This document shows, one piece after another, positions 1 through 48,714 of a stretch of DNA of 48,714 nt. A program made the translations under genes and the position numbers. Below the pieces are notes generated by a model that saw only the letters and a program-made list of their open reading frames with translations, did not search any database and was not told the DNA's origin. Origin of the DNA: an uncultured Spirochaetaceae bacterium (GTDB lineage: Bacteria; Spirochaetota; Spirochaetia; Treponematales; Treponemataceae); contig CACYWZ010000014.1 in assembly GCA_902778325.1 (NCBI GenBank), positions 1 through 48,714 of the forward strand. The letters are read 5' to 3'. Position 1 is the first letter of the stretch; each line of letters opens with the position of its first letter.

Positions 1-1
1 G

Positions 2-118
2 CCGTTTGCAGATGCTGTTATTGCATATTTAGCGATTAGAGATAATTGCAGTGTGTGGACAAGAGATAAGCACTTTAGCCTTATAAAAGAAAAAGTCCCA
101 GAGTTGAGATTGTTTTAG
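2..118 (+). CDS. C-terminal end of a PIN-domain (VapC-like) toxin, cut by the window edge
   Basis: Frame 2 is open from the first base of the window to TAG at 116-118 and gives the last 38 residues of a protein. The tail contains DAVIAYLA, then WTRDKHF, and ends VPELRLF. This is the usual C-terminal pattern of PIN-domain ribonucleases of VapBC toxin-antitoxin pairs: an acidic residue before an Ala-rich helix, then T-x-D-x-x-F. The active-site N-terminus and any vapB antitoxin gene lie outside the window. A second, frameshifted copy of the same tail occurs at 1295-1412. The family assignment rests on this short tail, so it is probable and not certain. Confidence 0.65.
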   Translation, partial: PFADAVIAYLAIRDNCSVWTRDKHFSLIKEKVPELRLF

Positions 119-130
119 CACAAAAGCGCA

Positions 131-172
131 CCCCCTCAAAGCAAAGAGAAATGCTCTTGCGGGGGGATTTAT
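131..172. terminator. Hairpin terminator between the vapC tail and a converging gene remnant
   Basis: A run of five C at 131-135 pairs with a run of G at 161-166. The inner bases GCAAAGAG and CTCTTGC extend the stem with one bulge. It sits between the plus-strand toxin stop and the minus-strand stop at 176-178, so it could serve both directions. A close copy lies at 1422-1456. Confidence 0.6.
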
Positions 173-175
173 TTG

Positions 176-350
176 CTAGAATGAATGAATTACAAATGTA
201 AGCCAAACACTTTCATCACTTTGGTCAAATGGCTCTCCGTCATTGCCAAAGCGAATTGCATAAGGATTGCTTCTAGTTCCGCACCAATAACCATCGCCCT
301 CTTCGCTTTCAAAAAGTTGTGTTCCACCAGCTTTTCCCACCAACCCATTT
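176..350 (-). pseudogene. Tail of an unidentified minus-strand gene (no intact start)
   Basis: On the minus strand an open stretch runs from about 350 down to TAG at 176-178. It encodes roughly 58 residues with GGTQLFESEEG, GYWCGTRSNPYAIRFG and an end in VIHSF. A stop codon lies in frame just upstream. The adjacent frame continues the apparent coding sense (IRYVGKTVYKMG), which suggests a frameshift or deletion near position 345. I do not recognise the family. It is probably the remnant of a secreted protein, like its neighbours, and it ends at the same kind of junction as the lipoprotein gene at 1474. Confidence 0.4.
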
Positions 351-433
351 TATAAACGGTTTTGCCAACATAACGAATAGACTGTACTTTGTTTAATGAA
401 ATTTTCTACTATCGTATTTGCTGCTTGTTGCTC

Positions 434-1135
434 CTAAAACTCAAAGAACTCATATAAATAAAAATCTTCGATATCTTTCATGATTGCTCTTTTGTGTTCT
501 TCCGAAATCGATTTGTCAAAGCCGTCCTTTATTGAGTTCCAGCAATCCTCGTATTTATCGGATTTGTAAAAGGCTTCAAACGCTTTATCTCTTTTGTCTT
601 TGTATTCCTGCAAAAGATATTCGCCTTTGTTTATCACTTTTCCGTCGGTGATTTTTATCAAAATGTATTTTTCGTACTCAGACAAATAACCGCCGTGAAC
701 ATATTTTTTCAGCTTTCCTTGTGGAACAATCAACATTTCCGAATAATCGCACAAAACAGGCTTTTCGCTTTCAAACAGCTCTGAGAAAATGGAAATGTCT
801 TTTGGCTGAAAATCCTTTGATTTGTCTGTCGGCTTTACAGCGATTTCCACGGTCAAATCAACAACGTAGAGCGCAGAATCAATGATTTCAAACGTTGCAA
901 CATACCCGCGCCAGCATGCAGTTGAAATCAAAACATCATATTTTGAAACGATGGAATTGTATTTTTCTTTGAGTTCTGGATTTTTGAAAAATACTGATTC
1001 CATCGGGTTTGAAAATAACCTCTCCTTCTTGTTGTTCAAAATCAAAATATCTGGAACTTGCCCTGTCGCGAATAATTGTGTGCTTATCAAAATCCCAAGA
1101 AGCGTTAAAAATAAAGTTCGCAGTTTGCTTTTCAT
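434..1135 (-). CDS. Secreted protein of unknown function
   Basis: This 233-residue protein starts with a basic stretch and a hydrophobic core (residues about 8-24) ending LFATG, a plausible cleavable signal peptide without a lipobox cysteine, so it should be exported. The body has a conserved-looking segment CWRGYVATFEI followed by LYVVDL, then a Lys/Glu-rich C-terminus. The gene is preceded on its own strand by GAGAGGAAATG, a usable ribosome-binding site. I cannot name the family. The flanks are broken gene tails and duplicated toxin sequence, so it belongs to an accessory and rearranged patch. Nothing visible points to a function. Confidence 0.6.
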   Translation of the reverse strand: MKSKLRTLFLTLLGILISTQLFATGQVPDILILNNKKERLFSNPMESVFFKNPELKEKYNSIVSKYDVLISTACWRGYVATFEIIDSALYVVDLTVEIAVKPTDKSKDFQPKDISIFSELFESEKPVLCDYSEMLIVPQGKLKKYVHGGYLSEYEKYILIKITDGKVINKGEYLLQEYKDKRDKAFEAFYKSDKYEDCWNSIKDGFDKSISEEHKRAIMKDIEDFYLYEFFEF

Positions 1136-1161
1136 TTCCTCTCCTGAATGTTTCTTTTATG

Positions 1162-1293
1162 TTATGGCAATGTTACTGCATCTTCACATTTAGTTCCATC
1201 AGTAGAGTCATTTTCTATTGTATGGAGATAACATCTGTAAGAACCACTAGTATCGCCATATATCTGATGTCCATTTGCTTCTGAACTTGCAGT
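1162..1293 (-). pseudogene. C-terminal fragment of an unknown minus-strand gene
   Basis: Reading leftwards from 1293, an open frame of about 43 codons (SSEANGHQIYGDTSG, CYLHTIENDSTDG, ending AVTLP) stops at TAA 1162-1164, just upstream of the 434-1135 gene. No start codon is present: the frame begins exactly where the duplicated vapC segment starts (1294). It looks like a gene tail joined to foreign sequence by recombination. The family is not recognised. Confidence 0.4.
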
Positions 1294-1294
1294 G

Positions 1295-1412
1295 CCGTTT
1301 GCAGATGCTGTTATTGCATATTTAGCGATTAGAGATAATTGCAGTGTGTGGACAAGAGATAAGCACTTTAGCCTTATAAAAGAAAAAAGTCCCTGAGTTG
1401 AGATTGTTTTAG
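1295..1412 (+). pseudogene. Frameshifted duplicate of the PIN-toxin C-terminus
   Basis: Thirty codons match the 2-118 tail exactly. Then one extra A in the A-run near 1383-1388 and an A-to-T change put TGA in frame at about 1392-1394, replacing the normal VPELRLF ending. No toxin N-terminus precedes it: the sequence upstream of 1294 belongs to a minus-strand fragment. It cannot make a functional PIN domain. Confidence 0.75.
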
Positions 1413-1421
1413 CACAAAAAT

Positions 1422-1470
1422 CCCCCGTAAAGCAAAGAGAAATGCACTTGCGGGGGTGTTTTATTTGTTT
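1422..1470. terminator. Hairpin terminator downstream of the lipoprotein gene (copy 2)
   Basis: CCCCC at 1422-1426 pairs with GGGGG at 1452-1456, with GCAA/TTGC inside. On the minus strand it follows the stop codon of the 1474-3282 lipoprotein gene. It is the diverged twin of the hairpin at 131-166. Confidence 0.55.
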
Positions 1471-1473
1471 CTG

Positions 1474-3282
1474 CTAGAACTCACGGATTGCGCAAGCGTA
1501 ACCAGTGCCAACAGAAACTCCTTCATGGATAGGTGTTCCTGTGTTAAAGCCTGCTAAAATGGAATAATACAGGAAGTTGTCAGACTGGTTATAAGTGCGG
1601 TTTGATGTAAGAAAATCCTTTCCTTCAAGAGTTGTTTTATTAAGCAGTTCCATAATGGAATTTATAGTTTTTGTATCACTGTATAAGTTTACATATAAAG
1701 TTATCATTTCTGCAGCTGTTGGAAGATACCATCCACTTGCATATTTGCCTGTAATTGAATATGTGGCTGCGTAATTGTTTGCCCACTCAAAAGCAGGATA
1801 GTCAGAAATACTTGAATTTGGGTCAGCTGTTTGTACTGCACTCCAGTTATCACTTCCGTCAAGGTCTCCAAAGAGATATGATGTTCCGCTATAATCATAC
1901 GAAACATGTGTATCATATGGCATAATTGAGGTGTTAGTGCATAAAATATCAGAAAAAACTTCTTGAGTGTTGCTTGATTGCCCGATTTGTGATGTTGACC
2001 AAGTCATTGTATCAGCGCTTATTTCTATGCCCAAGCCAAGTGTTTTTTCTCCAAGAGGGTCGCTCGTTGAGCCTACATAAAAAATAACAGCAATAGCTTT
2101 AGCTTTTTGTTCGGCTGTCATTGAACTTATATCTTCTTGTGCAATGTATGTGCCGTCAGAAAGAACAACACTTCCAACTGTTGCCTCTGTTGACGTCTTT
2201 TTTTCAAGTTGTCCGCTTGAGTTGAGCTGCCATTCTGTCGTGCCGTTCGCTTTTACTTTGAACTTCTTGTAGACATTGCTCATCGACACGCCTGCGCCCT
2301 CCGCGACCTCAATCAACTGCAAGCCTGAAGTGTATTCACTTGGCGTAATCGTGGCGACTGTGCTTGCCGAAAGCGGACCTGCGACAATGATTTTTGCGTC
2401 AGCGTCCAAAGGCTTTAACTCGCCTTCAATGACTGTTGAGCCTTTGAGCAAAAGCTGTCCGTTTCCGTAAATGACAACTTGACCTGCGGATTTTACATTG
2501 TAAAGCGTTACTTTTGTAGATGTTTCAACTTCGATGTTGCTTGAAATGCTCAAGTCTTTGAGCGTGATTGGAACAGCGCTGCTGCTTGATGAAGTGAAGC
2601 CCTCGCTTAGCTTTGCGCTCGAATCCCCCCCCCTAATCGTTAATGTGCAGCCGCTTGCTAGCGCAAAATCGTTATAAATGGTCTGCGGAGTCTGGAACGC
2701 ACCGCTCAAAATGAGGATTATGTTTTCGCTTGTGGTCGGAAGAGATTGCAGCGCGATTTCAACGCTTTTGAACGGCTTTTCTTTTGAGCCGTCGCCAACA
2801 GTATTCGCTTCAGCATTTGCAGAAACATAAAACTTCACGCCGATTTCTTCTTCTTCTGTGTCAGCGCTTTCGTATTTTTTCATCACGAGCGAAATCTCGT
2901 TTTCGCCTTCCGCAATCGTGACTTTGTCGCTTTCGCCCACAAAATAAATCACTTTCTCGCCGTCAACGACCTCGTAAGCCTGAGCCTGTGCCCAAATCGT
3001 AACGCCTTCGGGAATCTCCTCGAACGAAACTGTCGCGCCGCTTTGTGAAAGAGAAGCGGTCTTTTTTGCTGAGAATCCGCCTTTGATTTCGATGTCCAAA
3101 TAATAGCCGTCTTCTGCATCGTCAACAACGGCGCGTGAGTTTTTCATCTTTGAAAAAAGCTCCCCGCCGAGTCTGAAAGTCAAAGTTGCCTCATCGCTGG
3201 ATGACGCATTGAAAAGCAGTGAGCAGCTTGAAAAGAAAAGTACAAACGCAAGAGCAAAAAGAGCAAAAGAAAATTTCTGCAT
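1474..3282 (-). CDS. Large surface-type lipoprotein with DUF1566-like C-terminus
   Basis: This is a 602-residue protein. The signal peptide ends FFSSC, so lipidation at Cys20 is expected. Residues about 25-135 look like a beta-sandwich domain. The middle (about 145-330) has short hydrophobic strands and a heading like parallel-beta-helix proteins (FYVSANAEAN, then KPFKSVEIALQSL). The last 150 residues (FEWANNYAATYS, GWYLPTAAEM, FLTSNRTYN, GYACAIREF) resemble the DUF1566/FISUMP-type domain common in Treponema and Fibrobacter surface proteins. A run of nine G (coding strand; 2625-2633) at about codon 217 could cause slippage and on/off switching. GGAGG at 3287-3291 supports the start. The role is unknown, probably surface exposure. 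Confidence 0.75.
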   Translation of the reverse strand: MQKFSFALFALAFVLFFSSCSLLFNASSSDEATLTFRLGGELFSKMKNSRAVVDDAEDGYYLDIEIKGGFSAKKTASLSQSGATVSFEEIPEGVTIWAQAQAYEVVDGEKVIYFVGESDKVTIAEGENEISLVMKKYESADTEEEEIGVKFYVSANAEANTVGDGSKEKPFKSVEIALQSLPTTSENIILILSGAFQTPQTIYNDFALASGCTLTIRGGDSSAKLSEGFTSSSSSAVPITLKDLSISSNIEVETSTKVTLYNVKSAGQVVIYGNGQLLLKGSTVIEGELKPLDADAKIIVAGPLSASTVATITPSEYTSGLQLIEVAEGAGVSMSNVYKKFKVKANGTTEWQLNSSGQLEKKTSTEATVGSVVLSDGTYIAQEDISSMTAEQKAKAIAVIFYVGSTSDPLGEKTLGLGIEISADTMTWSTSQIGQSSNTQEVFSDILCTNTSIMPYDTHVSYDYSGTSYLFGDLDGSDNWSAVQTADPNSSISDYPAFEWANNYAATYSITGKYASGWYLPTAAEMITLYVNLYSDTKTINSIMELLNKTTLEGKDFLTSNRTYNQSDNFLYYSILAGFNTGTPIHEGVSVGTGYACAIREF

Positions 3283-3300
3283 AATTCCTCCGTCAATATT

Positions 3301-3330
3301 TTTTTACGAGTACCTGTGAACAAATGTCAA
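3301..3330 (-). promoter_or_regulatory. Candidate sigma-70 promoter of the lipoprotein gene
   Basis: On the minus strand TTGACA (3325-3330) is followed after 18 bases by TAAAAA (3301-3306), about 20 bases before the start codon. The -35 is perfect and the -10 is weak. Confidence 0.45.
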
Positions 3331-3411
3331 ACTAAATTATAAAAGATGATTATATTTAATGCACTACCCAAACGGGTAAACTCTTCTGCCTTTTTTTTAT
3401 TTTGCTGTGCG

Positions 3412-3440
3412 TTGACGAGAGTTTTTTTGCAAAATAAAAT
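3412..3440 (+). promoter_or_regulatory. Promoter of the MATE exporter gene
   Basis: TTGACG (3412-3417), a 17-base spacer and TAAAAT (3435-3440) lie 24 bases upstream of the start codon at 3464. AAGGAAGA follows as ribosome-binding site. Confidence 0.6.
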
Positions 3441-3463
3441 AAAGCCGTAAGGAAGAAAATCGA

Positions 3464-4804
3464 ATGAATGAGAACGCACAATACATAAAGATGACTCAGA
3501 CGCCCGTGCCGCTTCTGGTTGCGGGGCTGACAGTTCCGACAGTGATTAGCATGCTCGTGACCAACATCTACAATATGGCGGACACGGCTTTTGTCGGCAG
3601 GCTTGGAACGAGCGCGAGCGGTGCGGTCGGAATCGTCTTCGGCTTTATGACGATTTTGATGGCGGCGGGCTTCTTGTTCGGGCAGGGCGCGGGAAACTAC
3701 GTCGGGCGCATGCTCGGAAGGCAAAACCGCGAAGACGCCACGCGATACGCTTCCACGGGCTTTTTCTTGTCGTTTGCGTTCGGGCTTTTGATTGAGGTCT
3801 TTGGCTTCGTTTTCCTCAAAAAACTCATCTATAAGCTAGGCTCAACCACGACGATTTTCCCTTATGCCGCCTCTTATATCCGCTGGATTTTAATCGCTGC
3901 TCCTTTCACAGTGTCGAGTTTCACGCTCAACGTGATTTTGCGCTACGAGGGAAAAGCTGCATTCTCGATGATTGCGCTCGTTTTGGGCAGCTTGCTCAAT
4001 ATCGCTGGCGACCCGCTTTTTATGTTCGTCTTTGATTTGGGCATCACGGGCGCGGGCTTGTCAACGGCGCTATCGCAGGCGGTGAGCTTTCTTGTTTTGC
4101 TTTCGGCGTTCTTGCGAGGAAAGACGCAGAGCAAATTGAGTTTAAAATTCATCACGATGCGCCTTTCGCTTTTGAGCGACATCGTTTTGACGGGCTTGCC
4201 GAGCCTTTTGCGAAACGCTTTGGGCTGCCTTTCCACAATGCTCTTGAACTCGCTTGCTTCTCCATTTGGAGATGCGGCAGTGGCGGGAATGAGCATTGCG
4301 AGCCGAGTGTCGTTTTTCTGTCTTTCTGTCGCAATCGGAATCGGGCAAGGATTTCAGCCAGTGTCGAGCTTTAACTACGGCGCGGGTAAGTTCGAGCGAG
4401 TGCGCAAGGCGTATTTTTTCACGATTGGCTTTGCGAGTGCCTGCCTTGCCGTCTTGTGTACGCTTTGCCTGATTTTCAACGATTCAATAATCCGCGTTTT
4501 CCGCGACGACCCCGCCGTTATCGCGATTGCAAAGCGCGCTCTTACATTGCAGTGCATTGCGCTTTATCTTCAGCCGATTTGCGTCATAACTGAGTTTTTG
4601 ATGCAAACGACAGGGCAAAAACTTTTATCGAGTCTTCATTCTTCATTCCGTGCAGGCATTTTGTTTATCCCAAGCCTTGTGATTCTGGCGAATTTTCGAG
4701 GGCTTTCGGGCATTGAAGAGGCGCAGCCTCTGGCGTTTTTGCTCACTTCGATAGTGGATATTCCTTTTATTTTTGTCGCGCTCAAAAAAATCAGCCGCCC
4801 GTGA
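3464..4804 (+). CDS. MATE-family multidrug/Na+ antiporter
   Basis: This 446-residue membrane protein has about twelve hydrophobic segments and the MATE hallmarks. Near the N-terminus are TQTPVPLLVAGLTVPTVISM and MADTAFVGRLG, with GQGAGNYVGRMLG following; the second half repeats the pattern with GIGQGFQPVSSFNYGAG. These match the NorM/MepA/DinF group, which exports cationic drugs or toxic metabolites in exchange for Na+ or H+ across the inner membrane. The length is normal. It is a single-gene unit with its own promoter. Directly after the stop codon comes a 41-bp tandem repeat array with no separate terminator. The substrate cannot be read from the sequence. Confidence 0.9.
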   Translation: MNENAQYIKMTQTPVPLLVAGLTVPTVISMLVTNIYNMADTAFVGRLGTSASGAVGIVFGFMTILMAAGFLFGQGAGNYVGRMLGRQNREDATRYASTGFFLSFAFGLLIEVFGFVFLKKLIYKLGSTTTIFPYAASYIRWILIAAPFTVSSFTLNVILRYEGKAAFSMIALVLGSLLNIAGDPLFMFVFDLGITGAGLSTALSQAVSFLVLLSAFLRGKTQSKLSLKFITMRLSLLSDIVLTGLPSLLRNALGCLSTMLLNSLASPFGDAAVAGMSIASRVSFFCLSVAIGIGQGFQPVSSFNYGAGKFERVRKAYFFTIGFASACLAVLCTLCLIFNDSIIRVFRDDPAVIAIAKRALTLQCIALYLQPICVITEFLMQTTGQKLLSSLHSSFRAGILFIPSLVILANFRGLSGIEEAQPLAFLLTSIVDIPFIFVALKKISRP

Positions 4805-4846
4805 GCTTTTTTTATGACATTTTGCGAGGGGCGCCAAATTTGGGCG

Positions 4847-5080
4847 ATGTCAAAATGACACGCCTCGCTTTTCGCAAAAGCATTGAATGTCATAATGACA
4901 CGACGCGACTTTTTGAAAAATCAGCTCGTGTCATGGTGACGCGGCACGTTTTTGGTGCAAATCATATCGTGTCATGGTGACGCGAGCCGTTTTTTGCCCA
5001 AGACATCGAATGTCAAAATGACACGCCTTGTTTTTCGCAAAAGTCAGCAAATGTCATTTTGACACGACGATTTTTTGATT
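4847..5080. repeat. Tandem array A: six 41-bp units with TGTCA-NNN-TGACA cores
   Basis: Cores start at 4848, 4888, 4929, 4970, 5011 and 5052, giving steps of 40, 41, 41, 41 and 41. Each core is a small inverted repeat (TGTCA, three bases, TGACA or TGACG). It is followed by a CG-rich stretch and a T5-T6 run, and then in most units by an A-rich stretch (GCAAAA in two of them). A degenerate extra core lies near 4815. The array fills the gap between the convergent MATE and FtsH-like genes. Neither gene has another visible terminator, so the hairpin-plus-T units may terminate from both sides. Confidence 0.85.
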
Positions 5081-5105
5081 TAATTACAATAACTAAAAAT
5101 GTTTT

Positions 5106-6272
5106 TTATTTGCCAAACGCTCTTTTTACGTCGTCAAGCGTGATTTCGTCGCGGGAGGCTTGGCGGGCGAGTAGGGCGGCGCGGTTCAAGGCGGATTCGA
5201 TTTCGGCGCAGCTTGCGCCTTTGAAAAAGTCTGCGATTTCTTTTATCGAAAGTCCTGCAGCGAGTTTCTTGCCTTTGGTGTACATCGCGACAAGCTCCTC
5301 TCGCGCCTTTTCATCAGGAGAAGGAACGCGGAACTTTGCGTCAAAGCGTCCTGGGCGGATAAGAGCGGGGTCGAGGGCTGAAACGCTGTTCGTTGCCGCA
5401 ATCACCAAAACGCCCTTTGTTTCCTCAAAGCCGTCAAGTTCGTTGAGCAATGCTGTAACAATGCGCGTGTTTTCGGTTTCAATAGCGCTTCCTGAATAGT
5501 TTCGCCTTGTGCCGATGCCGTCGAACTCGTCGATAAAGACGATACACGGCGCTTTTGCTCTTGCTTTTCGGAACAGGAGCTTTACTTTCATCGGACCTAT
5601 CGCCATGAACATGCTTTCAAAGTCAGTCGCTTTTGCCGCAATAAAGTTCACTTTCGCTTCTCCCGCAAGAGCTTTCGCAAATAGCGTTTTGCCGTTGCCG
5701 GGGTCTCCTTCGAGCAAAATCCCTTTCGGCATGCGAATGCCGCGAGAAGCGTATTCTTTTTGGTGAAGCATTATGTCCATGACTTGCGCCATATCGCGCT
5801 TGAGGCTCTCCATTCCCACAACGTCGCTGAACTTCACTCCAGTCTTGTGAACGACGCGGAAAGTGTTTGGCGAAATGAACTTTCTGAAAGCGATGAAAAT
5901 CATTCCAAAAAAGAAGATGTAGAAAATGCTGTCGAGAATGAGCGAAACTATTTCGCCAGAGTCTTTTGTTTCTTCGATTTTCACGCCGTGCAAAAGCATT
6001 GTTTCTCGCAATGTAGGCGAATTGGGGTTTTCTGTGTACAAAGGATATTCTTTTGCCCACGAAGCATATACGTCGGTGCGGAAATAAATGCGCTCTCCGT
6101 CGATTTTGGCTTTTTCCACGGTGTCTTGAAGCACATCATTGTAAAACTCTTTGTAAGGCTTGTATTCTGCTTTTTCTTTTGAAAAATCCCAAGCAAAGTA
6201 CGCGCCTAAAGATATAAGAGCGATTGAGAAAATAATGAGAATACGTTTGTTTAAGCGAAAAGCCATTTTCAA
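5106..6272 (-). CDS. FtsH-like membrane AAA+ ATPase lacking the protease domain
   Basis: This 388-residue protein is arranged like the first half of FtsH: a transmembrane helix (about 10-27), an external segment, a second transmembrane helix (about 108-129), then one AAA+ module. Walker A is GDPGNGKT (189-196; the usual second residue P is D), Walker B is CIVFIDEFD (243-251), and the second region of homology has RPGRFD arginine fingers (306-311). The chain stops after the AAA lid (DEITLDDVKRAFGK). The zinc peptidase domain with HEXXH is absent, with no frameshift or remnant behind it. It probably remodels or extracts membrane proteins without cutting them, or feeds a separate protease. It overlaps the upstream transporter gene by ATGA (6269-6272), so the two are translated together. 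Confidence 0.85.
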   Translation of the reverse strand: MKMAFRLNKRILIIFSIALISLGAYFAWDFSKEKAEYKPYKEFYNDVLQDTVEKAKIDGERIYFRTDVYASWAKEYPLYTENPNSPTLRETMLLHGVKIEETKDSGEIVSLILDSIFYIFFFGMIFIAFRKFISPNTFRVVHKTGVKFSDVVGMESLKRDMAQVMDIMLHQKEYASRGIRMPKGILLEGDPGNGKTLFAKALAGEAKVNFIAAKATDFESMFMAIGPMKVKLLFRKARAKAPCIVFIDEFDGIGTRRNYSGSAIETENTRIVTALLNELDGFEETKGVLVIAATNSVSALDPALIRPGRFDAKFRVPSPDEKAREELVAMYTKGKKLAAGLSIKEIADFFKGASCAEIESALNRAALLARQASRDEITLDDVKRAFGK

Positions 6273-7936
6273 GAAGCCTGTGGAGCGGTTGTGTTTTTCG
6301 CAAGCTCACCCGCAATGCCGAAACAACGGTCGCCGATTTTCTCGATTTGACGCACAAGGTCGATATACAAAAGCTCTGCTTTGACGTTCGCTCCTGTTTC
6401 GAGTCGGCTTCTTGCGATTTTCTTGAGTCTGCGCCGCTCGTCATCGATTTGCCGTTCGAGGTCTTCGGCGTAGGCAAGCTGGTTCTTGTTGAGGTGCTTT
6501 CCGATGTTCTTGTAGACAAAATAGAGGAACTCGCGCGCAAGCTCAACGTAAGGCATAAGCCGCTCAAGGTCGTCTGAAGAGAATTGCATTTTCTTGTCGA
6601 CAGACTTTTTGATGAGCATACCGATGTTCAAACACTCGTCAGCCATGCTTTCAAGCTCCTGCACAATCTGCATCATAATCGATACAGTGTTCTGTGACTG
6701 CTCGCTGATGTCCAATCGTGAACAGCGCACAAGATAATTCGTGAGTTGCTCGTTCATCTGGTCTGTGAAATCCTCTTGTGAAAGGAGTTCTTTGTAATGC
6801 TCTTTTTCAAAACTCTCGTCGCGGTGCTTGAATCCGCTCTGAACAGCGTCGAACATCTGAACAACAATGTCGGACATAAGAGCGATTTCTTTTTGTGCGC
6901 TGAAAACGAGGGCTTCTGGTGTTTCGAGAGCCGTCTTTTCGTTGAACTCAAGATGATAGACCATTGAGTCTTCTGCCTCGTCGTCCTTGATGATTTTGCG
7001 GGCAAGATTTGCAATCTGATTTACGAACGGGATAAAGATAATCGTTCCGATAACTTTGAACGACGTGTGAAGCATAGCGATGTGATAAACGATATTGTCC
7101 TGAACTGTGCCAGGAATAAGGAAATCAACGAAGCGCAAATAAGGCTTGAAGAAAATAAGAGTGATAACCACTGTTGCGACGTTGAACATAACGTGAATGA
7201 GAGCGGTTCTCTTTGCGTTTGCCTTTGAATGAGAAGCCGCCATAATAGAATCGACTGTTGAGCCGATTTCGCTACCGATAACCATAGCCGCGCCGAATTC
7301 CCACATTGCAGGATTTTTAGCAGCCGCCGTGATAACGATAGCTGTCATCGCAGAAGACGAGTGAATCAAAGCCGTGATTGCGATTCCTGTAAGCACTGCC
7401 AGCATCGTGGAAATCGCGCCGTAGCCCTGTGCTTTTGCCACAAACTCATCTATGCCAGAAAGATTTTTGAACAAATCAGAAAGCCAGCCCAAACCGATGA
7501 ACAATATAGCAAAGCCGAGAATTGCCATTCCCACGCCTTCGAGCTTCCACTTTTTCTGCGTCAGAAACACATATCCCACAGCGATAATCGGGATAGCATA
7601 ATCTTTAATCTCAAAGCCGTTGCCAAAAAAAGCGACAATCCACGCTGTTATCGTTGTTCCGATGTTTGCACCAAAGATAACGCCGACAGACTGCTCAAGA
7701 GTCAAAAGACCTGCGTTTACAAAAGAAACAAGCATAACCGTCGTTGCGCCCGATGACTGAATAATCATCGTGAGAACCATACCTGTGAAAAGACCAACGA
7801 AGCGGTTTCCTGTTACGACAGCAAGCGCGGACTGCAACTTTTGTCCAGCGTTTTTCTGAATGCCGTCGCTCATCATTTTCATACCGTAGAGCAAAAAACA
7901 AAGGCTACCAGCAAGGGTGAATAATGTAGAAATCAT
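6269..7936 (-). CDS. Na+/phosphate cotransporter family protein with PhoU-like domain
   Basis: This is a 555-residue protein. The membrane half has the two inverted signature repeats of the NptA/PF02690 family: QSSGATT with GANIGTT in the first, and HSSSAMT with GSEIGST in the second. The cytoplasmic C-terminal part (from about 340) is helical and PhoU-like, as in bacterial YjbB-type proteins. It likely moves phosphate across the inner membrane with Na+. GGAG precedes the ATG by a few bases. The FtsH-like ATPase gene follows with a four-base overlap, which suggests that the ATPase acts on, or is regulated with, this transporter. Confidence 0.88.
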   Translation of the reverse strand: MISTLFTLAGSLCFLLYGMKMMSDGIQKNAGQKLQSALAVVTGNRFVGLFTGMVLTMIIQSSGATTVMLVSFVNAGLLTLEQSVGVIFGANIGTTITAWIVAFFGNGFEIKDYAIPIIAVGYVFLTQKKWKLEGVGMAILGFAILFIGLGWLSDLFKNLSGIDEFVAKAQGYGAISTMLAVLTGIAITALIHSSSAMTAIVITAAAKNPAMWEFGAAMVIGSEIGSTVDSIMAASHSKANAKRTALIHVMFNVATVVITLIFFKPYLRFVDFLIPGTVQDNIVYHIAMLHTSFKVIGTIIFIPFVNQIANLARKIIKDDEAEDSMVYHLEFNEKTALETPEALVFSAQKEIALMSDIVVQMFDAVQSGFKHRDESFEKEHYKELLSQEDFTDQMNEQLTNYLVRCSRLDISEQSQNTVSIMMQIVQELESMADECLNIGMLIKKSVDKKMQFSSDDLERLMPYVELAREFLYFVYKNIGKHLNKNQLAYAEDLERQIDDERRRLKKIARSRLETGANVKAELLYIDLVRQIEKIGDRCFGIAGELAKNTTAPQAS

Positions 7937-8014
7937 GATAGCTCCAAGTATACAAAAAAAGTTGTCTTTATGAAAACCCTTTTTAATGTAATTGGCTTAT
8001 TTTTGTTTTTATGA

Positions 8015-8027
8015 TACATTTTTCGCT
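8015..8027 (+). promoter_or_regulatory. -10 element placing transcription start at the ATG of the next gene
   Basis: TTGGCT (7992-7997), 17 bases, then TACATT (8015-8020) puts the transcription start at about 8027. The ATG is at 8028 and no Shine-Dalgarno is seen. The promoter elements are imperfect, so this is a candidate only. Confidence 0.35.
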
Positions 8028-8651
8028 ATGGAAGCATTTTTATTGACAGCAATCCCGCTTTTCAGCGCGGGCTACATATCAAAAAAGCGCACGGAAGAGC
8101 GCCTTGCCGCGTACTTTTCAGGGCTTGTAATCTCATCGCTTTTGTTCGTCGTGAGATTTTTCGTTTTTTTCTGTGAACAGCCACATTCCGCGTCGTTCCT
8201 AAAGAATTTTGTCGGCTTGTACTTGTTCCACACGCTTTTGCCAGTCGTTTTGTGCAGTGCGCTCTATTTCTTTTTTGCCCGCTTTTTCAAAAAAGGAGCC
8301 GCGCAAGAAAAAGCAGAGCAGTTCTTTTCTTTGATGCTCGGCTTTTACACAATTTTCCTTCCGTATAACGTTTTTGGCGAGAATAAGCTCTTCTCAGCGT
8401 TTGACCTTTTCGCTCTTCCAATCCTTTTTATAAGCCTCTTCTTTGCATTGCGGACGCTTCTAAAAAACGCGTCTGCAATAACACTCGCCCTCGCTTTCCT
8501 CCTTTCAGCCTTCCCCTCACTTTGTGAAACAATTGCATATTACTCTCCGTTCATGGGCTGTGTTTTGAGCGCTGTCTTCGTGCTTTTGACCGTCGCGCTT
8601 CTCTTCGTTCCGTTCTCAAAATTAGGCGCAAAAAAACAAATCGCACAGTAA
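8028..8651 (+). CDS. Small integral membrane protein of unknown function
   Basis: The open frame can begin with TTG at 7992, but the ATG at 8028 (MEAFLLTAIPL) gives a normal membrane-protein start and fits a leaderless mRNA. The 207-residue product is almost entirely hydrophobic, with about six or seven transmembrane segments separated by short Lys/Arg-rich loops (KKRTEERL, FKKGAAQEKAEQ). It ends KLGAKKQIAQ. I do not recognise a family. It is divergent from the Na/Pi transporter gene and is followed by a MITE-like repeat at 8668. Confidence 0.6.
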   Translation: MEAFLLTAIPLFSAGYISKKRTEERLAAYFSGLVISSLLFVVRFFVFFCEQPHSASFLKNFVGLYLFHTLLPVVLCSALYFFFARFFKKGAAQEKAEQFFSLMLGFYTIFLPYNVFGENKLFSAFDLFALPILFISLFFALRTLLKNASAITLALAFLLSAFPSLCETIAYYSPFMGCVLSAVFVLLTVALLFVPFSKLGAKKQIAQ

Positions 8652-8667
8652 AACATTTTTTGAAAAA

Positions 8668-8782
8668 GGGCTGTCCCAAAAGTATTGTCATGCTGAACTT
8701 GTTTTCAGCATCTACGCTGCATCTGTAGAGATTCCGAAACGAGTTCGGAATGACACTGAGCAACGAACTTATCGGACAGCCC
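8668..8782. mobile_element. MITE-like repeat, copy 1 (115 bp)
   Basis: The terminal inverted repeats are GGGCTGTCC (8668-8676) and GGACAGCCC (8774-8782), flanked by A- and T-runs. An inner inverted repeat ATTCCGAA/TTCGGAAT lies near 8731-8751. A shorter relative with about 40 identical internal bases lies at 40557-40651. There is no coding capacity; the minus-strand reading frame through it is a by-product. With its T-run it could also act as terminator for the gene ending at 8651. Confidence 0.75.
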
Positions 8783-9059
8783 ATTTTTTTTGTCAAAACT
8801 CGTCGACACACGCGAAATAAGCGCCTCTAGTTCATCTTTCAGTGGCTTGAAAGCCTCGTTCACACGATGTGCATTTAGAAAAAATATTTATAACAAGAAA
8901 ATTCGTAATAAAAACGAAAAAACTTTTGAAACAGCAGAAAAGCCGTTTGGAGAAATTGGAATTTTGTGGTTTTGTGCGATAAATTAAGGTTTTTCGAGCA
9001 AGAAAATCATATTGCCTTTTCTGTCTATCAATGTTTTTCGTTTGTTATCAAAAAATAAG
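8783..9059. other. Intergenic stretch without recognised content
   Basis: AT-rich sequence between the MITE-like element and the promoter of the sugar importer. I see no gene, RNA or repeat in it. Confidence 0.4.
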
Positions 9060-9088
9060 TTGACGGCTAAAAATTTTGGGTTTATTCT
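9060..9088 (+). promoter_or_regulatory. Promoter of the sugar ABC importer operon
   Basis: TTGACG (9060-9065), 17 bases, then TATTCT (9083-9088). The start codon is at 9128 with CGGAGGT just upstream. No operator palindrome is obvious. Confidence 0.6.
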
Positions 9089-9127
9089 AAAAATACAAGG
9101 ACAATATGAATTTCGGAGGTCTTTTTT

Positions 9128-10519
9128 ATGAAAAGATGTTTTAGAGTTGCAGCCGCACTTAGCGCGCTTGCACTTTCAGTTGGCTCATTTACAAGTTGTG
9201 GCGGAAAGAGCGAAAGCGCTTCTTCTGCCGCTGCTCCAAAAGCAGAGGAAAAATCAGAGAAAACGAATGAAATAAAGGCGGACGCTATTTCGACTGTCGG
9301 TCCTGACAGCGGAACGCACTTGGAGTTGTGGACTTTTGTCGACCTTCACAGTCAGCACTATGCGGCAATGCTTGAGCAGTGGAACAAAGAGCATCCTGAC
9401 AAGCAGATTCAGATTACGTTCACGACATATCCTTATGGCGATATGCACAACAAGCTCATTATGGCAAACCAGACTGGAACTGGCGCTCCTGATATTTGCG
9501 ATGTTGAAATCGGTCAGTTCCCGAACTTCACTCTCGGCAATGTTCAGTTTGTTGAGATGGACAAATATATTGAGCCATACAAGGACAATGTTGTTCAGTC
9601 ACGTCTCGACATTTACGGAAAGGACGGAAAGCACTACGGTATTCCGTTCCATGTCGGTGCGACTGTCATGTATTACAACGATGAGCTTTTGTCAAAATAT
9701 GGTATCGATTACAAGACAATCAAGACTTGGGACGACTTTGAAAAGGCGGGCTTGAAGTTGAAAGAGGCTTCAAACGGCGAGGTCATGATGACTGGCGCTG
9801 ACACAGGCGGAACTGACTGGCTTTGGCTTTCAATGGCAGAAAACAAGCAGGATTGGACTGACGCAAACGGCAAGGCAAATGTTTGCATTAACGGCGTTAG
9901 CGATATGATTAAAATGCAGCAGAGATGGGTCAACGAGGGCATCGCGACACCGACTGCCGGCGGACAGATTGATACAGAAGCAGGTTATGCTTGTGTCGGC
10001 GACGGTAAAATCGCAGCGTTCCCGAAGGCGCTCTGGTACATGAGCCGCTTCTTGAACTATATGCCTGAGCAGAGCGGAAAGTGGGCAATCGCTCCTTGTC
10101 CTGTCTACAAAGAGGGACAGCCTCGTTCTGTTGGTATTGGCGGTACTGGTACAGTTGTTTCTTTGCAGTCAAAGCATCAGGAACTTGCCGCAGAGTTCAT
10201 CGTTTATGCAAAACTTTCTCTTGAGGGCGAAAAGCGCATTTGGGAAGTTTTGGGATTTGACCCTGTAAACACTGATATGTGGCAGGACACAAGTCTTACA
10301 CACGACCCTTCAAACAAATATGTTGCATACTTCCGCACAAATCCTTTTGATGTCTTGAACGTTATCAAAGACGAAATTGGCGGTATCAAGTGCGTTCCTA
10401 TTTCTTCAGCAATCAACGAGCAGATTAACCTCAATGTTTTGAACAACTGTCTTGAAAGCGGTGCTGATGTTGATGAGGAGCTTAGTACTGCACAGGGCGA
10501 AATTGACCTTGAGCAATAA
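9128..10519 (+). CDS. Sugar ABC transporter substrate-binding lipoprotein (family 1)
   Basis: This 463-residue protein has a lipobox FTSC, with lipidation expected at Cys24, followed by a Ser/Ala/Lys/Glu linker. The mature domain has the family-1 extracellular solute-binding pattern (LELWTFVDLHSQHY, EQWNKEHPD, NQTGTGAPDICDVEIGQF, GKHYGIPFHVGATVMYYNDEL, WALWYMSRF-like segment near 10030). It should capture an oligosaccharide or sugar at the membrane surface and hand it to the two permeases encoded next. No ATPase gene is in the operon, so a shared MsmK-type ATPase elsewhere is likely. The sugar cannot be deduced. Confidence 0.9.
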   Translation: MKRCFRVAAALSALALSVGSFTSCGGKSESASSAAAPKAEEKSEKTNEIKADAISTVGPDSGTHLELWTFVDLHSQHYAAMLEQWNKEHPDKQIQITFTTYPYGDMHNKLIMANQTGTGAPDICDVEIGQFPNFTLGNVQFVEMDKYIEPYKDNVVQSRLDIYGKDGKHYGIPFHVGATVMYYNDELLSKYGIDYKTIKTWDDFEKAGLKLKEASNGEVMMTGADTGGTDWLWLSMAENKQDWTDANGKANVCINGVSDMIKMQQRWVNEGIATPTAGGQIDTEAGYACVGDGKIAAFPKALWYMSRFLNYMPEQSGKWAIAPCPVYKEGQPRSVGIGGTGTVVSLQSKHQELAAEFIVYAKLSLEGEKRIWEVLGFDPVNTDMWQDTSLTHDPSNKYVAYFRTNPFDVLNVIKDEIGGIKCVPISSAINEQINLNVLNNCLESGADVDEELSTAQGEIDLEQ

Positions 10520-10561
10520 CCTGTAAAAACGGTTTTTGCAAAAGAAAAATCGCCTATAAAA

Positions 10562-10600
10562 CTTTCCGCGCCCTTTTCTTTTTGGACAGAGCGCGGAAAG
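10562..10600 (+). promoter_or_regulatory. Perfect 10-bp stem-loop between binding-protein and permease genes
   Basis: CTTTCCGCGC (10562-10571) pairs completely with GCGCGGAAAG (10591-10600) around a 19-base loop. No T-run follows, so it is not a standard terminator. Its place between a binding-protein gene and its permeases suggests an mRNA-stabilising or partial-termination element that raises binding protein over permease, as in malE-malF. Confidence 0.7.
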
Positions 10601-10616
10601 ATTTCAAAAGGGGGAA

Positions 10617-11522
10617 ATGATGAAACAAAAGGGCATAAAAGGCTTCTTGTATAACTATAAGGTTGCTCCGTATATTTTCGTGCTTCCGTTTGTGCTGACG
10701 TTTTCGATATTCTGGCTTTACCCGTTCGTGAGCGCGGTCTTGATGAGTTTTCAGAACATCTTGCCAGGGGAGACAAAATGGATTGGGCTTGGTAATTACA
10801 CAAAGCTCCTAAAAGACAAAACTTTCTATATTGCAGTTAAAAACAGTTTCCTTTACACAATAATAACTTGTGCGCTGCTTATTCCGATTCCAATGTTTTT
10901 GGCGACTGTGATGAACAGTTTGTTCATGAAGTTCAAAACTACCTATAAAGCAATTTTGTACATTCCTGCTCTTACATCTGTCGTTGTTGCAGGCACAGTA
11001 TTCGGTCTTATGTTCAGCGAGCTTGACGGCTCGACGATGAACCAGATTATGCACTTTTTCGGAAAGCCTTCTGTGAAGTGGCTCAAAATGTATCCGACGG
11101 GCTGGTTTGCTATGATTACGCTGTGCTGCTGGAGATGGACGGGCGTCAATATGCTCTATTTCCTTTCGGGACTGCAGGGCATTGACAACTCGCTTTATGA
11201 GTCTGCGGACATTGACGGCGCGACGAAGTGGCAGAAGTTCACGAAGATTACGCTTCCGCTTTTGAAGCCGACTTCCATTTTCGTTCTGACAATCAGCATT
11301 TACGCAGGTCTTGCGATGTTCCTCGAAAGTTATATGATGTGGGGCGGAAACGGCTCTCCGCGTAACATTGGTTTGACAATCGTCGGCTATTTGTACCGAC
11401 GCGGCATTGAGAAAAACCAGATGGGATATGCAAGCGCTGTCGGTTTGGTGCTTCTTGTCATTGCGCTTGTGATTAACGCAGTTCAGCTCGTGATGAACGG
11501 CACGTTCAAAAAGGAGAAATAA
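10617..11522 (+). CDS. Sugar ABC transporter permease (MalF/UgpA type)
   Basis: The ATG at about 10619 (MMKQKG or MKQKG) follows AAAGGGGGAAATG, giving about 301 residues. Six transmembrane segments are visible. The conserved EAA loop appears as ESADIDGATKWQKFTKITLPLLKP (written here as part of 11199-11270), which docks the ATPase. Permeases of this type form the channel with the second permease encoded directly after. The next gene starts at once after the stop (TAAATG), so the pair is translationally coupled. Confidence 0.9.
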   Translation: MMKQKGIKGFLYNYKVAPYIFVLPFVLTFSIFWLYPFVSAVLMSFQNILPGETKWIGLGNYTKLLKDKTFYIAVKNSFLYTIITCALLIPIPMFLATVMNSLFMKFKTTYKAILYIPALTSVVVAGTVFGLMFSELDGSTMNQIMHFFGKPSVKWLKMYPTGWFAMITLCCWRWTGVNMLYFLSGLQGIDNSLYESADIDGATKWQKFTKITLPLLKPTSIFVLTISIYAGLAMFLESYMMWGGNGSPRNIGLTIVGYLYRRGIEKNQMGYASAVGLVLLVIALVINAVQLVMNGTFKKEK

Positions 11523-12422
11523 ATGGAAGGCAAAGCATTAAAATATCACAGCATGCGCACGCAAAGCATTCTGCTTTCGGCTGGCGCACTGGCTCTTTTT
11601 ACCGTTATTGCGCTGCTCGTTCTTTATCCGCTCATTGCGCTGTTTTTGGCATCTTTCAGACCAGGACAAGAGCTTATCCGCTACGGTCTTAACATAAATC
11701 CTGACCCGAAAGGGCTTACGCTCAGCAACTACATTTATCTGTTCACACAAAAAGCCGTGAAAGACGGCGAATGGGTAAAAATCCCGCATAAATATTTTAT
11801 GTGGTACAAGAACAGCCTTTTTTTGACATCGCTTTCGGTGTGTTTCACGCTGTTTTTCTGCTATCTTGTCGCGTACGGGCTTTCAATGTATGACTTCAAG
11901 CTCAAGAACACGCTGTTTTTCATCGTTATTGCGACGATGATGGTTCCAGGCGTCATCCTCATGCTCCCGCTGTATCAGGAAATCATTGCGATGAAGCTGA
12001 TAAACACGACGCCGGGCGTGCTTTTGCCGGGAATTTGCGGTGCTTCCACGATATTCTTTTTCAGACAGTTTATGATTGGACTGCCGAAGGAGCTTCTTGA
12101 CGCCGGGCGCATTGACGGCGCTGACGAATACCGCATTTGCTTCACGATTATGATGCCGCTTGCGAAGCCTGCGTTCGCGGCAATGGCGATTTTGAGCGCG
12201 ATGGGAGCATGGAACGATATGCTTTGGCCAATGCTCGTTTATCGCGATGCCGGAAAGTTCACTCTGCCGATTGGACTTAACACACTTTTGACGCCATACG
12301 GAAACAATTACGACTTGCTTATCGCTGGCTCTTGCTTTTCTGTTGTGCCTCTTTTGATTGTGTTCTTCGCGTTCCAGCGCTACTTCATCAGCGGAATGAC
12401 TGCTGGTGCTGTCAAAGGCTAA
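11523..12422 (+). CDS. Sugar ABC transporter permease (MalG/UgpE type)
   Basis: The 299-residue protein has six hydrophobic segments and a C-terminal half with the EAA signature LLDAGRIDGADEYRICFTIM, then LAKPAFAAMAILSAMGAWND, and an end RYFISGMTAGAVKG typical of MalG-like subunits. AGGAG stands before the ATG inside the end of the upstream gene. It pairs with the preceding permease to form the membrane channel of the importer. It is the last gene of the operon; a terminator hairpin follows at 12455. Confidence 0.9.
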   Translation: MEGKALKYHSMRTQSILLSAGALALFTVIALLVLYPLIALFLASFRPGQELIRYGLNINPDPKGLTLSNYIYLFTQKAVKDGEWVKIPHKYFMWYKNSLFLTSLSVCFTLFFCYLVAYGLSMYDFKLKNTLFFIVIATMMVPGVILMLPLYQEIIAMKLINTTPGVLLPGICGASTIFFFRQFMIGLPKELLDAGRIDGADEYRICFTIMMPLAKPAFAAMAILSAMGAWNDMLWPMLVYRDAGKFTLPIGLNTLLTPYGNNYDLLIAGSCFSVVPLLIVFFAFQRYFISGMTAGAVKG

Positions 12423-12454
12423 TGGCTATAATTTAGCACTTCTTCATAACTCTT

Positions 12455-12500
12455 TCCCGCGATTGACACAGTTTGTGCTTTTCGCGGGATTCTTTTTTTT
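12455..12500 (+). terminator. Terminator of the sugar importer operon
   Basis: TCCCGCG (12455-12461) pairs with CGCGGGA (12483-12489), followed by TTC and T8. It is the standard intrinsic terminator form. Confidence 0.85.
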
Positions 12501-12517
12501 GTGCTGACAGAGCAAAA

Positions 12518-12727
12518 GCAGATGATTATGAAGTAAAAGCATGTGATTTTGGAATAAAAGCAATTGATTATGAAACAAAAGCAAGTGATTATGAAGCAAA
12601 AGCATGTGATTATGAAGCAAAAGAAAATGATTATGAAACAAAAGAAAGTGATTATGAAACAAAAGTAAATGATTATGAAACAAAAGAAAGTGATTTTAGA
12701 GAAAAAGAAAATGATTATGGAGAAAAA
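12518..12727. repeat. Tandem array B: ten exact 21-bp units
   Basis: Ten units of exactly 21 bp start at 12518, 12539, 12560 and so on to 12707. The consensus is G-N-A-N-N-T, then GATTATGAAACAAAA. Because 21 is a multiple of three, the array is open in a plus-strand frame (heptads such as ACDYEAK and ENDYETK), which would start at a GTG inside the terminator at 12473. There is no ribosome-binding site and most changes between units alter residues, so I treat it as non-coding. It lies between the operon terminator and the fba terminator. Confidence 0.85.
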
Positions 12728-12774
12728 TCAAGATATGGACGTTAATTCTTTTTTCAAAGATGTGATTAATCAAT

Positions 12775-12823
12775 AAAAAACGCCCTGCTACTTTGCTTTT
12801 GGCATTTCGCAAGGGCGTTTTTT
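12775..12823. terminator. Bidirectional terminator, mainly for fba
   Basis: CGCCCT (12781-12786) pairs with AGGGCG (12812-12817). The stem is flanked by A6 on the left and T6 on the right, so it works on either strand. It lies just beyond the minus-strand stop of fba. Confidence 0.75.
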
Positions 12824-12848
12824 ATGCTTTAACTAGCAAATCTTAATC

Positions 12849-13847
12849 CTAGTCCAATGCGTGTCCAGCTGAACCGAGAACTTCGATGTTCTTGTGCATG
12901 TACATCTTCTTGAGCTCATCGCGAGCTGGTGAGAGGTACTGACGTGGGTCGAAGTCGCCTGGGTGCTCAGCGAGGTGGCGGCGGATTGCAGCAGTCATTG
13001 CCAAGCGTCCGTCTGAGTCGATGTTGATTTTGCAAACAGCAGACTTTGCAGCCTTTCGGAGCTGCTCTTCTGGGATACCAACAGAATCAGGAATCTTTCC
13101 GCCGTACTGCTCGATGATGCGAACATATTCAACAGGAACAGATGATGAACCGTGAAGAACGATTGGGAATCCAGGAAGCTCCTTCTCGATAGCCTCAAGA
13201 ACGTTGAAAGCCAATGGCGGCGGAATAAGAACACCGTCAGCTGTGCGTGTGCACTGCTGTGGAGTGAACTTGCAGCGTCCGTGTGAAGTTCCGATTGAGA
13301 TTGCAAGAGAATCACAACCAGTCTTTGATGTGAAGTCTACAACTTCCTCTGGCTTTGTGTACTTTGACTCTTCTGCAGAAACTTCATCTTCAACGCCACC
13401 AAGAACGCCGAGCTCTGCCTCAACAGTTACGTCGAACTGGTGAGCATAGTCTACGACTTTCTTTGTAAGAGCAACGTTCTCATCATATGGAAGTGATGAG
13501 CCGTCAATCATGACTGAAGAGAAGCCATTGTCGATACAATCCTTTGCAACCTCAAAGTTTGGACCGTGGTCAAGGTGAAGAACGATTGGAATATCGCAGC
13601 CCAACTCGTGAGCGTACTCAACAGCACCGCGAGCCATGTTGCGGAGAATAGCTCCGTTTGCATAAGCACGAGCACCCTTTGAAACCTGAAGGATAACAGG
13701 AGACTTTGTCTCTACTGCAGCCTGAATGATAGCCTGCATCTGCTCCATATTATTGAAGTTATACGCAGGAATTGCGTATCCGCCTTTGATTGCCTTTGCG
13801 AACAAATCTCTTGTGTTCACAAGACCCAGCTCTTTGTAACTAACCAT
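12849..13847 (-). CDS. fba: Class II fructose-bisphosphate aldolase
   Basis: This enzyme splits fructose 1,6-bisphosphate into two triose phosphates, using zinc, in glycolysis. The start is placed at ATG 13845-13847 (MVSYKELGLVNTRDLF), preceded by TAAGGGGA; the open frame extends 29 codons further but that extension is hydrophobic and covers the promoter. The product has 332 residues. Visible signatures are IPAYNFNNMEQ, the zinc ligands in LHLDHG, SVMIDGSSLPYDEN, GGVEDE, and the C-terminal FPIVLHGSSSVP. Codon use is that of a highly expressed gene. It is divergent from the flaA pair, a neighbourhood I recall from other treponemes. Confidence 0.95.
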   Translation of the reverse strand: MVSYKELGLVNTRDLFAKAIKGGYAIPAYNFNNMEQMQAIIQAAVETKSPVILQVSKGARAYANGAILRNMARGAVEYAHELGCDIPIVLHLDHGPNFEVAKDCIDNGFSSVMIDGSSLPYDENVALTKKVVDYAHQFDVTVEAELGVLGGVEDEVSAEESKYTKPEEVVDFTSKTGCDSLAISIGTSHGRCKFTPQQCTRTADGVLIPPPLAFNVLEAIEKELPGFPIVLHGSSSVPVEYVRIIEQYGGKIPDSVGIPEEQLRKAAKSAVCKINIDSDGRLAMTAAIRRHLAEHPGDFDPRQYLSPARDELKKMYMHKNIEVLGSAGHALD

Positions 13848-13878
13848 TGCTGTCCCCTTAGATAAGTAATTATTGATA

Positions 13879-13907
13879 ATGCTACAACGATAGATTAAGA
13901 AAATCAA
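13879..13907 (-). promoter_or_regulatory. Candidate fba promoter
   Basis: On the minus strand TTGATT (13902-13907), 17 bases, then TAGCAT (13879-13884), about 30 bases upstream of the chosen start. Both boxes are imperfect. Confidence 0.4.
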
Positions 13908-13940
13908 GAGCACATAGACGATAAAAAATCTCAAAAGAGT

Positions 13941-13969
13941 TTGACAAAGACGACTCAGAGAAATATAAT
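13941..13969 (+). promoter_or_regulatory. Perfect-consensus sigma-70 promoter of the flaA pair
   Basis: TTGACA (13941-13946), exactly 17 bases, then TATAAT (13964-13969). Both boxes match the consensus fully. Transcription should start near 13976, leaving a leader of about 85 bases. The leader carries a small stem GCACTA/TAGTGC (14028-14040) and AAGGAG before the ATG at 14061. Confidence 0.85.
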
Positions 13970-14060
13970 TAGAAATATATTACAGTTATGCTATTTATGC
14001 CGATAACTTATAGGAGTATGTTAACGGGCACTAATAGTGCGATAGTTCAAGGAGTTTTGA

Positions 14061-14795
14061 ATGAAAAAGGGCGTAGTGTTCTCAGTGAGTCTTGCTCTCG
14101 TGCTTGCGTTCTGCGTTCCAGCATTTGCACAGCCAAATGTGAAAAGCGTAGAAACAATCAGTATCGATGATTTTGATACTGAGAAAGAGTTTGCTTGGAA
14201 GGTTCAGGCAAGTCGTTTTGTTGCAGATGGATTCCCAAAGCAGCAGTATGTAGAAGCAATTCCGAATGCTTTGCGTGCAATTTATGAAAAAGAAGAGCCT
14301 GCAAAAGTTTTGGGTGTTAATATCAGCTATAACCGAAAAGGTGAAAACTGGTTTGAGATTTTCCCATCAAAAGCTGGTGAAAATGGTGAATCTGCTGCGT
14401 ATGAGATTCCTTTCAAGGGTCTTGTAGATCATGTTGATTTCTGGGTCTGGGGTGCAAACTATAAATATAAGCTCGAAATGATGGTTCGAGATGTTTATGG
14501 TATTGTTTATGTTCTTCCAGTTTGTCAGCTTAATTTCAATGGCTGGAAAAATGTTGTTGTTAATATTCCAAAAACAATTCATCAGACAGCACGTCTTCGC
14601 ACAGCTCCAAGTTCAATGAAGTTTGTTGGATTCAGAGTTCGCACAGATCCTGATGAATATGTAGATGATTTTAATATCTTCTTTGACCAGCTTCAGTATA
14701 CAACTCATGTGTTGTCAAATATTTACGATGGATTTGACTTGAATCACTTCAGTTTTGAAGAGAGTTCATCAAATACTTCAGAGGAAGGTAAATAA
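14061..14795 (+). CDS. FlaA-type flagellar filament outer-layer protein
   Basis: This 244-residue protein has a signal peptide ending VPAFAQP, so it is exported to the periplasm, where treponeme flagella lie. The body matches the FlaA family: a start like SIDDFDTEKEFAWKVQASRF, the FWVWGANYKYKLEMMVRDVYG strand pattern, LNFNGWKNVVVNIP, and FVGFRVRTDP near the end. FlaA proteins sheath the FlaB filament core. It is driven by a consensus promoter, in keeping with an abundant structural protein. The stop and the next start share one base (TAATG), so this gene and the next are co-translated. Which FlaA subtype it is cannot be settled here. Confidence 0.85.
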   Translation: MKKGVVFSVSLALVLAFCVPAFAQPNVKSVETISIDDFDTEKEFAWKVQASRFVADGFPKQQYVEAIPNALRAIYEKEEPAKVLGVNISYNRKGENWFEIFPSKAGENGESAAYEIPFKGLVDHVDFWVWGANYKYKLEMMVRDVYGIVYVLPVCQLNFNGWKNVVVNIPKTIHQTARLRTAPSSMKFVGFRVRTDPDEYVDDFNIFFDQLQYTTHVLSNIYDGFDLNHFSFEESSSNTSEEGK

Positions 14796-15535
14796 TGAAA
14801 AAGATAGCATTTCTTGCAATTGCATTCCTTGCAGCAGGCGCTTTGATTGCGCAGGAACAGAGTTCTTCTAGAGAATCATCAAGCTTGAGTGATCCAGATC
14901 CATCAATCATTGGAAATGAATCTGCAAGTCAGGCACTTCGTGAAGTATCTGTTGACCGTTTTGAGAGAGAAGGTTCATGGACTGTTCACATTTCTCCAGA
15001 TTATGGTGTTATTACAGGTCGTCTTTTCGATGGTGCTCCAGATGAAAAAGAGCCTTTGGATGATGCAGATAATAAGGAAGCTGAGGATACTAAAGTTCTT
15101 GGCTTGAAAGTTGAGTTCTTCAAGCGTGGTGTTAATTCTTTCTATATCCGCTCAATGCGCCCAATCCCTATTGAAGGTGTTACAAAGACAGTTTCTGTTT
15201 GGATTGCTGGACGTAATCAGAACCATACATTGACTTTGTTGCTTCAGGATTATTTCGGAAACAACTTCGAGCTTTATGTAGGAAATCTTGCTTTCAGTGG
15301 ATGGAAAAAACTTACTGTTGCTATTCCACCAACTCCTGATGGAGTGCACGGAATTATTCAGACAAGTGCATATAACGGAGACCGACCAGGTGTTCGCATT
15401 CTTGGATTCCGTGTAGACTGCGACCCAATGGCAGCTCGTGGTTCATATTATATGTATCTTGATGATATGCGTGCTGTTACAGATCTCTATGATATGGAGA
15501 ATCGTGACGAAGACGATCCAAAAGACAACTGGTAA
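14795..15535 (+). CDS. FlaA-type flagellar sheath protein, second paralogue
   Basis: This 246-residue protein has a signal peptide ending ALIAQEQ and a Ser-rich linker. It shares the layout of its upstream neighbour: VDRFEREGSWTVHIS, VSVWIAGRNQNHTLTLLLQDYFG, LAFSGWKKLTVAIPP, and ILGFRVDCDP. The C-terminus is acidic (MENRDEDDPKDNW). It is a diverged tandem duplicate within the FlaA family, probably assembled into the same periplasmic filament sheath. It is the last gene before a strong terminator. Confidence 0.85.
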   Translation: MKKIAFLAIAFLAAGALIAQEQSSSRESSSLSDPDPSIIGNESASQALREVSVDRFEREGSWTVHISPDYGVITGRLFDGAPDEKEPLDDADNKEAEDTKVLGLKVEFFKRGVNSFYIRSMRPIPIEGVTKTVSVWIAGRNQNHTLTLLLQDYFGNNFELYVGNLAFSGWKKLTVAIPPTPDGVHGIIQTSAYNGDRPGVRILGFRVDCDPMAARGSYYMYLDDMRAVTDLYDMENRDEDDPKDNW

Positions 15536-15550
15536 TTTGGTTTGTTGAAT

Positions 15551-15585
15551 AAAAAGACCTTACATATTATGTAGGGTCTTTTTTA
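15551..15585 (+). terminator. Terminator after the flaA pair
   Basis: AAAAAGACC (15551-15559) pairs with GGTCTTTTT (15575-15583), with an ACAT/ATGT inner stem and a T-run. It separates the flaA pair from the division cluster. Confidence 0.85.
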
Positions 15586-15668
15586 TTGGTAAAATGAGTA
15601 TTATTTACTGTGCAATATGTTGATACTGTGCGATAAATTTATAGGAGAGAATTTTATTTTTTTATGCG

Positions 15669-15696
15669 TTGACATAAAATTTTTTCTGATTAAAAT
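15669..15696 (+). promoter_or_regulatory. Promoter of the division cluster
   Basis: TTGACA (15669-15674), 16 bases, then TAAAAT (15691-15696), in very AT-rich sequence about 65 bases before the rsmH start. No mraZ gene or mraZ-type operator repeats precede rsmH here. Confidence 0.6.
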
Positions 15697-15760
15697 AATT
15701 AAAAAATTGATATTTTTTCGATTTTATATAAACTTTGAATTAGTTGCTGGATGGTAAAAA

Positions 15761-16753
15761 TTGGATATAGTTCATACACCTGTTTTATTGCAAGAATGTT
15801 TGAATTTACTCAGCCCTGTAGGAGAACCTTTTGAATCAACTGCTGTTATGGTTGATTCGACTTTAGGTGAGGGGGGACATACAGAAGCTTTCTTGTCTAA
15901 ATATCCGTCTTTGCAAGTAATTGGACTTGATGCCGATAGTAATATACAGAAAAAAGCAAAAGAGCGACTTTCTGTTTTTGGAGATAGAATCCATTTTTAT
16001 AATACTTGGTTTAACGATTTTTATGAAAATTATCCAAGTTCTGAACGACATCCAGATTTGATTCTGTTTGATTTGGGAATTTCTGTATTCCATTATGAGC
16101 AGAGTAAACGAGGTTTTTCTTTTAGATATGATGAATCTCTTGATATGAGACTGAATGAACAAAGTCCAGTTTCTGCATATGATATTGTTAATAGTTATGA
16201 TGAAAAAAGTCTTGCAGACTTGATTTATTTATATGGTGAAGAACGATATAGTAGAAGAATTGCAAGTGCTATTATAGCTGCTCGTTCAGTTAAAAAAATA
16301 GCATCATCAAAAGAACTTGCAGATTTGATATATTCAGCAGTTCCTGCTCAATATCGGCATGGGGGAATACATCCCGCAACAAGAACTTTTCAAGCACTAC
16401 GAATTGCTGTGAATGGTGAATTGTTGAGATTACCGAAAGCACTTGAGTCTGCTTTTAATGTTTTAAATATTGGTGGAAAACTTGGCGTGATAACTTTTCA
16501 TAGCCTTGAAGATAGAATTGTGAAAAATTATTTTCGCAATTTGGAGAAAAAATGTGTTTGTCCTCCAGAATTCCCCAAATGTGTATGTGGTGGACAATCT
16601 TGTTGTGAATTGATTAATAGAAAACCTGTGCTCCCCTCACAGGAAGAAATTTTTAATAACTCCCCATCTCGTAGTGCAAAATTGCGTGTAATACGTAAAC
16701 TTCGAGAAGCCAGTGAAAGGCATTTGCTTGGTATTGCTGGCGACGGGTACTAA
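15761..16753 (+). CDS. rsmH: 16S rRNA (cytosine-1402-N4)-methyltransferase
   Basis: RsmH (MraW) methylates C1402 of 16S rRNA in the small-subunit P site. The TTG start at 15761 gives MDIVHTPVLLQECLNLL, the standard family beginning, with GGATGG upstream. The 330 residues contain the SAM-binding VDSTLGEGGHTEAFL, then LGLDAD-type VIGLDADSN, LILFDLGIS, the GGIHPATRTFQALRIAVNGEL block, and the C-terminal GVITFHSLEDRIVKNYF. A Cys-rich insert (KKCVCPPEFPKCVCGGQSCC) near residue 270 is a longer version of the usual CxCP element. It is the first gene of the division operon. Confidence 0.96.
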   Translation: MDIVHTPVLLQECLNLLSPVGEPFESTAVMVDSTLGEGGHTEAFLSKYPSLQVIGLDADSNIQKKAKERLSVFGDRIHFYNTWFNDFYENYPSSERHPDLILFDLGISVFHYEQSKRGFSFRYDESLDMRLNEQSPVSAYDIVNSYDEKSLADLIYLYGEERYSRRIASAIIAARSVKKIASSKELADLIYSAVPAQYRHGGIHPATRTFQALRIAVNGELLRLPKALESAFNVLNIGGKLGVITFHSLEDRIVKNYFRNLEKKCVCPPEFPKCVCGGQSCCELINRKPVLPSQEEIFNNSPSRSAKLRVIRKLREASERHLLGIAGDGY

Positions 16754-16762
16754 GGAATTTTT

Positions 16763-17068
16763 ATGAGTACCGAAGAACTTAAACTTTTTAAGCAAAAACT
16801 TATTGCATGTGGATTTGCAATGTCAATTCCTCTTCTTCTAGCTGTTGATAGTATGCAGGCTCGTCGTTATACTAAACTTGAGCAGGAAGTTACAGCTCTT
16901 GAGCGTAAACAAAAAGATTTAGTTGAGCAAAACAAGAAGTTGATAACGAGTATTAGTATTTTATCTAGTTCTGAGCGAATTGAAAAAATCGCAAGTGAGC
17001 ATTTTGGAATGAGAAAAGCAACTAGTAGTGAGATTGTCCGAATTGATGTTAAGGACGGAAAAAAATGA
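16763..17068 (+). CDS. ftsL: FtsL-like cell-division protein
   Basis: This 101-residue single-pass protein has a short cytoplasmic start, a transmembrane helix (about 12-30), and a long coiled coil (YTKLEQEVTALERKQKDLVE and on), ending in a segment ERIEKIASEHFGMRKAT typical of FtsL/DivIC proteins. It should sit in the divisome with FtsQ and FtsW. Sequence is poorly conserved in this family, so position between rsmH and murF carries much of the weight. It overlaps murF by four bases. Confidence 0.8.
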   Translation: MSTEELKLFKQKLIACGFAMSIPLLLAVDSMQARRYTKLEQEVTALERKQKDLVEQNKKLITSISILSSSERIEKIASEHFGMRKATSSEIVRIDVKDGKK

Positions 17069-18483
17069 ATGATAAAGCAGAAAGTTTGCTTGATTTAAAA
17101 ACTTTGTTAGAAAGTGTTTCTGGAACGTGTCTTTCTAAGAATACTTGTGATATTTTTTTTTCGTCTGTAGCAACTGATAGTCGTGTTGTAGGAAAAAATA
17201 CACTTTTTGTTCCTCTTGTTGGTGAAAAACAAAATGGACATTCTTTTATTGGCTCTGCTCTTAACAAGGGGGCTTCTGTAATCTTTGTTGAACAAAGCGA
17301 ATATAATTCTAAAAAATCAGAATATGATGCTCTTTCTGAAAAATCAACTGCTACATTTATTATTACGGAAAATAATTTACATGCACTTCAATCAATAGCT
17401 GCTGCGTATGTAAAAAAGTTTTCAGGGCTGATAAAAGTTGGAGTGACTGGTTCTAGTGGAAAAACTACAACAAAAGAATTGTTAGTTGCTTTACTTTCTC
17501 AAAAGTACTCTGTAATTGCAAATGAGGGAAATTTAAACTCTGAAACAGGACTGCCTCTTTCGGTTTTCAAAATTAGAGAAGAACATGCAATTGGTGTTTT
17601 TGAGATGGGAATGAATCGTGTTGGAGAAATTCAAGAACTTGCGAATGTTTTGTGCCCTCAATTTGCTGTTATTACAAATATTGGAACTGCTCATATTGGT
17701 ATACTTGGAAGCAGACAGAACATAGCAAGTGAAAAAAAGAAGATTTTTTCAAAATTTTCTGGAAAAGAAACTGCTTTTATTCCCTGCAATGATGATTTTT
17801 GTGATTTTCTTTCAAAAAATGTAAATGGCTCAGTTGTAAAATATGGGGCAGATGATGATGTTGTTCATTTTATCTCAGATTTAGGGCTTGATGGTACTAG
17901 GTTTTCTGTAAATGGAGTTTCAATGACTCTTCCGCTTCCTGGAAACTATAATTTTAGAAATGCTTGTGCTGCAATAAAAGTTGCACTTGCGTTAGGAGTT
18001 TCTCCTGAGCAAATAAAAAATGGAATTGAGTCAATTAAGCCTATTTTTGGTCGTAGTCAAGTTCTTAGGGGAAAGTATACAATTATTCAGGATTGTTATA
18101 ACGCAAACCCCGACTCTATGGAAAAATCAATAGAGTTTTGTGCTTCTCTAAAAAGTCAAGAGCGAAAAATTTTGGTACTTGGAGATATGTTGGAACTTGG
18201 AAGTGATTCAGAGACAGAACATTCTAAAATTGGAGTATTTGCTTCTTCTGAAAATTTTTCTTTAATAATCTTTGTTGGTGATGAAATGCATTATGCTTTC
18301 GAAAGTGCGAAAAAAAGTGCACCAAATAAAAATGTTATGTATTTTTCTGGAAAAAGTGATGAAACAATAGAGAGCGTTGCTTCTGTGATAGAAAAAAATG
18401 CTATTGCAGGTGATTTAATTTTGCTTAAGGCTTCTCGTGGAATTGGCTTGGAACGTCTCACAAAAAAACTTTCTGGATGTTAA
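17065..18483 (+). CDS. murF: UDP-MurNAc-tripeptide:D-Ala-D-Ala ligase
   Basis: MurF adds D-Ala-D-Ala to the peptidoglycan precursor in the cytoplasm, using ATP. The 472-residue protein has the N-terminal DSRVVGKNTLFVPLVGEKQNGHSF, the ATP loop VGVTGSSGKTTTKE (about 127-140), GNLNSETGLPLSVF, the FEMGMNRVGEIQELA block, NIGTAHIGILGSRQNIASEK, and the C-terminal ILVLGDMLELG. These together separate MurF from MurC, D and E. The start ATGA overlaps the ftsL stop. mraY, murD, murG and murC are not in this cluster. Confidence 0.95.
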   Translation: MNDKAESLLDLKTLLESVSGTCLSKNTCDIFFSSVATDSRVVGKNTLFVPLVGEKQNGHSFIGSALNKGASVIFVEQSEYNSKKSEYDALSEKSTATFIITENNLHALQSIAAAYVKKFSGLIKVGVTGSSGKTTTKELLVALLSQKYSVIANEGNLNSETGLPLSVFKIREEHAIGVFEMGMNRVGEIQELANVLCPQFAVITNIGTAHIGILGSRQNIASEKKKIFSKFSGKETAFIPCNDDFCDFLSKNVNGSVVKYGADDDVVHFISDLGLDGTRFSVNGVSMTLPLPGNYNFRNACAAIKVALALGVSPEQIKNGIESIKPIFGRSQVLRGKYTIIQDCYNANPDSMEKSIEFCASLKSQERKILVLGDMLELGSDSETEHSKIGVFASSENFSLIIFVGDEMHYAFESAKKSAPNKNVMYFSGKSDETIESVASVIEKNAIAGDLILLKASRGIGLERLTKKLSGC

Positions 18484-18486
18484 TGG

Positions 18487-19650
18487 ATGTTTAAATTTAG
18501 ATTTTCGCCAGAGAAACCTCTGATACAATATAATAAGAGTGATACTGGTGTTATTGTTTCTATAATATTACTACTTGGATTAGGACTTGTAACTCTTTAT
18601 GTCTGTTCTGCGGATTATTCTGCAGCTCGTTTTCGAGGCGATTCCCTTTATCTTGTTAAGAGACAGTTTGTTTGTGCTTTTATAGGTCTTTGTGGAATGA
18701 TTTTCCTTTCAAGTATTCGTCTTGATGTTTTAAAACGTTTTTTGCCAATAATTTTTTTAGTTTCTGTCATATTTTGTTTTCTAACGTTTACACCTCTTGG
18801 GGTTGTGAAAAATGGGGCTCGTCGTTGGATTAGACTTCCTTTGCTAGCCACGTTTCAGCCTTCAGAGGCAATAAAATTTGTATCTGTTATTTTTATGGCA
18901 AATATTTTTGAGAAACAAAGTCGTCTCTCAGAGGAAGAGCGTTCTGTAATTCCTGCTATTGTTGGAATGTTTATGTTTTTTCTTATTGTTTTGATGCAAA
19001 AAGATTTATCTACAAGTCTTCTTGTTTTGGGAACTTGTATGGTAATGTTTTTTGTTTGTGAAAAAAAATGGTTTTATATTTTGCCTGTTTTAATCGTTTT
19101 AATCCCTTTGGGATGTCTACTTATTGCTCTTGAGCCTTACCGTGTTAGCAGAATTCTTGCTTTTTTAAGACCTAATGAGTTTTTACAGACTGCTAATTTT
19201 CAGGTGAATGCTGCTCGCAATGCAATAATTTCTGGCGGGCTTTGGGGAAATGGAATTGGGTCTGGGCTTGTGAAAATGGATAGAATCCCTGAAGTTCATG
19301 CAGATTATATTTTTGCTGGTTGGACAGAAGCAATGGGACTTCTTGGTGTAACAATCTATTTTATTTTGCTTGTGTTTTTTGCATATAGGTGCTATCGAGT
19401 TGCTTATATGGCGACAAACCGTTTTGCAGCAATAGGAACTTTTGGTTTTACAACTATGATTTTTGTACAGTCATTGCTTAATTGTGCTGTTGCAGCTGGT
19501 GTTGTCCCAAGTACTGGTATTCCACTTCCTTTTTTTTCGTCAGGAGGATCATCGATGATGTTTACAATGTTTATGTGTGGTTTTATAATTAACGCATCAC
19601 GATATACGGACGAAAATAAAATAGATTTGGATTTAAAGGGCGGTGAATGA
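18487..19650 (+). CDS. ftsW: SEDS-family septal peptidoglycan polymerase
   Basis: This 387-residue protein has about ten transmembrane segments and the SEDS signatures: GARRWIRLPLLATFQPSEAIKF, QKDLSTSLLVLG, the loop with HADYIFAGWTEAMG, and the final PSTGIPLPFFSSGGSSM. FtsW polymerises glycan strands at the septum with a class B PBP. Location in the division operon favours FtsW over RodA. Its usual partner ftsI is not present beside it. It starts three bases after murF and overlaps ftsQ by four bases. Confidence 0.93.
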   Translation: MFKFRFSPEKPLIQYNKSDTGVIVSIILLLGLGLVTLYVCSADYSAARFRGDSLYLVKRQFVCAFIGLCGMIFLSSIRLDVLKRFLPIIFLVSVIFCFLTFTPLGVVKNGARRWIRLPLLATFQPSEAIKFVSVIFMANIFEKQSRLSEEERSVIPAIVGMFMFFLIVLMQKDLSTSLLVLGTCMVMFFVCEKKWFYILPVLIVLIPLGCLLIALEPYRVSRILAFLRPNEFLQTANFQVNAARNAIISGGLWGNGIGSGLVKMDRIPEVHADYIFAGWTEAMGLLGVTIYFILLVFFAYRCYRVAYMATNRFAAIGTFGFTTMIFVQSLLNCAVAAGVVPSTGIPLPFFSSGGSSMMFTMFMCGFIINASRYTDENKIDLDLKGGE

Positions 19651-20462
19651 TGACAGATTCTTCTGCAGCATATCTGAAAAAGAAAACCGAAAATGCTAAA
19701 AAAAAAGATATATCTGAAAAAAGAATGGCAATCATAAAAATTGTTGTCATAATTTTATGTTTTGTACTTGCATTTGAAGTTGTTTTGTATCTTTTTATTG
19801 TTCCCTGTTTTGCACCTGTGAAAATTGTTTTTACAGGAACGCATGATGTTGCTAATATATCTAGATTTATTGAACCGATGAAAAGAAAACCTTGGATACG
19901 TTTTGATTCTGCTGAGGCTGTTTCTATCTTATCCTCTATTCCTGGAATTGAATCTGTTTCACTTGAGAAACGATTTCCAGACCATGTTTTTGTCAGAATA
20001 AAAGAATGTACACCTGTTGCAATGACTTTTGTCCTTGTTAATAATCGCACTATACCTGTTCAAATTGATGTAAATGGTGTATTATTTCCTGTGACTGCAT
20101 CTTATTCACCAGGAGACTATATTACACCTCTTGTAACAGGTCTTCCTGTTGAACGTATAAAGAATGGAATGAGACTTCCTTCGAAATATTGTGAACTTAT
20201 GGCTGCGATTGCAGACCTAAGAGCATTGCCAGAAAAATATTTTTCTGCATTTTCAGAGATTCATGTTGTTCCGAAGGATTATGGAAACTATGAGTTGGTG
20301 TTTTATCCTGTGCATTCAAGACTTCGAGTTTTGACAGATAAAGATCTTGATGAAAGTATGTTGCGTCGAATGTTAGTTGTGTTAGATGTTGTCAATTCAA
20401 TTGAGTCGGATGTTGTTGAAATTGATCTTCGTTATGGGGCTATTTCGTATACGACTCGGTAG
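19647..20462 (+). CDS. ftsQ: FtsQ/DivIB-like division protein
   Basis: This 271-residue bitopic protein has a Lys-rich cytoplasmic tail, a transmembrane helix (about 29-53), then a POTRA-type domain (VKIVFTGTHDVANISRF, KPWIRFDSAEAVSILSSIP, GIESVSLEKRFPDHVFVRIKE) and a beta domain. FtsQ links FtsL and other divisome proteins in the periplasm. The POTRA pattern and its place between ftsW and ftsA support the call. Confidence 0.88.
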   Translation: MMTDSSAAYLKKKTENAKKKDISEKRMAIIKIVVIILCFVLAFEVVLYLFIVPCFAPVKIVFTGTHDVANISRFIEPMKRKPWIRFDSAEAVSILSSIPGIESVSLEKRFPDHVFVRIKECTPVAMTFVLVNNRTIPVQIDVNGVLFPVTASYSPGDYITPLVTGLPVERIKNGMRLPSKYCELMAAIADLRALPEKYFSAFSEIHVVPKDYGNYELVFYPVHSRLRVLTDKDLDESMLRRMLVVLDVVNSIESDVVEIDLRYGAISYTTR

Positions 20463-20483
20463 AGACGATCTGGAGGGGCTGTT

Positions 20484-21746
20484 TTGAGCAGTATCATCGT
20501 TGGTGTGGACATCGGCACAAGTTTTGTTCATGTTGTAATTGGAGAACTTAACGAAACTGGAAATTTGGAAATTGTTGCTGTTTCAAAAAATCCGTCTGAT
20601 GGCGTTCGTAATGGTGTCATTGTAAATATAGAGAAAGCTGTTGCTGTAATTCAGGAGACAGTTGGTGCCGCTGAACAAATTGCTGGTTGTGATGTTCGTA
20701 GGTGTGTCACCGCGATTGGTGGTGCGAATATTGAAAGTCGTGATTCTACTGGAATGGCTGTTATTTCCACAAAAGAGCATTCTCGGCGAGATATAAATGT
20801 AGCAGATGTAAATACTGCGATTACTTCTGCTACTGCAATTTATATTGCAATGGATCGTCAAATTCTTCATGTAATTCCAAAAGAATATATTGTAGATAGT
20901 CTTAGAGGATTTAAAGACCCTATTGGAACTTCTGCAACACGACTTGAAGTTGAAACTCATATTGTTACAGCTTCAAAAACTGGTCTTCATACTTTGGAAC
21001 AATGTTTTATGCGTGCTGGCTATGAGCTTGTAGGTGCAAAACCTGTTATGCTAAAAACATTAGCAGCAACTAAAGCGACTCTGCTTGGTGATGAACAGGA
21101 ACTGGGGTCTATTTTAATTGATATGGGAGGAGGAACTACTGATGTTCTTGTTCTCTGCAATGAAGCTCCTGTTTGCACAGCGTCAATTCCAATTGGAAGC
21201 AATTTCATAACAAATGATATTTCAACAGTATTAGGAATTCCGTTTGAGGTTGCTGAAAAACTTAAGATTGAAAGTGGATGTTGTTGGGGAGAACTTGTAA
21301 ATCCTGAAGAAACGATTATTATTCCTGGCGTAGGAGGAAGACCTCCTGCTGAAGCGCCACGTCTAAAATTGTGTGAAATAATTCAAGCAAGAGTGATAGA
21401 AATTTTCACAGAGGTCTTGAAAGAAGTCAAAAAGAAATCTACAGTAAAGAAGATGTCTGGTAGTATTGTTCTTACTGGAGGTGGAGCATTGCTTAGTGGA
21501 GTTGTTGAACTTGCAGAAGCGGTGTTCAGAACTTCAGCTGTGCGAATCGGTGAACCAGGAAATCTTGGTGGTTCTGAAAATCTTTATCGGAATCCTGAAT
21601 ATGCAACAGCAGTGGGGCTGGTGCTAGAAAATAAGAATGTGGCAGAAGTTGATGATGTAGGCTTGCGAACGTCCAGTTCTGAAACTAAGAAATCTAGTTT
21701 CAATTTTGGAAGTATTATGCAACGTCTCATTGAAACATTTTTCTGA
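20484..21746 (+). CDS. ftsA: Cell-division actin homologue
   Basis: FtsA tethers FtsZ to the membrane and recruits the divisome. The TTG at 20484 (MSSIIVGVDIGTSFVHVVIG) follows CTGGAGGGG, a strong ribosome-binding site. The 420 residues show the actin-fold phosphate loops VGVDIGTS and LIDMGGGTTDV, the 1C domain (HVIPKEYIVDSLRGFKDPIG), and GSIVLTGGGALLSG. The last residues (FNFGSIMQRLIETFF) form the amphipathic membrane-targeting helix expected of FtsA. Confidence 0.96.
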   Translation: MSSIIVGVDIGTSFVHVVIGELNETGNLEIVAVSKNPSDGVRNGVIVNIEKAVAVIQETVGAAEQIAGCDVRRCVTAIGGANIESRDSTGMAVISTKEHSRRDINVADVNTAITSATAIYIAMDRQILHVIPKEYIVDSLRGFKDPIGTSATRLEVETHIVTASKTGLHTLEQCFMRAGYELVGAKPVMLKTLAATKATLLGDEQELGSILIDMGGGTTDVLVLCNEAPVCTASIPIGSNFITNDISTVLGIPFEVAEKLKIESGCCWGELVNPEETIIIPGVGGRPPAEAPRLKLCEIIQARVIEIFTEVLKEVKKKSTVKKMSGSIVLTGGGALLSGVVELAEAVFRTSAVRIGEPGNLGGSENLYRNPEYATAVGLVLENKNVAEVDDVGLRTSSSETKKSSFNFGSIMQRLIETFF

Positions 21747-21778
21747 TTGTTAAGTTTTTTCGTTGAGTGGGGGAAAAA

Positions 21779-23224
21779 ATGTTTGAGTTTTCAATGTCTA
21801 ATGAAGTAAGCCCAGCGCTTGCGCCTGCGGATCCAACCGTTATTAAAGTTATTGGTTGCGGTGGTGGTGGTGGAAATGCTGTAAATCGAATGATTGATTC
21901 AAGTATTCCGAATGTAGATTTTATTGTTCTGAATACAGATGTACAAGCATTGAGTCGTTCAAAAGCTCAAAAAAGAATTCCTATTGGTCAAAAAATTACT
22001 CGTGGACTTGGTGCTGGTGGAAAACCAGAAGTTGGTGAGGAGTCTGCAAAAGAAGATGCTGAGGCAATTCAAGAAGTTGTAAAAGGCTCTAATATGGTTT
22101 TTGTAACAGCAGGTATGGGAGGAGGAACTGGAACTGGTTCTGCTCCTATTGTTGCAAAAATTGCAAAAGAGGCTGGAGCTCTTACTGTTGGAGTTGTTAC
22201 AACTCCTTTTGGTTTTGAAGGTCCTGTACGTATGCGTCAAGCTCAGGAAGGAATAAAGCGTCTTAGAGAGGCTGTTGATGCTCTTATTGTAATTCCTAAT
22301 GAACAGCTCCTTAAGATTATGGATAAGCGAGCAACTCGTTCTCAGGCATTTTTAATGGCTGATGATGTTCTTCGACAAGGTGTGCAGGGAATATCAAATA
22401 TTATTACTAAGGCTGGAGAAGTCAATATAGATTTTGCTGATGTAACATCTGCTATGGCTGGTCAAGGCGATGTTATTTTTGGAATTGGAACAGGAGAAGG
22501 TGAAACAAGAGCTGTTGATGCAGCAACGGCTGCAATTAGCAATCCTCTTTTGGAAAATTCTAGAATCGATGGTGCAAAAAATATTCTGTACAATATTTCT
22601 TCAGGAGAAGAACTTGCACTTTCTGAAATTGAAGAAATTTCTAAAATTGTAACGGCTTCGGCTGATCCAAATGTAAATATTTTCTGGGGACAGGTTGTTG
22701 ACCCTGATATGGGTGATAAAGTAAGTGTAACTGTTATTGCAACAGGTTTTAATAGTGGCTCTAGTTCTTCTGTTGATACTGAAACTGCAACTGTACAAAA
22801 AACTCCTTCAGCAAGTGCAAATTCTAATGTTATGTCGTATGGAGATTTTGATTCTATTCGACGAGGTTTAAACCCAACAAGAGCAAATGTAAAGCCTGCA
22901 GTTGCATCAACTCCTAAAGTTGATATTTCTCCTGTTTCGCCATTACAACGTTCTGCTGTTTCTGAAGATCCTTTGACAACGCCGACATCTTTTGCTCGCT
23001 CTGTCCAAACGTCAACTCAGATGCCGCAAACAATGCGTTCTACAGGAACTTTAAGTGGAGATTTGCAAGCATCTGCTGATAGAGTTAGTCAAACATCAAC
23101 TACAACTCAACATTCAATTGTGACTAATTTTGGTAATGAAAATGTCGACAAAAATGATTTTAATCAGCCAGCATATTGGAGACAGAATTTGAGTCGAACT
23201 ATTGATTTGACTGGAGATAAATAG
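21779..23224 (+). CDS. ftsZ: Cell-division tubulin homologue
   Basis: FtsZ polymerises with GTP into the Z ring. A GTG at 21767 is in frame, but it forms part of the GAGTGGGGG ribosome-binding site, so the ATG at 21779 ([13 protein letters not shown]) is the better start, giving 481 residues. Visible are [16 protein letters not shown], the tubulin signature [23 protein letters not shown], and NEQLLKI. After residue about 320 comes a long Ser/Thr/Gln-rich linker. The end, [21 protein letters not shown], holds a PAYWRQ motif that resembles the conserved FtsZ tail but is not at the extreme C-terminus. Confidence 0.96.
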
Positions 23225-23242
23225 ATTTCTGGAGTTTTGTGA

Positions 23243-24184
23243 ATGGAGGAAAAATCTGATAGAGTTCCGCTGAATAGTGAGCAACAGATTTTACTGGATA
23301 ATTTTTATTCAGAACTTGTGACTGTTGATAGAAAATCTATGCTTACAGTTGAAACGTATATTTTTTGTATTGCAGATTTTTTGATTTGGCTTACGGAAAA
23401 TAATATAGCGCTTTCAGCGGTTACTCATCAGAATCTACTTTATTATATTACATATATAAATACTCGTTGCGATTCTGGATTGACAGTTGCAAAAGATATT
23501 TCTGCATTAAGAAGTTTTGGTCATTATCTTGTTAATAAGAAAATTTGGTTAGAGAATATTGCGCTTCTTCTTGACCGCCCAAAGGCTTCTAGAAAATTAC
23601 CAGATGTTTTAACGCCTGAACAAGTAGACGAACTTCTTGGAAGCATTGAAACTGATTCTATTTTAGGAATTCGTGATAGAGCGCTTTTTGAGTTGATTTA
23701 TTCGTGTGGACTTCGTATAAGTGAAGCTTCTTCGTTAAAGACGACAGCAATTCATTTTGAAGAACAATTTTTGATGGTGTCTGGAAAAGGTGATAAAGAA
23801 AGAATTGTACCTTTTGGAGAAGATGCTCTGTTTTGGTTGAAAAAATGGATGGCTGTTCGTCATGAAGCCTTGAAAGGCAAAAAAACACCAGAGCTTTTTG
23901 TGAATTGGCGTGGTGAAAAGTTGTCTAGAAAAGGAATTTGGAAGCGGTTTAAGGAAATCGAGGCGGTTTGTGGTCTTGATGTGAAAGTTCATACGTTGCG
24001 ACATTCATTTGCAACTCATTTACTTTCTGGAGGTGCAAATCTTCGTTCTGTTCAAGAATTGCTTGGACATACAGATATTGCAACTACTCAGATTTATACA
24101 CATATCGATGAATCTCAATTAGGAGCATATCATCACGAGTATTTTCCAGGACATGTTATGAAGGAGGTTGATAAAGATGTTTAG
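23243..24184 (+). CDS. xerC: XerC-type tyrosine recombinase
   Basis: This 313-residue site-specific recombinase has an N-terminal core-binding domain and a catalytic domain with the expected residues: Arg in YSCGLRISEASSL, Lys in VSGKGDKERIVPFG, HTLRHSFATHLL, the second His in ELLGHTDIATTQ, and Tyr in IYTHID. With the second recombinase at 28141 it should resolve chromosome dimers at dif before division, which fits the division-gene setting. The XerC/XerD labels are assigned by order and could be swapped. Its 3' end overlaps the region holding the next gene's ribosome-binding site. Confidence 0.9.
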   Translation: MEEKSDRVPLNSEQQILLDNFYSELVTVDRKSMLTVETYIFCIADFLIWLTENNIALSAVTHQNLLYYITYINTRCDSGLTVAKDISALRSFGHYLVNKKIWLENIALLLDRPKASRKLPDVLTPEQVDELLGSIETDSILGIRDRALFELIYSCGLRISEASSLKTTAIHFEEQFLMVSGKGDKERIVPFGEDALFWLKKWMAVRHEALKGKKTPELFVNWRGEKLSRKGIWKRFKEIEAVCGLDVKVHTLRHSFATHLLSGGANLRSVQELLGHTDIATTQIYTHIDESQLGAYHHEYFPGHVMKEVDKDV

Positions 24185-24911
24185 AAGTATATCGATTTCT
24201 GTAATTCTTTGTAGTGTTTTGTTAATGTTTTTTTCATGCGGAAAGACTTCTGTACAGATAAAACGAATGCAAGCAATGGAAGAGGGTGTTGCTAATCCAA
24301 CGACCCCTGAAGAATTTGAGAGAGCAATAAAGAAATATCAAAATCGTGTAGCCGATATTGAATCTGCAAATGCGCAGATTGGAATTTGGTATAAAATTTT
24401 GGGTACACGATATTTGGATAAAAAAATGTATAAATTAGCGTTGGAATCTTTTCAGAAAGCAACAGAATATTATCCAGTAAATCAAAATTTATATTATTAC
24501 GTTGGAGTTTGTGCAGGCTACATGGCAGCAGAATCTCTTGACTATAAAGCAACTGGTTCTTATGCGCAACGCATAAATTATTTGAAACTGGCAGAATCTG
24601 CATATTTACAAGCAATAAAACTTGATGCTCGTTATACAAAAGCTCTTTATGGACTTGGTGTTCTTTATATTTTTGAACTTGATGAAAGTTATAAGGCGAT
24701 TGAGTACTTAGAGAGATTGTTGACTATCGATACAAAAAATATTGATGGTATGTTTGCACTTGCAAGAGCATATTATTCTACATACCAATTTGAAAATGCA
24801 ATTTCAATGTATGAAAAAATTATTTCAACAACGAAATCAGATGAAAAACGTTCTCAAGCGGAAGCAAATAAGAGGGAAGTTTTGAACAATGCTGGATACA
24901 AAAAAAACTAG
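24177..24911 (+). CDS. TPR-repeat lipoprotein
   Basis: The ATG at 24177 follows AAGGAGG at ideal distance and is chosen over the in-frame TTG at 24168. The signal peptide ends MFFSC, so lipidation at Cys21 is expected. The 244-residue chain then has tetratricopeptide-like helices (YKLALESFQKATEYYPVN, ALYGLGVLYI, AIEYLERLLTIDTKN, FALARAYYSTYQFENAISMYEKI). It probably acts as a periplasmic scaffold, perhaps in envelope division. It overlaps dprA by 23 bases. Partners are unknown. Confidence 0.8.
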   Translation: MFRSISISVILCSVLLMFFSCGKTSVQIKRMQAMEEGVANPTTPEEFERAIKKYQNRVADIESANAQIGIWYKILGTRYLDKKMYKLALESFQKATEYYPVNQNLYYYVGVCAGYMAAESLDYKATGSYAQRINYLKLAESAYLQAIKLDARYTKALYGLGVLYIFELDESYKAIEYLERLLTIDTKNIDGMFALARAYYSTYQFENAISMYEKIISTTKSDEKRSQAEANKREVLNNAGYKKN

Positions 24912-25914
24912 CGCTGAACAAGAACTTGTTTCAATTGCTGTTAGTGGAATAACTTTTCTTTCAGCGCGAGAAAAACTACTTTTATATAACTCTATTGCTT
25001 CTGTAGACGAAATGTCTAAAATGAGTGTTAATGATATATCCAATGTTGTTGGACGAAAAGTTTTATCTCGGTCTTGGGATGGAAATAGTATTCCTGCAAG
25101 TGCGCGTCGCTCTCGTGCAATAATGCATACTTTTGATATAAAGTATGTAACGGTTATGTCTGAAAATTATCCAGACGGACTTCAAAATATTGCCGATAAA
25201 CCTTTTTCTATTTTTTATCGCGGTAATTTTGATATTTTGAAAAATCCTTGTGTAGGAGTTGTTGGCTCAAGGCTTTTAACTCCTGATGGAAGGCGGGAGA
25301 CTATTGATTTTTCAAAATCTGCTGCAGATAAAGGTTTTACAGTTGTTAGTGGACTTGCTTCTGGTGCTGATTCTGCGGCTCATGTTGGTGCTTTAAAATC
25401 TGATTCTGGTCGGACTGTAGCAGTTTTGCCTAGTGGAATTGACACTATTGTACCAGCTGGAAACAAATCAATTGCTGCTGCTATAATAAAGAGAGGCTGT
25501 TTATTGAGTGAATATCCTCCAGGGACGCCTCCATTGAATTGGCGTTTTGTGCAACGTAATCGTATTATTGCAGGATTGTCTTCCGATATTGTTATAGTTC
25601 AAGCACCTCCTGCAAGTGGCTCTTTAATTACTGCTGACTTTGCAATTGATTATGGACGTGAACTTTATGTATTAAAATCATCGTTTGAAAAAAAAGCACT
25701 TTCAGTAGCGATGATGAAAAAAAATAAAATCGAAGCAGCAAAAGTTGCAGGAACTAGAAAATATACACGAAAAGTTAAAAGTATTTGTGAGTATATTTCT
25801 GAAGATGGAGTTCCTGTTATTGATGATTTTAATGATTTTTTGAAATGCAAATTAGAAGCACCCGGTGAACGTTTTTTTGATGTATCCGAGTTTATTAAAT
25901 TTTTTGAAATATAA
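24889..25914 (+). CDS. dprA: DNA-processing protein (single-strand DNA/RecA loader)
   Basis: DprA binds incoming single-stranded DNA and loads RecA during transformation. The 341-residue protein has the Rossmann-like DprA core: CVGVVGSRLLTPDGRRE, VSGLASGADSAAHVGAL, TVAVLPSGIDTIVPAGNK, LLSEYPPGTPPLNWRFVQRN, RIIAGLSSDIVIVQAP and SGSLITADFAIDYGRELYVL. The N-terminus has the SAM-like helical region (SAREKLLLYNSIASVDEM). The start lies inside the end of the TPR lipoprotein gene. Presence in many non-competent bacteria means competence should not be inferred from it alone. Confidence 0.92.
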   Translation: MLDTKKTSAEQELVSIAVSGITFLSAREKLLLYNSIASVDEMSKMSVNDISNVVGRKVLSRSWDGNSIPASARRSRAIMHTFDIKYVTVMSENYPDGLQNIADKPFSIFYRGNFDILKNPCVGVVGSRLLTPDGRRETIDFSKSAADKGFTVVSGLASGADSAAHVGALKSDSGRTVAVLPSGIDTIVPAGNKSIAAAIIKRGCLLSEYPPGTPPLNWRFVQRNRIIAGLSSDIVIVQAPPASGSLITADFAIDYGRELYVLKSSFEKKALSVAMMKKNKIEAAKVAGTRKYTRKVKSICEYISEDGVPVIDDFNDFLKCKLEAPGERFFDVSEFIKFFEI

Positions 25915-25936
25915 TTTGTGCTTCAGGAGTTGAAGT

Positions 25937-28141
25937 ATGGCTCAGAGCAAGAGCATTAATCAGAAATTGAGCGTAAAAAAAGCGCCAAAAAAAACAAAGA
26001 AACATGTCCTCGTTATTGTTGAGTCTCCTGCAAAGGCGAAGACAATAGAGCATTATTTGGGTAGTGGATATACAGTAAAAGCTTCAATGGGGCATCTTAT
26101 AGATTTGCCTAGAAGCCGAATGGGTGTAAAAATTGAGGAGAATTTTCAACCTGAGTACATTACTGTTCGTGGTCGCGCTGCGTTATTGCATGAGTTACAA
26201 AAAGATGCAAAAAATAGTGATGAAGTTCTTCTTGCGTCTGATAATGATCGCGAAGGAGAGGCTATTGCTTGGCATTTGAGCAAAGCACTTTCTCCAAAAA
26301 CTGATGCTACGATACAAAGAATTGTTTTCAATGAAATTACACCAATCGCGATAAAAGAAGCTGTTAAACATCCAGGTGAAATTGATGAAGCGAAAGTGAA
26401 TGCTCAAAAAGCGCGTAGAGTTCTTGACCGTCTTGTTGGTTATAATTTGAGTCCTATACTTTGGAAAAAGGTAAAAAATGGTCTTTCTGCAGGGCGTGTT
26501 CAATCTGTTGCGCTTCGTCTTATTTGTGAAAGGGAAGAGGAACTTGAAAATTTTACTCCAGAAGAATTCTGGACTCTAAATGCAGATTTCACGAAAGCTC
26601 GTTCAAAATTAAAAACTCAATTAGTGCTTTTTGATGATAAAAAGCCTGAATTAAAGAGTGAGAGTGAAGTTAATGCAATTATCGAAAAAATAAAAGAAGC
26701 AGAATTTTCTGTTCAATCTATAAAAGAATCTGACAGAAGTGCTAAACCTAAGCCTCCATTTACGACTTCGAAAATGCAGCAGTCAAGTGCAAATCGTCTT
26801 GGATTTACTTCTAAGAAAACTATGCAAATTGCGCAGGAACTTTATGAAGGTATTACGATTGATTCAACTCGAGTTGGATTGATTACATACATGCGAACAG
26901 ATTCTGTTAGAATTTCTCAAACTGCACTTGATGATGTTAGAAAGTGGCTTTCTAAAAATCATCCTGATTCACTTCCAGAAGAACAGATTATTTATACTGT
27001 TGGAAAAGGTGCTCAAGATGCTCACGAATGTATTCGTCCAACTTATGTAAGTTACACTCCTGAAGTTGTTGCAAAATATTTGACGAATGACCAATTGAAA
27101 CTTTATACACTTGTTTGGGAGCGATTTGTTGCAAGCCAAATGAAAGATGCGAAAATTCGCACTACAACGATTGATATTACAGGTGGAAATGCTGTTTTTA
27201 GAGTTTCAGCAAGTAGACTTTTGGAAAAGGGGTTTTATGAGATTGTAAAACTTCTTGTTTCAAAGAAAGATGTTTCTGAATCATTGCCTGCTCTTAAGAT
27301 TGGTGATGTTGTTCAATCTCAATCATTTTATGGTGAGCAGCATTTTACTCAAGGACCTGCTCGTTATAGTGATGCTTCTATGGTAAAAACTCTGGAAGAA
27401 AAGGGAATTGGTCGTCCTTCAACATATGCACCTATAATTTCTGTTTTGCTTGATAGATATTATGTTACAAGAGCAAATAAGCAACTTGTTCCAACTCAGC
27501 TTGGAAAAATTATCAGCAAAATTCTTGTAGAGTCATTCCCTGATGTTATAAACGAGCATTTTACTGCGGATGTTGAGAACAAACTGGATTTAATAGACCA
27601 AAATAAACTTGTTTGGAATAGTATGATTGGTGATTTTTTCGTACCATTCAAAAAACAAGTTGAAAATGTAATGGATACTCAAGAAAGCCTTAAGGGTACA
27701 CTTGATGAAGTAACTGAAATGAAATGTGAAAAATGTGGACGCCCACTTTTGAAAAAACTTGGTCGATTCGGATTTTTCCTTGCTTGTTCAGGATTCCCTG
27801 AGTGCCGTAATACAAAGAGTATTCCTCTTGCACATTGTCCAAAATGCGGTGGAGATATTGTTGCTCGAAGAACTCACAATCGCGGAAAAGAATTTTTTGG
27901 TTGCACGAACTATCCTGAGTGTGATTTTATTACACATTTCAAGCCACTTGATGTTTGTTGCCCAAAATGTGGTTGGTTTTTGGTTGAAAAATACGACAAG
28001 AAAAATGGTTCGTATAAATCTTGCATAAATCCAGATTGTGATTATTTGCATTCAGGCGACGAAGAGCAAACCGCTGCTGAAAATGCTGCAACTCTTCAAG
28101 ATTTTGCAGCTTCACAGGAAATTGTCGATAAAGGTGAATAA
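25937..28141 (+). CDS. topA: DNA topoisomerase I
   Basis: This type IA enzyme relaxes negative supercoils. The 734-residue protein has an N-terminal TOPRIM domain (LVIVESPAKAKTIEHYLG, then ASDNDREGEAIAWHL with the DxDxE metal ligands) and the catalytic Tyr in GLITYMRTDSVR. The C-terminus has three Cys4 zinc ribbons (CEKCGRPLLKKLGRFGFFLAC, CPKCGGDIVARR, CCPKCGWFLVEKY). The basic N-terminal tail of about 20 residues is an extra feature. GGAG precedes the ATG. It overlaps xerD by one base. Confidence 0.96.
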   Translation: MAQSKSINQKLSVKKAPKKTKKHVLVIVESPAKAKTIEHYLGSGYTVKASMGHLIDLPRSRMGVKIEENFQPEYITVRGRAALLHELQKDAKNSDEVLLASDNDREGEAIAWHLSKALSPKTDATIQRIVFNEITPIAIKEAVKHPGEIDEAKVNAQKARRVLDRLVGYNLSPILWKKVKNGLSAGRVQSVALRLICEREEELENFTPEEFWTLNADFTKARSKLKTQLVLFDDKKPELKSESEVNAIIEKIKEAEFSVQSIKESDRSAKPKPPFTTSKMQQSSANRLGFTSKKTMQIAQELYEGITIDSTRVGLITYMRTDSVRISQTALDDVRKWLSKNHPDSLPEEQIIYTVGKGAQDAHECIRPTYVSYTPEVVAKYLTNDQLKLYTLVWERFVASQMKDAKIRTTTIDITGGNAVFRVSASRLLEKGFYEIVKLLVSKKDVSESLPALKIGDVVQSQSFYGEQHFTQGPARYSDASMVKTLEEKGIGRPSTYAPIISVLLDRYYVTRANKQLVPTQLGKIISKILVESFPDVINEHFTADVENKLDLIDQNKLVWNSMIGDFFVPFKKQVENVMDTQESLKGTLDEVTEMKCEKCGRPLLKKLGRFGFFLACSGFPECRNTKSIPLAHCPKCGGDIVARRTHNRGKEFFGCTNYPECDFITHFKPLDVCCPKCGWFLVEKYDKKNGSYKSCINPDCDYLHSGDEEQTAAENAATLQDFAASQEIVDKGE

Positions 28142-29073
28142 TGACTGTAGAAGAAGCTGGCGGCGAATATTTGAGCTATGTTGAAAATGTGCAGATGCTT
28201 TCTCAGAACACTGTAGATGCTTATAAACGTGATTTTTCTCAGTTTATGGCATTAGTCGGTGCGAAGAAGCAAATGCACGATATTACGCTTGATGAACTTC
28301 GTTCATGCGTTGGTGCTCTTTCTCGAAAAAATCGCGCTGCGGCTTCTATAAATCGTTTTATTGTGTCGGTTCATAAACTTTTTGCGTATTGCAGAAAGTG
28401 GGGATATATCTCGAATAATATTTCGACAGAATTAAAATCTGTGAAATTGCCAAAACGAGTCCCTAAGTTTTTGACACAAAAAGAAATCGATTCGATTTGT
28501 ATGCAGCCAGCAGAAACTCCTTTGTTGTGGGAGGCTCGCGATAAAGCAATTTTAGAGTTTTTGTATTCAACAGGTTGCCGTGTTAGTGAAGTTTCGAATT
28601 TGAATGTTCGAGATTTGTCAGCAGATAGAAAATCTGCTATGGTAACAGGAAAAGGCAATAAGGATAGACTTGTTTTTCTTGAGGAAGATGCACAGAAGGC
28701 TGTTGAAAAGTATCTTACAGAAAGAAAATGTCGTTTTCCTGAAATAACAGATAATGATTCGCTTTTTTTGAATCAGCGAGGAACTCGCCTTACCAGACGA
28801 GGAATTGCGCTTATTATAGCACGTTATTCTGGTGCTGAGGGTACGAATTATCATGCTTTCCCGCACATGTTTAGACATACATTTGCAACAGCAATGCTTT
28901 CGGCAGGTGCTGATGTTCGTGTGATTCAGAAAATGCTTGGGCATGAAAATATTTCAACCACGCAAAAGTATACACACATTACAACAGAGCAATTGATTCA
29001 GACGTATAATAAGGCCTTCCCTCATGGAAGAAGACATAATAACGATGAAAAAGGAGATAACAATGGAAAATGA
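28141..29073 (+). CDS. xerD: XerD-type tyrosine recombinase
   Basis: This 310-residue recombinase has the catalytic set Arg in [15 protein letters not shown], Lys in [26 protein letters not shown], His in [12 protein letters not shown] and Tyr in KYTHIT. It is distinct from the XerC-type gene 5 kb upstream; the two probably form a heterotetramer on dif. Start ATG shares its A with the topA stop (TAATG). The gene extends past the start of hslV, whose ribosome-binding site lies inside its 3' end. Confidence 0.9.
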
Positions 29074-29614
29074 ACGTCAATTTGAAAAAATCCGTAGCAC
29101 AACTGTCATAGCTGTTAAGAGAGGAGACCATGTTGCGATGGCTGGCGATGGTCAAGTAACTATGGGAAATACAGTGATGAAAGGCAATGCCAGAAAAGTT
29201 CGCAGAATTTATGATGGCAAGGTTTTGACAGGTTTTGCAGGCGCTACAGCCGATGCTTTTACACTATTTGACAAGTTTGAGGCAAAACTAAAAGAATTCA
29301 ATGGCGATATTGTGAGAAGCGCAGTTGAACTTGCAAAACAATGGCGAACAGACCGTATGCTCAGCAAACTTGAGGCTCTTCTTTTGGTTGCTAACAAAGA
29401 TAAGTTGCTGTTGATTTCAGGTTCTGGAGATGTCATTGAGCCTGAAAAAGATGTAATCGCGATTGGGTCCGGTGGAAATTACGCCTATGCAGCCGCTCTT
29501 GCTTACATGGAAACTAGTGATTTGTCTGCAAAAGAAATTGCAGAGCGAAGCCTTAAAATCGCAGGTCAAATCTGTATCTATACAAATAATCACGTTACGG
29601 TGGAGGAACTTTAA
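29063..29614 (+). CDS. hslV: ATP-dependent protease peptidase subunit HslV
   Basis: HslV is the proteasome-like peptidase of HslUV. The ATG at 29063 follows AAAAAGGAGATAAC; the longer frame from 29024 runs inside xerD and is not chosen. The 183-residue product begins [12 protein letters not shown] and then [21 protein letters not shown], the mature N-terminus of the family, so a 12-residue propeptide may be removed to expose the catalytic Thr. [13 protein letters not shown] near the end is also typical. It is paired with hslU directly downstream. Confidence 0.94.
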
Positions 29615-29617
29615 TTT

Positions 29618-31108
29618 ATGGAAAACGAAACAAAGAGTCCAAAAATAGATGAGTCAAAACTTTTGCCAGTTCTTGATTTGACTCCAAAGCAGATAGTTGA
29701 AAAACTCGACACATACATAATTGGACAGAAAAATGCAAAGCGCTGCGTTGCTGTTGCACTCAGAAACCGCACTCGCAGACTTCGCCTTGACGCAGATATT
29801 CAAGACGAAATTGCGCCAAAAAACATTTTGATGATTGGACCTACAGGCGTTGGAAAAACAGAAATTGCCCGTCGTCTTGCAAAATTGTGCAATGCACCGT
29901 TTCTCAAAGTTGAAGCAACAAAATATACCGAAGTAGGTTATGTCGGTCGTGATGTTGAAAGCATGGTTCGCGATTTGATGGCTGTTGGCTATAACGATGT
30001 AAAGCGTGAAATGCAGGAGCAGTTAAAAGAATCTTGCAAACCTCGTGTTGAAGAAGATTTGCTTGATTTGCTTTTGCCAGGAAGCGGTAAAAAGGCGAAA
30101 AAAGAAAAGAATGCTCCAGCTCTTCCTATGTCAATATTTGGAATGAGCGTTCCGTCAGAAAACGATAATGCAGAGAAAAAAGAAATCCCACAGGAAGAAA
30201 AAGAAGCGGATTGTGAACAGTTAAAGTCAACCCGTGAAAAATTCCGCCAGATGCTTCGTGATGGCGTTCTTGAAGAGCGCGAAGTTGAGGTTTCTGTCGA
30301 GCGGTCAAACAGAATGCCGTCAATGCAAATCATTGCAGGAGGCAGCATGGACGACCTCGAAAGCGGAATGCAAGACATTGCAAACATGCTTTCAGGAGGA
30401 CGCTCACACAAAAAGACTGTAACAGTAAAAGAAGCGCGCCAGATTTTGCTTGAGAAGAATCTTGAAAAAATGACAGACCCTGACAAAGTTGCAGACATTG
30501 CAAAGAAGCGTGTCGAGCAGATGGGAATTATCTTTATTGACGAAATCGACAAAATCGCTGTCCGTGGCGGTCAGTCAAGTGGTCGCGACGTTAGCCGAGA
30601 AGGTGTTCAGCGCGATATTCTTCCGATTGTTGAGGGAAGCAACGTAAACACACGCTATGGCGTTGTTGATACAACACATATTCTTTTTGTTGCGGCAGGT
30701 GCGTTCAGCGTTGCCGCTCCGAGCGACCTCATTCCTGAACTTCAGGGACGCTTCCCGCTTCGTGTTCAGCTCGATTCGCTCAATGCACAGGATTTCAAGC
30801 GTATCCTCATTGAGCCGAAGAATGCTCTCATCAAGCAGTATAAATCGCTTTTGGCAACAGAAGGCGTCACACTTGAGTTCACAGACGATGCTATCGACCG
30901 ACTTAGCTATCTTGCAGAGGAAGTCAACAGAAAATCTGAGAACATCGGAGCGCGTCGATTGCAGACAATTATGGAAACAGTCCTTGAGGATATTTCATTC
31001 TCTGCGGACGAACATAGCGGAGAAACAATTTCGATTACAAAAGACTTTGTAGACGAAAAACTCAAAGACGTTATCGAAGACCAAGATATTTCACGATATA
31101 TTCTCTAG
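29618..31108 (+). CDS. hslU: HslUV protease ATPase subunit
   Basis: HslU unfolds substrates and feeds them to HslV. The 496-residue AAA+ protein has LDTYIIGQKNAKRCVAVALRNR, Walker A GPTGVGKTE (74-82), the pore motif in TEVGYVGRDVESMVRDL, Walker B IIFIDEIDKIA, and GRFPLRVQL. The I-domain (about 150-260) is long and carries a Lys/Glu-rich stretch. The C-terminus ISRYIL is the tail that docks into HslV. It begins four bases after hslV. Base composition here is visibly richer in G and C than in the upstream division genes. Confidence 0.96.
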   Translation: MENETKSPKIDESKLLPVLDLTPKQIVEKLDTYIIGQKNAKRCVAVALRNRTRRLRLDADIQDEIAPKNILMIGPTGVGKTEIARRLAKLCNAPFLKVEATKYTEVGYVGRDVESMVRDLMAVGYNDVKREMQEQLKESCKPRVEEDLLDLLLPGSGKKAKKEKNAPALPMSIFGMSVPSENDNAEKKEIPQEEKEADCEQLKSTREKFRQMLRDGVLEEREVEVSVERSNRMPSMQIIAGGSMDDLESGMQDIANMLSGGRSHKKTVTVKEARQILLEKNLEKMTDPDKVADIAKKRVEQMGIIFIDEIDKIAVRGGQSSGRDVSREGVQRDILPIVEGSNVNTRYGVVDTTHILFVAAGAFSVAAPSDLIPELQGRFPLRVQLDSLNAQDFKRILIEPKNALIKQYKSLLATEGVTLEFTDDAIDRLSYLAEEVNRKSENIGARRLQTIMETVLEDISFSADEHSGETISITKDFVDEKLKDVIEDQDISRYIL

Positions 31109-31149
31109 ATTTGCTAAATCTCGCGGCAGGTAGTACCGATAAGAAAAAT

Positions 31150-31566
31150 ATGAATAGTTTTATGCGTTCCGTTGATATGCTCCAGCGTGCTCTGGATGTA
31201 AATACACTCAGATATCAGGTTACAGCAAATAATCTTGCTAATTCTGAAGTGCCGAATTTCAAGCGTACCTCTGTTTGTTTTGAAAGCGAATTGAAGCGCG
31301 CTCTTGAAAGCGAGAAAAATGACAAAGACGCTTTTCATATGGTAACAACAGATGAGCGGCACATAAGTTCGTCTGCTCCCTACGATTACCGAACGGTAGA
31401 GCCTCGCCGCGTCGTTGATTACACAACTTCGCTTAAGGCAAATGGCAACAATGTTGACGCAGAACAAGAAGCAATGCAGATTATGAAAATCCAGATGGAT
31501 TATCGATTGCTCACTCAACTTGAAAACTTTGAGTTCAATCAAATGAAAATTGCAATGAAAAAATAA
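31150..31566 (+). CDS. flgB: Flagellar basal-body rod protein FlgB
   Basis: FlgB is a proximal-rod subunit of the flagellar basal body. The ATG at 31150 gives MNSFMRSVDMLQRALDVNTL and 138 residues, a normal length; the upstream TTG frame from 31111 is less likely. The rod-protein signature NNLANSEVPNFKRT is present, and the C-terminus (MQIMKIQMDYRLLTQLEN) forms the helix that packs in the rod. It follows hslU by about 40 bases with no terminator. Confidence 0.93.
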   Translation: MNSFMRSVDMLQRALDVNTLRYQVTANNLANSEVPNFKRTSVCFESELKRALESEKNDKDAFHMVTTDERHISSSAPYDYRTVEPRRVVDYTTSLKANGNNVDAEQEAMQIMKIQMDYRLLTQLENFEFNQMKIAMKK

Positions 31567-31582
31567 AGAGAGGAATTAAAGT

Positions 31583-32038
31583 ATGGGTCTTTTTACAAGC
31601 ATCAACATTGCAGCGACAGGAATGAGCGTTGAACGTCTTCGCACAGACGTTATTTCAAACAATATTGCAAATGCATCTTCAACGAGAACACAGGAAGGCG
31701 GCGTTTTCAAGAGAAAGAGCGTAATCCTTGAACCTGTTGCGAAAAATCCACAGTGCAAGAATCCGTTTGTTCCAAACGAACTTGACAATGGCGCTGGCTC
31801 TGGAGTCCGCGTTCACGAAATCGTTACCGACACATCAGCAGGACGCCTTGTTTATGACCCGACGCACCCTGATGCGATAAAGTCAGGCCCGAACGCAGGA
31901 TACGTTGAATATCCGAATGTTAACATCGTTAACGAAATGGTTGATATGATTTCGGCTTCACGTGCATACGAAGCAAATGCTTCCGTTATTCAAGGCTCAA
32001 AAGAGATGTTCTCTTCCGCTATGGATATCGGCAGATAA
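31583..32038 (+). CDS. flgC: Flagellar basal-body rod protein FlgC
   Basis: This 151-residue rod protein starts MGLFTSINIAATGMSVERLR and has the signature VISNNIANASSTRTQEGG. Its C-terminal NIVNEMVDMISASRAYEANASVI is nearly invariant in FlgC. GAGAGGAATT precedes the ATG. It assembles with FlgB and FliE in the proximal rod. Confidence 0.95.
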   Translation: MGLFTSINIAATGMSVERLRTDVISNNIANASSTRTQEGGVFKRKSVILEPVAKNPQCKNPFVPNELDNGAGSGVRVHEIVTDTSAGRLVYDPTHPDAIKSGPNAGYVEYPNVNIVNEMVDMISASRAYEANASVIQGSKEMFSSAMDIGR

Positions 32039-32050
32039 GGAGGAGAATAA

Positions 32051-32389
32051 ATGTTTGGTTCTCTTGAGTTGACACGAACAGACCCTGCGCATATCGGAAC
32101 AGCGCCTCTTTCAGGAAAAGACAACGTTGGAAAAGTTGATATTCTTATTGGCGCAGAAGACGAGAAAAAAACAAAGTTCCAGAACTACCTTGTGGACGCA
32201 ATCAGCGCTCTCAACGAGCAGCAGATAGATGTCAATCACATTCAGGAGCAAGTTATCACAGACCCTGATTCAGTTGACATTCACGATGTAACGATTGCGA
32301 TGGCAAAAGCGCAGATGTCGCTTTCGCTTGCGCAGACCGTAATCGAGCGAGTCGTGCAGGGCTGGAACGAGATTTCAACATCACGATAA
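32051..32389 (+). CDS. fliE: Flagellar hook-basal body protein FliE
   Basis: FliE joins the MS ring (FliF) to the rod. The 112-residue protein has the family C-terminus DVTIAMAKAQMSLSLAQTVIERVVQGWNEI (quoted in part) and the central FQNYLVDAISALNEQQ. AAGGAGGAGAATAA gives a strong ribosome-binding site. In other treponemes, as I recall, fliF follows; here a terminator and a tRNA gene follow instead. Confidence 0.92.
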   Translation: MFGSLELTRTDPAHIGTAPLSGKDNVGKVDILIGAEDEKKTKFQNYLVDAISALNEQQIDVNHIQEQVITDPDSVDIHDVTIAMAKAQMSLSLAQTVIERVVQGWNEISTSR

Positions 32390-32405
32390 AAGATAATTCT
32401 TGAGC

Positions 32406-32446
32406 AAAAAGAGCCTGTTTTCAGAAAATGAAGCAGGCTTTTTTTG
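32406..32446 (+). terminator. Terminator closing the division-flagellar cluster
   Basis: AGCCTG (32412-32417) pairs with CAGGCT (32434-32439), flanked by A5 and T7. It lies just after fliE. Confidence 0.85.
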
Positions 32447-32539
32447 TTCCAGTTTCGGGAAGAGTGAAAAACAGTGAGTTAGCGTTTTCCCGTTCTGGGA
32501 AAGAAAAAATGAGGTGCTTTGAAAAGTATGTTCTAGAAA

Positions 32540-32612
32540 TTATTGTCATGCTGAACTCTTTTTTTGCATCTGCCTTGATTAAACAGATTCCGAAACAAGT
32601 TCGAAAGACAGT
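32540..32612. repeat. Decayed MITE-like remnant
   Basis: ATTGTCATGCTGAACT followed by GATTCCGAAACAAGTTCGAA matches internal parts of the elements at 8668 and 40557, but the terminal GGGCTGTCC repeats are gone. It lies between fliE and tRNA-Leu. Confidence 0.55.
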
Positions 32613-32622
32613 TAACACACCA

Positions 32623-32655
32623 GAAAAAAAAATCCCGCACAAAAGTTGTGCAGGC
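32623..32655 (-). terminator. Terminator of tRNA-Leu
   Basis: On the minus strand, GCACAA and TTGTGC form a perfect stem within a larger imperfect one (32634-32655), followed by T9 (the A-run at 32624-32632). It is ten bases beyond the tRNA 3' end. Confidence 0.75.
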
Positions 32656-32664
32656 AAAAAAATG

Positions 32665-32750
32665 TGCCAGGAACCGGAATCGAACCGGCACGACGTTTGA
32701 CTGTCGAGGGATTTTAAGTCCCTTGTGTCTACCAATTCCACCATCCTGGC
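32665..32750 (-). tRNA. tRNA-Leu (anticodon UAA)
   Basis: The minus strand gives an 86-base cloverleaf: acceptor GCCAGGA paired with TCCTGGC, D-loop with GGTAGACAC, anticodon stem AGGGA/TCCCT around CTTAAAA (anticodon TAA), a long variable arm typical of class II tRNAs, and T-loop GGTTCGATTCC. The discriminator is A, and CCA is not encoded. A terminator follows. Confidence 0.95.
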
Positions 32751-32803
32751 AACGAAGGTATAATAACACGAAAAGAATAATTTGTGCAAGGGTTTGCAAT
32801 TCG

Positions 32804-32832
32804 TTGCCAAAATTTTGCCGATTGAGTATGAT
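32804..32832 (+). promoter_or_regulatory. Promoter giving a leaderless tatD-type mRNA
   Basis: TTGCCA (32804-32809), 17 bases, then TATGAT (32827-32832). Seven bases later is the ATG at 32840, with no Shine-Dalgarno sequence. Transcription should start at or next to the ATG. Confidence 0.6.
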
Positions 32833-32839
32833 TTGACCT

Positions 32840-33718
32840 ATGTTTTCAGACACACATTTTCATTATGAACAAATAACACGCGGACGCGGCGTGAGCGGAG
32901 AGGCGATACTAAAAGACCTCGTTGCCCGCGATACTTTTTTTGCGCAAGACATCGGAACACACTGCGATGACCTTGCAAGCCGAATAGAGGCGCTTGAGGA
33001 AGACATCAGCGCTTTGAGAGCCGAAGATGGGGAAAAAGCACGCTCGATGCTGTATTTGAGCGCCGGAATCTGGCCCGCTCCTGAAGCAATCGTTGAAAGA
33101 AATGCGCAAGTTGCCGCCCTTGAAAGCGAGATTGCCCGCTTTCAAAAAGGAGATGGACTTGGAAAGAAAATCGTATCGCTTGGCGAGTGCGGACTTGACC
33201 GCCATTGGAACAAAGACGGCGCAGACGGTCGCGACAGCGCTGATTTTACGCCTGAGATGCTTGAAGGGGAGAGAGAATTGTTCCAGATGCAGCTTCTTCT
33301 TGCAAAAAAACTCTCCCTTCCCGTAATCGTTCACAGCCGCGACGCCGCAGAAGAAACGCTTGACTGCATAAAAAACATCGGCTATGACTTTGGCATTATC
33401 CATTGCTTTTCGTACGGCATAAACGAAGCCCGCGCGTTCTTGGACAGAGGCTGGTACATCAGCTTTTCAGGCTCAGTGACATACACAAAAAAATCACGCC
33501 TCGAAGAAATGCGCTCCCTCTTGAACTTTGTCCCGCTCGACAGAATCCTTCTTGAAACAGACGCGCCATATCTTGCTCCCTCTTCCCTCCGCGGAAGCGT
33601 GAACAATCCCGTCAACGTCGCCCTCACTTACCAGTATGTTGCAGACATGCGCCTCATGTGCGCTCAAGATTTGTCCCAAATAGTAGACCGCAACATAAAA
33701 GCGCTCTATCGCTTGTAG
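32840..33718 (+). CDS. TatD-family metal-dependent deoxyribonuclease/hydrolase
   Basis: This 292-residue protein has the TatD metal site: DTHFH at the N-terminus (residues 4-8), GECGLDRHW, PVIVHSRDAAEETLDCI, GIIHCFSYG, and ETDAPYLAPSSLRG near the end. Family members act as 3'-5' DNA exonucleases or phosphodiesterases in repair and RNA or DNA turnover. It is longer than usual by an insert after residue 40 with an acidic helix (EALEEDISALRAEDGEKAR). The mRNA appears leaderless. Array C follows 20 bases after the stop codon. Confidence 0.9.
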   Translation: MFSDTHFHYEQITRGRGVSGEAILKDLVARDTFFAQDIGTHCDDLASRIEALEEDISALRAEDGEKARSMLYLSAGIWPAPEAIVERNAQVAALESEIARFQKGDGLGKKIVSLGECGLDRHWNKDGADGRDSADFTPEMLEGERELFQMQLLLAKKLSLPVIVHSRDAAEETLDCIKNIGYDFGIIHCFSYGINEARAFLDRGWYISFSGSVTYTKKSRLEEMRSLLNFVPLDRILLETDAPYLAPSSLRGSVNNPVNVALTYQYVADMRLMCAQDLSQIVDRNIKALYRL

Positions 33719-33739
33719 CTGTGAAAACTCTTCCCCAAA

Positions 33740-33928
33740 GTCGGACGGAAGTCATCCCAAGTCGGACGAACTCCATCCCAAGTCGGACGAACTCCATCCC
33801 AAGTCGGACGGACTTCATCCCAAGTCGGACGGACTTCATCCCAAGTCGGACGAGCTTCATCCCAAGTCGGACGGACTTCATCCCAAGTCGGACGAGCTTC
33901 ATCCCAAGTCGGACAGAGTTTGTCCGAT
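33740..33928. repeat. Tandem array C: nine 21-bp units
   Basis: Units start with GTCGGAC every 21 bp from 33740 (33740, 33761 and so on to 33908). The rest of each unit is close to GAACTCCATCCCAA or GGACTTCATCCCAA. The ninth unit differs: it ends TTTGTCCGAT, so it folds back on its own GTCGGACA. The array starts 21 bases after the tatD-type stop. All minus-strand frames through it read repeated VRLGM heptads and are not genes. Confidence 0.9.
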
Positions 33929-33938
33929 GTTTTATTTT
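33909..33938 (+). terminator. Hairpin formed by the last unit of array C
   Basis: TCGGACA (33909-33915) pairs fully with TGTCCGA (33921-33927) around GAGTT, followed by TGTTTTATTTT. It is the likely terminator of the upstream gene, built from the repeat itself. A second inverted repeat, TATTTTGAC/GTCAAAATA (33933-33941 and 33957-33965), follows. Confidence 0.65.
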
Positions 33939-34041
33939 GACGCTATTGCTAAAAATGTCAAAATAAGATAGATTATCATGACAAAAATCAAAAAAATGTA
34001 AATCTAGCCGAATATGAATCGGAAAACATGGGGGAATGAAA

Positions 34042-35367
34042 ATGAAAAAAGCGGTTCTTACCACTTTTGTTCTCGCGCTTGCAGGATTTTTTGCATTTGC
34101 AGGCGGTGTCGACACAAAATCAAATCAAAGCACAGGTTATTTGAGAAATCCAAGCCGAAACACAGAGGATTCTCGCGCAGAAGCAGCGCTTTATAACATC
34201 GCTGGCACGGCTTTTATGGACGAAGGGCTTTTCCTTAATGCAGGCGACCAGATTATCTTCAAGCGCTATTCAAATGAATACGCGGGAACTGAATATGTTG
34301 ACAAGGCTGTGGTCTATGCCTTCCCGAACCTTGAGGCTGTCTATCGAAGCGGAAAGCTCTCGTTCTTCGGCTCGTTCGCGGTCTACGGCGGCGGCGGAAA
34401 GCTTGAGTATGATGACGGAAGCGCAATGACGATGGGGCTTTTGGCGAATGGCGCAAAGTCTGCTGGAACGATGGCGCAAGCAGCAAAGGCTAAAGCGATG
34501 ACAGAAACAGACGCAACCAAAAGAGCCAAATATGTTGAGAACGCAACAAAATACGCTGCTGTTGCACAAGGTCTTAAAGCGGCTGCAACAGACCATGATT
34601 TGAGCGTTTACTCTGCTGTTTTTGGCGAGCAAATCGGTATCGGCTTTCATTTCAACGATTATGTGAGCGCGGCGGCGGCGGTTCGTGTTCTTCAGGGACA
34701 GCAGGACATTATTTTGTCTTCGGACAACAGCGCTTTTGTCAGCGTGAACGGCAAGTCAGACTTGGGCTATCGCTCTCGCGGCTGGGGATATGCGTTCGTA
34801 ATCGGTGTTGAGGGAAAGCCGACGGACAAAATCGACTTGAGCGCCCAGTATCAGACAAAGGCGACGATGAAATATGAATACACTGATGTGAAGGGCGACC
34901 TTGCGTCTTTGCTCGGATATGAGAAGGGCGATTCATACAAAAACGACCTTCCTGCTGTCTTGAACTTGGGCGCAGGCTATCAGGCTCTTGACGACCTTTA
35001 TTTGAGCACAAGTTTCAATCTTTATTTCGACAGCGACGCTGAGCGAAACGGCAACGGAACTTCTCTTGACTATGACAACAGCTGGGAAATCGCTGTTGGC
35101 GCAGAGTACAAGGTCACGGACGAGATTGCGCTCAGTCTTGGCGCTCTTTACAACAGAACTGGCAGCAATTCTGGCGCAAACAACATCGTAAACCCTGCTC
35201 TTGACTGCATGTCCGCTGGTGCTGGCGCTGAGTTTATGGTCTACAAAAATGTGTGGCTTGAGGGTGGCTTTATGTATTCTTACTACAGCGAAAAGGATTA
35301 TGAGGGCGTAACACTCAACAAGCGCGTTCCGTTTATGTCTCTCGGAGTTTCTTTCAAGCCGTTCTAG
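34042..35367 (+). CDS. FadL/OmpP1-family outer-membrane protein
   Basis: The ATG at 34042 is preferred over 34036 because GGGGGA (34028-34033) is then about eight bases away. The signal peptide ends FFAFAGG. The mature start (TGYLRNPSRNTEDSRAEAALYNIAGTAF) matches the conserved N-terminal hatch of FadL-like proteins, with asparagine and the 'AALYNIAGTAF' element. Later segments alternate as beta-strands, and the chain ends in MSLGVSFKPF, with a terminal aromatic residue suited to outer-membrane insertion. Treponemes carry several such paralogues, thought to import long-chain fatty acids or other hydrophobic nutrients. An Ala/Lys-rich insert (about 140-180) is unusual for the family. Confidence 0.82.
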   Translation: MKKAVLTTFVLALAGFFAFAGGVDTKSNQSTGYLRNPSRNTEDSRAEAALYNIAGTAFMDEGLFLNAGDQIIFKRYSNEYAGTEYVDKAVVYAFPNLEAVYRSGKLSFFGSFAVYGGGGKLEYDDGSAMTMGLLANGAKSAGTMAQAAKAKAMTETDATKRAKYVENATKYAAVAQGLKAAATDHDLSVYSAVFGEQIGIGFHFNDYVSAAAAVRVLQGQQDIILSSDNSAFVSVNGKSDLGYRSRGWGYAFVIGVEGKPTDKIDLSAQYQTKATMKYEYTDVKGDLASLLGYEKGDSYKNDLPAVLNLGAGYQALDDLYLSTSFNLYFDSDAERNGNGTSLDYDNSWEIAVGAEYKVTDEIALSLGALYNRTGSNSGANNIVNPALDCMSAGAGAEFMVYKNVWLEGGFMYSYYSEKDYEGVTLNKRVPFMSLGVSFKPF

Positions 35368-35389
35368 GTTAAAGTGGAAATATAGCAAC

Positions 35390-35428
35390 AAAAAAGGGCG
35401 TCTCTAAAGCAAGAGCGCCCTTTTTTTA
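35390..35428. terminator. Bidirectional terminator between convergent genes
   Basis: A6-GGGCG (35390-35400) pairs with CGCCC (35416-35420) and T7. It serves the FadL-like gene on the plus strand and the binding-protein gene on the minus strand. A 30-base fragment of the MITE-like repeat (GTCATGCTGAAAC) follows at 35430. Confidence 0.75.
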
Positions 35429-35462
35429 TCGTCATGCTGAAACTTGTTTTCTTCCTCTGCGT

Positions 35463-36992
35463 TTAGTGCTTTCGAACTTTGTAAAGCGAGTTCACTTCAG
35501 CGATAACGTCTTTGCCGCCTCTCTCGTACCAGCGATTATATTCGGCGCTCAGCATAGATTCGCTAAGTTCTCCAATGATATACTGCGTTCTTGCGACATC
35601 AATCATTCTGTCAAGCTCAATATGGTATTTTGCGTATGTGTTGGAACTTGCAAGATACGCGGACGCAGGGTTCATAACTGCATATTGCGCGTTCCTTGTT
35701 ATCACCTTTTCTTCTTCGATTTCCCTCTCACTTATTTTCATGCGCGGTGTGATTTGCCTCAAGAGATTCGGCGTGTAGGTGAGCGTCTTTGAAAGCCCGC
35801 TATAGCATTTTGCGATTTCGGGGTTTCCGACATCAATATCAAGAAGGAAGCCTTCATCGTCTATGAGATAGTTGAAGTCTTTTATGCCATAAGTTGCCAG
35901 AATCATCATCTCTGGGTCGTTCATTTTGTCGAGGAAATGAAGACACGCCTCGACTTGTGCTCTCGTCTTTGCTGTGTGCGTGATTGCAATGAAGCCGTCA
36001 TAACCGATGTCGGCGCTGGTCTTTCCGTTGATTGCGCCCACAAGCACCATCTCGGCGTATTTTTTGTAATCGACAACGCTTCTTATGTTCTTTGTTGCAA
36101 ACTGGTCGCTGATTTGCCTTGCATCGTCAAGTTTCCCGATGAAGACACCTGCTCTTCCGTCAATGATTTGGTTTTTCCATGTCGTCGAGCTTCTGTTTGG
36201 CCAGTCGGAAATGATTAAATGCTCATAGTTGAGCTGCTTTATGAAGTTGAGCGCCGAAAGATACTCTTGCGTCTGGTGGACAGGAGCGAGCGCGCCGTTC
36301 ACTTCTATCCAGCCGTTTCCGCAGCCGAACCATGACTGGATTATATCGAGCGGAAGCTCATCTTTTGAAAGAGAAAGCCCGTAAGTGTCGTTCTTCCCGT
36401 TGCCGTCAGGGTCTGAGTTAGTGAACTCATAGAGCATATTGTACACATCTTCAGCTGTCTTCGGCTCTTCAAGCCCAAGTTTCTCCGCCCAGTCCTTTCT
36501 GTACGAAAGCCCGTAAAGCCCGATGTCTTCGGCTCTCGGAATGCCAATGAGAGAGCCTTCAACGCTAAGACTTTGCGCGACGGAGTGCTTTATCTTTGAA
36601 AGATTCGGGAACTTTTCTGTGTCGCTCAAAAAGTCCGACAAATCCCAGAACGCTCCGTTCTTTGCAGCATCGGCGACATCGTATGAGAGCTTCGGAAAGT
36701 ACATTATCATCGGCATGTCGGCTGGATTTTCCAGAACTTCGGCAATCTGGTGGTCGTAAATATCACGTGTGATAAAGAAGAACTCTGCGTCTGTCTGCGT
36801 GTACGCCCTTATTGCCTGCTTGACCTCATTGACTCTTGCGCCTGAAAGAGGGGAGGCAGTGTCTGAAGAAAGAAGAATGCTTATCTCAGGAAGTTTTTTT
36901 TCTTGAGTCTGAGAGCCGAAATTGTTCCAGCACGAAAAAAGAGAGAGCGGCAACAAAGAAATGAGAGCCGTTTTGATTACGCTTTTTTGCAT
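35463..36992 (-). CDS. Extracellular solute-binding lipoprotein (family 1)
   Basis: This 509-residue protein has a signal peptide ending LSLFSC, with lipidation expected at Cys21. The mature part has the binding-protein pattern PEISILLSSDTASP, DMPMIMYFPKLSYDVADAAKNG, AFWDLSDFL, IGIPRAEDIGLYGLSYRKDWAEKLGL and DPDGNGKNDTYGLSLS. This last is the form seen in LipO/oligosaccharide-binding proteins of Firmicutes and spirochaetes. No permease genes accompany it, so it is an orphan or works with transporters elsewhere. AAGGA precedes the ATG at 36992. Confidence 0.85.
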   Translation of the reverse strand: MQKSVIKTALISLLPLSLFSCWNNFGSQTQEKKLPEISILLSSDTASPLSGARVNEVKQAIRAYTQTDAEFFFITRDIYDHQIAEVLENPADMPMIMYFPKLSYDVADAAKNGAFWDLSDFLSDTEKFPNLSKIKHSVAQSLSVEGSLIGIPRAEDIGLYGLSYRKDWAEKLGLEEPKTAEDVYNMLYEFTNSDPDGNGKNDTYGLSLSKDELPLDIIQSWFGCGNGWIEVNGALAPVHQTQEYLSALNFIKQLNYEHLIISDWPNRSSTTWKNQIIDGRAGVFIGKLDDARQISDQFATKNIRSVVDYKKYAEMVLVGAINGKTSADIGYDGFIAITHTAKTRAQVEACLHFLDKMNDPEMMILATYGIKDFNYLIDDEGFLLDIDVGNPEIAKCYSGLSKTLTYTPNLLRQITPRMKISEREIEEEKVITRNAQYAVMNPASAYLASSNTYAKYHIELDRMIDVARTQYIIGELSESMLSAEYNRWYERGGKDVIAEVNSLYKVRKH

Positions 36993-37090
36993 ATATATCG
37001 TCCTTGTAATTGCTTATATATCAATTGTTTCAATGGTAAAGCAAGATAGCGCTATAAGTCAAGGATTTGTTTTGCTTCTAAAGCGCCTTG

Positions 37091-37119
37091 TTGACAAATT
37101 TGTCATATCCTGTTACGAT
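37091..37119 (+). promoter_or_regulatory. tyrS promoter (extended -10)
   Basis: TTGACA (37091-37096), 17 bases, then TACGAT (37114-37119) with TG one base upstream (extended -10). Predicted start 37125-37127, only 3-5 bases before the leader-peptide ATG. Confidence 0.65.
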
Positions 37120-37129
37120 TTTTTGCGTT

Positions 37130-37234
37130 ATGAGCAATGTATCACGCTGGGCAGTAACAATAAATGAATCAACGCTGGCTTACCTTTACTATAGCAACGA
37201 TTTTTTCTCTGTGATGGCGGATACTGCGTCGTAA
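37130..37234 (+). CDS. Leader peptide of tyrS with clustered tyrosine codons
   Basis: A 34-codon frame runs from ATG 37130 to TAA 37232-37234. Codons 18-21 read Tyr-Leu-Tyr-Tyr (TAC CTT TAC TAT, 37181-37192), and two Phe codons follow. An intrinsic terminator lies 36 bases beyond the stop and tyrS starts 41 bases after that. This is the layout of ribosome-mediated attenuation: scarce charged tRNA-Tyr stalls the ribosome and lets transcription continue into tyrS. A stem TGTGA..ACTGC/GCAGT..TCACA (37210-37258) spans the leader stop. The competing antiterminator is less clear; GCGGA (37217-37221) could pair with TCCGC (37276-37280) in the terminator. There is no ribosome-binding site, so the peptide would be translated from a near-leaderless end. 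Confidence 0.65.
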   Translation: MSNVSRWAVTINESTLAYLYYSNDFFSVMADTAS

Positions 37235-37269
37235 TTTTTTGTATACGGCAGTTTCACAAGAAGATAATG

Positions 37270-37300
37270 GGCTTTTCCGCAATCGGAAGAGCCTTTTTTT
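37270..37300 (+). terminator. Attenuator terminator upstream of tyrS
   Basis: GGCTTTTCCG (37270-37279) pairs with CGGAAGAGCC (37284-37293) around CAAT, with one G-U pair, followed by T7. It sits between the leader peptide and the tyrS start. Confidence 0.85.
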
Positions 37301-37340
37301 GTGTGTTTATTTGGCATAATTTTTCGTAAGGAGAATATTG

Positions 37341-38585
37341 ATGAACAAGGCGATTGAAACGCTTAAGGAACGCGGATTTTTCGCGCAGTGTACGGATTTG
37401 TAAGCCCTCAGCAAGAAGATGGACGAAGGCTCTGTGACATTCTATGTCGGCTGTGACCCGACAGGACCTAGCCTTCACATCGGGCATATGGTTCCTTTCT
37501 TTGCTCTTCGCTGGCTCAGAAAGTTTGGTCATAAGGGCTTGGCGCTCATCGGAGGCGGTACTGCAAGAATCGGCGACCCGTCAGGAAAAACAGAGATGCG
37601 AAAGATGATTAGCTATGAGCAGATTGATGAGAATGTTGCCTCAATCAAGGCTCAGCTCGACAAGTTCATCGGCTTTGACGGAGAGAGCGCTTTTGCTGCG
37701 AACAACAAGGACTGGCTTGCTGATTTGAACTATATCGACTTCTTGCGCGACATCGGCTCTTGCTTTTCTGTCAACAAAATGCTCACTTTCGAGGCTTACA
37801 AGCAGCGTCTTGAGCGTGGTTTGTCATTCATCGAGTTCAACTACCAGCTTCTTCAGGCTTACGACTTTTACATGCTCCATCAAAAATACGGCGTCTCGCT
37901 CCAGATTGGAGGAGATGACCAGTGGGGAAACATCACTGCGGGCGTTGACCTCATCAGACGAAAACTCGGCGGAACAGAGGAGCTCAACAACGCTCATCAG
38001 GCTTTCGGTCTTACATTCCCGCTCATCACAAGAAGCGACGGAAAGAAGATGGGAAAGACCGAGAAGGGCGCTGTGTTCCTTGATACGAACCTCACAAGCG
38101 TTTACGATTTCTTCCAGTACTGGCGAAACGTTGCAGACGCGGACGTGAGAAAGTTCTTCCTCCTTTTCACATTCCTTCCTGTAAGCGAAATCGACGAGAT
38201 TGTAAAAGGCGATGTTAACGCTGCAAAAGAGCGTCTTGCTTTTGAAGTCACAAAAGAAATACATGGCGAAGAAGAGGCAAACAAGGCTCTTTCAGGCGCG
38301 CGCGCTGCGTTCTCATGCGGCGGCGACAAGAGCAATATGCCGACAGCAGAGATTGAAAAATCAAGCGTTGAGTCAGGAATCGGAGTCATCGACTTGTTCT
38401 TCCTCGCAGGTCTTGGTGCATCAAAGAGCGACATCAGACGCTTGATTCAGCAGGGCGGCGCAAGCCTTAACGGCGAGACGATTTCTGATGTGAAGGCAAC
38501 AGTCAATCTTTCAAACACAGACTCAGACGGCGAGTTTGTCTTGAAGGCAGGCAAAAAGAAGGTTGCCCGCGTCGTTTTGAAATAG
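37341..38585 (+). pseudogene. tyrS: Tyrosyl-tRNA synthetase with an in-frame TAA at codon 21
   Basis: TyrS charges tRNA-Tyr. The natural start is ATG 37341, with AAGGAG upstream, and the frame reads MNKAIETLKERGFFAQCTDL, then TAA (37401-37403), then ALSKKMDEGSVTFYVGCDPTG. The frame is continuous on both sides of the stop, and GAA or similar is expected there. Downstream, everything is intact: HIGH in SLHIGHM, QIGGDDQWGN, the KMSKS-type KKMGKTEKG, and a C-terminal S4 domain. An in-frame ATG at 37419 could restart translation and give a 388-residue protein without the first helix. The options are a real nonsense mutation with reinitiation or readthrough, a second tyrS elsewhere, or a sequencing error. 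It is listed as pseudogene only because of the stop; the rest looks functional. Confidence 0.85.
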
Positions 38586-38596
38586 CCAAAGAAACT

Positions 38597-38820
38597 CACA
38601 TTAAACAATGTGGGCTTGAAAAATCCAAAGACGCTCTCGCATTAAACAATGTGAGGGCGTTTTTTCTTTTTGTCCCTCTCGCATTAAACAATGTGAGTCA
38701 AAAAAATCAAAAGTCGACCTCACATTAAATAATGTGACCTCGTTTTACTCATAAGTCGAGCCCACATTAAACAATGTGAGATGAGAAAAATCAAAAGACA
38801 GCGCCACATTAAATAATGTG
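38597..38820. repeat. Tandem array D: six 41-42 bp units with CACATT-AAAC-AATGTG cores
   Basis: The 16-base core CACATTAAACAATGTG (or CGCATT/AAAT variants) starts at 38597, 38638, 38680, 38721, 38763 and 38805, giving steps of 41, 42, 41, 42 and 42. The intervening 25-26 bases are less conserved but share an AAAAATCAAAAG-type stretch. The array begins 11 bases after the tyrS stop. A short remnant like the MITE tail (CTCAGAATGACAGCGC) follows at 38833. Confidence 0.9.
38631..38666 (+). terminator. Terminator built on the second unit of array D
   Basis: ACGCTCTCGCATT pairs with AATGTGAGGGCGT (13 pairs including G-U) around AAAC, followed by T6-C-T5. The repeat core forms the top of the stem and the neighbouring spacer bases form its base. 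This is the probable end of the tyrS transcript. Confidence 0.75.
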
Positions 38821-38860
38821 AGATGGAATTCCCTCAGAATGACAGCGCATACGTTTTAAT

Positions 38861-38890
38861 TTTACAAAACACTTAAAAGCCTTGTATAAT
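38861..38890 (+). promoter_or_regulatory. Promoter of the GH43-like gene
   Basis: TTTACA (38861-38866), 18 bases, then a perfect TATAAT (38885-38890), 30 bases before the ATG at 38920. AAGTGGGG is the ribosome-binding site. Confidence 0.6.
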
Positions 38891-38919
38891 TTAGTAATGC
38901 TTTTTAAGTGGGGATTTTT

Positions 38920-40527
38920 ATGGAAAGAGCTGTATTTAATAATCCTGTGATTTTTGCTGATTATTCTGCTCCTGATGTCATATGTGTTGGGGATACTTAT
39001 TATATGACTTGCTCAAGCCGGCATTTTGTTCCTGCTCTGCCGCTTCTTGTTTCAAATGACTTGGTCAATTGGAATCTTGTGGGATATGCGGTGAAAAGTG
39101 TTGATTCTTTTTCTTCTCCGAATCATTTTTGCTCTCTTTCTGCGCCTTCTTTGCGCTATCATGATAACCGCTTTGTGATTTGTGTCGCACTCGCTGATGA
39201 GGGGATTTTCGTCACGGAAAGCGCTGATTTTTATGGAGAGTGGTCGCCGCTTCGTCTTGTGAAAAAGGCACGGGGGTTTGTTGACCCGTGTCCGTTTTGG
39301 GACGATAGCGGAAAGGCGTATATTGTCCACTCGTTTGACAAGCTGAGGATTGGCTTTCAGAACAGGCTTTCTGCTTTTGAGGTGGACAGCAAAACTCTTG
39401 AGTGCATTGGGGAAGAACGCGTAATCTTTTCTGGTGAGGAAGCGGGCGAGGAGCAGTTTTCGCTTTCTTGTCCGAAGATTTTCAAGCGCGGTGCGTTTTT
39501 TTATATCCTTGTTTCATCAAAGAGCGAATTGGAAGGTTGGCAAACGCTTTTGCGCTCATTTTCGCTTTTTGGCCCATATTCTGAAAGTGTCGTTTTGGAG
39601 CAGAACAAATCTCATGTCAATTCGCCTTGTTGCAGCACTCTTGTTTCAAATCCGTCCGGACTGTCTTATCTTTTGCACACGCAAGACAGAGGCACATGGG
39701 GAAATGTTGTGTTCACTGAGCCTGCTAGCTGGACGAAAGGCGGGTGGCTTTCGGCTGGAAGTGGCTTTTCATATCTTTCGATTCCGGGAGAGGCGTTGGA
39801 TAGTGCTGAATGTCCTTCCGCTATTTCTGAAAAGGCTCTTTCTGGCATAAGCGCACGAAGTTGTGATGATGATTTTTCTGACGGAAAGCCCTCTCTTCAA
39901 TGGCAGTGGCAAGCAAATCCGTCTGATGACTTTGTTGAGAAGCGGACAGGTGAGCGCGGGCTATTCTTGAAGGCAAAAAATGGACGGCGCTTTCTTTGGG
40001 AAATGGCGAATGTCTTGAGCGAGAAAATTGTCTTTGAAGATTTCTTTGCTGAAATAGAAATGGATATTTCTGGCTTGAGGGCAGGGGAGGGCGCGGGCGC
40101 TATTGTTTTGTCGTCTGGATATATGGCGATTGAGGCTCGAAAAAGCGAGAAAGGCGCAAGTCTTTGTCTTCTTGAGTCATACAATACGGGCTTTTTTGAC
40201 GAAAAGCGTGGAGAGCGGACTGTGGCGGTTTTGCCGCTTTCTGTCGACACGAGGGATATTGTCTTTGTCTTGGATTTTACCGCTCTTGCTGTGGATAAAA
40301 AGAAGGCGATTGCTCAAGGTTTTGATACTGAGCGCCCGTCAGAAGCGCTTTGTGTTTTGAGCGCCCGCATTGGAGATAAATCGTTTTTGTTTGATAGTGC
40401 TCCGTTCTTCTGTCGCGCTGAGCATTCTTCTCCTTGCAGAATTGGCTTTTATGCGCGTGGAAGTGGCGGAAATGCAGTTGTTAAAAGTGTGCGTGTGAAA
40501 GAGATTTTGCGAAATTACTCAAAATAG
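38920..40527 (+). CDS. GH43-like protein with two expected catalytic residues missing
   Basis: The ATG at 38920 lies at proper distance from AAGTGGGG; the in-frame GTG at 38908 is part of that site. The 535-residue protein has no signal peptide. The five-bladed propeller is recognisable: NPVIFADYSAPDVICVGDTYYM, PLLVSNDLVNWNLVGYA, SAPSLRYHDNRFVI, VDPCPFWDDSGKAYIVHS (Asp122 kept), YILVSSKSE and HTQDRGTWGNVVF. A beta-xylosidase C-terminal-like sandwich follows from about 315 (FEDFFAEIEMDISGLRAGEGAGAIV). In active relatives the base Asp lies where this protein has Ala17 (SAPD against DPD), and the acid Glu of EGP lies where it has Ser183 (SCPK). It may be a binding or sensing pseudo-enzyme, or use other residues. 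Confidence 0.75.
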   Translation: MERAVFNNPVIFADYSAPDVICVGDTYYMTCSSRHFVPALPLLVSNDLVNWNLVGYAVKSVDSFSSPNHFCSLSAPSLRYHDNRFVICVALADEGIFVTESADFYGEWSPLRLVKKARGFVDPCPFWDDSGKAYIVHSFDKLRIGFQNRLSAFEVDSKTLECIGEERVIFSGEEAGEEQFSLSCPKIFKRGAFFYILVSSKSELEGWQTLLRSFSLFGPYSESVVLEQNKSHVNSPCCSTLVSNPSGLSYLLHTQDRGTWGNVVFTEPASWTKGGWLSAGSGFSYLSIPGEALDSAECPSAISEKALSGISARSCDDDFSDGKPSLQWQWQANPSDDFVEKRTGERGLFLKAKNGRRFLWEMANVLSEKIVFEDFFAEIEMDISGLRAGEGAGAIVLSSGYMAIEARKSEKGASLCLLESYNTGFFDEKRGERTVAVLPLSVDTRDIVFVLDFTALAVDKKKAIAQGFDTERPSEALCVLSARIGDKSFLFDSAPFFCRAEHSSPCRIGFYARGSGGNAVVKSVRVKEILRNYSK

Positions 40528-40556
40528 CGTTTTGTGTAGGCTATGGTATAAAAAAA

Positions 40557-40651
40557 GGGCTGTCCCAAAAGTATTGTCATGTTGCATCTAGTGTAGAGAT
40601 TCCGAAACGAGTTCGGAATGACACTGAGCAACGAACTTATTGGACAGCTCC
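40557..40651. mobile_element. MITE-like repeat, copy 2 (95 bp)
   Basis: GGGCTGTCC (40557-40565) and GGACAGCTCC (40642-40651) form the ends, with A- and T-runs outside. It shares about 40 identical internal bases with the copy at 8668-8782 and lacks some 20 bases of that copy. It lies between convergent genes and probably doubles as a terminator. Confidence 0.75.
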
Positions 40652-40671
40652 TTTTTGTTTGTGGTCAAGCG

Positions 40672-42858
40672 TTAATAAATGCTTCTGATTAGAGAGATAA
40701 GTGACGAGCCGCGGTTTTTCACGTCTGGAACTAAATCTGCTTTGACAGATTTTGAATCTGCGGCGTTTTCTCCTGCGACTTTCGCACCCTCTGCGTTTGC
40801 TGCTGGCACTGTGTCTTGCAATGCGGCTGTATTGTCGTTCACAACGACGTGAGCGCCTGAAAGCGTAAGCGATGACTTTGCTTTTTCGTCCGCATCTTCT
40901 GAAAGCGAAAGAAGCACAACTTCGTCTCCGATATTCAAGCGGTCATAAAAGCCCTTTCGCTTGAACTCGCCTTCAGAAATCTCTTCGCTTGTTGTTGTAA
41001 TAGTGAGATTTCCAAGAACGTCCTCATCGCGATAAATAAGCCCTCGCCCTGTGTCAGCAGTTCTGACTTTTCCCTCTTTCAAAACAACGAACGTCGAGCC
41101 GTTCATAATGCCTTCTGAGCGTCCAAGGTCAACAAGAAGTGTGTCACTGCTTCTGTTCAGGACTTTTCCTCGAACTGGCAAGATATCGAGAATTGACTGC
41201 CTGAACTTTCTCAGCGCAGAAGCCATCTTGTCGTTTCCTGTTCGATAGATATTGATTTTTGTGACCTCAGAGCCTGTTCGTGCTGAATAAACAACAGCGT
41301 CAATCGTAAACGTTCTGTCGTCTTCGTCGACTTTGAGCATTGCAAAATAATCGCGTCCTTCTTTTCGTGCAAGTGAATATGCTTCACCAAAGCCGTTAAC
41401 ACTTGCGCTTGCGGCTTCAACAACAGTTGTCGCAACACCAGAGAAAATGTCGGCAGCCATTTCAGCTGTTACTCGCTCTGCGTCAGGGTGCAGGAAATGT
41501 GCTGTTGACGGTGTGTAATAAAGAGCAATTCTCCAGCGGATTTTGTTCAAATAGAATGGCTGAACACTCCATTTTGCAGCTATTGAGTTTTTCATAAGTG
41601 ACTCAAGCGCTTCCATTGTGTCTGCGTTCTTTGTCAGTTCGTATTTTTGCTTGTCAGTAAGTTTTTCGTCTTCTGTTGTGTTCTTTTTCCTCTGTTCTTC
41701 GATGAACTTCAACTGAGAAAGATACATTTCATTGAAGCCGTCACGACTTAGCATTCGTGCAAATGCTGTTCTCGCCATTGAGTTCAATGGGTCGATTCTG
41801 AGCGCTCTTTGATACTCAAAGCGTGATTGAGGACCATCAAAGCGTCTTTCGTATTCTTTTGCACGACTGATGTGATAAAGTGCCCAGTTAGGTCTTCTTG
41901 TGTCTTCAATATCAACAGTTGATGTTATCAAAAGTTCAAGGGCTGCTCTCATCATTTCATCATATGGGTCTGCAATAACACCTTGCTCGAATGTTACAAC
42001 TGCGTCTTCAATATTGCCTTGCTGTCTTTGGCACAATCCTTTCAAATACCACGCTGATGCGCATTTTTTGTCACGTCCTATTCTGTAATCGCAAATATCG
42101 ATTGCTTCGCTATAGCGTTTTGATTCATATAAAATAGAAGCGAGGAGTTCGTATGCGTGGTCATAATCAGCCCGTATTTGTACTGCTGCTCGTGCCTGTC
42201 GCTCCGCATCGCTTAACTCTCCGTGTCGGGCAAGTATGTATGACGCCAAATAGTGAACAACTGCATCTCCTGAATGGACGCGAAGCGCTGTGTTGATATA
42301 TGAGCGTGCTGTGTCCCAATTGCCTTTCTCCATGCTGACAAGAGCAAGTGACAATAGCGCATTTCTGTTTGTTCTTTGTCGGTCAAGCGCTTGAAGATAA
42401 TATTTTTCTGCACCTGAAAGTGAGCCTGAGAAGAGGTCTAACTCAGCAAGACCAAAACGCGCTTCTACATCGTTTGGATACGAACTTAGGATTTTGTTGA
42501 AAATATCTCGTGCTTCATCAAATCTCGATAAAGCGATAAAAATCATTCCTTTGAGATTTTGGACGCTAGAATAATTGCGGGAATATTTTTCTGCTGACTC
42601 AAGATAAGAAAGCGCTAAATCATATTCGCCTAATTGATATGTGCAGAAAGAAAGATTAAACCAAGCATCTCCGTATGCACTGTTTTTTTGCAATGCCTCT
42701 TGATAGGCTTCAACGGCTCTGTACCAATTTTCATTGCATTGTGCAGAATAACCGTCGTTGTAATAATCTTGTGCGCTTTTTGCTGCTGAAAAAGCAGGTG
42801 TTCCAATGGCAAGGGCAAAAGCGAGAAAGCACCAAGCACTCTTTTTATATAAACCCAT
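40672..42858 (-). CDS. Exported TPR-repeat protein
   Basis: This 728-residue protein has a signal peptide ending PAFSAAK. About eleven tetratricopeptide repeats fill residues 25-370 (NWYRAVEAYQEALQKN, EYDLALSYLESAEKYS, RFDEARDIFNKILSSYPND, and so on). The region about 420-560 is of unknown fold. Near 575-660 a beta domain (GKVLNRSSDTLLVDLGRSEGIMNGSTFVVLKEG) resembles the C-terminal domain of FlgT and related periplasmic proteins. A periplasmic scaffold or flagellar/envelope assembly role is possible but not shown. GGGGGA precedes the ATG. The start overlaps the stop of the upstream CBS-protein gene, so the two are co-translated. Confidence 0.8.
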   Translation of the reverse strand: MGLYKKSAWCFLAFALAIGTPAFSAAKSAQDYYNDGYSAQCNENWYRAVEAYQEALQKNSAYGDAWFNLSFCTYQLGEYDLALSYLESAEKYSRNYSSVQNLKGMIFIALSRFDEARDIFNKILSSYPNDVEARFGLAELDLFSGSLSGAEKYYLQALDRQRTNRNALLSLALVSMEKGNWDTARSYINTALRVHSGDAVVHYLASYILARHGELSDAERQARAAVQIRADYDHAYELLASILYESKRYSEAIDICDYRIGRDKKCASAWYLKGLCQRQQGNIEDAVVTFEQGVIADPYDEMMRAALELLITSTVDIEDTRRPNWALYHISRAKEYERRFDGPQSRFEYQRALRIDPLNSMARTAFARMLSRDGFNEMYLSQLKFIEEQRKKNTTEDEKLTDKQKYELTKNADTMEALESLMKNSIAAKWSVQPFYLNKIRWRIALYYTPSTAHFLHPDAERVTAEMAADIFSGVATTVVEAASASVNGFGEAYSLARKEGRDYFAMLKVDEDDRTFTIDAVVYSARTGSEVTKINIYRTGNDKMASALRKFRQSILDILPVRGKVLNRSSDTLLVDLGRSEGIMNGSTFVVLKEGKVRTADTGRGLIYRDEDVLGNLTITTTSEEISEGEFKRKGFYDRLNIGDEVVLLSLSEDADEKAKSSLTLSGAHVVVNDNTAALQDTVPAANAEGAKVAGENAADSKSVKADLVPDVKNRGSSLISLIRSIY

Positions 42859-43682
42859 TATTTTCCCCCGTCATTATTATCGGCAGAATTATGTCGGATA
42901 ACCTTTATTACGTTTATGCGGTGTCCTTCCATATCTTGCACGATAAAATCAAAGTCTTTCCAAGAAACTTTTTCGAATCTTACAGGTATTTTTCCAAACA
43001 AATCGAACACGAAACCTCCAAGTGTGTCAAACTCCTCAACTGGAAGGTTTGCATTTAGCGTTTCGTTAAAATCATCGAGGTCAATACGAGCCTCACAAAG
43101 CCACATATTTTCGCCTGCATCTTCTATGGTTGGCTTTTCGTTGTCGAACTCGTCTTGAATATCACCAACAATTTCCTCGATGATGTCTTCCATACAGACG
43201 ATTCCGCTTACACCTCCATATTCATCGATTGCAATAGCAATATGAAGATGATTGCGCTTGAACTCACGCAAAAGGCTATCAATGCGTTTTGTTTCGGGAA
43301 TAAAATACGCTTTTCTGATTATTTTGTTAAAATCAACACTTTCGTGTTTTGAAAACGCATTTATCAAATCTTTTACATAAAGAACACCGACAACGTTATC
43401 AACTGACTCGCTGTAAACAGGAAAACGGCTGTGTCCACTTTCCGCGATTTTTACCAGCAATTCGTCCTGTGATGTATCAATCGAAAGAAAATCAACGTCA
43501 ATTCTCGGAATCATAACCTCTTTCACTGTTGTTTGAGAAAGGTCTTCGATACCGCGTATCATATCTTTCTTGTCTTTGTTTAGTGCAGCTTCAAGATTAG
43601 AACTGTCAGAAGAAGCCGAAGAATCATCGGACACTGATTTTGTGTCATCTTCTTTGCTCTTCCCGAAATTAAATAACCCCAT
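42858..43682 (-). CDS. CBS-domain protein of the HlyC/CorC family
   Basis: This soluble 274-residue protein has an acidic Ser-rich N-terminus, a CBS pair (TVKEVMIPRIDVDFLSID, then HSRFPVYSESVDNVVGVLYVKDLINAF, then HLHIAIAIDEYGGVSGIVCMEDIIEEIVGDIQDEFD), and a C-terminal transporter-associated CorC_HlyC domain (DTLGGFVFDLFGKIPV). There is no membrane DUF21 part, so it is the CorC type linked to Mg2+/Co2+ efflux or ybeY function. GAGGAAG precedes the ATG. The order phoH, HD protein, ybeY, CBS protein is a widely conserved cluster. Confidence 0.88.
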   Translation of the reverse strand: MGLFNFGKSKEDDTKSVSDDSSASSDSSNLEAALNKDKKDMIRGIEDLSQTTVKEVMIPRIDVDFLSIDTSQDELLVKIAESGHSRFPVYSESVDNVVGVLYVKDLINAFSKHESVDFNKIIRKAYFIPETKRIDSLLREFKRNHLHIAIAIDEYGGVSGIVCMEDIIEEIVGDIQDEFDNEKPTIEDAGENMWLCEARIDLDDFNETLNANLPVEEFDTLGGFVFDLFGKIPVRFEKVSWKDFDFIVQDMEGHRINVIKVIRHNSADNNDGGK

Positions 43683-43741
43683 TTATCTTCCTCAATTTAT
43701 AAAAAATATGTCATTACTTGAAAAACAATGTAAAGACATAC

Positions 43742-44221
43742 TTATATTATTTTATATTCGGCAAATTTCTTCAAAGTCTTTTCTTGTAAAGCAAGCATTT
43801 CGTCTTTTGGTTCAATTCCACTTTCAACGTGTTCGTCTCCGTGGTCATAGCCGTTAAGGTGCAAAAGCCCGTGAAGCAAAAGACGTTTTAATTCATCGTT
43901 TTCGCTAACACCAAAATATTCTGCATTTTTTGGAAGAGTATCAAGGCTTATGATAATATCGCCTGCAGAAAACCACTTCTCTCCGTCTTCGTCTGTGTAT
44001 TCTTCTCCGTTTTCAAACGAAAGCACATCTGTTGGATTATCAATTTCTCGATATTGTTTGTTGAGCGATTGGATAAAAGGGTCTGAGCAAAACATAATAC
44101 TTACTTCTTCATCATCATATCCTATTTCGTTGATGACAAGATTCATATACGGCTCAACGCGTGATATCCATTCAGGTTCTTGAAGTCCTTCTTCCATTGA
44201 AATAAAAAATCTATTAGCCAT
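43742..44221 (-). CDS. ybeY: Endoribonuclease YbeY (16S rRNA maturation)
   Basis: YbeY is a zinc endoribonuclease that matures the 16S rRNA 3' end and takes part in ribosome quality control. The start is set at ATG 44221 (MANRFFISMEEGLQEPEW); the longer frame to 44359 runs inside the upstream gene. The 159-residue protein has SLNKQYREIDNPTDVLSFE and the zinc motif HGLLHLNGYDHGDEH. Its start overlaps the stop of the HD-protein gene by eight bases. Confidence 0.94.
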   Translation of the reverse strand: MANRFFISMEEGLQEPEWISRVEPYMNLVINEIGYDDEEVSIMFCSDPFIQSLNKQYREIDNPTDVLSFENGEEYTDEDGEKWFSAGDIIISLDTLPKNAEYFGVSENDELKRLLLHGLLHLNGYDHGDEHVESGIEPKDEMLALQEKTLKKFAEYKII

Positions 44222-45935
44222 TTTTTCCCTCGTCTTCGTTATTTTGAGCGCCTGAAACATTCTGCGCTGGTTGTGAAATTGGAGCGCTTGTGTCTTCTCC
44301 GTCTTTTTGTCCTGGATATTTAATTCTTGAATGATAGTATCCCGCAAGAATTTGGACAAAAGAATCTTTTATCTTTTTCAAATCTTTGAATGTTAGCGGA
44401 CAGTTGTCTAGTTGTCTTTCAGCATTTACTTTTTTGTCAATTAAACTCTGTATAAAACTGTCCAAGCGCGAAACAGAAGGTTTGTCAAGCGATTTGCAAG
44501 CCGCTTCTACAGTATCTGCGAGCATAACGATACCGCTTTCTTTTGTTGAAGGAAGATTTCCGTAATATGAATAATCTTCTTCGCGGACATTTGGGTCTTC
44601 TTTCTTTGCTTTTTCATAAAACCATCTCACAACAGAGTTTCCGTGATGCTCTGAAATGATTTTTATAACAGCCGCTGGCAAATGTTGCTCTGTTGCTTTT
44701 TCTACGCTCAATTTCACATGCGTTCTGATTATCGTAAGCGAAAGCGAAGGATTTAAATCATCGTGAGGGTTTCCGTCTTGCTGGTTTTCAGTAAAATAAT
44801 CGCTGTGATCCATCTTGCCAATATCGTGATAATAGGCGGCAACACGCGCAAGAAGTGCATTTGCGCCGACTTGGCGGCAAGCATTTTCCGCAAGTTGCGC
44901 GACCATAATGCTGTGCTGGTACGTGCCGCTTGCTGTGACGCAAAGATTTTTCAAGAGCGGGGTATTTGTATCGCTCAAATCCATCAAGCGGAAAACGCTT
45001 GCTGTATTCAAAAGCGATTCAAGAGGCGTGATGAAGCCAAGAGCGAGGATGCCTGAAATGAAGCCGTTCAGAGCAACACCGATAAGTACAAAAAAAGCAT
45101 CAGAGAAATTGTCATTGTAAATGATTTTCAGCACGGACATAAAGACCATATTGAGAAAACTCAAAATCAACGAAGAGAAAACCATATCGGTTCTTTTCTC
45201 GATTTTTCGCACAATTCTTGATGAGGCAATTCCTGAAGAGAGCGTAAACAAACAAGGAACAATTTGAAACCCTGCAGCTGCATAAACAATCATTGCTGAA
45301 ACAATTGAAAAATAAACTGCGGAAGTCTGTCCATATAAAATAGCAATCAGAAACACACAGAAAGATGATGGAATCAGAATCGGAATTGTGTAAATTGATG
45401 TGAAAAAGTGAAGTTTGCCGCCAAAAACTGTGCAAGCATAAATAAAGACAAGGAAAACTCCTTGCAAAACGAGTTCAGACATTTCAACATCGCGTTTTAA
45501 AAGAACAGGGGTAAACAAAAAGAAGTAGAACACAAATATGAGCAACAGCAAAAGCTCTCTGTCTGCAAACGCTCTGTAATCAACATAAGAAGGTGCTTCT
45601 GCAAGTTTTTTGAGCTTGCTGTATTCCTCGGCGGTAATCTTAAATCCTTTGTGGATTATCCGCTCTCCTTCCTGAATGCTAACAGGATTTGCAATATCTG
45701 GCTCAAGTGTTGTTCTTGCAAATATATTGCGGTCTGCAATAGCGCCCTCTTCAAAATCTTCAAGCCTAAATGATTCGACTGTTTCAGAAGTTGAAGTGTC
45801 TGCAAAGTTTAGTGCTGAAACTGCTGCGAAAAAAACAATAAATGCAATCAAAAGCACTTTATGCTCTTTCACAAATCTTTCGCTAACTTCCAAAAGATTT
45901 TGAAAAATACTCTTTTTACTGTCCTGCATACTCAT
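44214..45935 (-). CDS. 7TM-HD phosphohydrolase (PgpH type)
   Basis: This 573-residue membrane protein has an N-terminal helix (about 28-45), an outer segment of about 80 residues, seven transmembrane helices (about 128-300), and a cytoplasmic HD domain (SGTYQHSIMVAQLAENA, ARVAAYYHDIGKMDHSDYF, IISEHHGNSVVRWFY, GIVMLADTVEAACKSLDKPS). Relatives such as Listeria PgpH degrade cyclic di-AMP, so this may control that messenger. The tail is Gln/Glu-rich. It overlaps phoH upstream by 20 bases and ybeY downstream by eight. Confidence 0.9.
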   Translation of the reverse strand: MSMQDSKKSIFQNLLEVSERFVKEHKVLLIAFIVFFAAVSALNFADTSTSETVESFRLEDFEEGAIADRNIFARTTLEPDIANPVSIQEGERIIHKGFKITAEEYSKLKKLAEAPSYVDYRAFADRELLLLLIFVFYFFLFTPVLLKRDVEMSELVLQGVFLVFIYACTVFGGKLHFFTSIYTIPILIPSSFCVFLIAILYGQTSAVYFSIVSAMIVYAAAGFQIVPCLFTLSSGIASSRIVRKIEKRTDMVFSSLILSFLNMVFMSVLKIIYNDNFSDAFFVLIGVALNGFISGILALGFITPLESLLNTASVFRLMDLSDTNTPLLKNLCVTASGTYQHSIMVAQLAENACRQVGANALLARVAAYYHDIGKMDHSDYFTENQQDGNPHDDLNPSLSLTIIRTHVKLSVEKATEQHLPAAVIKIISEHHGNSVVRWFYEKAKKEDPNVREEDYSYYGNLPSTKESGIVMLADTVEAACKSLDKPSVSRLDSFIQSLIDKKVNAERQLDNCPLTFKDLKKIKDSFVQILAGYYHSRIKYPGQKDGEDTSAPISQPAQNVSGAQNNEDEGKNG

Positions 45936-46869
45936 ACGCCTGTACTATTTTCTTCACCAAAGGATTTCTCACCACGTCATCACTTGTGAGTCTCATTATC
46001 TTTATTTCGGATATTTTTGAGAGTAACTCCATAGCCTGAATCAATCCTGATGGAACTCTTGACGGCAAATCTACTTGCGTGACATCACCGGTGACGAACA
46101 CTTTTGAATCTTCGCCCATGCGAGTGAGAAACATTTTCATCTGTTCCCGCGTTGTGTTTTGCGCCTCGTCCAAAATTATGACGCTGTTGTTTATTGTTCG
46201 GCCTCGCATATACGCAAGAGGCGCAATCTCGATAACGCCAGATTCCGACAATCGCTTTACAGTCTCGCGAGGCAAAAGCGTATTCATCGCATCATAAAGA
46301 GGACGCAGATAAGGATTTATCTTGTCCTCCAAATCGCCTGGAAGAAAGCCCAAATTTTCACCAGCCTCGACAACAGGGCGAGTCAAAACAATGCCGTTTT
46401 TTTTGTGCGTCAAAACTTCCCAAAGCGCCTCTGCCATCGCAAGATACGTTTTTCCGCTTCCAGCAGGACCTTCTGCAAAAACGATATCATAAGAACGAAG
46501 AGCGCTCATTAACGCTGCTTGATTTGCTGTTTTGGGAAGAATTTTCTTCAGACTGCCAGGAATATTTATCGAAACGGCTGAAAGAGAAGTGCCTTTCAAG
46601 TTCAAAATAGAATGGATAATATCGCCGTCGTTGCCGTCTGCAATTTCGTCTGAAAGACGGTCGATTATAAAACGGAACTTATCAGTGATTTCCTTGTCAT
46701 CATTTTCAATAGAAATCTCATTGCCTGTGCAAAAAACACTGACGCCCAAATGCTCTTCAATGAGTTTCAAGTTGCTGTCATTTGTGCCGCAAATGCTCTT
46801 TAATACATCTGCTTCAGGCACTACAATCGTATAAGCCACAAAAACCTTCGCTTTATTATTGTTTAACAT
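45916..46869 (-). CDS. phoH: PhoH-family ATPase/RNA-binding protein
   Basis: The TTG-initiated frame extends to 46896, but the ATG at 46869 (MLNNNKAKVFVAYTIVVPEAD) is the likely start, giving 317 residues. An N-terminal KH-like part is followed by the PhoH core: TANQAALMSALRSYDIVFAEG, Walker A GPAGSGKTYLAM, GIVLTRPVVEAGENLGFLPGD, PLAYMRGRTINNSVIILDEAQN (Walker B) and FVTGDVTQVDLP. PhoH proteins of this type act with YbeY in RNA metabolism. It heads the phoH, HD, ybeY block and is divergent from neuB. Confidence 0.92.
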   Translation of the reverse strand: MLNNNKAKVFVAYTIVVPEADVLKSICGTNDSNLKLIEEHLGVSVFCTGNEISIENDDKEITDKFRFIIDRLSDEIADGNDGDIIHSILNLKGTSLSAVSINIPGSLKKILPKTANQAALMSALRSYDIVFAEGPAGSGKTYLAMAEALWEVLTHKKNGIVLTRPVVEAGENLGFLPGDLEDKINPYLRPLYDAMNTLLPRETVKRLSESGVIEIAPLAYMRGRTINNSVIILDEAQNTTREQMKMFLTRMGEDSKVFVTGDVTQVDLPSRVPSGLIQAMELLSKISEIKIMRLTSDDVVRNPLVKKIVQAYEYAGQ

Positions 46870-46889
46870 TGTAATGTCAAAGACATCGT

Positions 46890-46919
46890 TTGACAAGGCT
46901 TATGCTTTGCTAATATACT
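46890..46919 (+). promoter_or_regulatory. neuB promoter, near-leaderless
   Basis: TTGACA (46890-46895), 18 bases, then TATACT (46914-46919). The ATG is at 46929, with no Shine-Dalgarno sequence, so the leader would be about three bases. Confidence 0.5.
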
Positions 46920-46928
46920 TTTTGCATT

Positions 46929-48050
46929 ATGATTATAGCAGAGATTGGAACGGCTCATGGTTCGTCGCTTGAAAAAGCGAAAGAGTTGATTGACGGCGCT
47001 GCAAAAGCAGGTGCGGACGCTGTCAAGTTTCAGTGGGTTTACGCTGATGAAATATTGCATCAGAACACAGGCTTTGTTTTGCTTCCCGGCGGCAAGATTC
47101 CGCTTTACGACAGATTCAGGCAGCTGGAAATGAGCGCGGATTTTTTTGCATCCGCCCGCGATTACGCTCATTCAAAAAATATGCTGTTTGCTTGCTCCCC
47201 GTTTGGTGTGAGAAGCCTTAAGGAACTCATTGAAATAAAGCCCGATATTATAAAAATTGCTTCTCCTGAATTAAATCATTTTCCAATGCTTGAGGCTCTC
47301 AAAAGCGCAATCGACAATGGACTTGAGACCCCAGTCGTGATTTCTTCGGGAGTCTCAAAACTTGGCGACATCGAAAAAGCGCTCGATGTTCTCGATTTTG
47401 ATTCTGAGAGCGAAAGTGCGAAGCAATTCACTCTTCTTCATTGCATCACAAGTTATCCGGCTCCTGAAAGCGAATACAATGTCCGCCTCGTGAAGACGCT
47501 CAAAGATATTTTTGGCATAAACACTGGCATCAGCGACCACAGCCTTGACCCTGTTCTTGTTCCAGTGCTGTCGACCGTGATGGGCGGGACTTGCATCGAA
47601 AAGCACATCACCTTGAGCAAGAAAACAGACGGTCTTGACGACCCTGTAGCGCTTGAAATCGATGAGTTTTCGAATATGGTTTACAGCGTCAATCAGACAA
47701 AAGCCATTTTGAAGCGCTATGGCGAGGAAGAAGGCGCGAGAATCGCGATAAAGCAGATGCAAGATTTGTATGGCGAGGAGAAAGTCCGAAGTGTTCTTGG
47801 CTCTGGCGTGAAGCGACTTGCGAAAAGCGAGAGCGCAAATTACGGCAGAACGAACCGCTCGCTCCATTTTTTGCACGATATGAAAAAAGGCGAAATCATA
47901 AAAGAGAGCGACATCGCAGTTTTGCGGACTGAAAAAGTTCTGACGCCCGGGCTTTCTCCTGAATATCTTTCGACCGTCGTCGGCTGTGTTTTGACAAGCG
48001 ATGTTTCTAGCGGAAGCGGCGTTGAGTGGGGAAACTTGCTGTCGAAATGA
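46929..48050 (+). CDS. neuB: N-acylneuraminate (sialic-type acid) synthase
   Basis: NeuB-family enzymes condense phosphoenolpyruvate with a 6-carbon amino sugar to make sialic, legionaminic or pseudaminic acids for surface glycans. The 373-residue protein has AEIGTAHGSSLEKAKELIDGA, AGADAVKFQWVYADE, FACSPFGVRSLKEL, PDIIKIASPELNHFP, VISSGVSKLGDIEKAL, LLHCITSYPAPESEYN, TGISDHSLDP, and TCIEKHITLSKKTDGLDDP. A C-terminal SAF (antifreeze-like) domain follows (MKKGEIIKESDIAVLRTEKVLTPGL). Which acid is made cannot be told. No other pathway gene is in the window. Array E follows 17 bases after its stop. Confidence 0.92.
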   Translation: MIIAEIGTAHGSSLEKAKELIDGAAKAGADAVKFQWVYADEILHQNTGFVLLPGGKIPLYDRFRQLEMSADFFASARDYAHSKNMLFACSPFGVRSLKELIEIKPDIIKIASPELNHFPMLEALKSAIDNGLETPVVISSGVSKLGDIEKALDVLDFDSESESAKQFTLLHCITSYPAPESEYNVRLVKTLKDIFGINTGISDHSLDPVLVPVLSTVMGGTCIEKHITLSKKTDGLDDPVALEIDEFSNMVYSVNQTKAILKRYGEEEGARIAIKQMQDLYGEEKVRSVLGSGVKRLAKSESANYGRTNRSLHFLHDMKKGEIIKESDIAVLRTEKVLTPGLSPEYLSTVVGCVLTSDVSSGSGVEWGNLLSK

Positions 48051-48067
48051 CGCTCATCTCCTTTTGC

Positions 48068-48345
48068 GTTGCAGCAGTTCAACGGCCTTAAACAAAATTT
48101 TTTTAGCCGTTGCAGGAGTTCAACGGTGCCAAATTTAAAATTTTTGCGTTTTGCAGCAGTTCAACGGCGTCAAACAAAATTTTTTTAGCTGTTGCAGTAG
48201 TTCAACGACGCCAAATTTAAAATTTTTGTGTTTTGCAGCAGTTCAACGGCCTTAAACAAAATGTTTTTAGCCGTTGCAGGAGTTCAACGGTGCCAGATTC
48301 AAAATTTTTGCGTTTTGCAGTAGTGCAACGGCCTTTTTCGCAAAA
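48068..48345. repeat. Tandem array E: seven 41-bp units in alternating types
   Basis: Units start at 48068, 48109, 48150, 48191, 48232, 48273 and 48314, all exactly 41 bp apart. Each has GTTGCAG-(CAG/GAG/TAG)-TTCAACGG, with GTTG/CAAC as inverted arms (CCGTTG/CAACGG in some units), then an A-rich and T7-type stretch. Odd units carry CTTAAACAAAATTTTTTTAG and even units CCAAATTTAAAATTTTTGCG, so the true period is 82 bp. It fills the gap between neuB and a GNAT gene. Confidence 0.92.
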
Positions 48346-48449
48346 AAAAATTGCATTGCTGATTTTTCTTGCGATTACTATATAATATTGAGTGTGGGGT
48401 CAAAGATTTTTTCATCAAAGAGTTTTTGAGAAGATAAGGAGCAAAGATA

Positions 48450-48714
48450 ATGTTTGATGTGAGAATTGCGAAGAAAGAAGAAATCGATGATTTGATGACT
48501 CTTCGCTTCGAGATGCTTCGTGCCACAAATGATTTGGAGACAGATTTTGAGTTTGACGAGGATTTTGTGAAAAGCACTCGCGAGTATTTCCTTACGGGCG
48601 ACACGATGACGGTTTTCGCTCTTTGTGACGGGGAAATCGCAGGGTGCTCCTCGCTCAGTTTTTTTTGCGAAATGCCGACTTTCAAGCATCCTCTTGGAAA
48701 AACTGCGAAACTGC
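48450..48714 (+). CDS. GNAT-family N-acetyltransferase, N-terminal part
   Basis: The frame starts at ATG 48450 with AAGGAG upstream (48436-48441) and runs off the window after 88 codons. It reads MFDVRIAKKEEIDDLMTLRFEML, then YFLTGDTMTVFALCDGEIAGCSSLSFF. This is the GNAT pattern: residues that begin an 'IRxAxxxDxxxLxxLR' helix and the strand pair before the acetyl-CoA site. The acetyl-CoA loop lies beyond the edge, so the substrate and completeness are unknown. TATAAT at 48381-48386 may be its -10 box. Confidence 0.7.
   Translation, partial: MFDVRIAKKEEIDDLMTLRFEMLRATNDLETDFEFDEDFVKSTREYFLTGDTMTVFALCDGEIAGCSSLSFFCEMPTFKHPLGKTAKL

What the first reader, a model, noticed from the sequence alone, without database searches (positions are those of the whole stretch)
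4805..48345. Five intergenic arrays with private sequences but a shared 41/42-bp or 21-bp lattice
Arrays at 4847-5080, 12518-12727, 33740-33928, 38597-38820 and 48068-48345 have unrelated unit sequences. Yet the measured steps are 40-41, 21, 21, 41-42 and exactly 41 bp. Each lies directly 3' of a plus-strand gene (MATE, sugar permease, TatD type, tyrS, neuB). In A, D and E the unit has an inverted-repeat core plus an A/T run; C ends in a hairpin and D contains one. 41-42 bp is about four helical turns and twice 21, which suggests either a protein that binds in phase or a common generating process (slippage or duplication at terminator hairpins). This looks like one class of 3'-end element defined by period and place, not by sequence.
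Basis: partly seen in the sequence, partly recalled or inferred. Interest (0 to 1): 0.78.

Follow-up and report, generated by a model that had tools for sequence, protein, structure and literature searches.

The report
Genome-wide 41-bp intergenic repeat lattice
This Treponema-like bacterium carries many short, mostly gene-free repeat arrays in unrelated sequences that nearly all share the same 41-42 (or 21) base spacing, as if something in the cell measures DNA length rather than reading its letters.

Summary
The five arrays are real and their shared lattice is genome-wide. In 746 kb of the same genome sampled without regard to arrays, plus the window, 74 of 80 non-coding tandem arrays have period 39-43 or 20-22 bp. 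Self-repeats at lags 41+42 number about 4,030 per Mb, against 33-137 in relatives. Lattice arrays fill about 15% of sampled intergenic DNA.

Two claims need correction. Units are not private: A-D belong to dispersed families. They are not strictly 3'-end elements: 11 of 71 placed arrays lie between divergent genes, though arrays in tandem gaps sit nearer the upstream stop.

Units are enriched in inverted repeats, and 19 families share one AT/GC profile around the dyad. Strand tests give no support for RNA hairpins or terminators. No RAYT- or Tas-type protein was found. No sampled relative shows the lattice, but none is close.

Best reading: a dispersed, satellite-like, DNA-level array class with constrained spacing, most likely a phased protein-binding lattice. 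Class and period are shown; protein and function are inferred. Closest known kinds: non-coding satellite families (Leptospira) and REP/BIME elements.

The parts
4807..5064 (.). Array A: degenerate half-site (4807-4819) then six TGTCANNNTGACR dyads at 4848, 4888, 4929, 4970, 5011, 5052; spacers with T-run/A-run
4926..4985 (+). two array-A units that also match a terminator-like pattern (4926-4944, 4967-4985)
   Evidence: consensus match only
12455..12500 (+). ordinary hairpin plus T-run between the permease gene and array B
   Evidence: read by eye; not listed by the scan
12513..12719 (.). Array B: 21-bp units (CAAAAGCAAGTGATTATGAAA); counted as coding by my gene caller because a 90-aa ORF runs through it
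33738..33928 (.). Array C: 21-bp units (AAGTCGGACGGACTTCATCCC), last unit replaced by a hairpin
33908..33928 (+). hairpin with T-rich tail closing array C
38597..38820 (.). Array D: six CRCATTAAAYAATGTG dyads, steps 41,42,41,42,42
38627..38664 (+). second dyad of array D with its flanks: a terminator-like hairpin
48067..48340 (.). Array E: GTTGCAGNAGTTCAAC dyad units, steps of exactly 41, 82-bp higher-order repeat; core found nowhere else in the genome

Best explanation
The arrays are one genome-wide class of dispersed, mostly non-coding, satellite-like elements, each a few to about a dozen units of about 41.3 bp (or 21 bp), often with inverted-repeat symmetry. SHOWN: the common period over many unrelated sequence components; dispersal of families over several loci; inverted-repeat enrichment; a shared AT/GC profile phased to the dyad; no RNA-strand signature. 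INFERRED: they act at the DNA level, as sites four (or two) helical turns apart on one face of the duplex, for an architectural (nucleoid- or insulator-type) protein or protein family that reads symmetry, spacing and AT/GC alternation more than exact letters. INFERRED: spacing is kept by selection while letters drift, and arrays reach new intergenic sites as blocks by recombination or an unidentified mobiliser.
For: Period: 74 of 80 non-coding arrays at 39-43 or 20-22 bp, none at 24-39 in a 12-50 search; per-array mean step 41.31 +/- 0.55 (72 arrays, tracking limited to +/-2 bp of the detected period). Many sequences: 34 components, 17 with two or more arrays. Symmetry: perfect 6-bp-arm inverted repeats 0.61 per unit vs 0.11 after column permutation and 0.22 in array-free intergenic DNA, with centre spacings clustered at 40-42 and 20-21. 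Shared architecture: AT(0-8 bp) minus AT(9-12 bp) 0.234 vs null 0.001 +/- 0.046 over 19 families, 0 of 2000 rotations reaching it. Spacing outlives sequence: family A spacers 48% identical within and between arrays (shuffled 26%), yet 39 of 42 steps are 40 or 41. DNA not RNA: G.T 55 vs A.C 60 on the transcript strand in tandem gaps; terminators not enriched in sense; arrays also between divergent genes.
Against: No binding protein identified. Many different palindromes argue against one sequence-specific protein. 33 of 80 lattice arrays show no significant inverted-repeat excess, and the whole-unit symmetry test was significant in only 19 of 69. Arm covariation is not above slid controls. Three non-coding arrays have period 23, which is not a whole number of helical turns. 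In five of eleven families units within an array are more alike than between arrays, a sign of local copying.
Confidence: 0.42

Rival explanations
1. Selfish or neutral satellites: founder arrays were copied round the genome (recombination, gene conversion or an unknown mobiliser) and diverged into families, keeping their period only because in-register exchange preserves unit length. No function.
For: Families dispersed over several loci; each family has its own step (40/41, 41, 41/42, 42, 42/43) kept between loci; higher-order dimers such as E's 82 bp; five of eleven families more alike within than between arrays; not seen in sampled relatives.
Against: Does not by itself explain why unrelated families share 41-42/21 bp and one AT/GC phasing, nor steps held in family A while spacers diverged. 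Common descent of all families, beyond recognition, could rescue it.
Confidence: 0.33
2. RNA-level elements: tandem transcript hairpins or terminators at gene 3' ends.
For: Terminator-like units in A, C and D; bias towards upstream stops in tandem gaps; by eye, some family CTACGA arrays end in a strong hairpin.
Against: No G.T excess on the transcript strand; terminator-like hits 8 sense vs 14 antisense in 42 tandem-gap arrays vs 33 vs 17 in 150 array-free tandem gaps; 11 of 71 arrays between divergent genes; no Rfam match in the window besides a tRNA.
Confidence: 0.1
3. Independent slippage or duplication at terminator hairpins generates each array locally.
For: Period of 21/42 could reflect a copying footprint; some arrays are internally homogeneous.
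Against: Families recur at many loci; family A units are as diverged within as between arrays, as are six of eleven further families within 0.05; no sense-terminator enrichment.
Confidence: 0.06
4. REP/BIME elements mobilised by a RAYT (Y1 transposase).
For: Intergenic, palindromic, multi-copy, species-restricted; BIMEs hold regularly spaced palindromes in alternating orientation (PMC2817692, abstract seen).
Against: No Y1_Tnp (PF01797) match in the own genome, while the same search rings in 5 of 14 control genomes; in 72 occurrences of six family palindromes 64 are inside arrays, 8 are singles.
Confidence: 0.04

Closest known systems
Non-coding transposed satellite families of Leptospira interrogans and Methanocella conradii (Subirana & Messeguer 2019, PMC6749651; parts 1-3 of 5 read)
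   Same: Species-restricted families of non-coding tandem repeats scattered through one genome; Leptospira has three families of one length (46 bp), besides 37 and 69.
   Different: Here roughly 100 arrays per Mb (bacterial maximum in their table 23 per Mb, other detection rules), many unrelated families on one 41-42/21 lattice, inverted-repeat enrichment and common AT phasing. They do not report such a lattice in the parts I read.
REP/BIME elements with RAYT transposases (PMC2817692 abstract; PMC3733652 passages)
   Same: Intergenic palindromic repeats, sometimes in regular alternating clusters, species-specific.
   Different: No Y1 transposase found, many unrelated palindromes, almost always in arrays, fixed period across families.
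Borg tandem repeats (PMC9879509, passages)
   Same: Pervasive tandem arrays restricted to particular genomes, in part intergenic.
   Different: Borg units are perfect, locus-unique and described as recently formed; here units are diverged, dispersed and share one period.
TAACTGA direct repeats of Beggiatoaceae (PMC4679880, abstract)
   Same: Many (169) intergenic repeat sets in one genome, proposed protein-binding sites.
   Different: One sequence-defined heptamer, mostly just upstream of start codons.
CRISPR and TIGR arrays (definitions recalled)
   Same: Regularly spaced repeats with partly variable spacers.
   Different: Spacers follow a family consensus, many dispersed loci, no Nop/Tas protein found; cas genes were not searched.

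Membership tests
Dispersed non-coding satellite families | tandem units of 10-200 nt with near-constant length | tested here: met
   mean step 41.31 +/- 0.55 over 72 arrays; their rule of at least four repeats was not applied by me, and some arrays have only three units
Dispersed non-coding satellite families | same family at several loci of one species | tested here: met
   17 of 34 components with two or more arrays; A and D patterns
REP/BIME | Y1 (RAYT) transposase in the genome | tested here: not met
   PF01797: no match in own genome; controls ring in 5 of 14
REP/BIME | GTAG or CGTC tag at the palindrome foot | tested here: inconclusive
   no common tag seen by eye in the consensus list; no systematic test
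TIGR arrays | Tas protein with Nop domain | tested here: not met
   PF01798: no match; controls ring in 4 of 14
CRISPR arrays | conserved repeats with unique spacers, next to cas genes | tested here: inconclusive
   spacers share a consensus, so the unique-spacer feature is not met; cas genes not searched
Intrinsic terminators / RNA hairpins | sense-strand bias of hairpin plus T-run and of G.U pairs | tested here: not met
Helically phased protein-binding arrays | sites on one helical face (whole numbers of turns) | tested here: inconclusive
   41.3 and 21 bp are near four and two turns; 23-bp arrays (3 of 80) are not
Helically phased protein-binding arrays | a protein that binds the array | not testable with these tools
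   no binding data
Borg-type tandem repeats | perfect units, unique to each locus | tested here: not met
   unit identity to consensus 0.71-0.92; families shared between loci

The most novel reading that the evidence does not exclude
A bacterial chromosome carries a length-defined, nearly letter-free intergenic code: hundreds of arrays from dozens of unrelated families, all held to a two- or four-turn dyad lattice, read by an architectural protein (or protein family) as a satellite-based chromatin. This would be a chromosomal element class defined by geometry, not by sequence.
Probability: 0.25. Interest if true: 0.9.

Novelty: new variant of a known kind. Interest (0 to 1): 0.72.

Why it matters
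Bacterial repeat families are normally defined by sequence. Here about 15% of sampled intergenic DNA is occupied by arrays that share a spacing across unrelated sequences. That makes an open question testable: what holds satellite periods near whole helical turns, a bound protein or the copying mechanism? One genome offers dozens to hundreds of natural replicates. Leptospira, another spirochaete, has several 46-bp families (PMC6749651), so spirochaetes may be a good place to look for a satellite-forming or satellite-binding machinery.

Tried and rejected
Private sequences: rejected for A-D. Strict 3'-end element: rejected (11 of 71 divergent). RNA hairpins and terminators: not supported. RAYT/REP and TIGR-Tas: no protein found. 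Loss of SbcD tolerating palindromes: SbcD is present in the own genome (SbcC not searched). Arm covariation as proof of selected structure: 27 double changes vs 26 and 26 at shifts of one column, so no excess, although single families look suggestive by eye (AATT family, L052). The whole-unit dyad test was weak (19 of 69 at p<=0.05), partly because my first consensus builder mis-phased arrays; the raw inverted-repeat count is the figure used. Coding repeats: 8 of 88 arrays fell in called ORFs, six of them lattice arrays, window B among these; 41 is not a multiple of 3. Viral contigs: 26 contigs match the A lattice pattern; two of them, L282 and L284, carry 42-bp arrays unlike family A (ORFs not checked), and three, L283, L286 and L296, share one short 41-bp palindrome array; patterns for two other families gave 0. 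No genome closer than about 82% TyrS identity over the full protein was found (88-89% over part), so empty sites could not be compared. Ten literature searches listed no paper on a period-defined intergenic array class; subscription papers and preprints are not held.

Limits: gene calls come from my own codon-usage ORF caller; array detection needs exact 9-mer recurrences, so old arrays are missed; components are single-linkage and the two largest (12 and 9 arrays) may join unrelated units; components were built only from arrays with period 20-23 or 39-43.

Full report
OBSERVATION. TRF and direct reading confirm all five arrays. Unit tracking gives steps 40/41 (A), 21 (B), 21 with one 22 at the left edge (C), 41/42 (D) and exactly 41 (E). 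Twenty Markov copies of the window hold no array. The window is a whole contig of a 3.35-Mb, 173-contig genome. The best full-length TyrS matches among named genomes are Treponema at about 80-82% identity.

GENOME-WIDE SURVEY. Three were withheld wholly or in part, leaving 746 kb; the window was added. In the first 380 kb, 9-mer recurrences outside long ORFs peak at 41 and 42 and their multiples. Over 746 kb the rates at lags 41 and 42 are 2,164 and 1,866 per Mb against a background near 30. In relatives they are 11 and 40 (80 named loci, 1.256 Mb), 10 and 127 (unnamed, 0.597 Mb), and 3 and 30 (nearest unnamed, 0.297 Mb). Array calling over periods 12-50 finds 88 arrays, 80 non-coding; 74 of the 80 have period 39-43 or 20-22 (41: 42 arrays, 42: 23, 21: 5, 40: 3, 43: 1) and six do not (23: 3, 48: 2, 15: 1). 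The window supplies 5 of the 88. Six lattice arrays fell in called ORFs, window B among them, and two coding arrays have other periods. Lattice arrays cover 14.9% of intergenic bases. Leaving out the window, 75 lattice arrays in 746 kb is about 100 per Mb, or roughly 340 in the genome (extrapolation). Over 72 tracked arrays the mean step is 41.31 +/- 0.55 bp. Of 37 stretches without large withheld parts, 35 hold at least one lattice array.

RELATIVES, RESULTS AGAINST INCLUDED. With a 12-70-bp search, relatives gave 18 arrays, 16 (own row excluded), 4 and 5: 43 in about 2.5 Mb. Three are at 40-43 bp (G021 40, G003 42, G184 42, with 6-9 supporting pairs each) and one at 21 (L239, 7 pairs). The own sample gave 52 in 380 kb, 34 of them at 40-43. 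The D lattice pattern occurs in 1 of 201 genomes searched in the genus and the A lattice pattern in 1 of 39 relatives searched, the own genome both times. So I see the class only in this species, but no close sister is held, and relatives were sampled, not searched whole, for unknown families.

NOT PRIVATE. Cores A and D recur at several places of the genome with 40-42-bp steps, while their reversed control patterns give 0. Consensus units of 83 arrays fall into 34 components, 17 with two or more arrays; 32 of 34 have period 40-43 or 21, two have 23 (only arrays of period 20-23 or 39-43 were entered). Of eight family palindromes tested, six had hits, 64 of 72 inside arrays and none in called genes.

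ANATOMY. Perfect 6-bp-arm inverted repeats occur 0.61 times per unit vs 0.11 after column permutation; array-free intergenic DNA has 0.22. 47 of 80 lattice arrays are individually significant and 33 are not; centre spacings cluster at 40-42 and 20-21. Over 19 families (36 arrays) AT content is high at the dyad and drops at 9-12 bp, 0.234 vs null 0.001 +/- 0.046. In family A the 28-bp spacer has a roughly symmetric consensus (C1 G2, G7, T10-12, A17-19, C22, C27 G28), so the unit has two dyads half a period apart. By eye, all eight A arrays end on the left in a unit whose outer arm is lost (two of them one step beyond the tracked chain), and six of eight end on the right in a unit whose outer arm has one or more mismatches. 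This suggests that the inverted pair TGACA...TGTCA is the complete unit.

SPACING OUTLIVES SEQUENCE. Family A spacers are 48% identical within and between arrays (shuffled 26%), yet 39 of 42 steps are 40 or 41; the other three are 30, 36 and 37. In six of eleven other families within- and between-array identities differ by less than 0.05; in five, within exceeds between by 0.06-0.21. Recent local slippage is therefore not the general cause, though some arrays were amplified locally.

RNA OR DNA. In tandem gaps, mismatched pairs on the transcript strand are 55 G.T and 60 A.C ('+' subset 50 vs 39, '-' subset 5 vs 21). Terminator-like structures in 42 tandem-gap arrays are 8 sense and 14 antisense, against 33 and 17 in 150 array-free tandem gaps. 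Arm covariation is not above slid controls. Lattice arrays lie in 42 tandem, 18 convergent and 11 divergent gaps (gaps of 60 bp or more: 218, 63, 80), with 3 more at stretch edges; in tandem gaps 33 of 42 sit nearer the upstream stop. This fits a DNA element that avoids promoters better than an RNA 3'-end element.

MACHINERY. No Y1 transposase and no Nop/Tas protein were found; SbcD is present. No binding protein was identified.

INTERPRETATION. Best reading: a dispersed, satellite-like class acting at the DNA level with constrained spacing, most simply a phased protein lattice (0.42). Neutral satellites with inherited unit length are the main rival (0.33). The empty period range 24-39, the shared AT phasing and the steps held through spacer divergence favour constraint. 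The missing protein, the arrays without clear symmetry, the 23-bp arrays and the absence from sampled relatives hold confidence down.

LITERATURE. PMC6749651 (parts 1-3 of 5 read) is the closest precedent. PMC9879509 and PMC3733652 were seen as passages, PMC2817692 and PMC4679880 as abstract and outline. CRISPR and TIGR definitions and the 10.5-bp helical turn are recalled.

Noticed in passing
L052:3656-3945, L058:151-296, L048:8487-8699 (own genome): Three arrays have period 23 (with 46); two of them share a family with a GCTATGCACATAGC-like palindrome. Their 46-bp multiple equals the length of three Leptospira satellite families in PMC6749651.
   Followed up: partly
L283:5560-5830, L286:340-610, L296:480-750 (IMG/VR contigs): Three viral contigs share one short array with TGTCA-type palindromes about 41 bp apart; they were selected by a 41-bp pattern, so this may be chance.
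   Followed up: partly
window 4807-4819 and 5052-5064; L027-L035: Family A arrays tend to end in units whose outer half-site is replaced by an A/T run, as if arrays were closed elements.
   Followed up: partly
L052:14365-14794, L223:13771-14085, L228:10745-10961: One family keeps its spacer but shows different palindrome arms at the same place (AATTATGAAATCATAATT vs AATTCCGAAATCGGAATT-like), seen by eye; the pooled covariation test was negative.
   Followed up: partly
own-genome sample, 37 stretches: Lattice arrays per 20 kb have mean 2.0 and variance 1.5 with 2 empty stretches, slightly more even than random; significance not tested.
   Followed up: no
L081:19073, L088:16593, L270:11702 (relatives): Single weak arrays of period 40-42 in three same-genus genomes; coding or not was not checked.
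   Followed up: no
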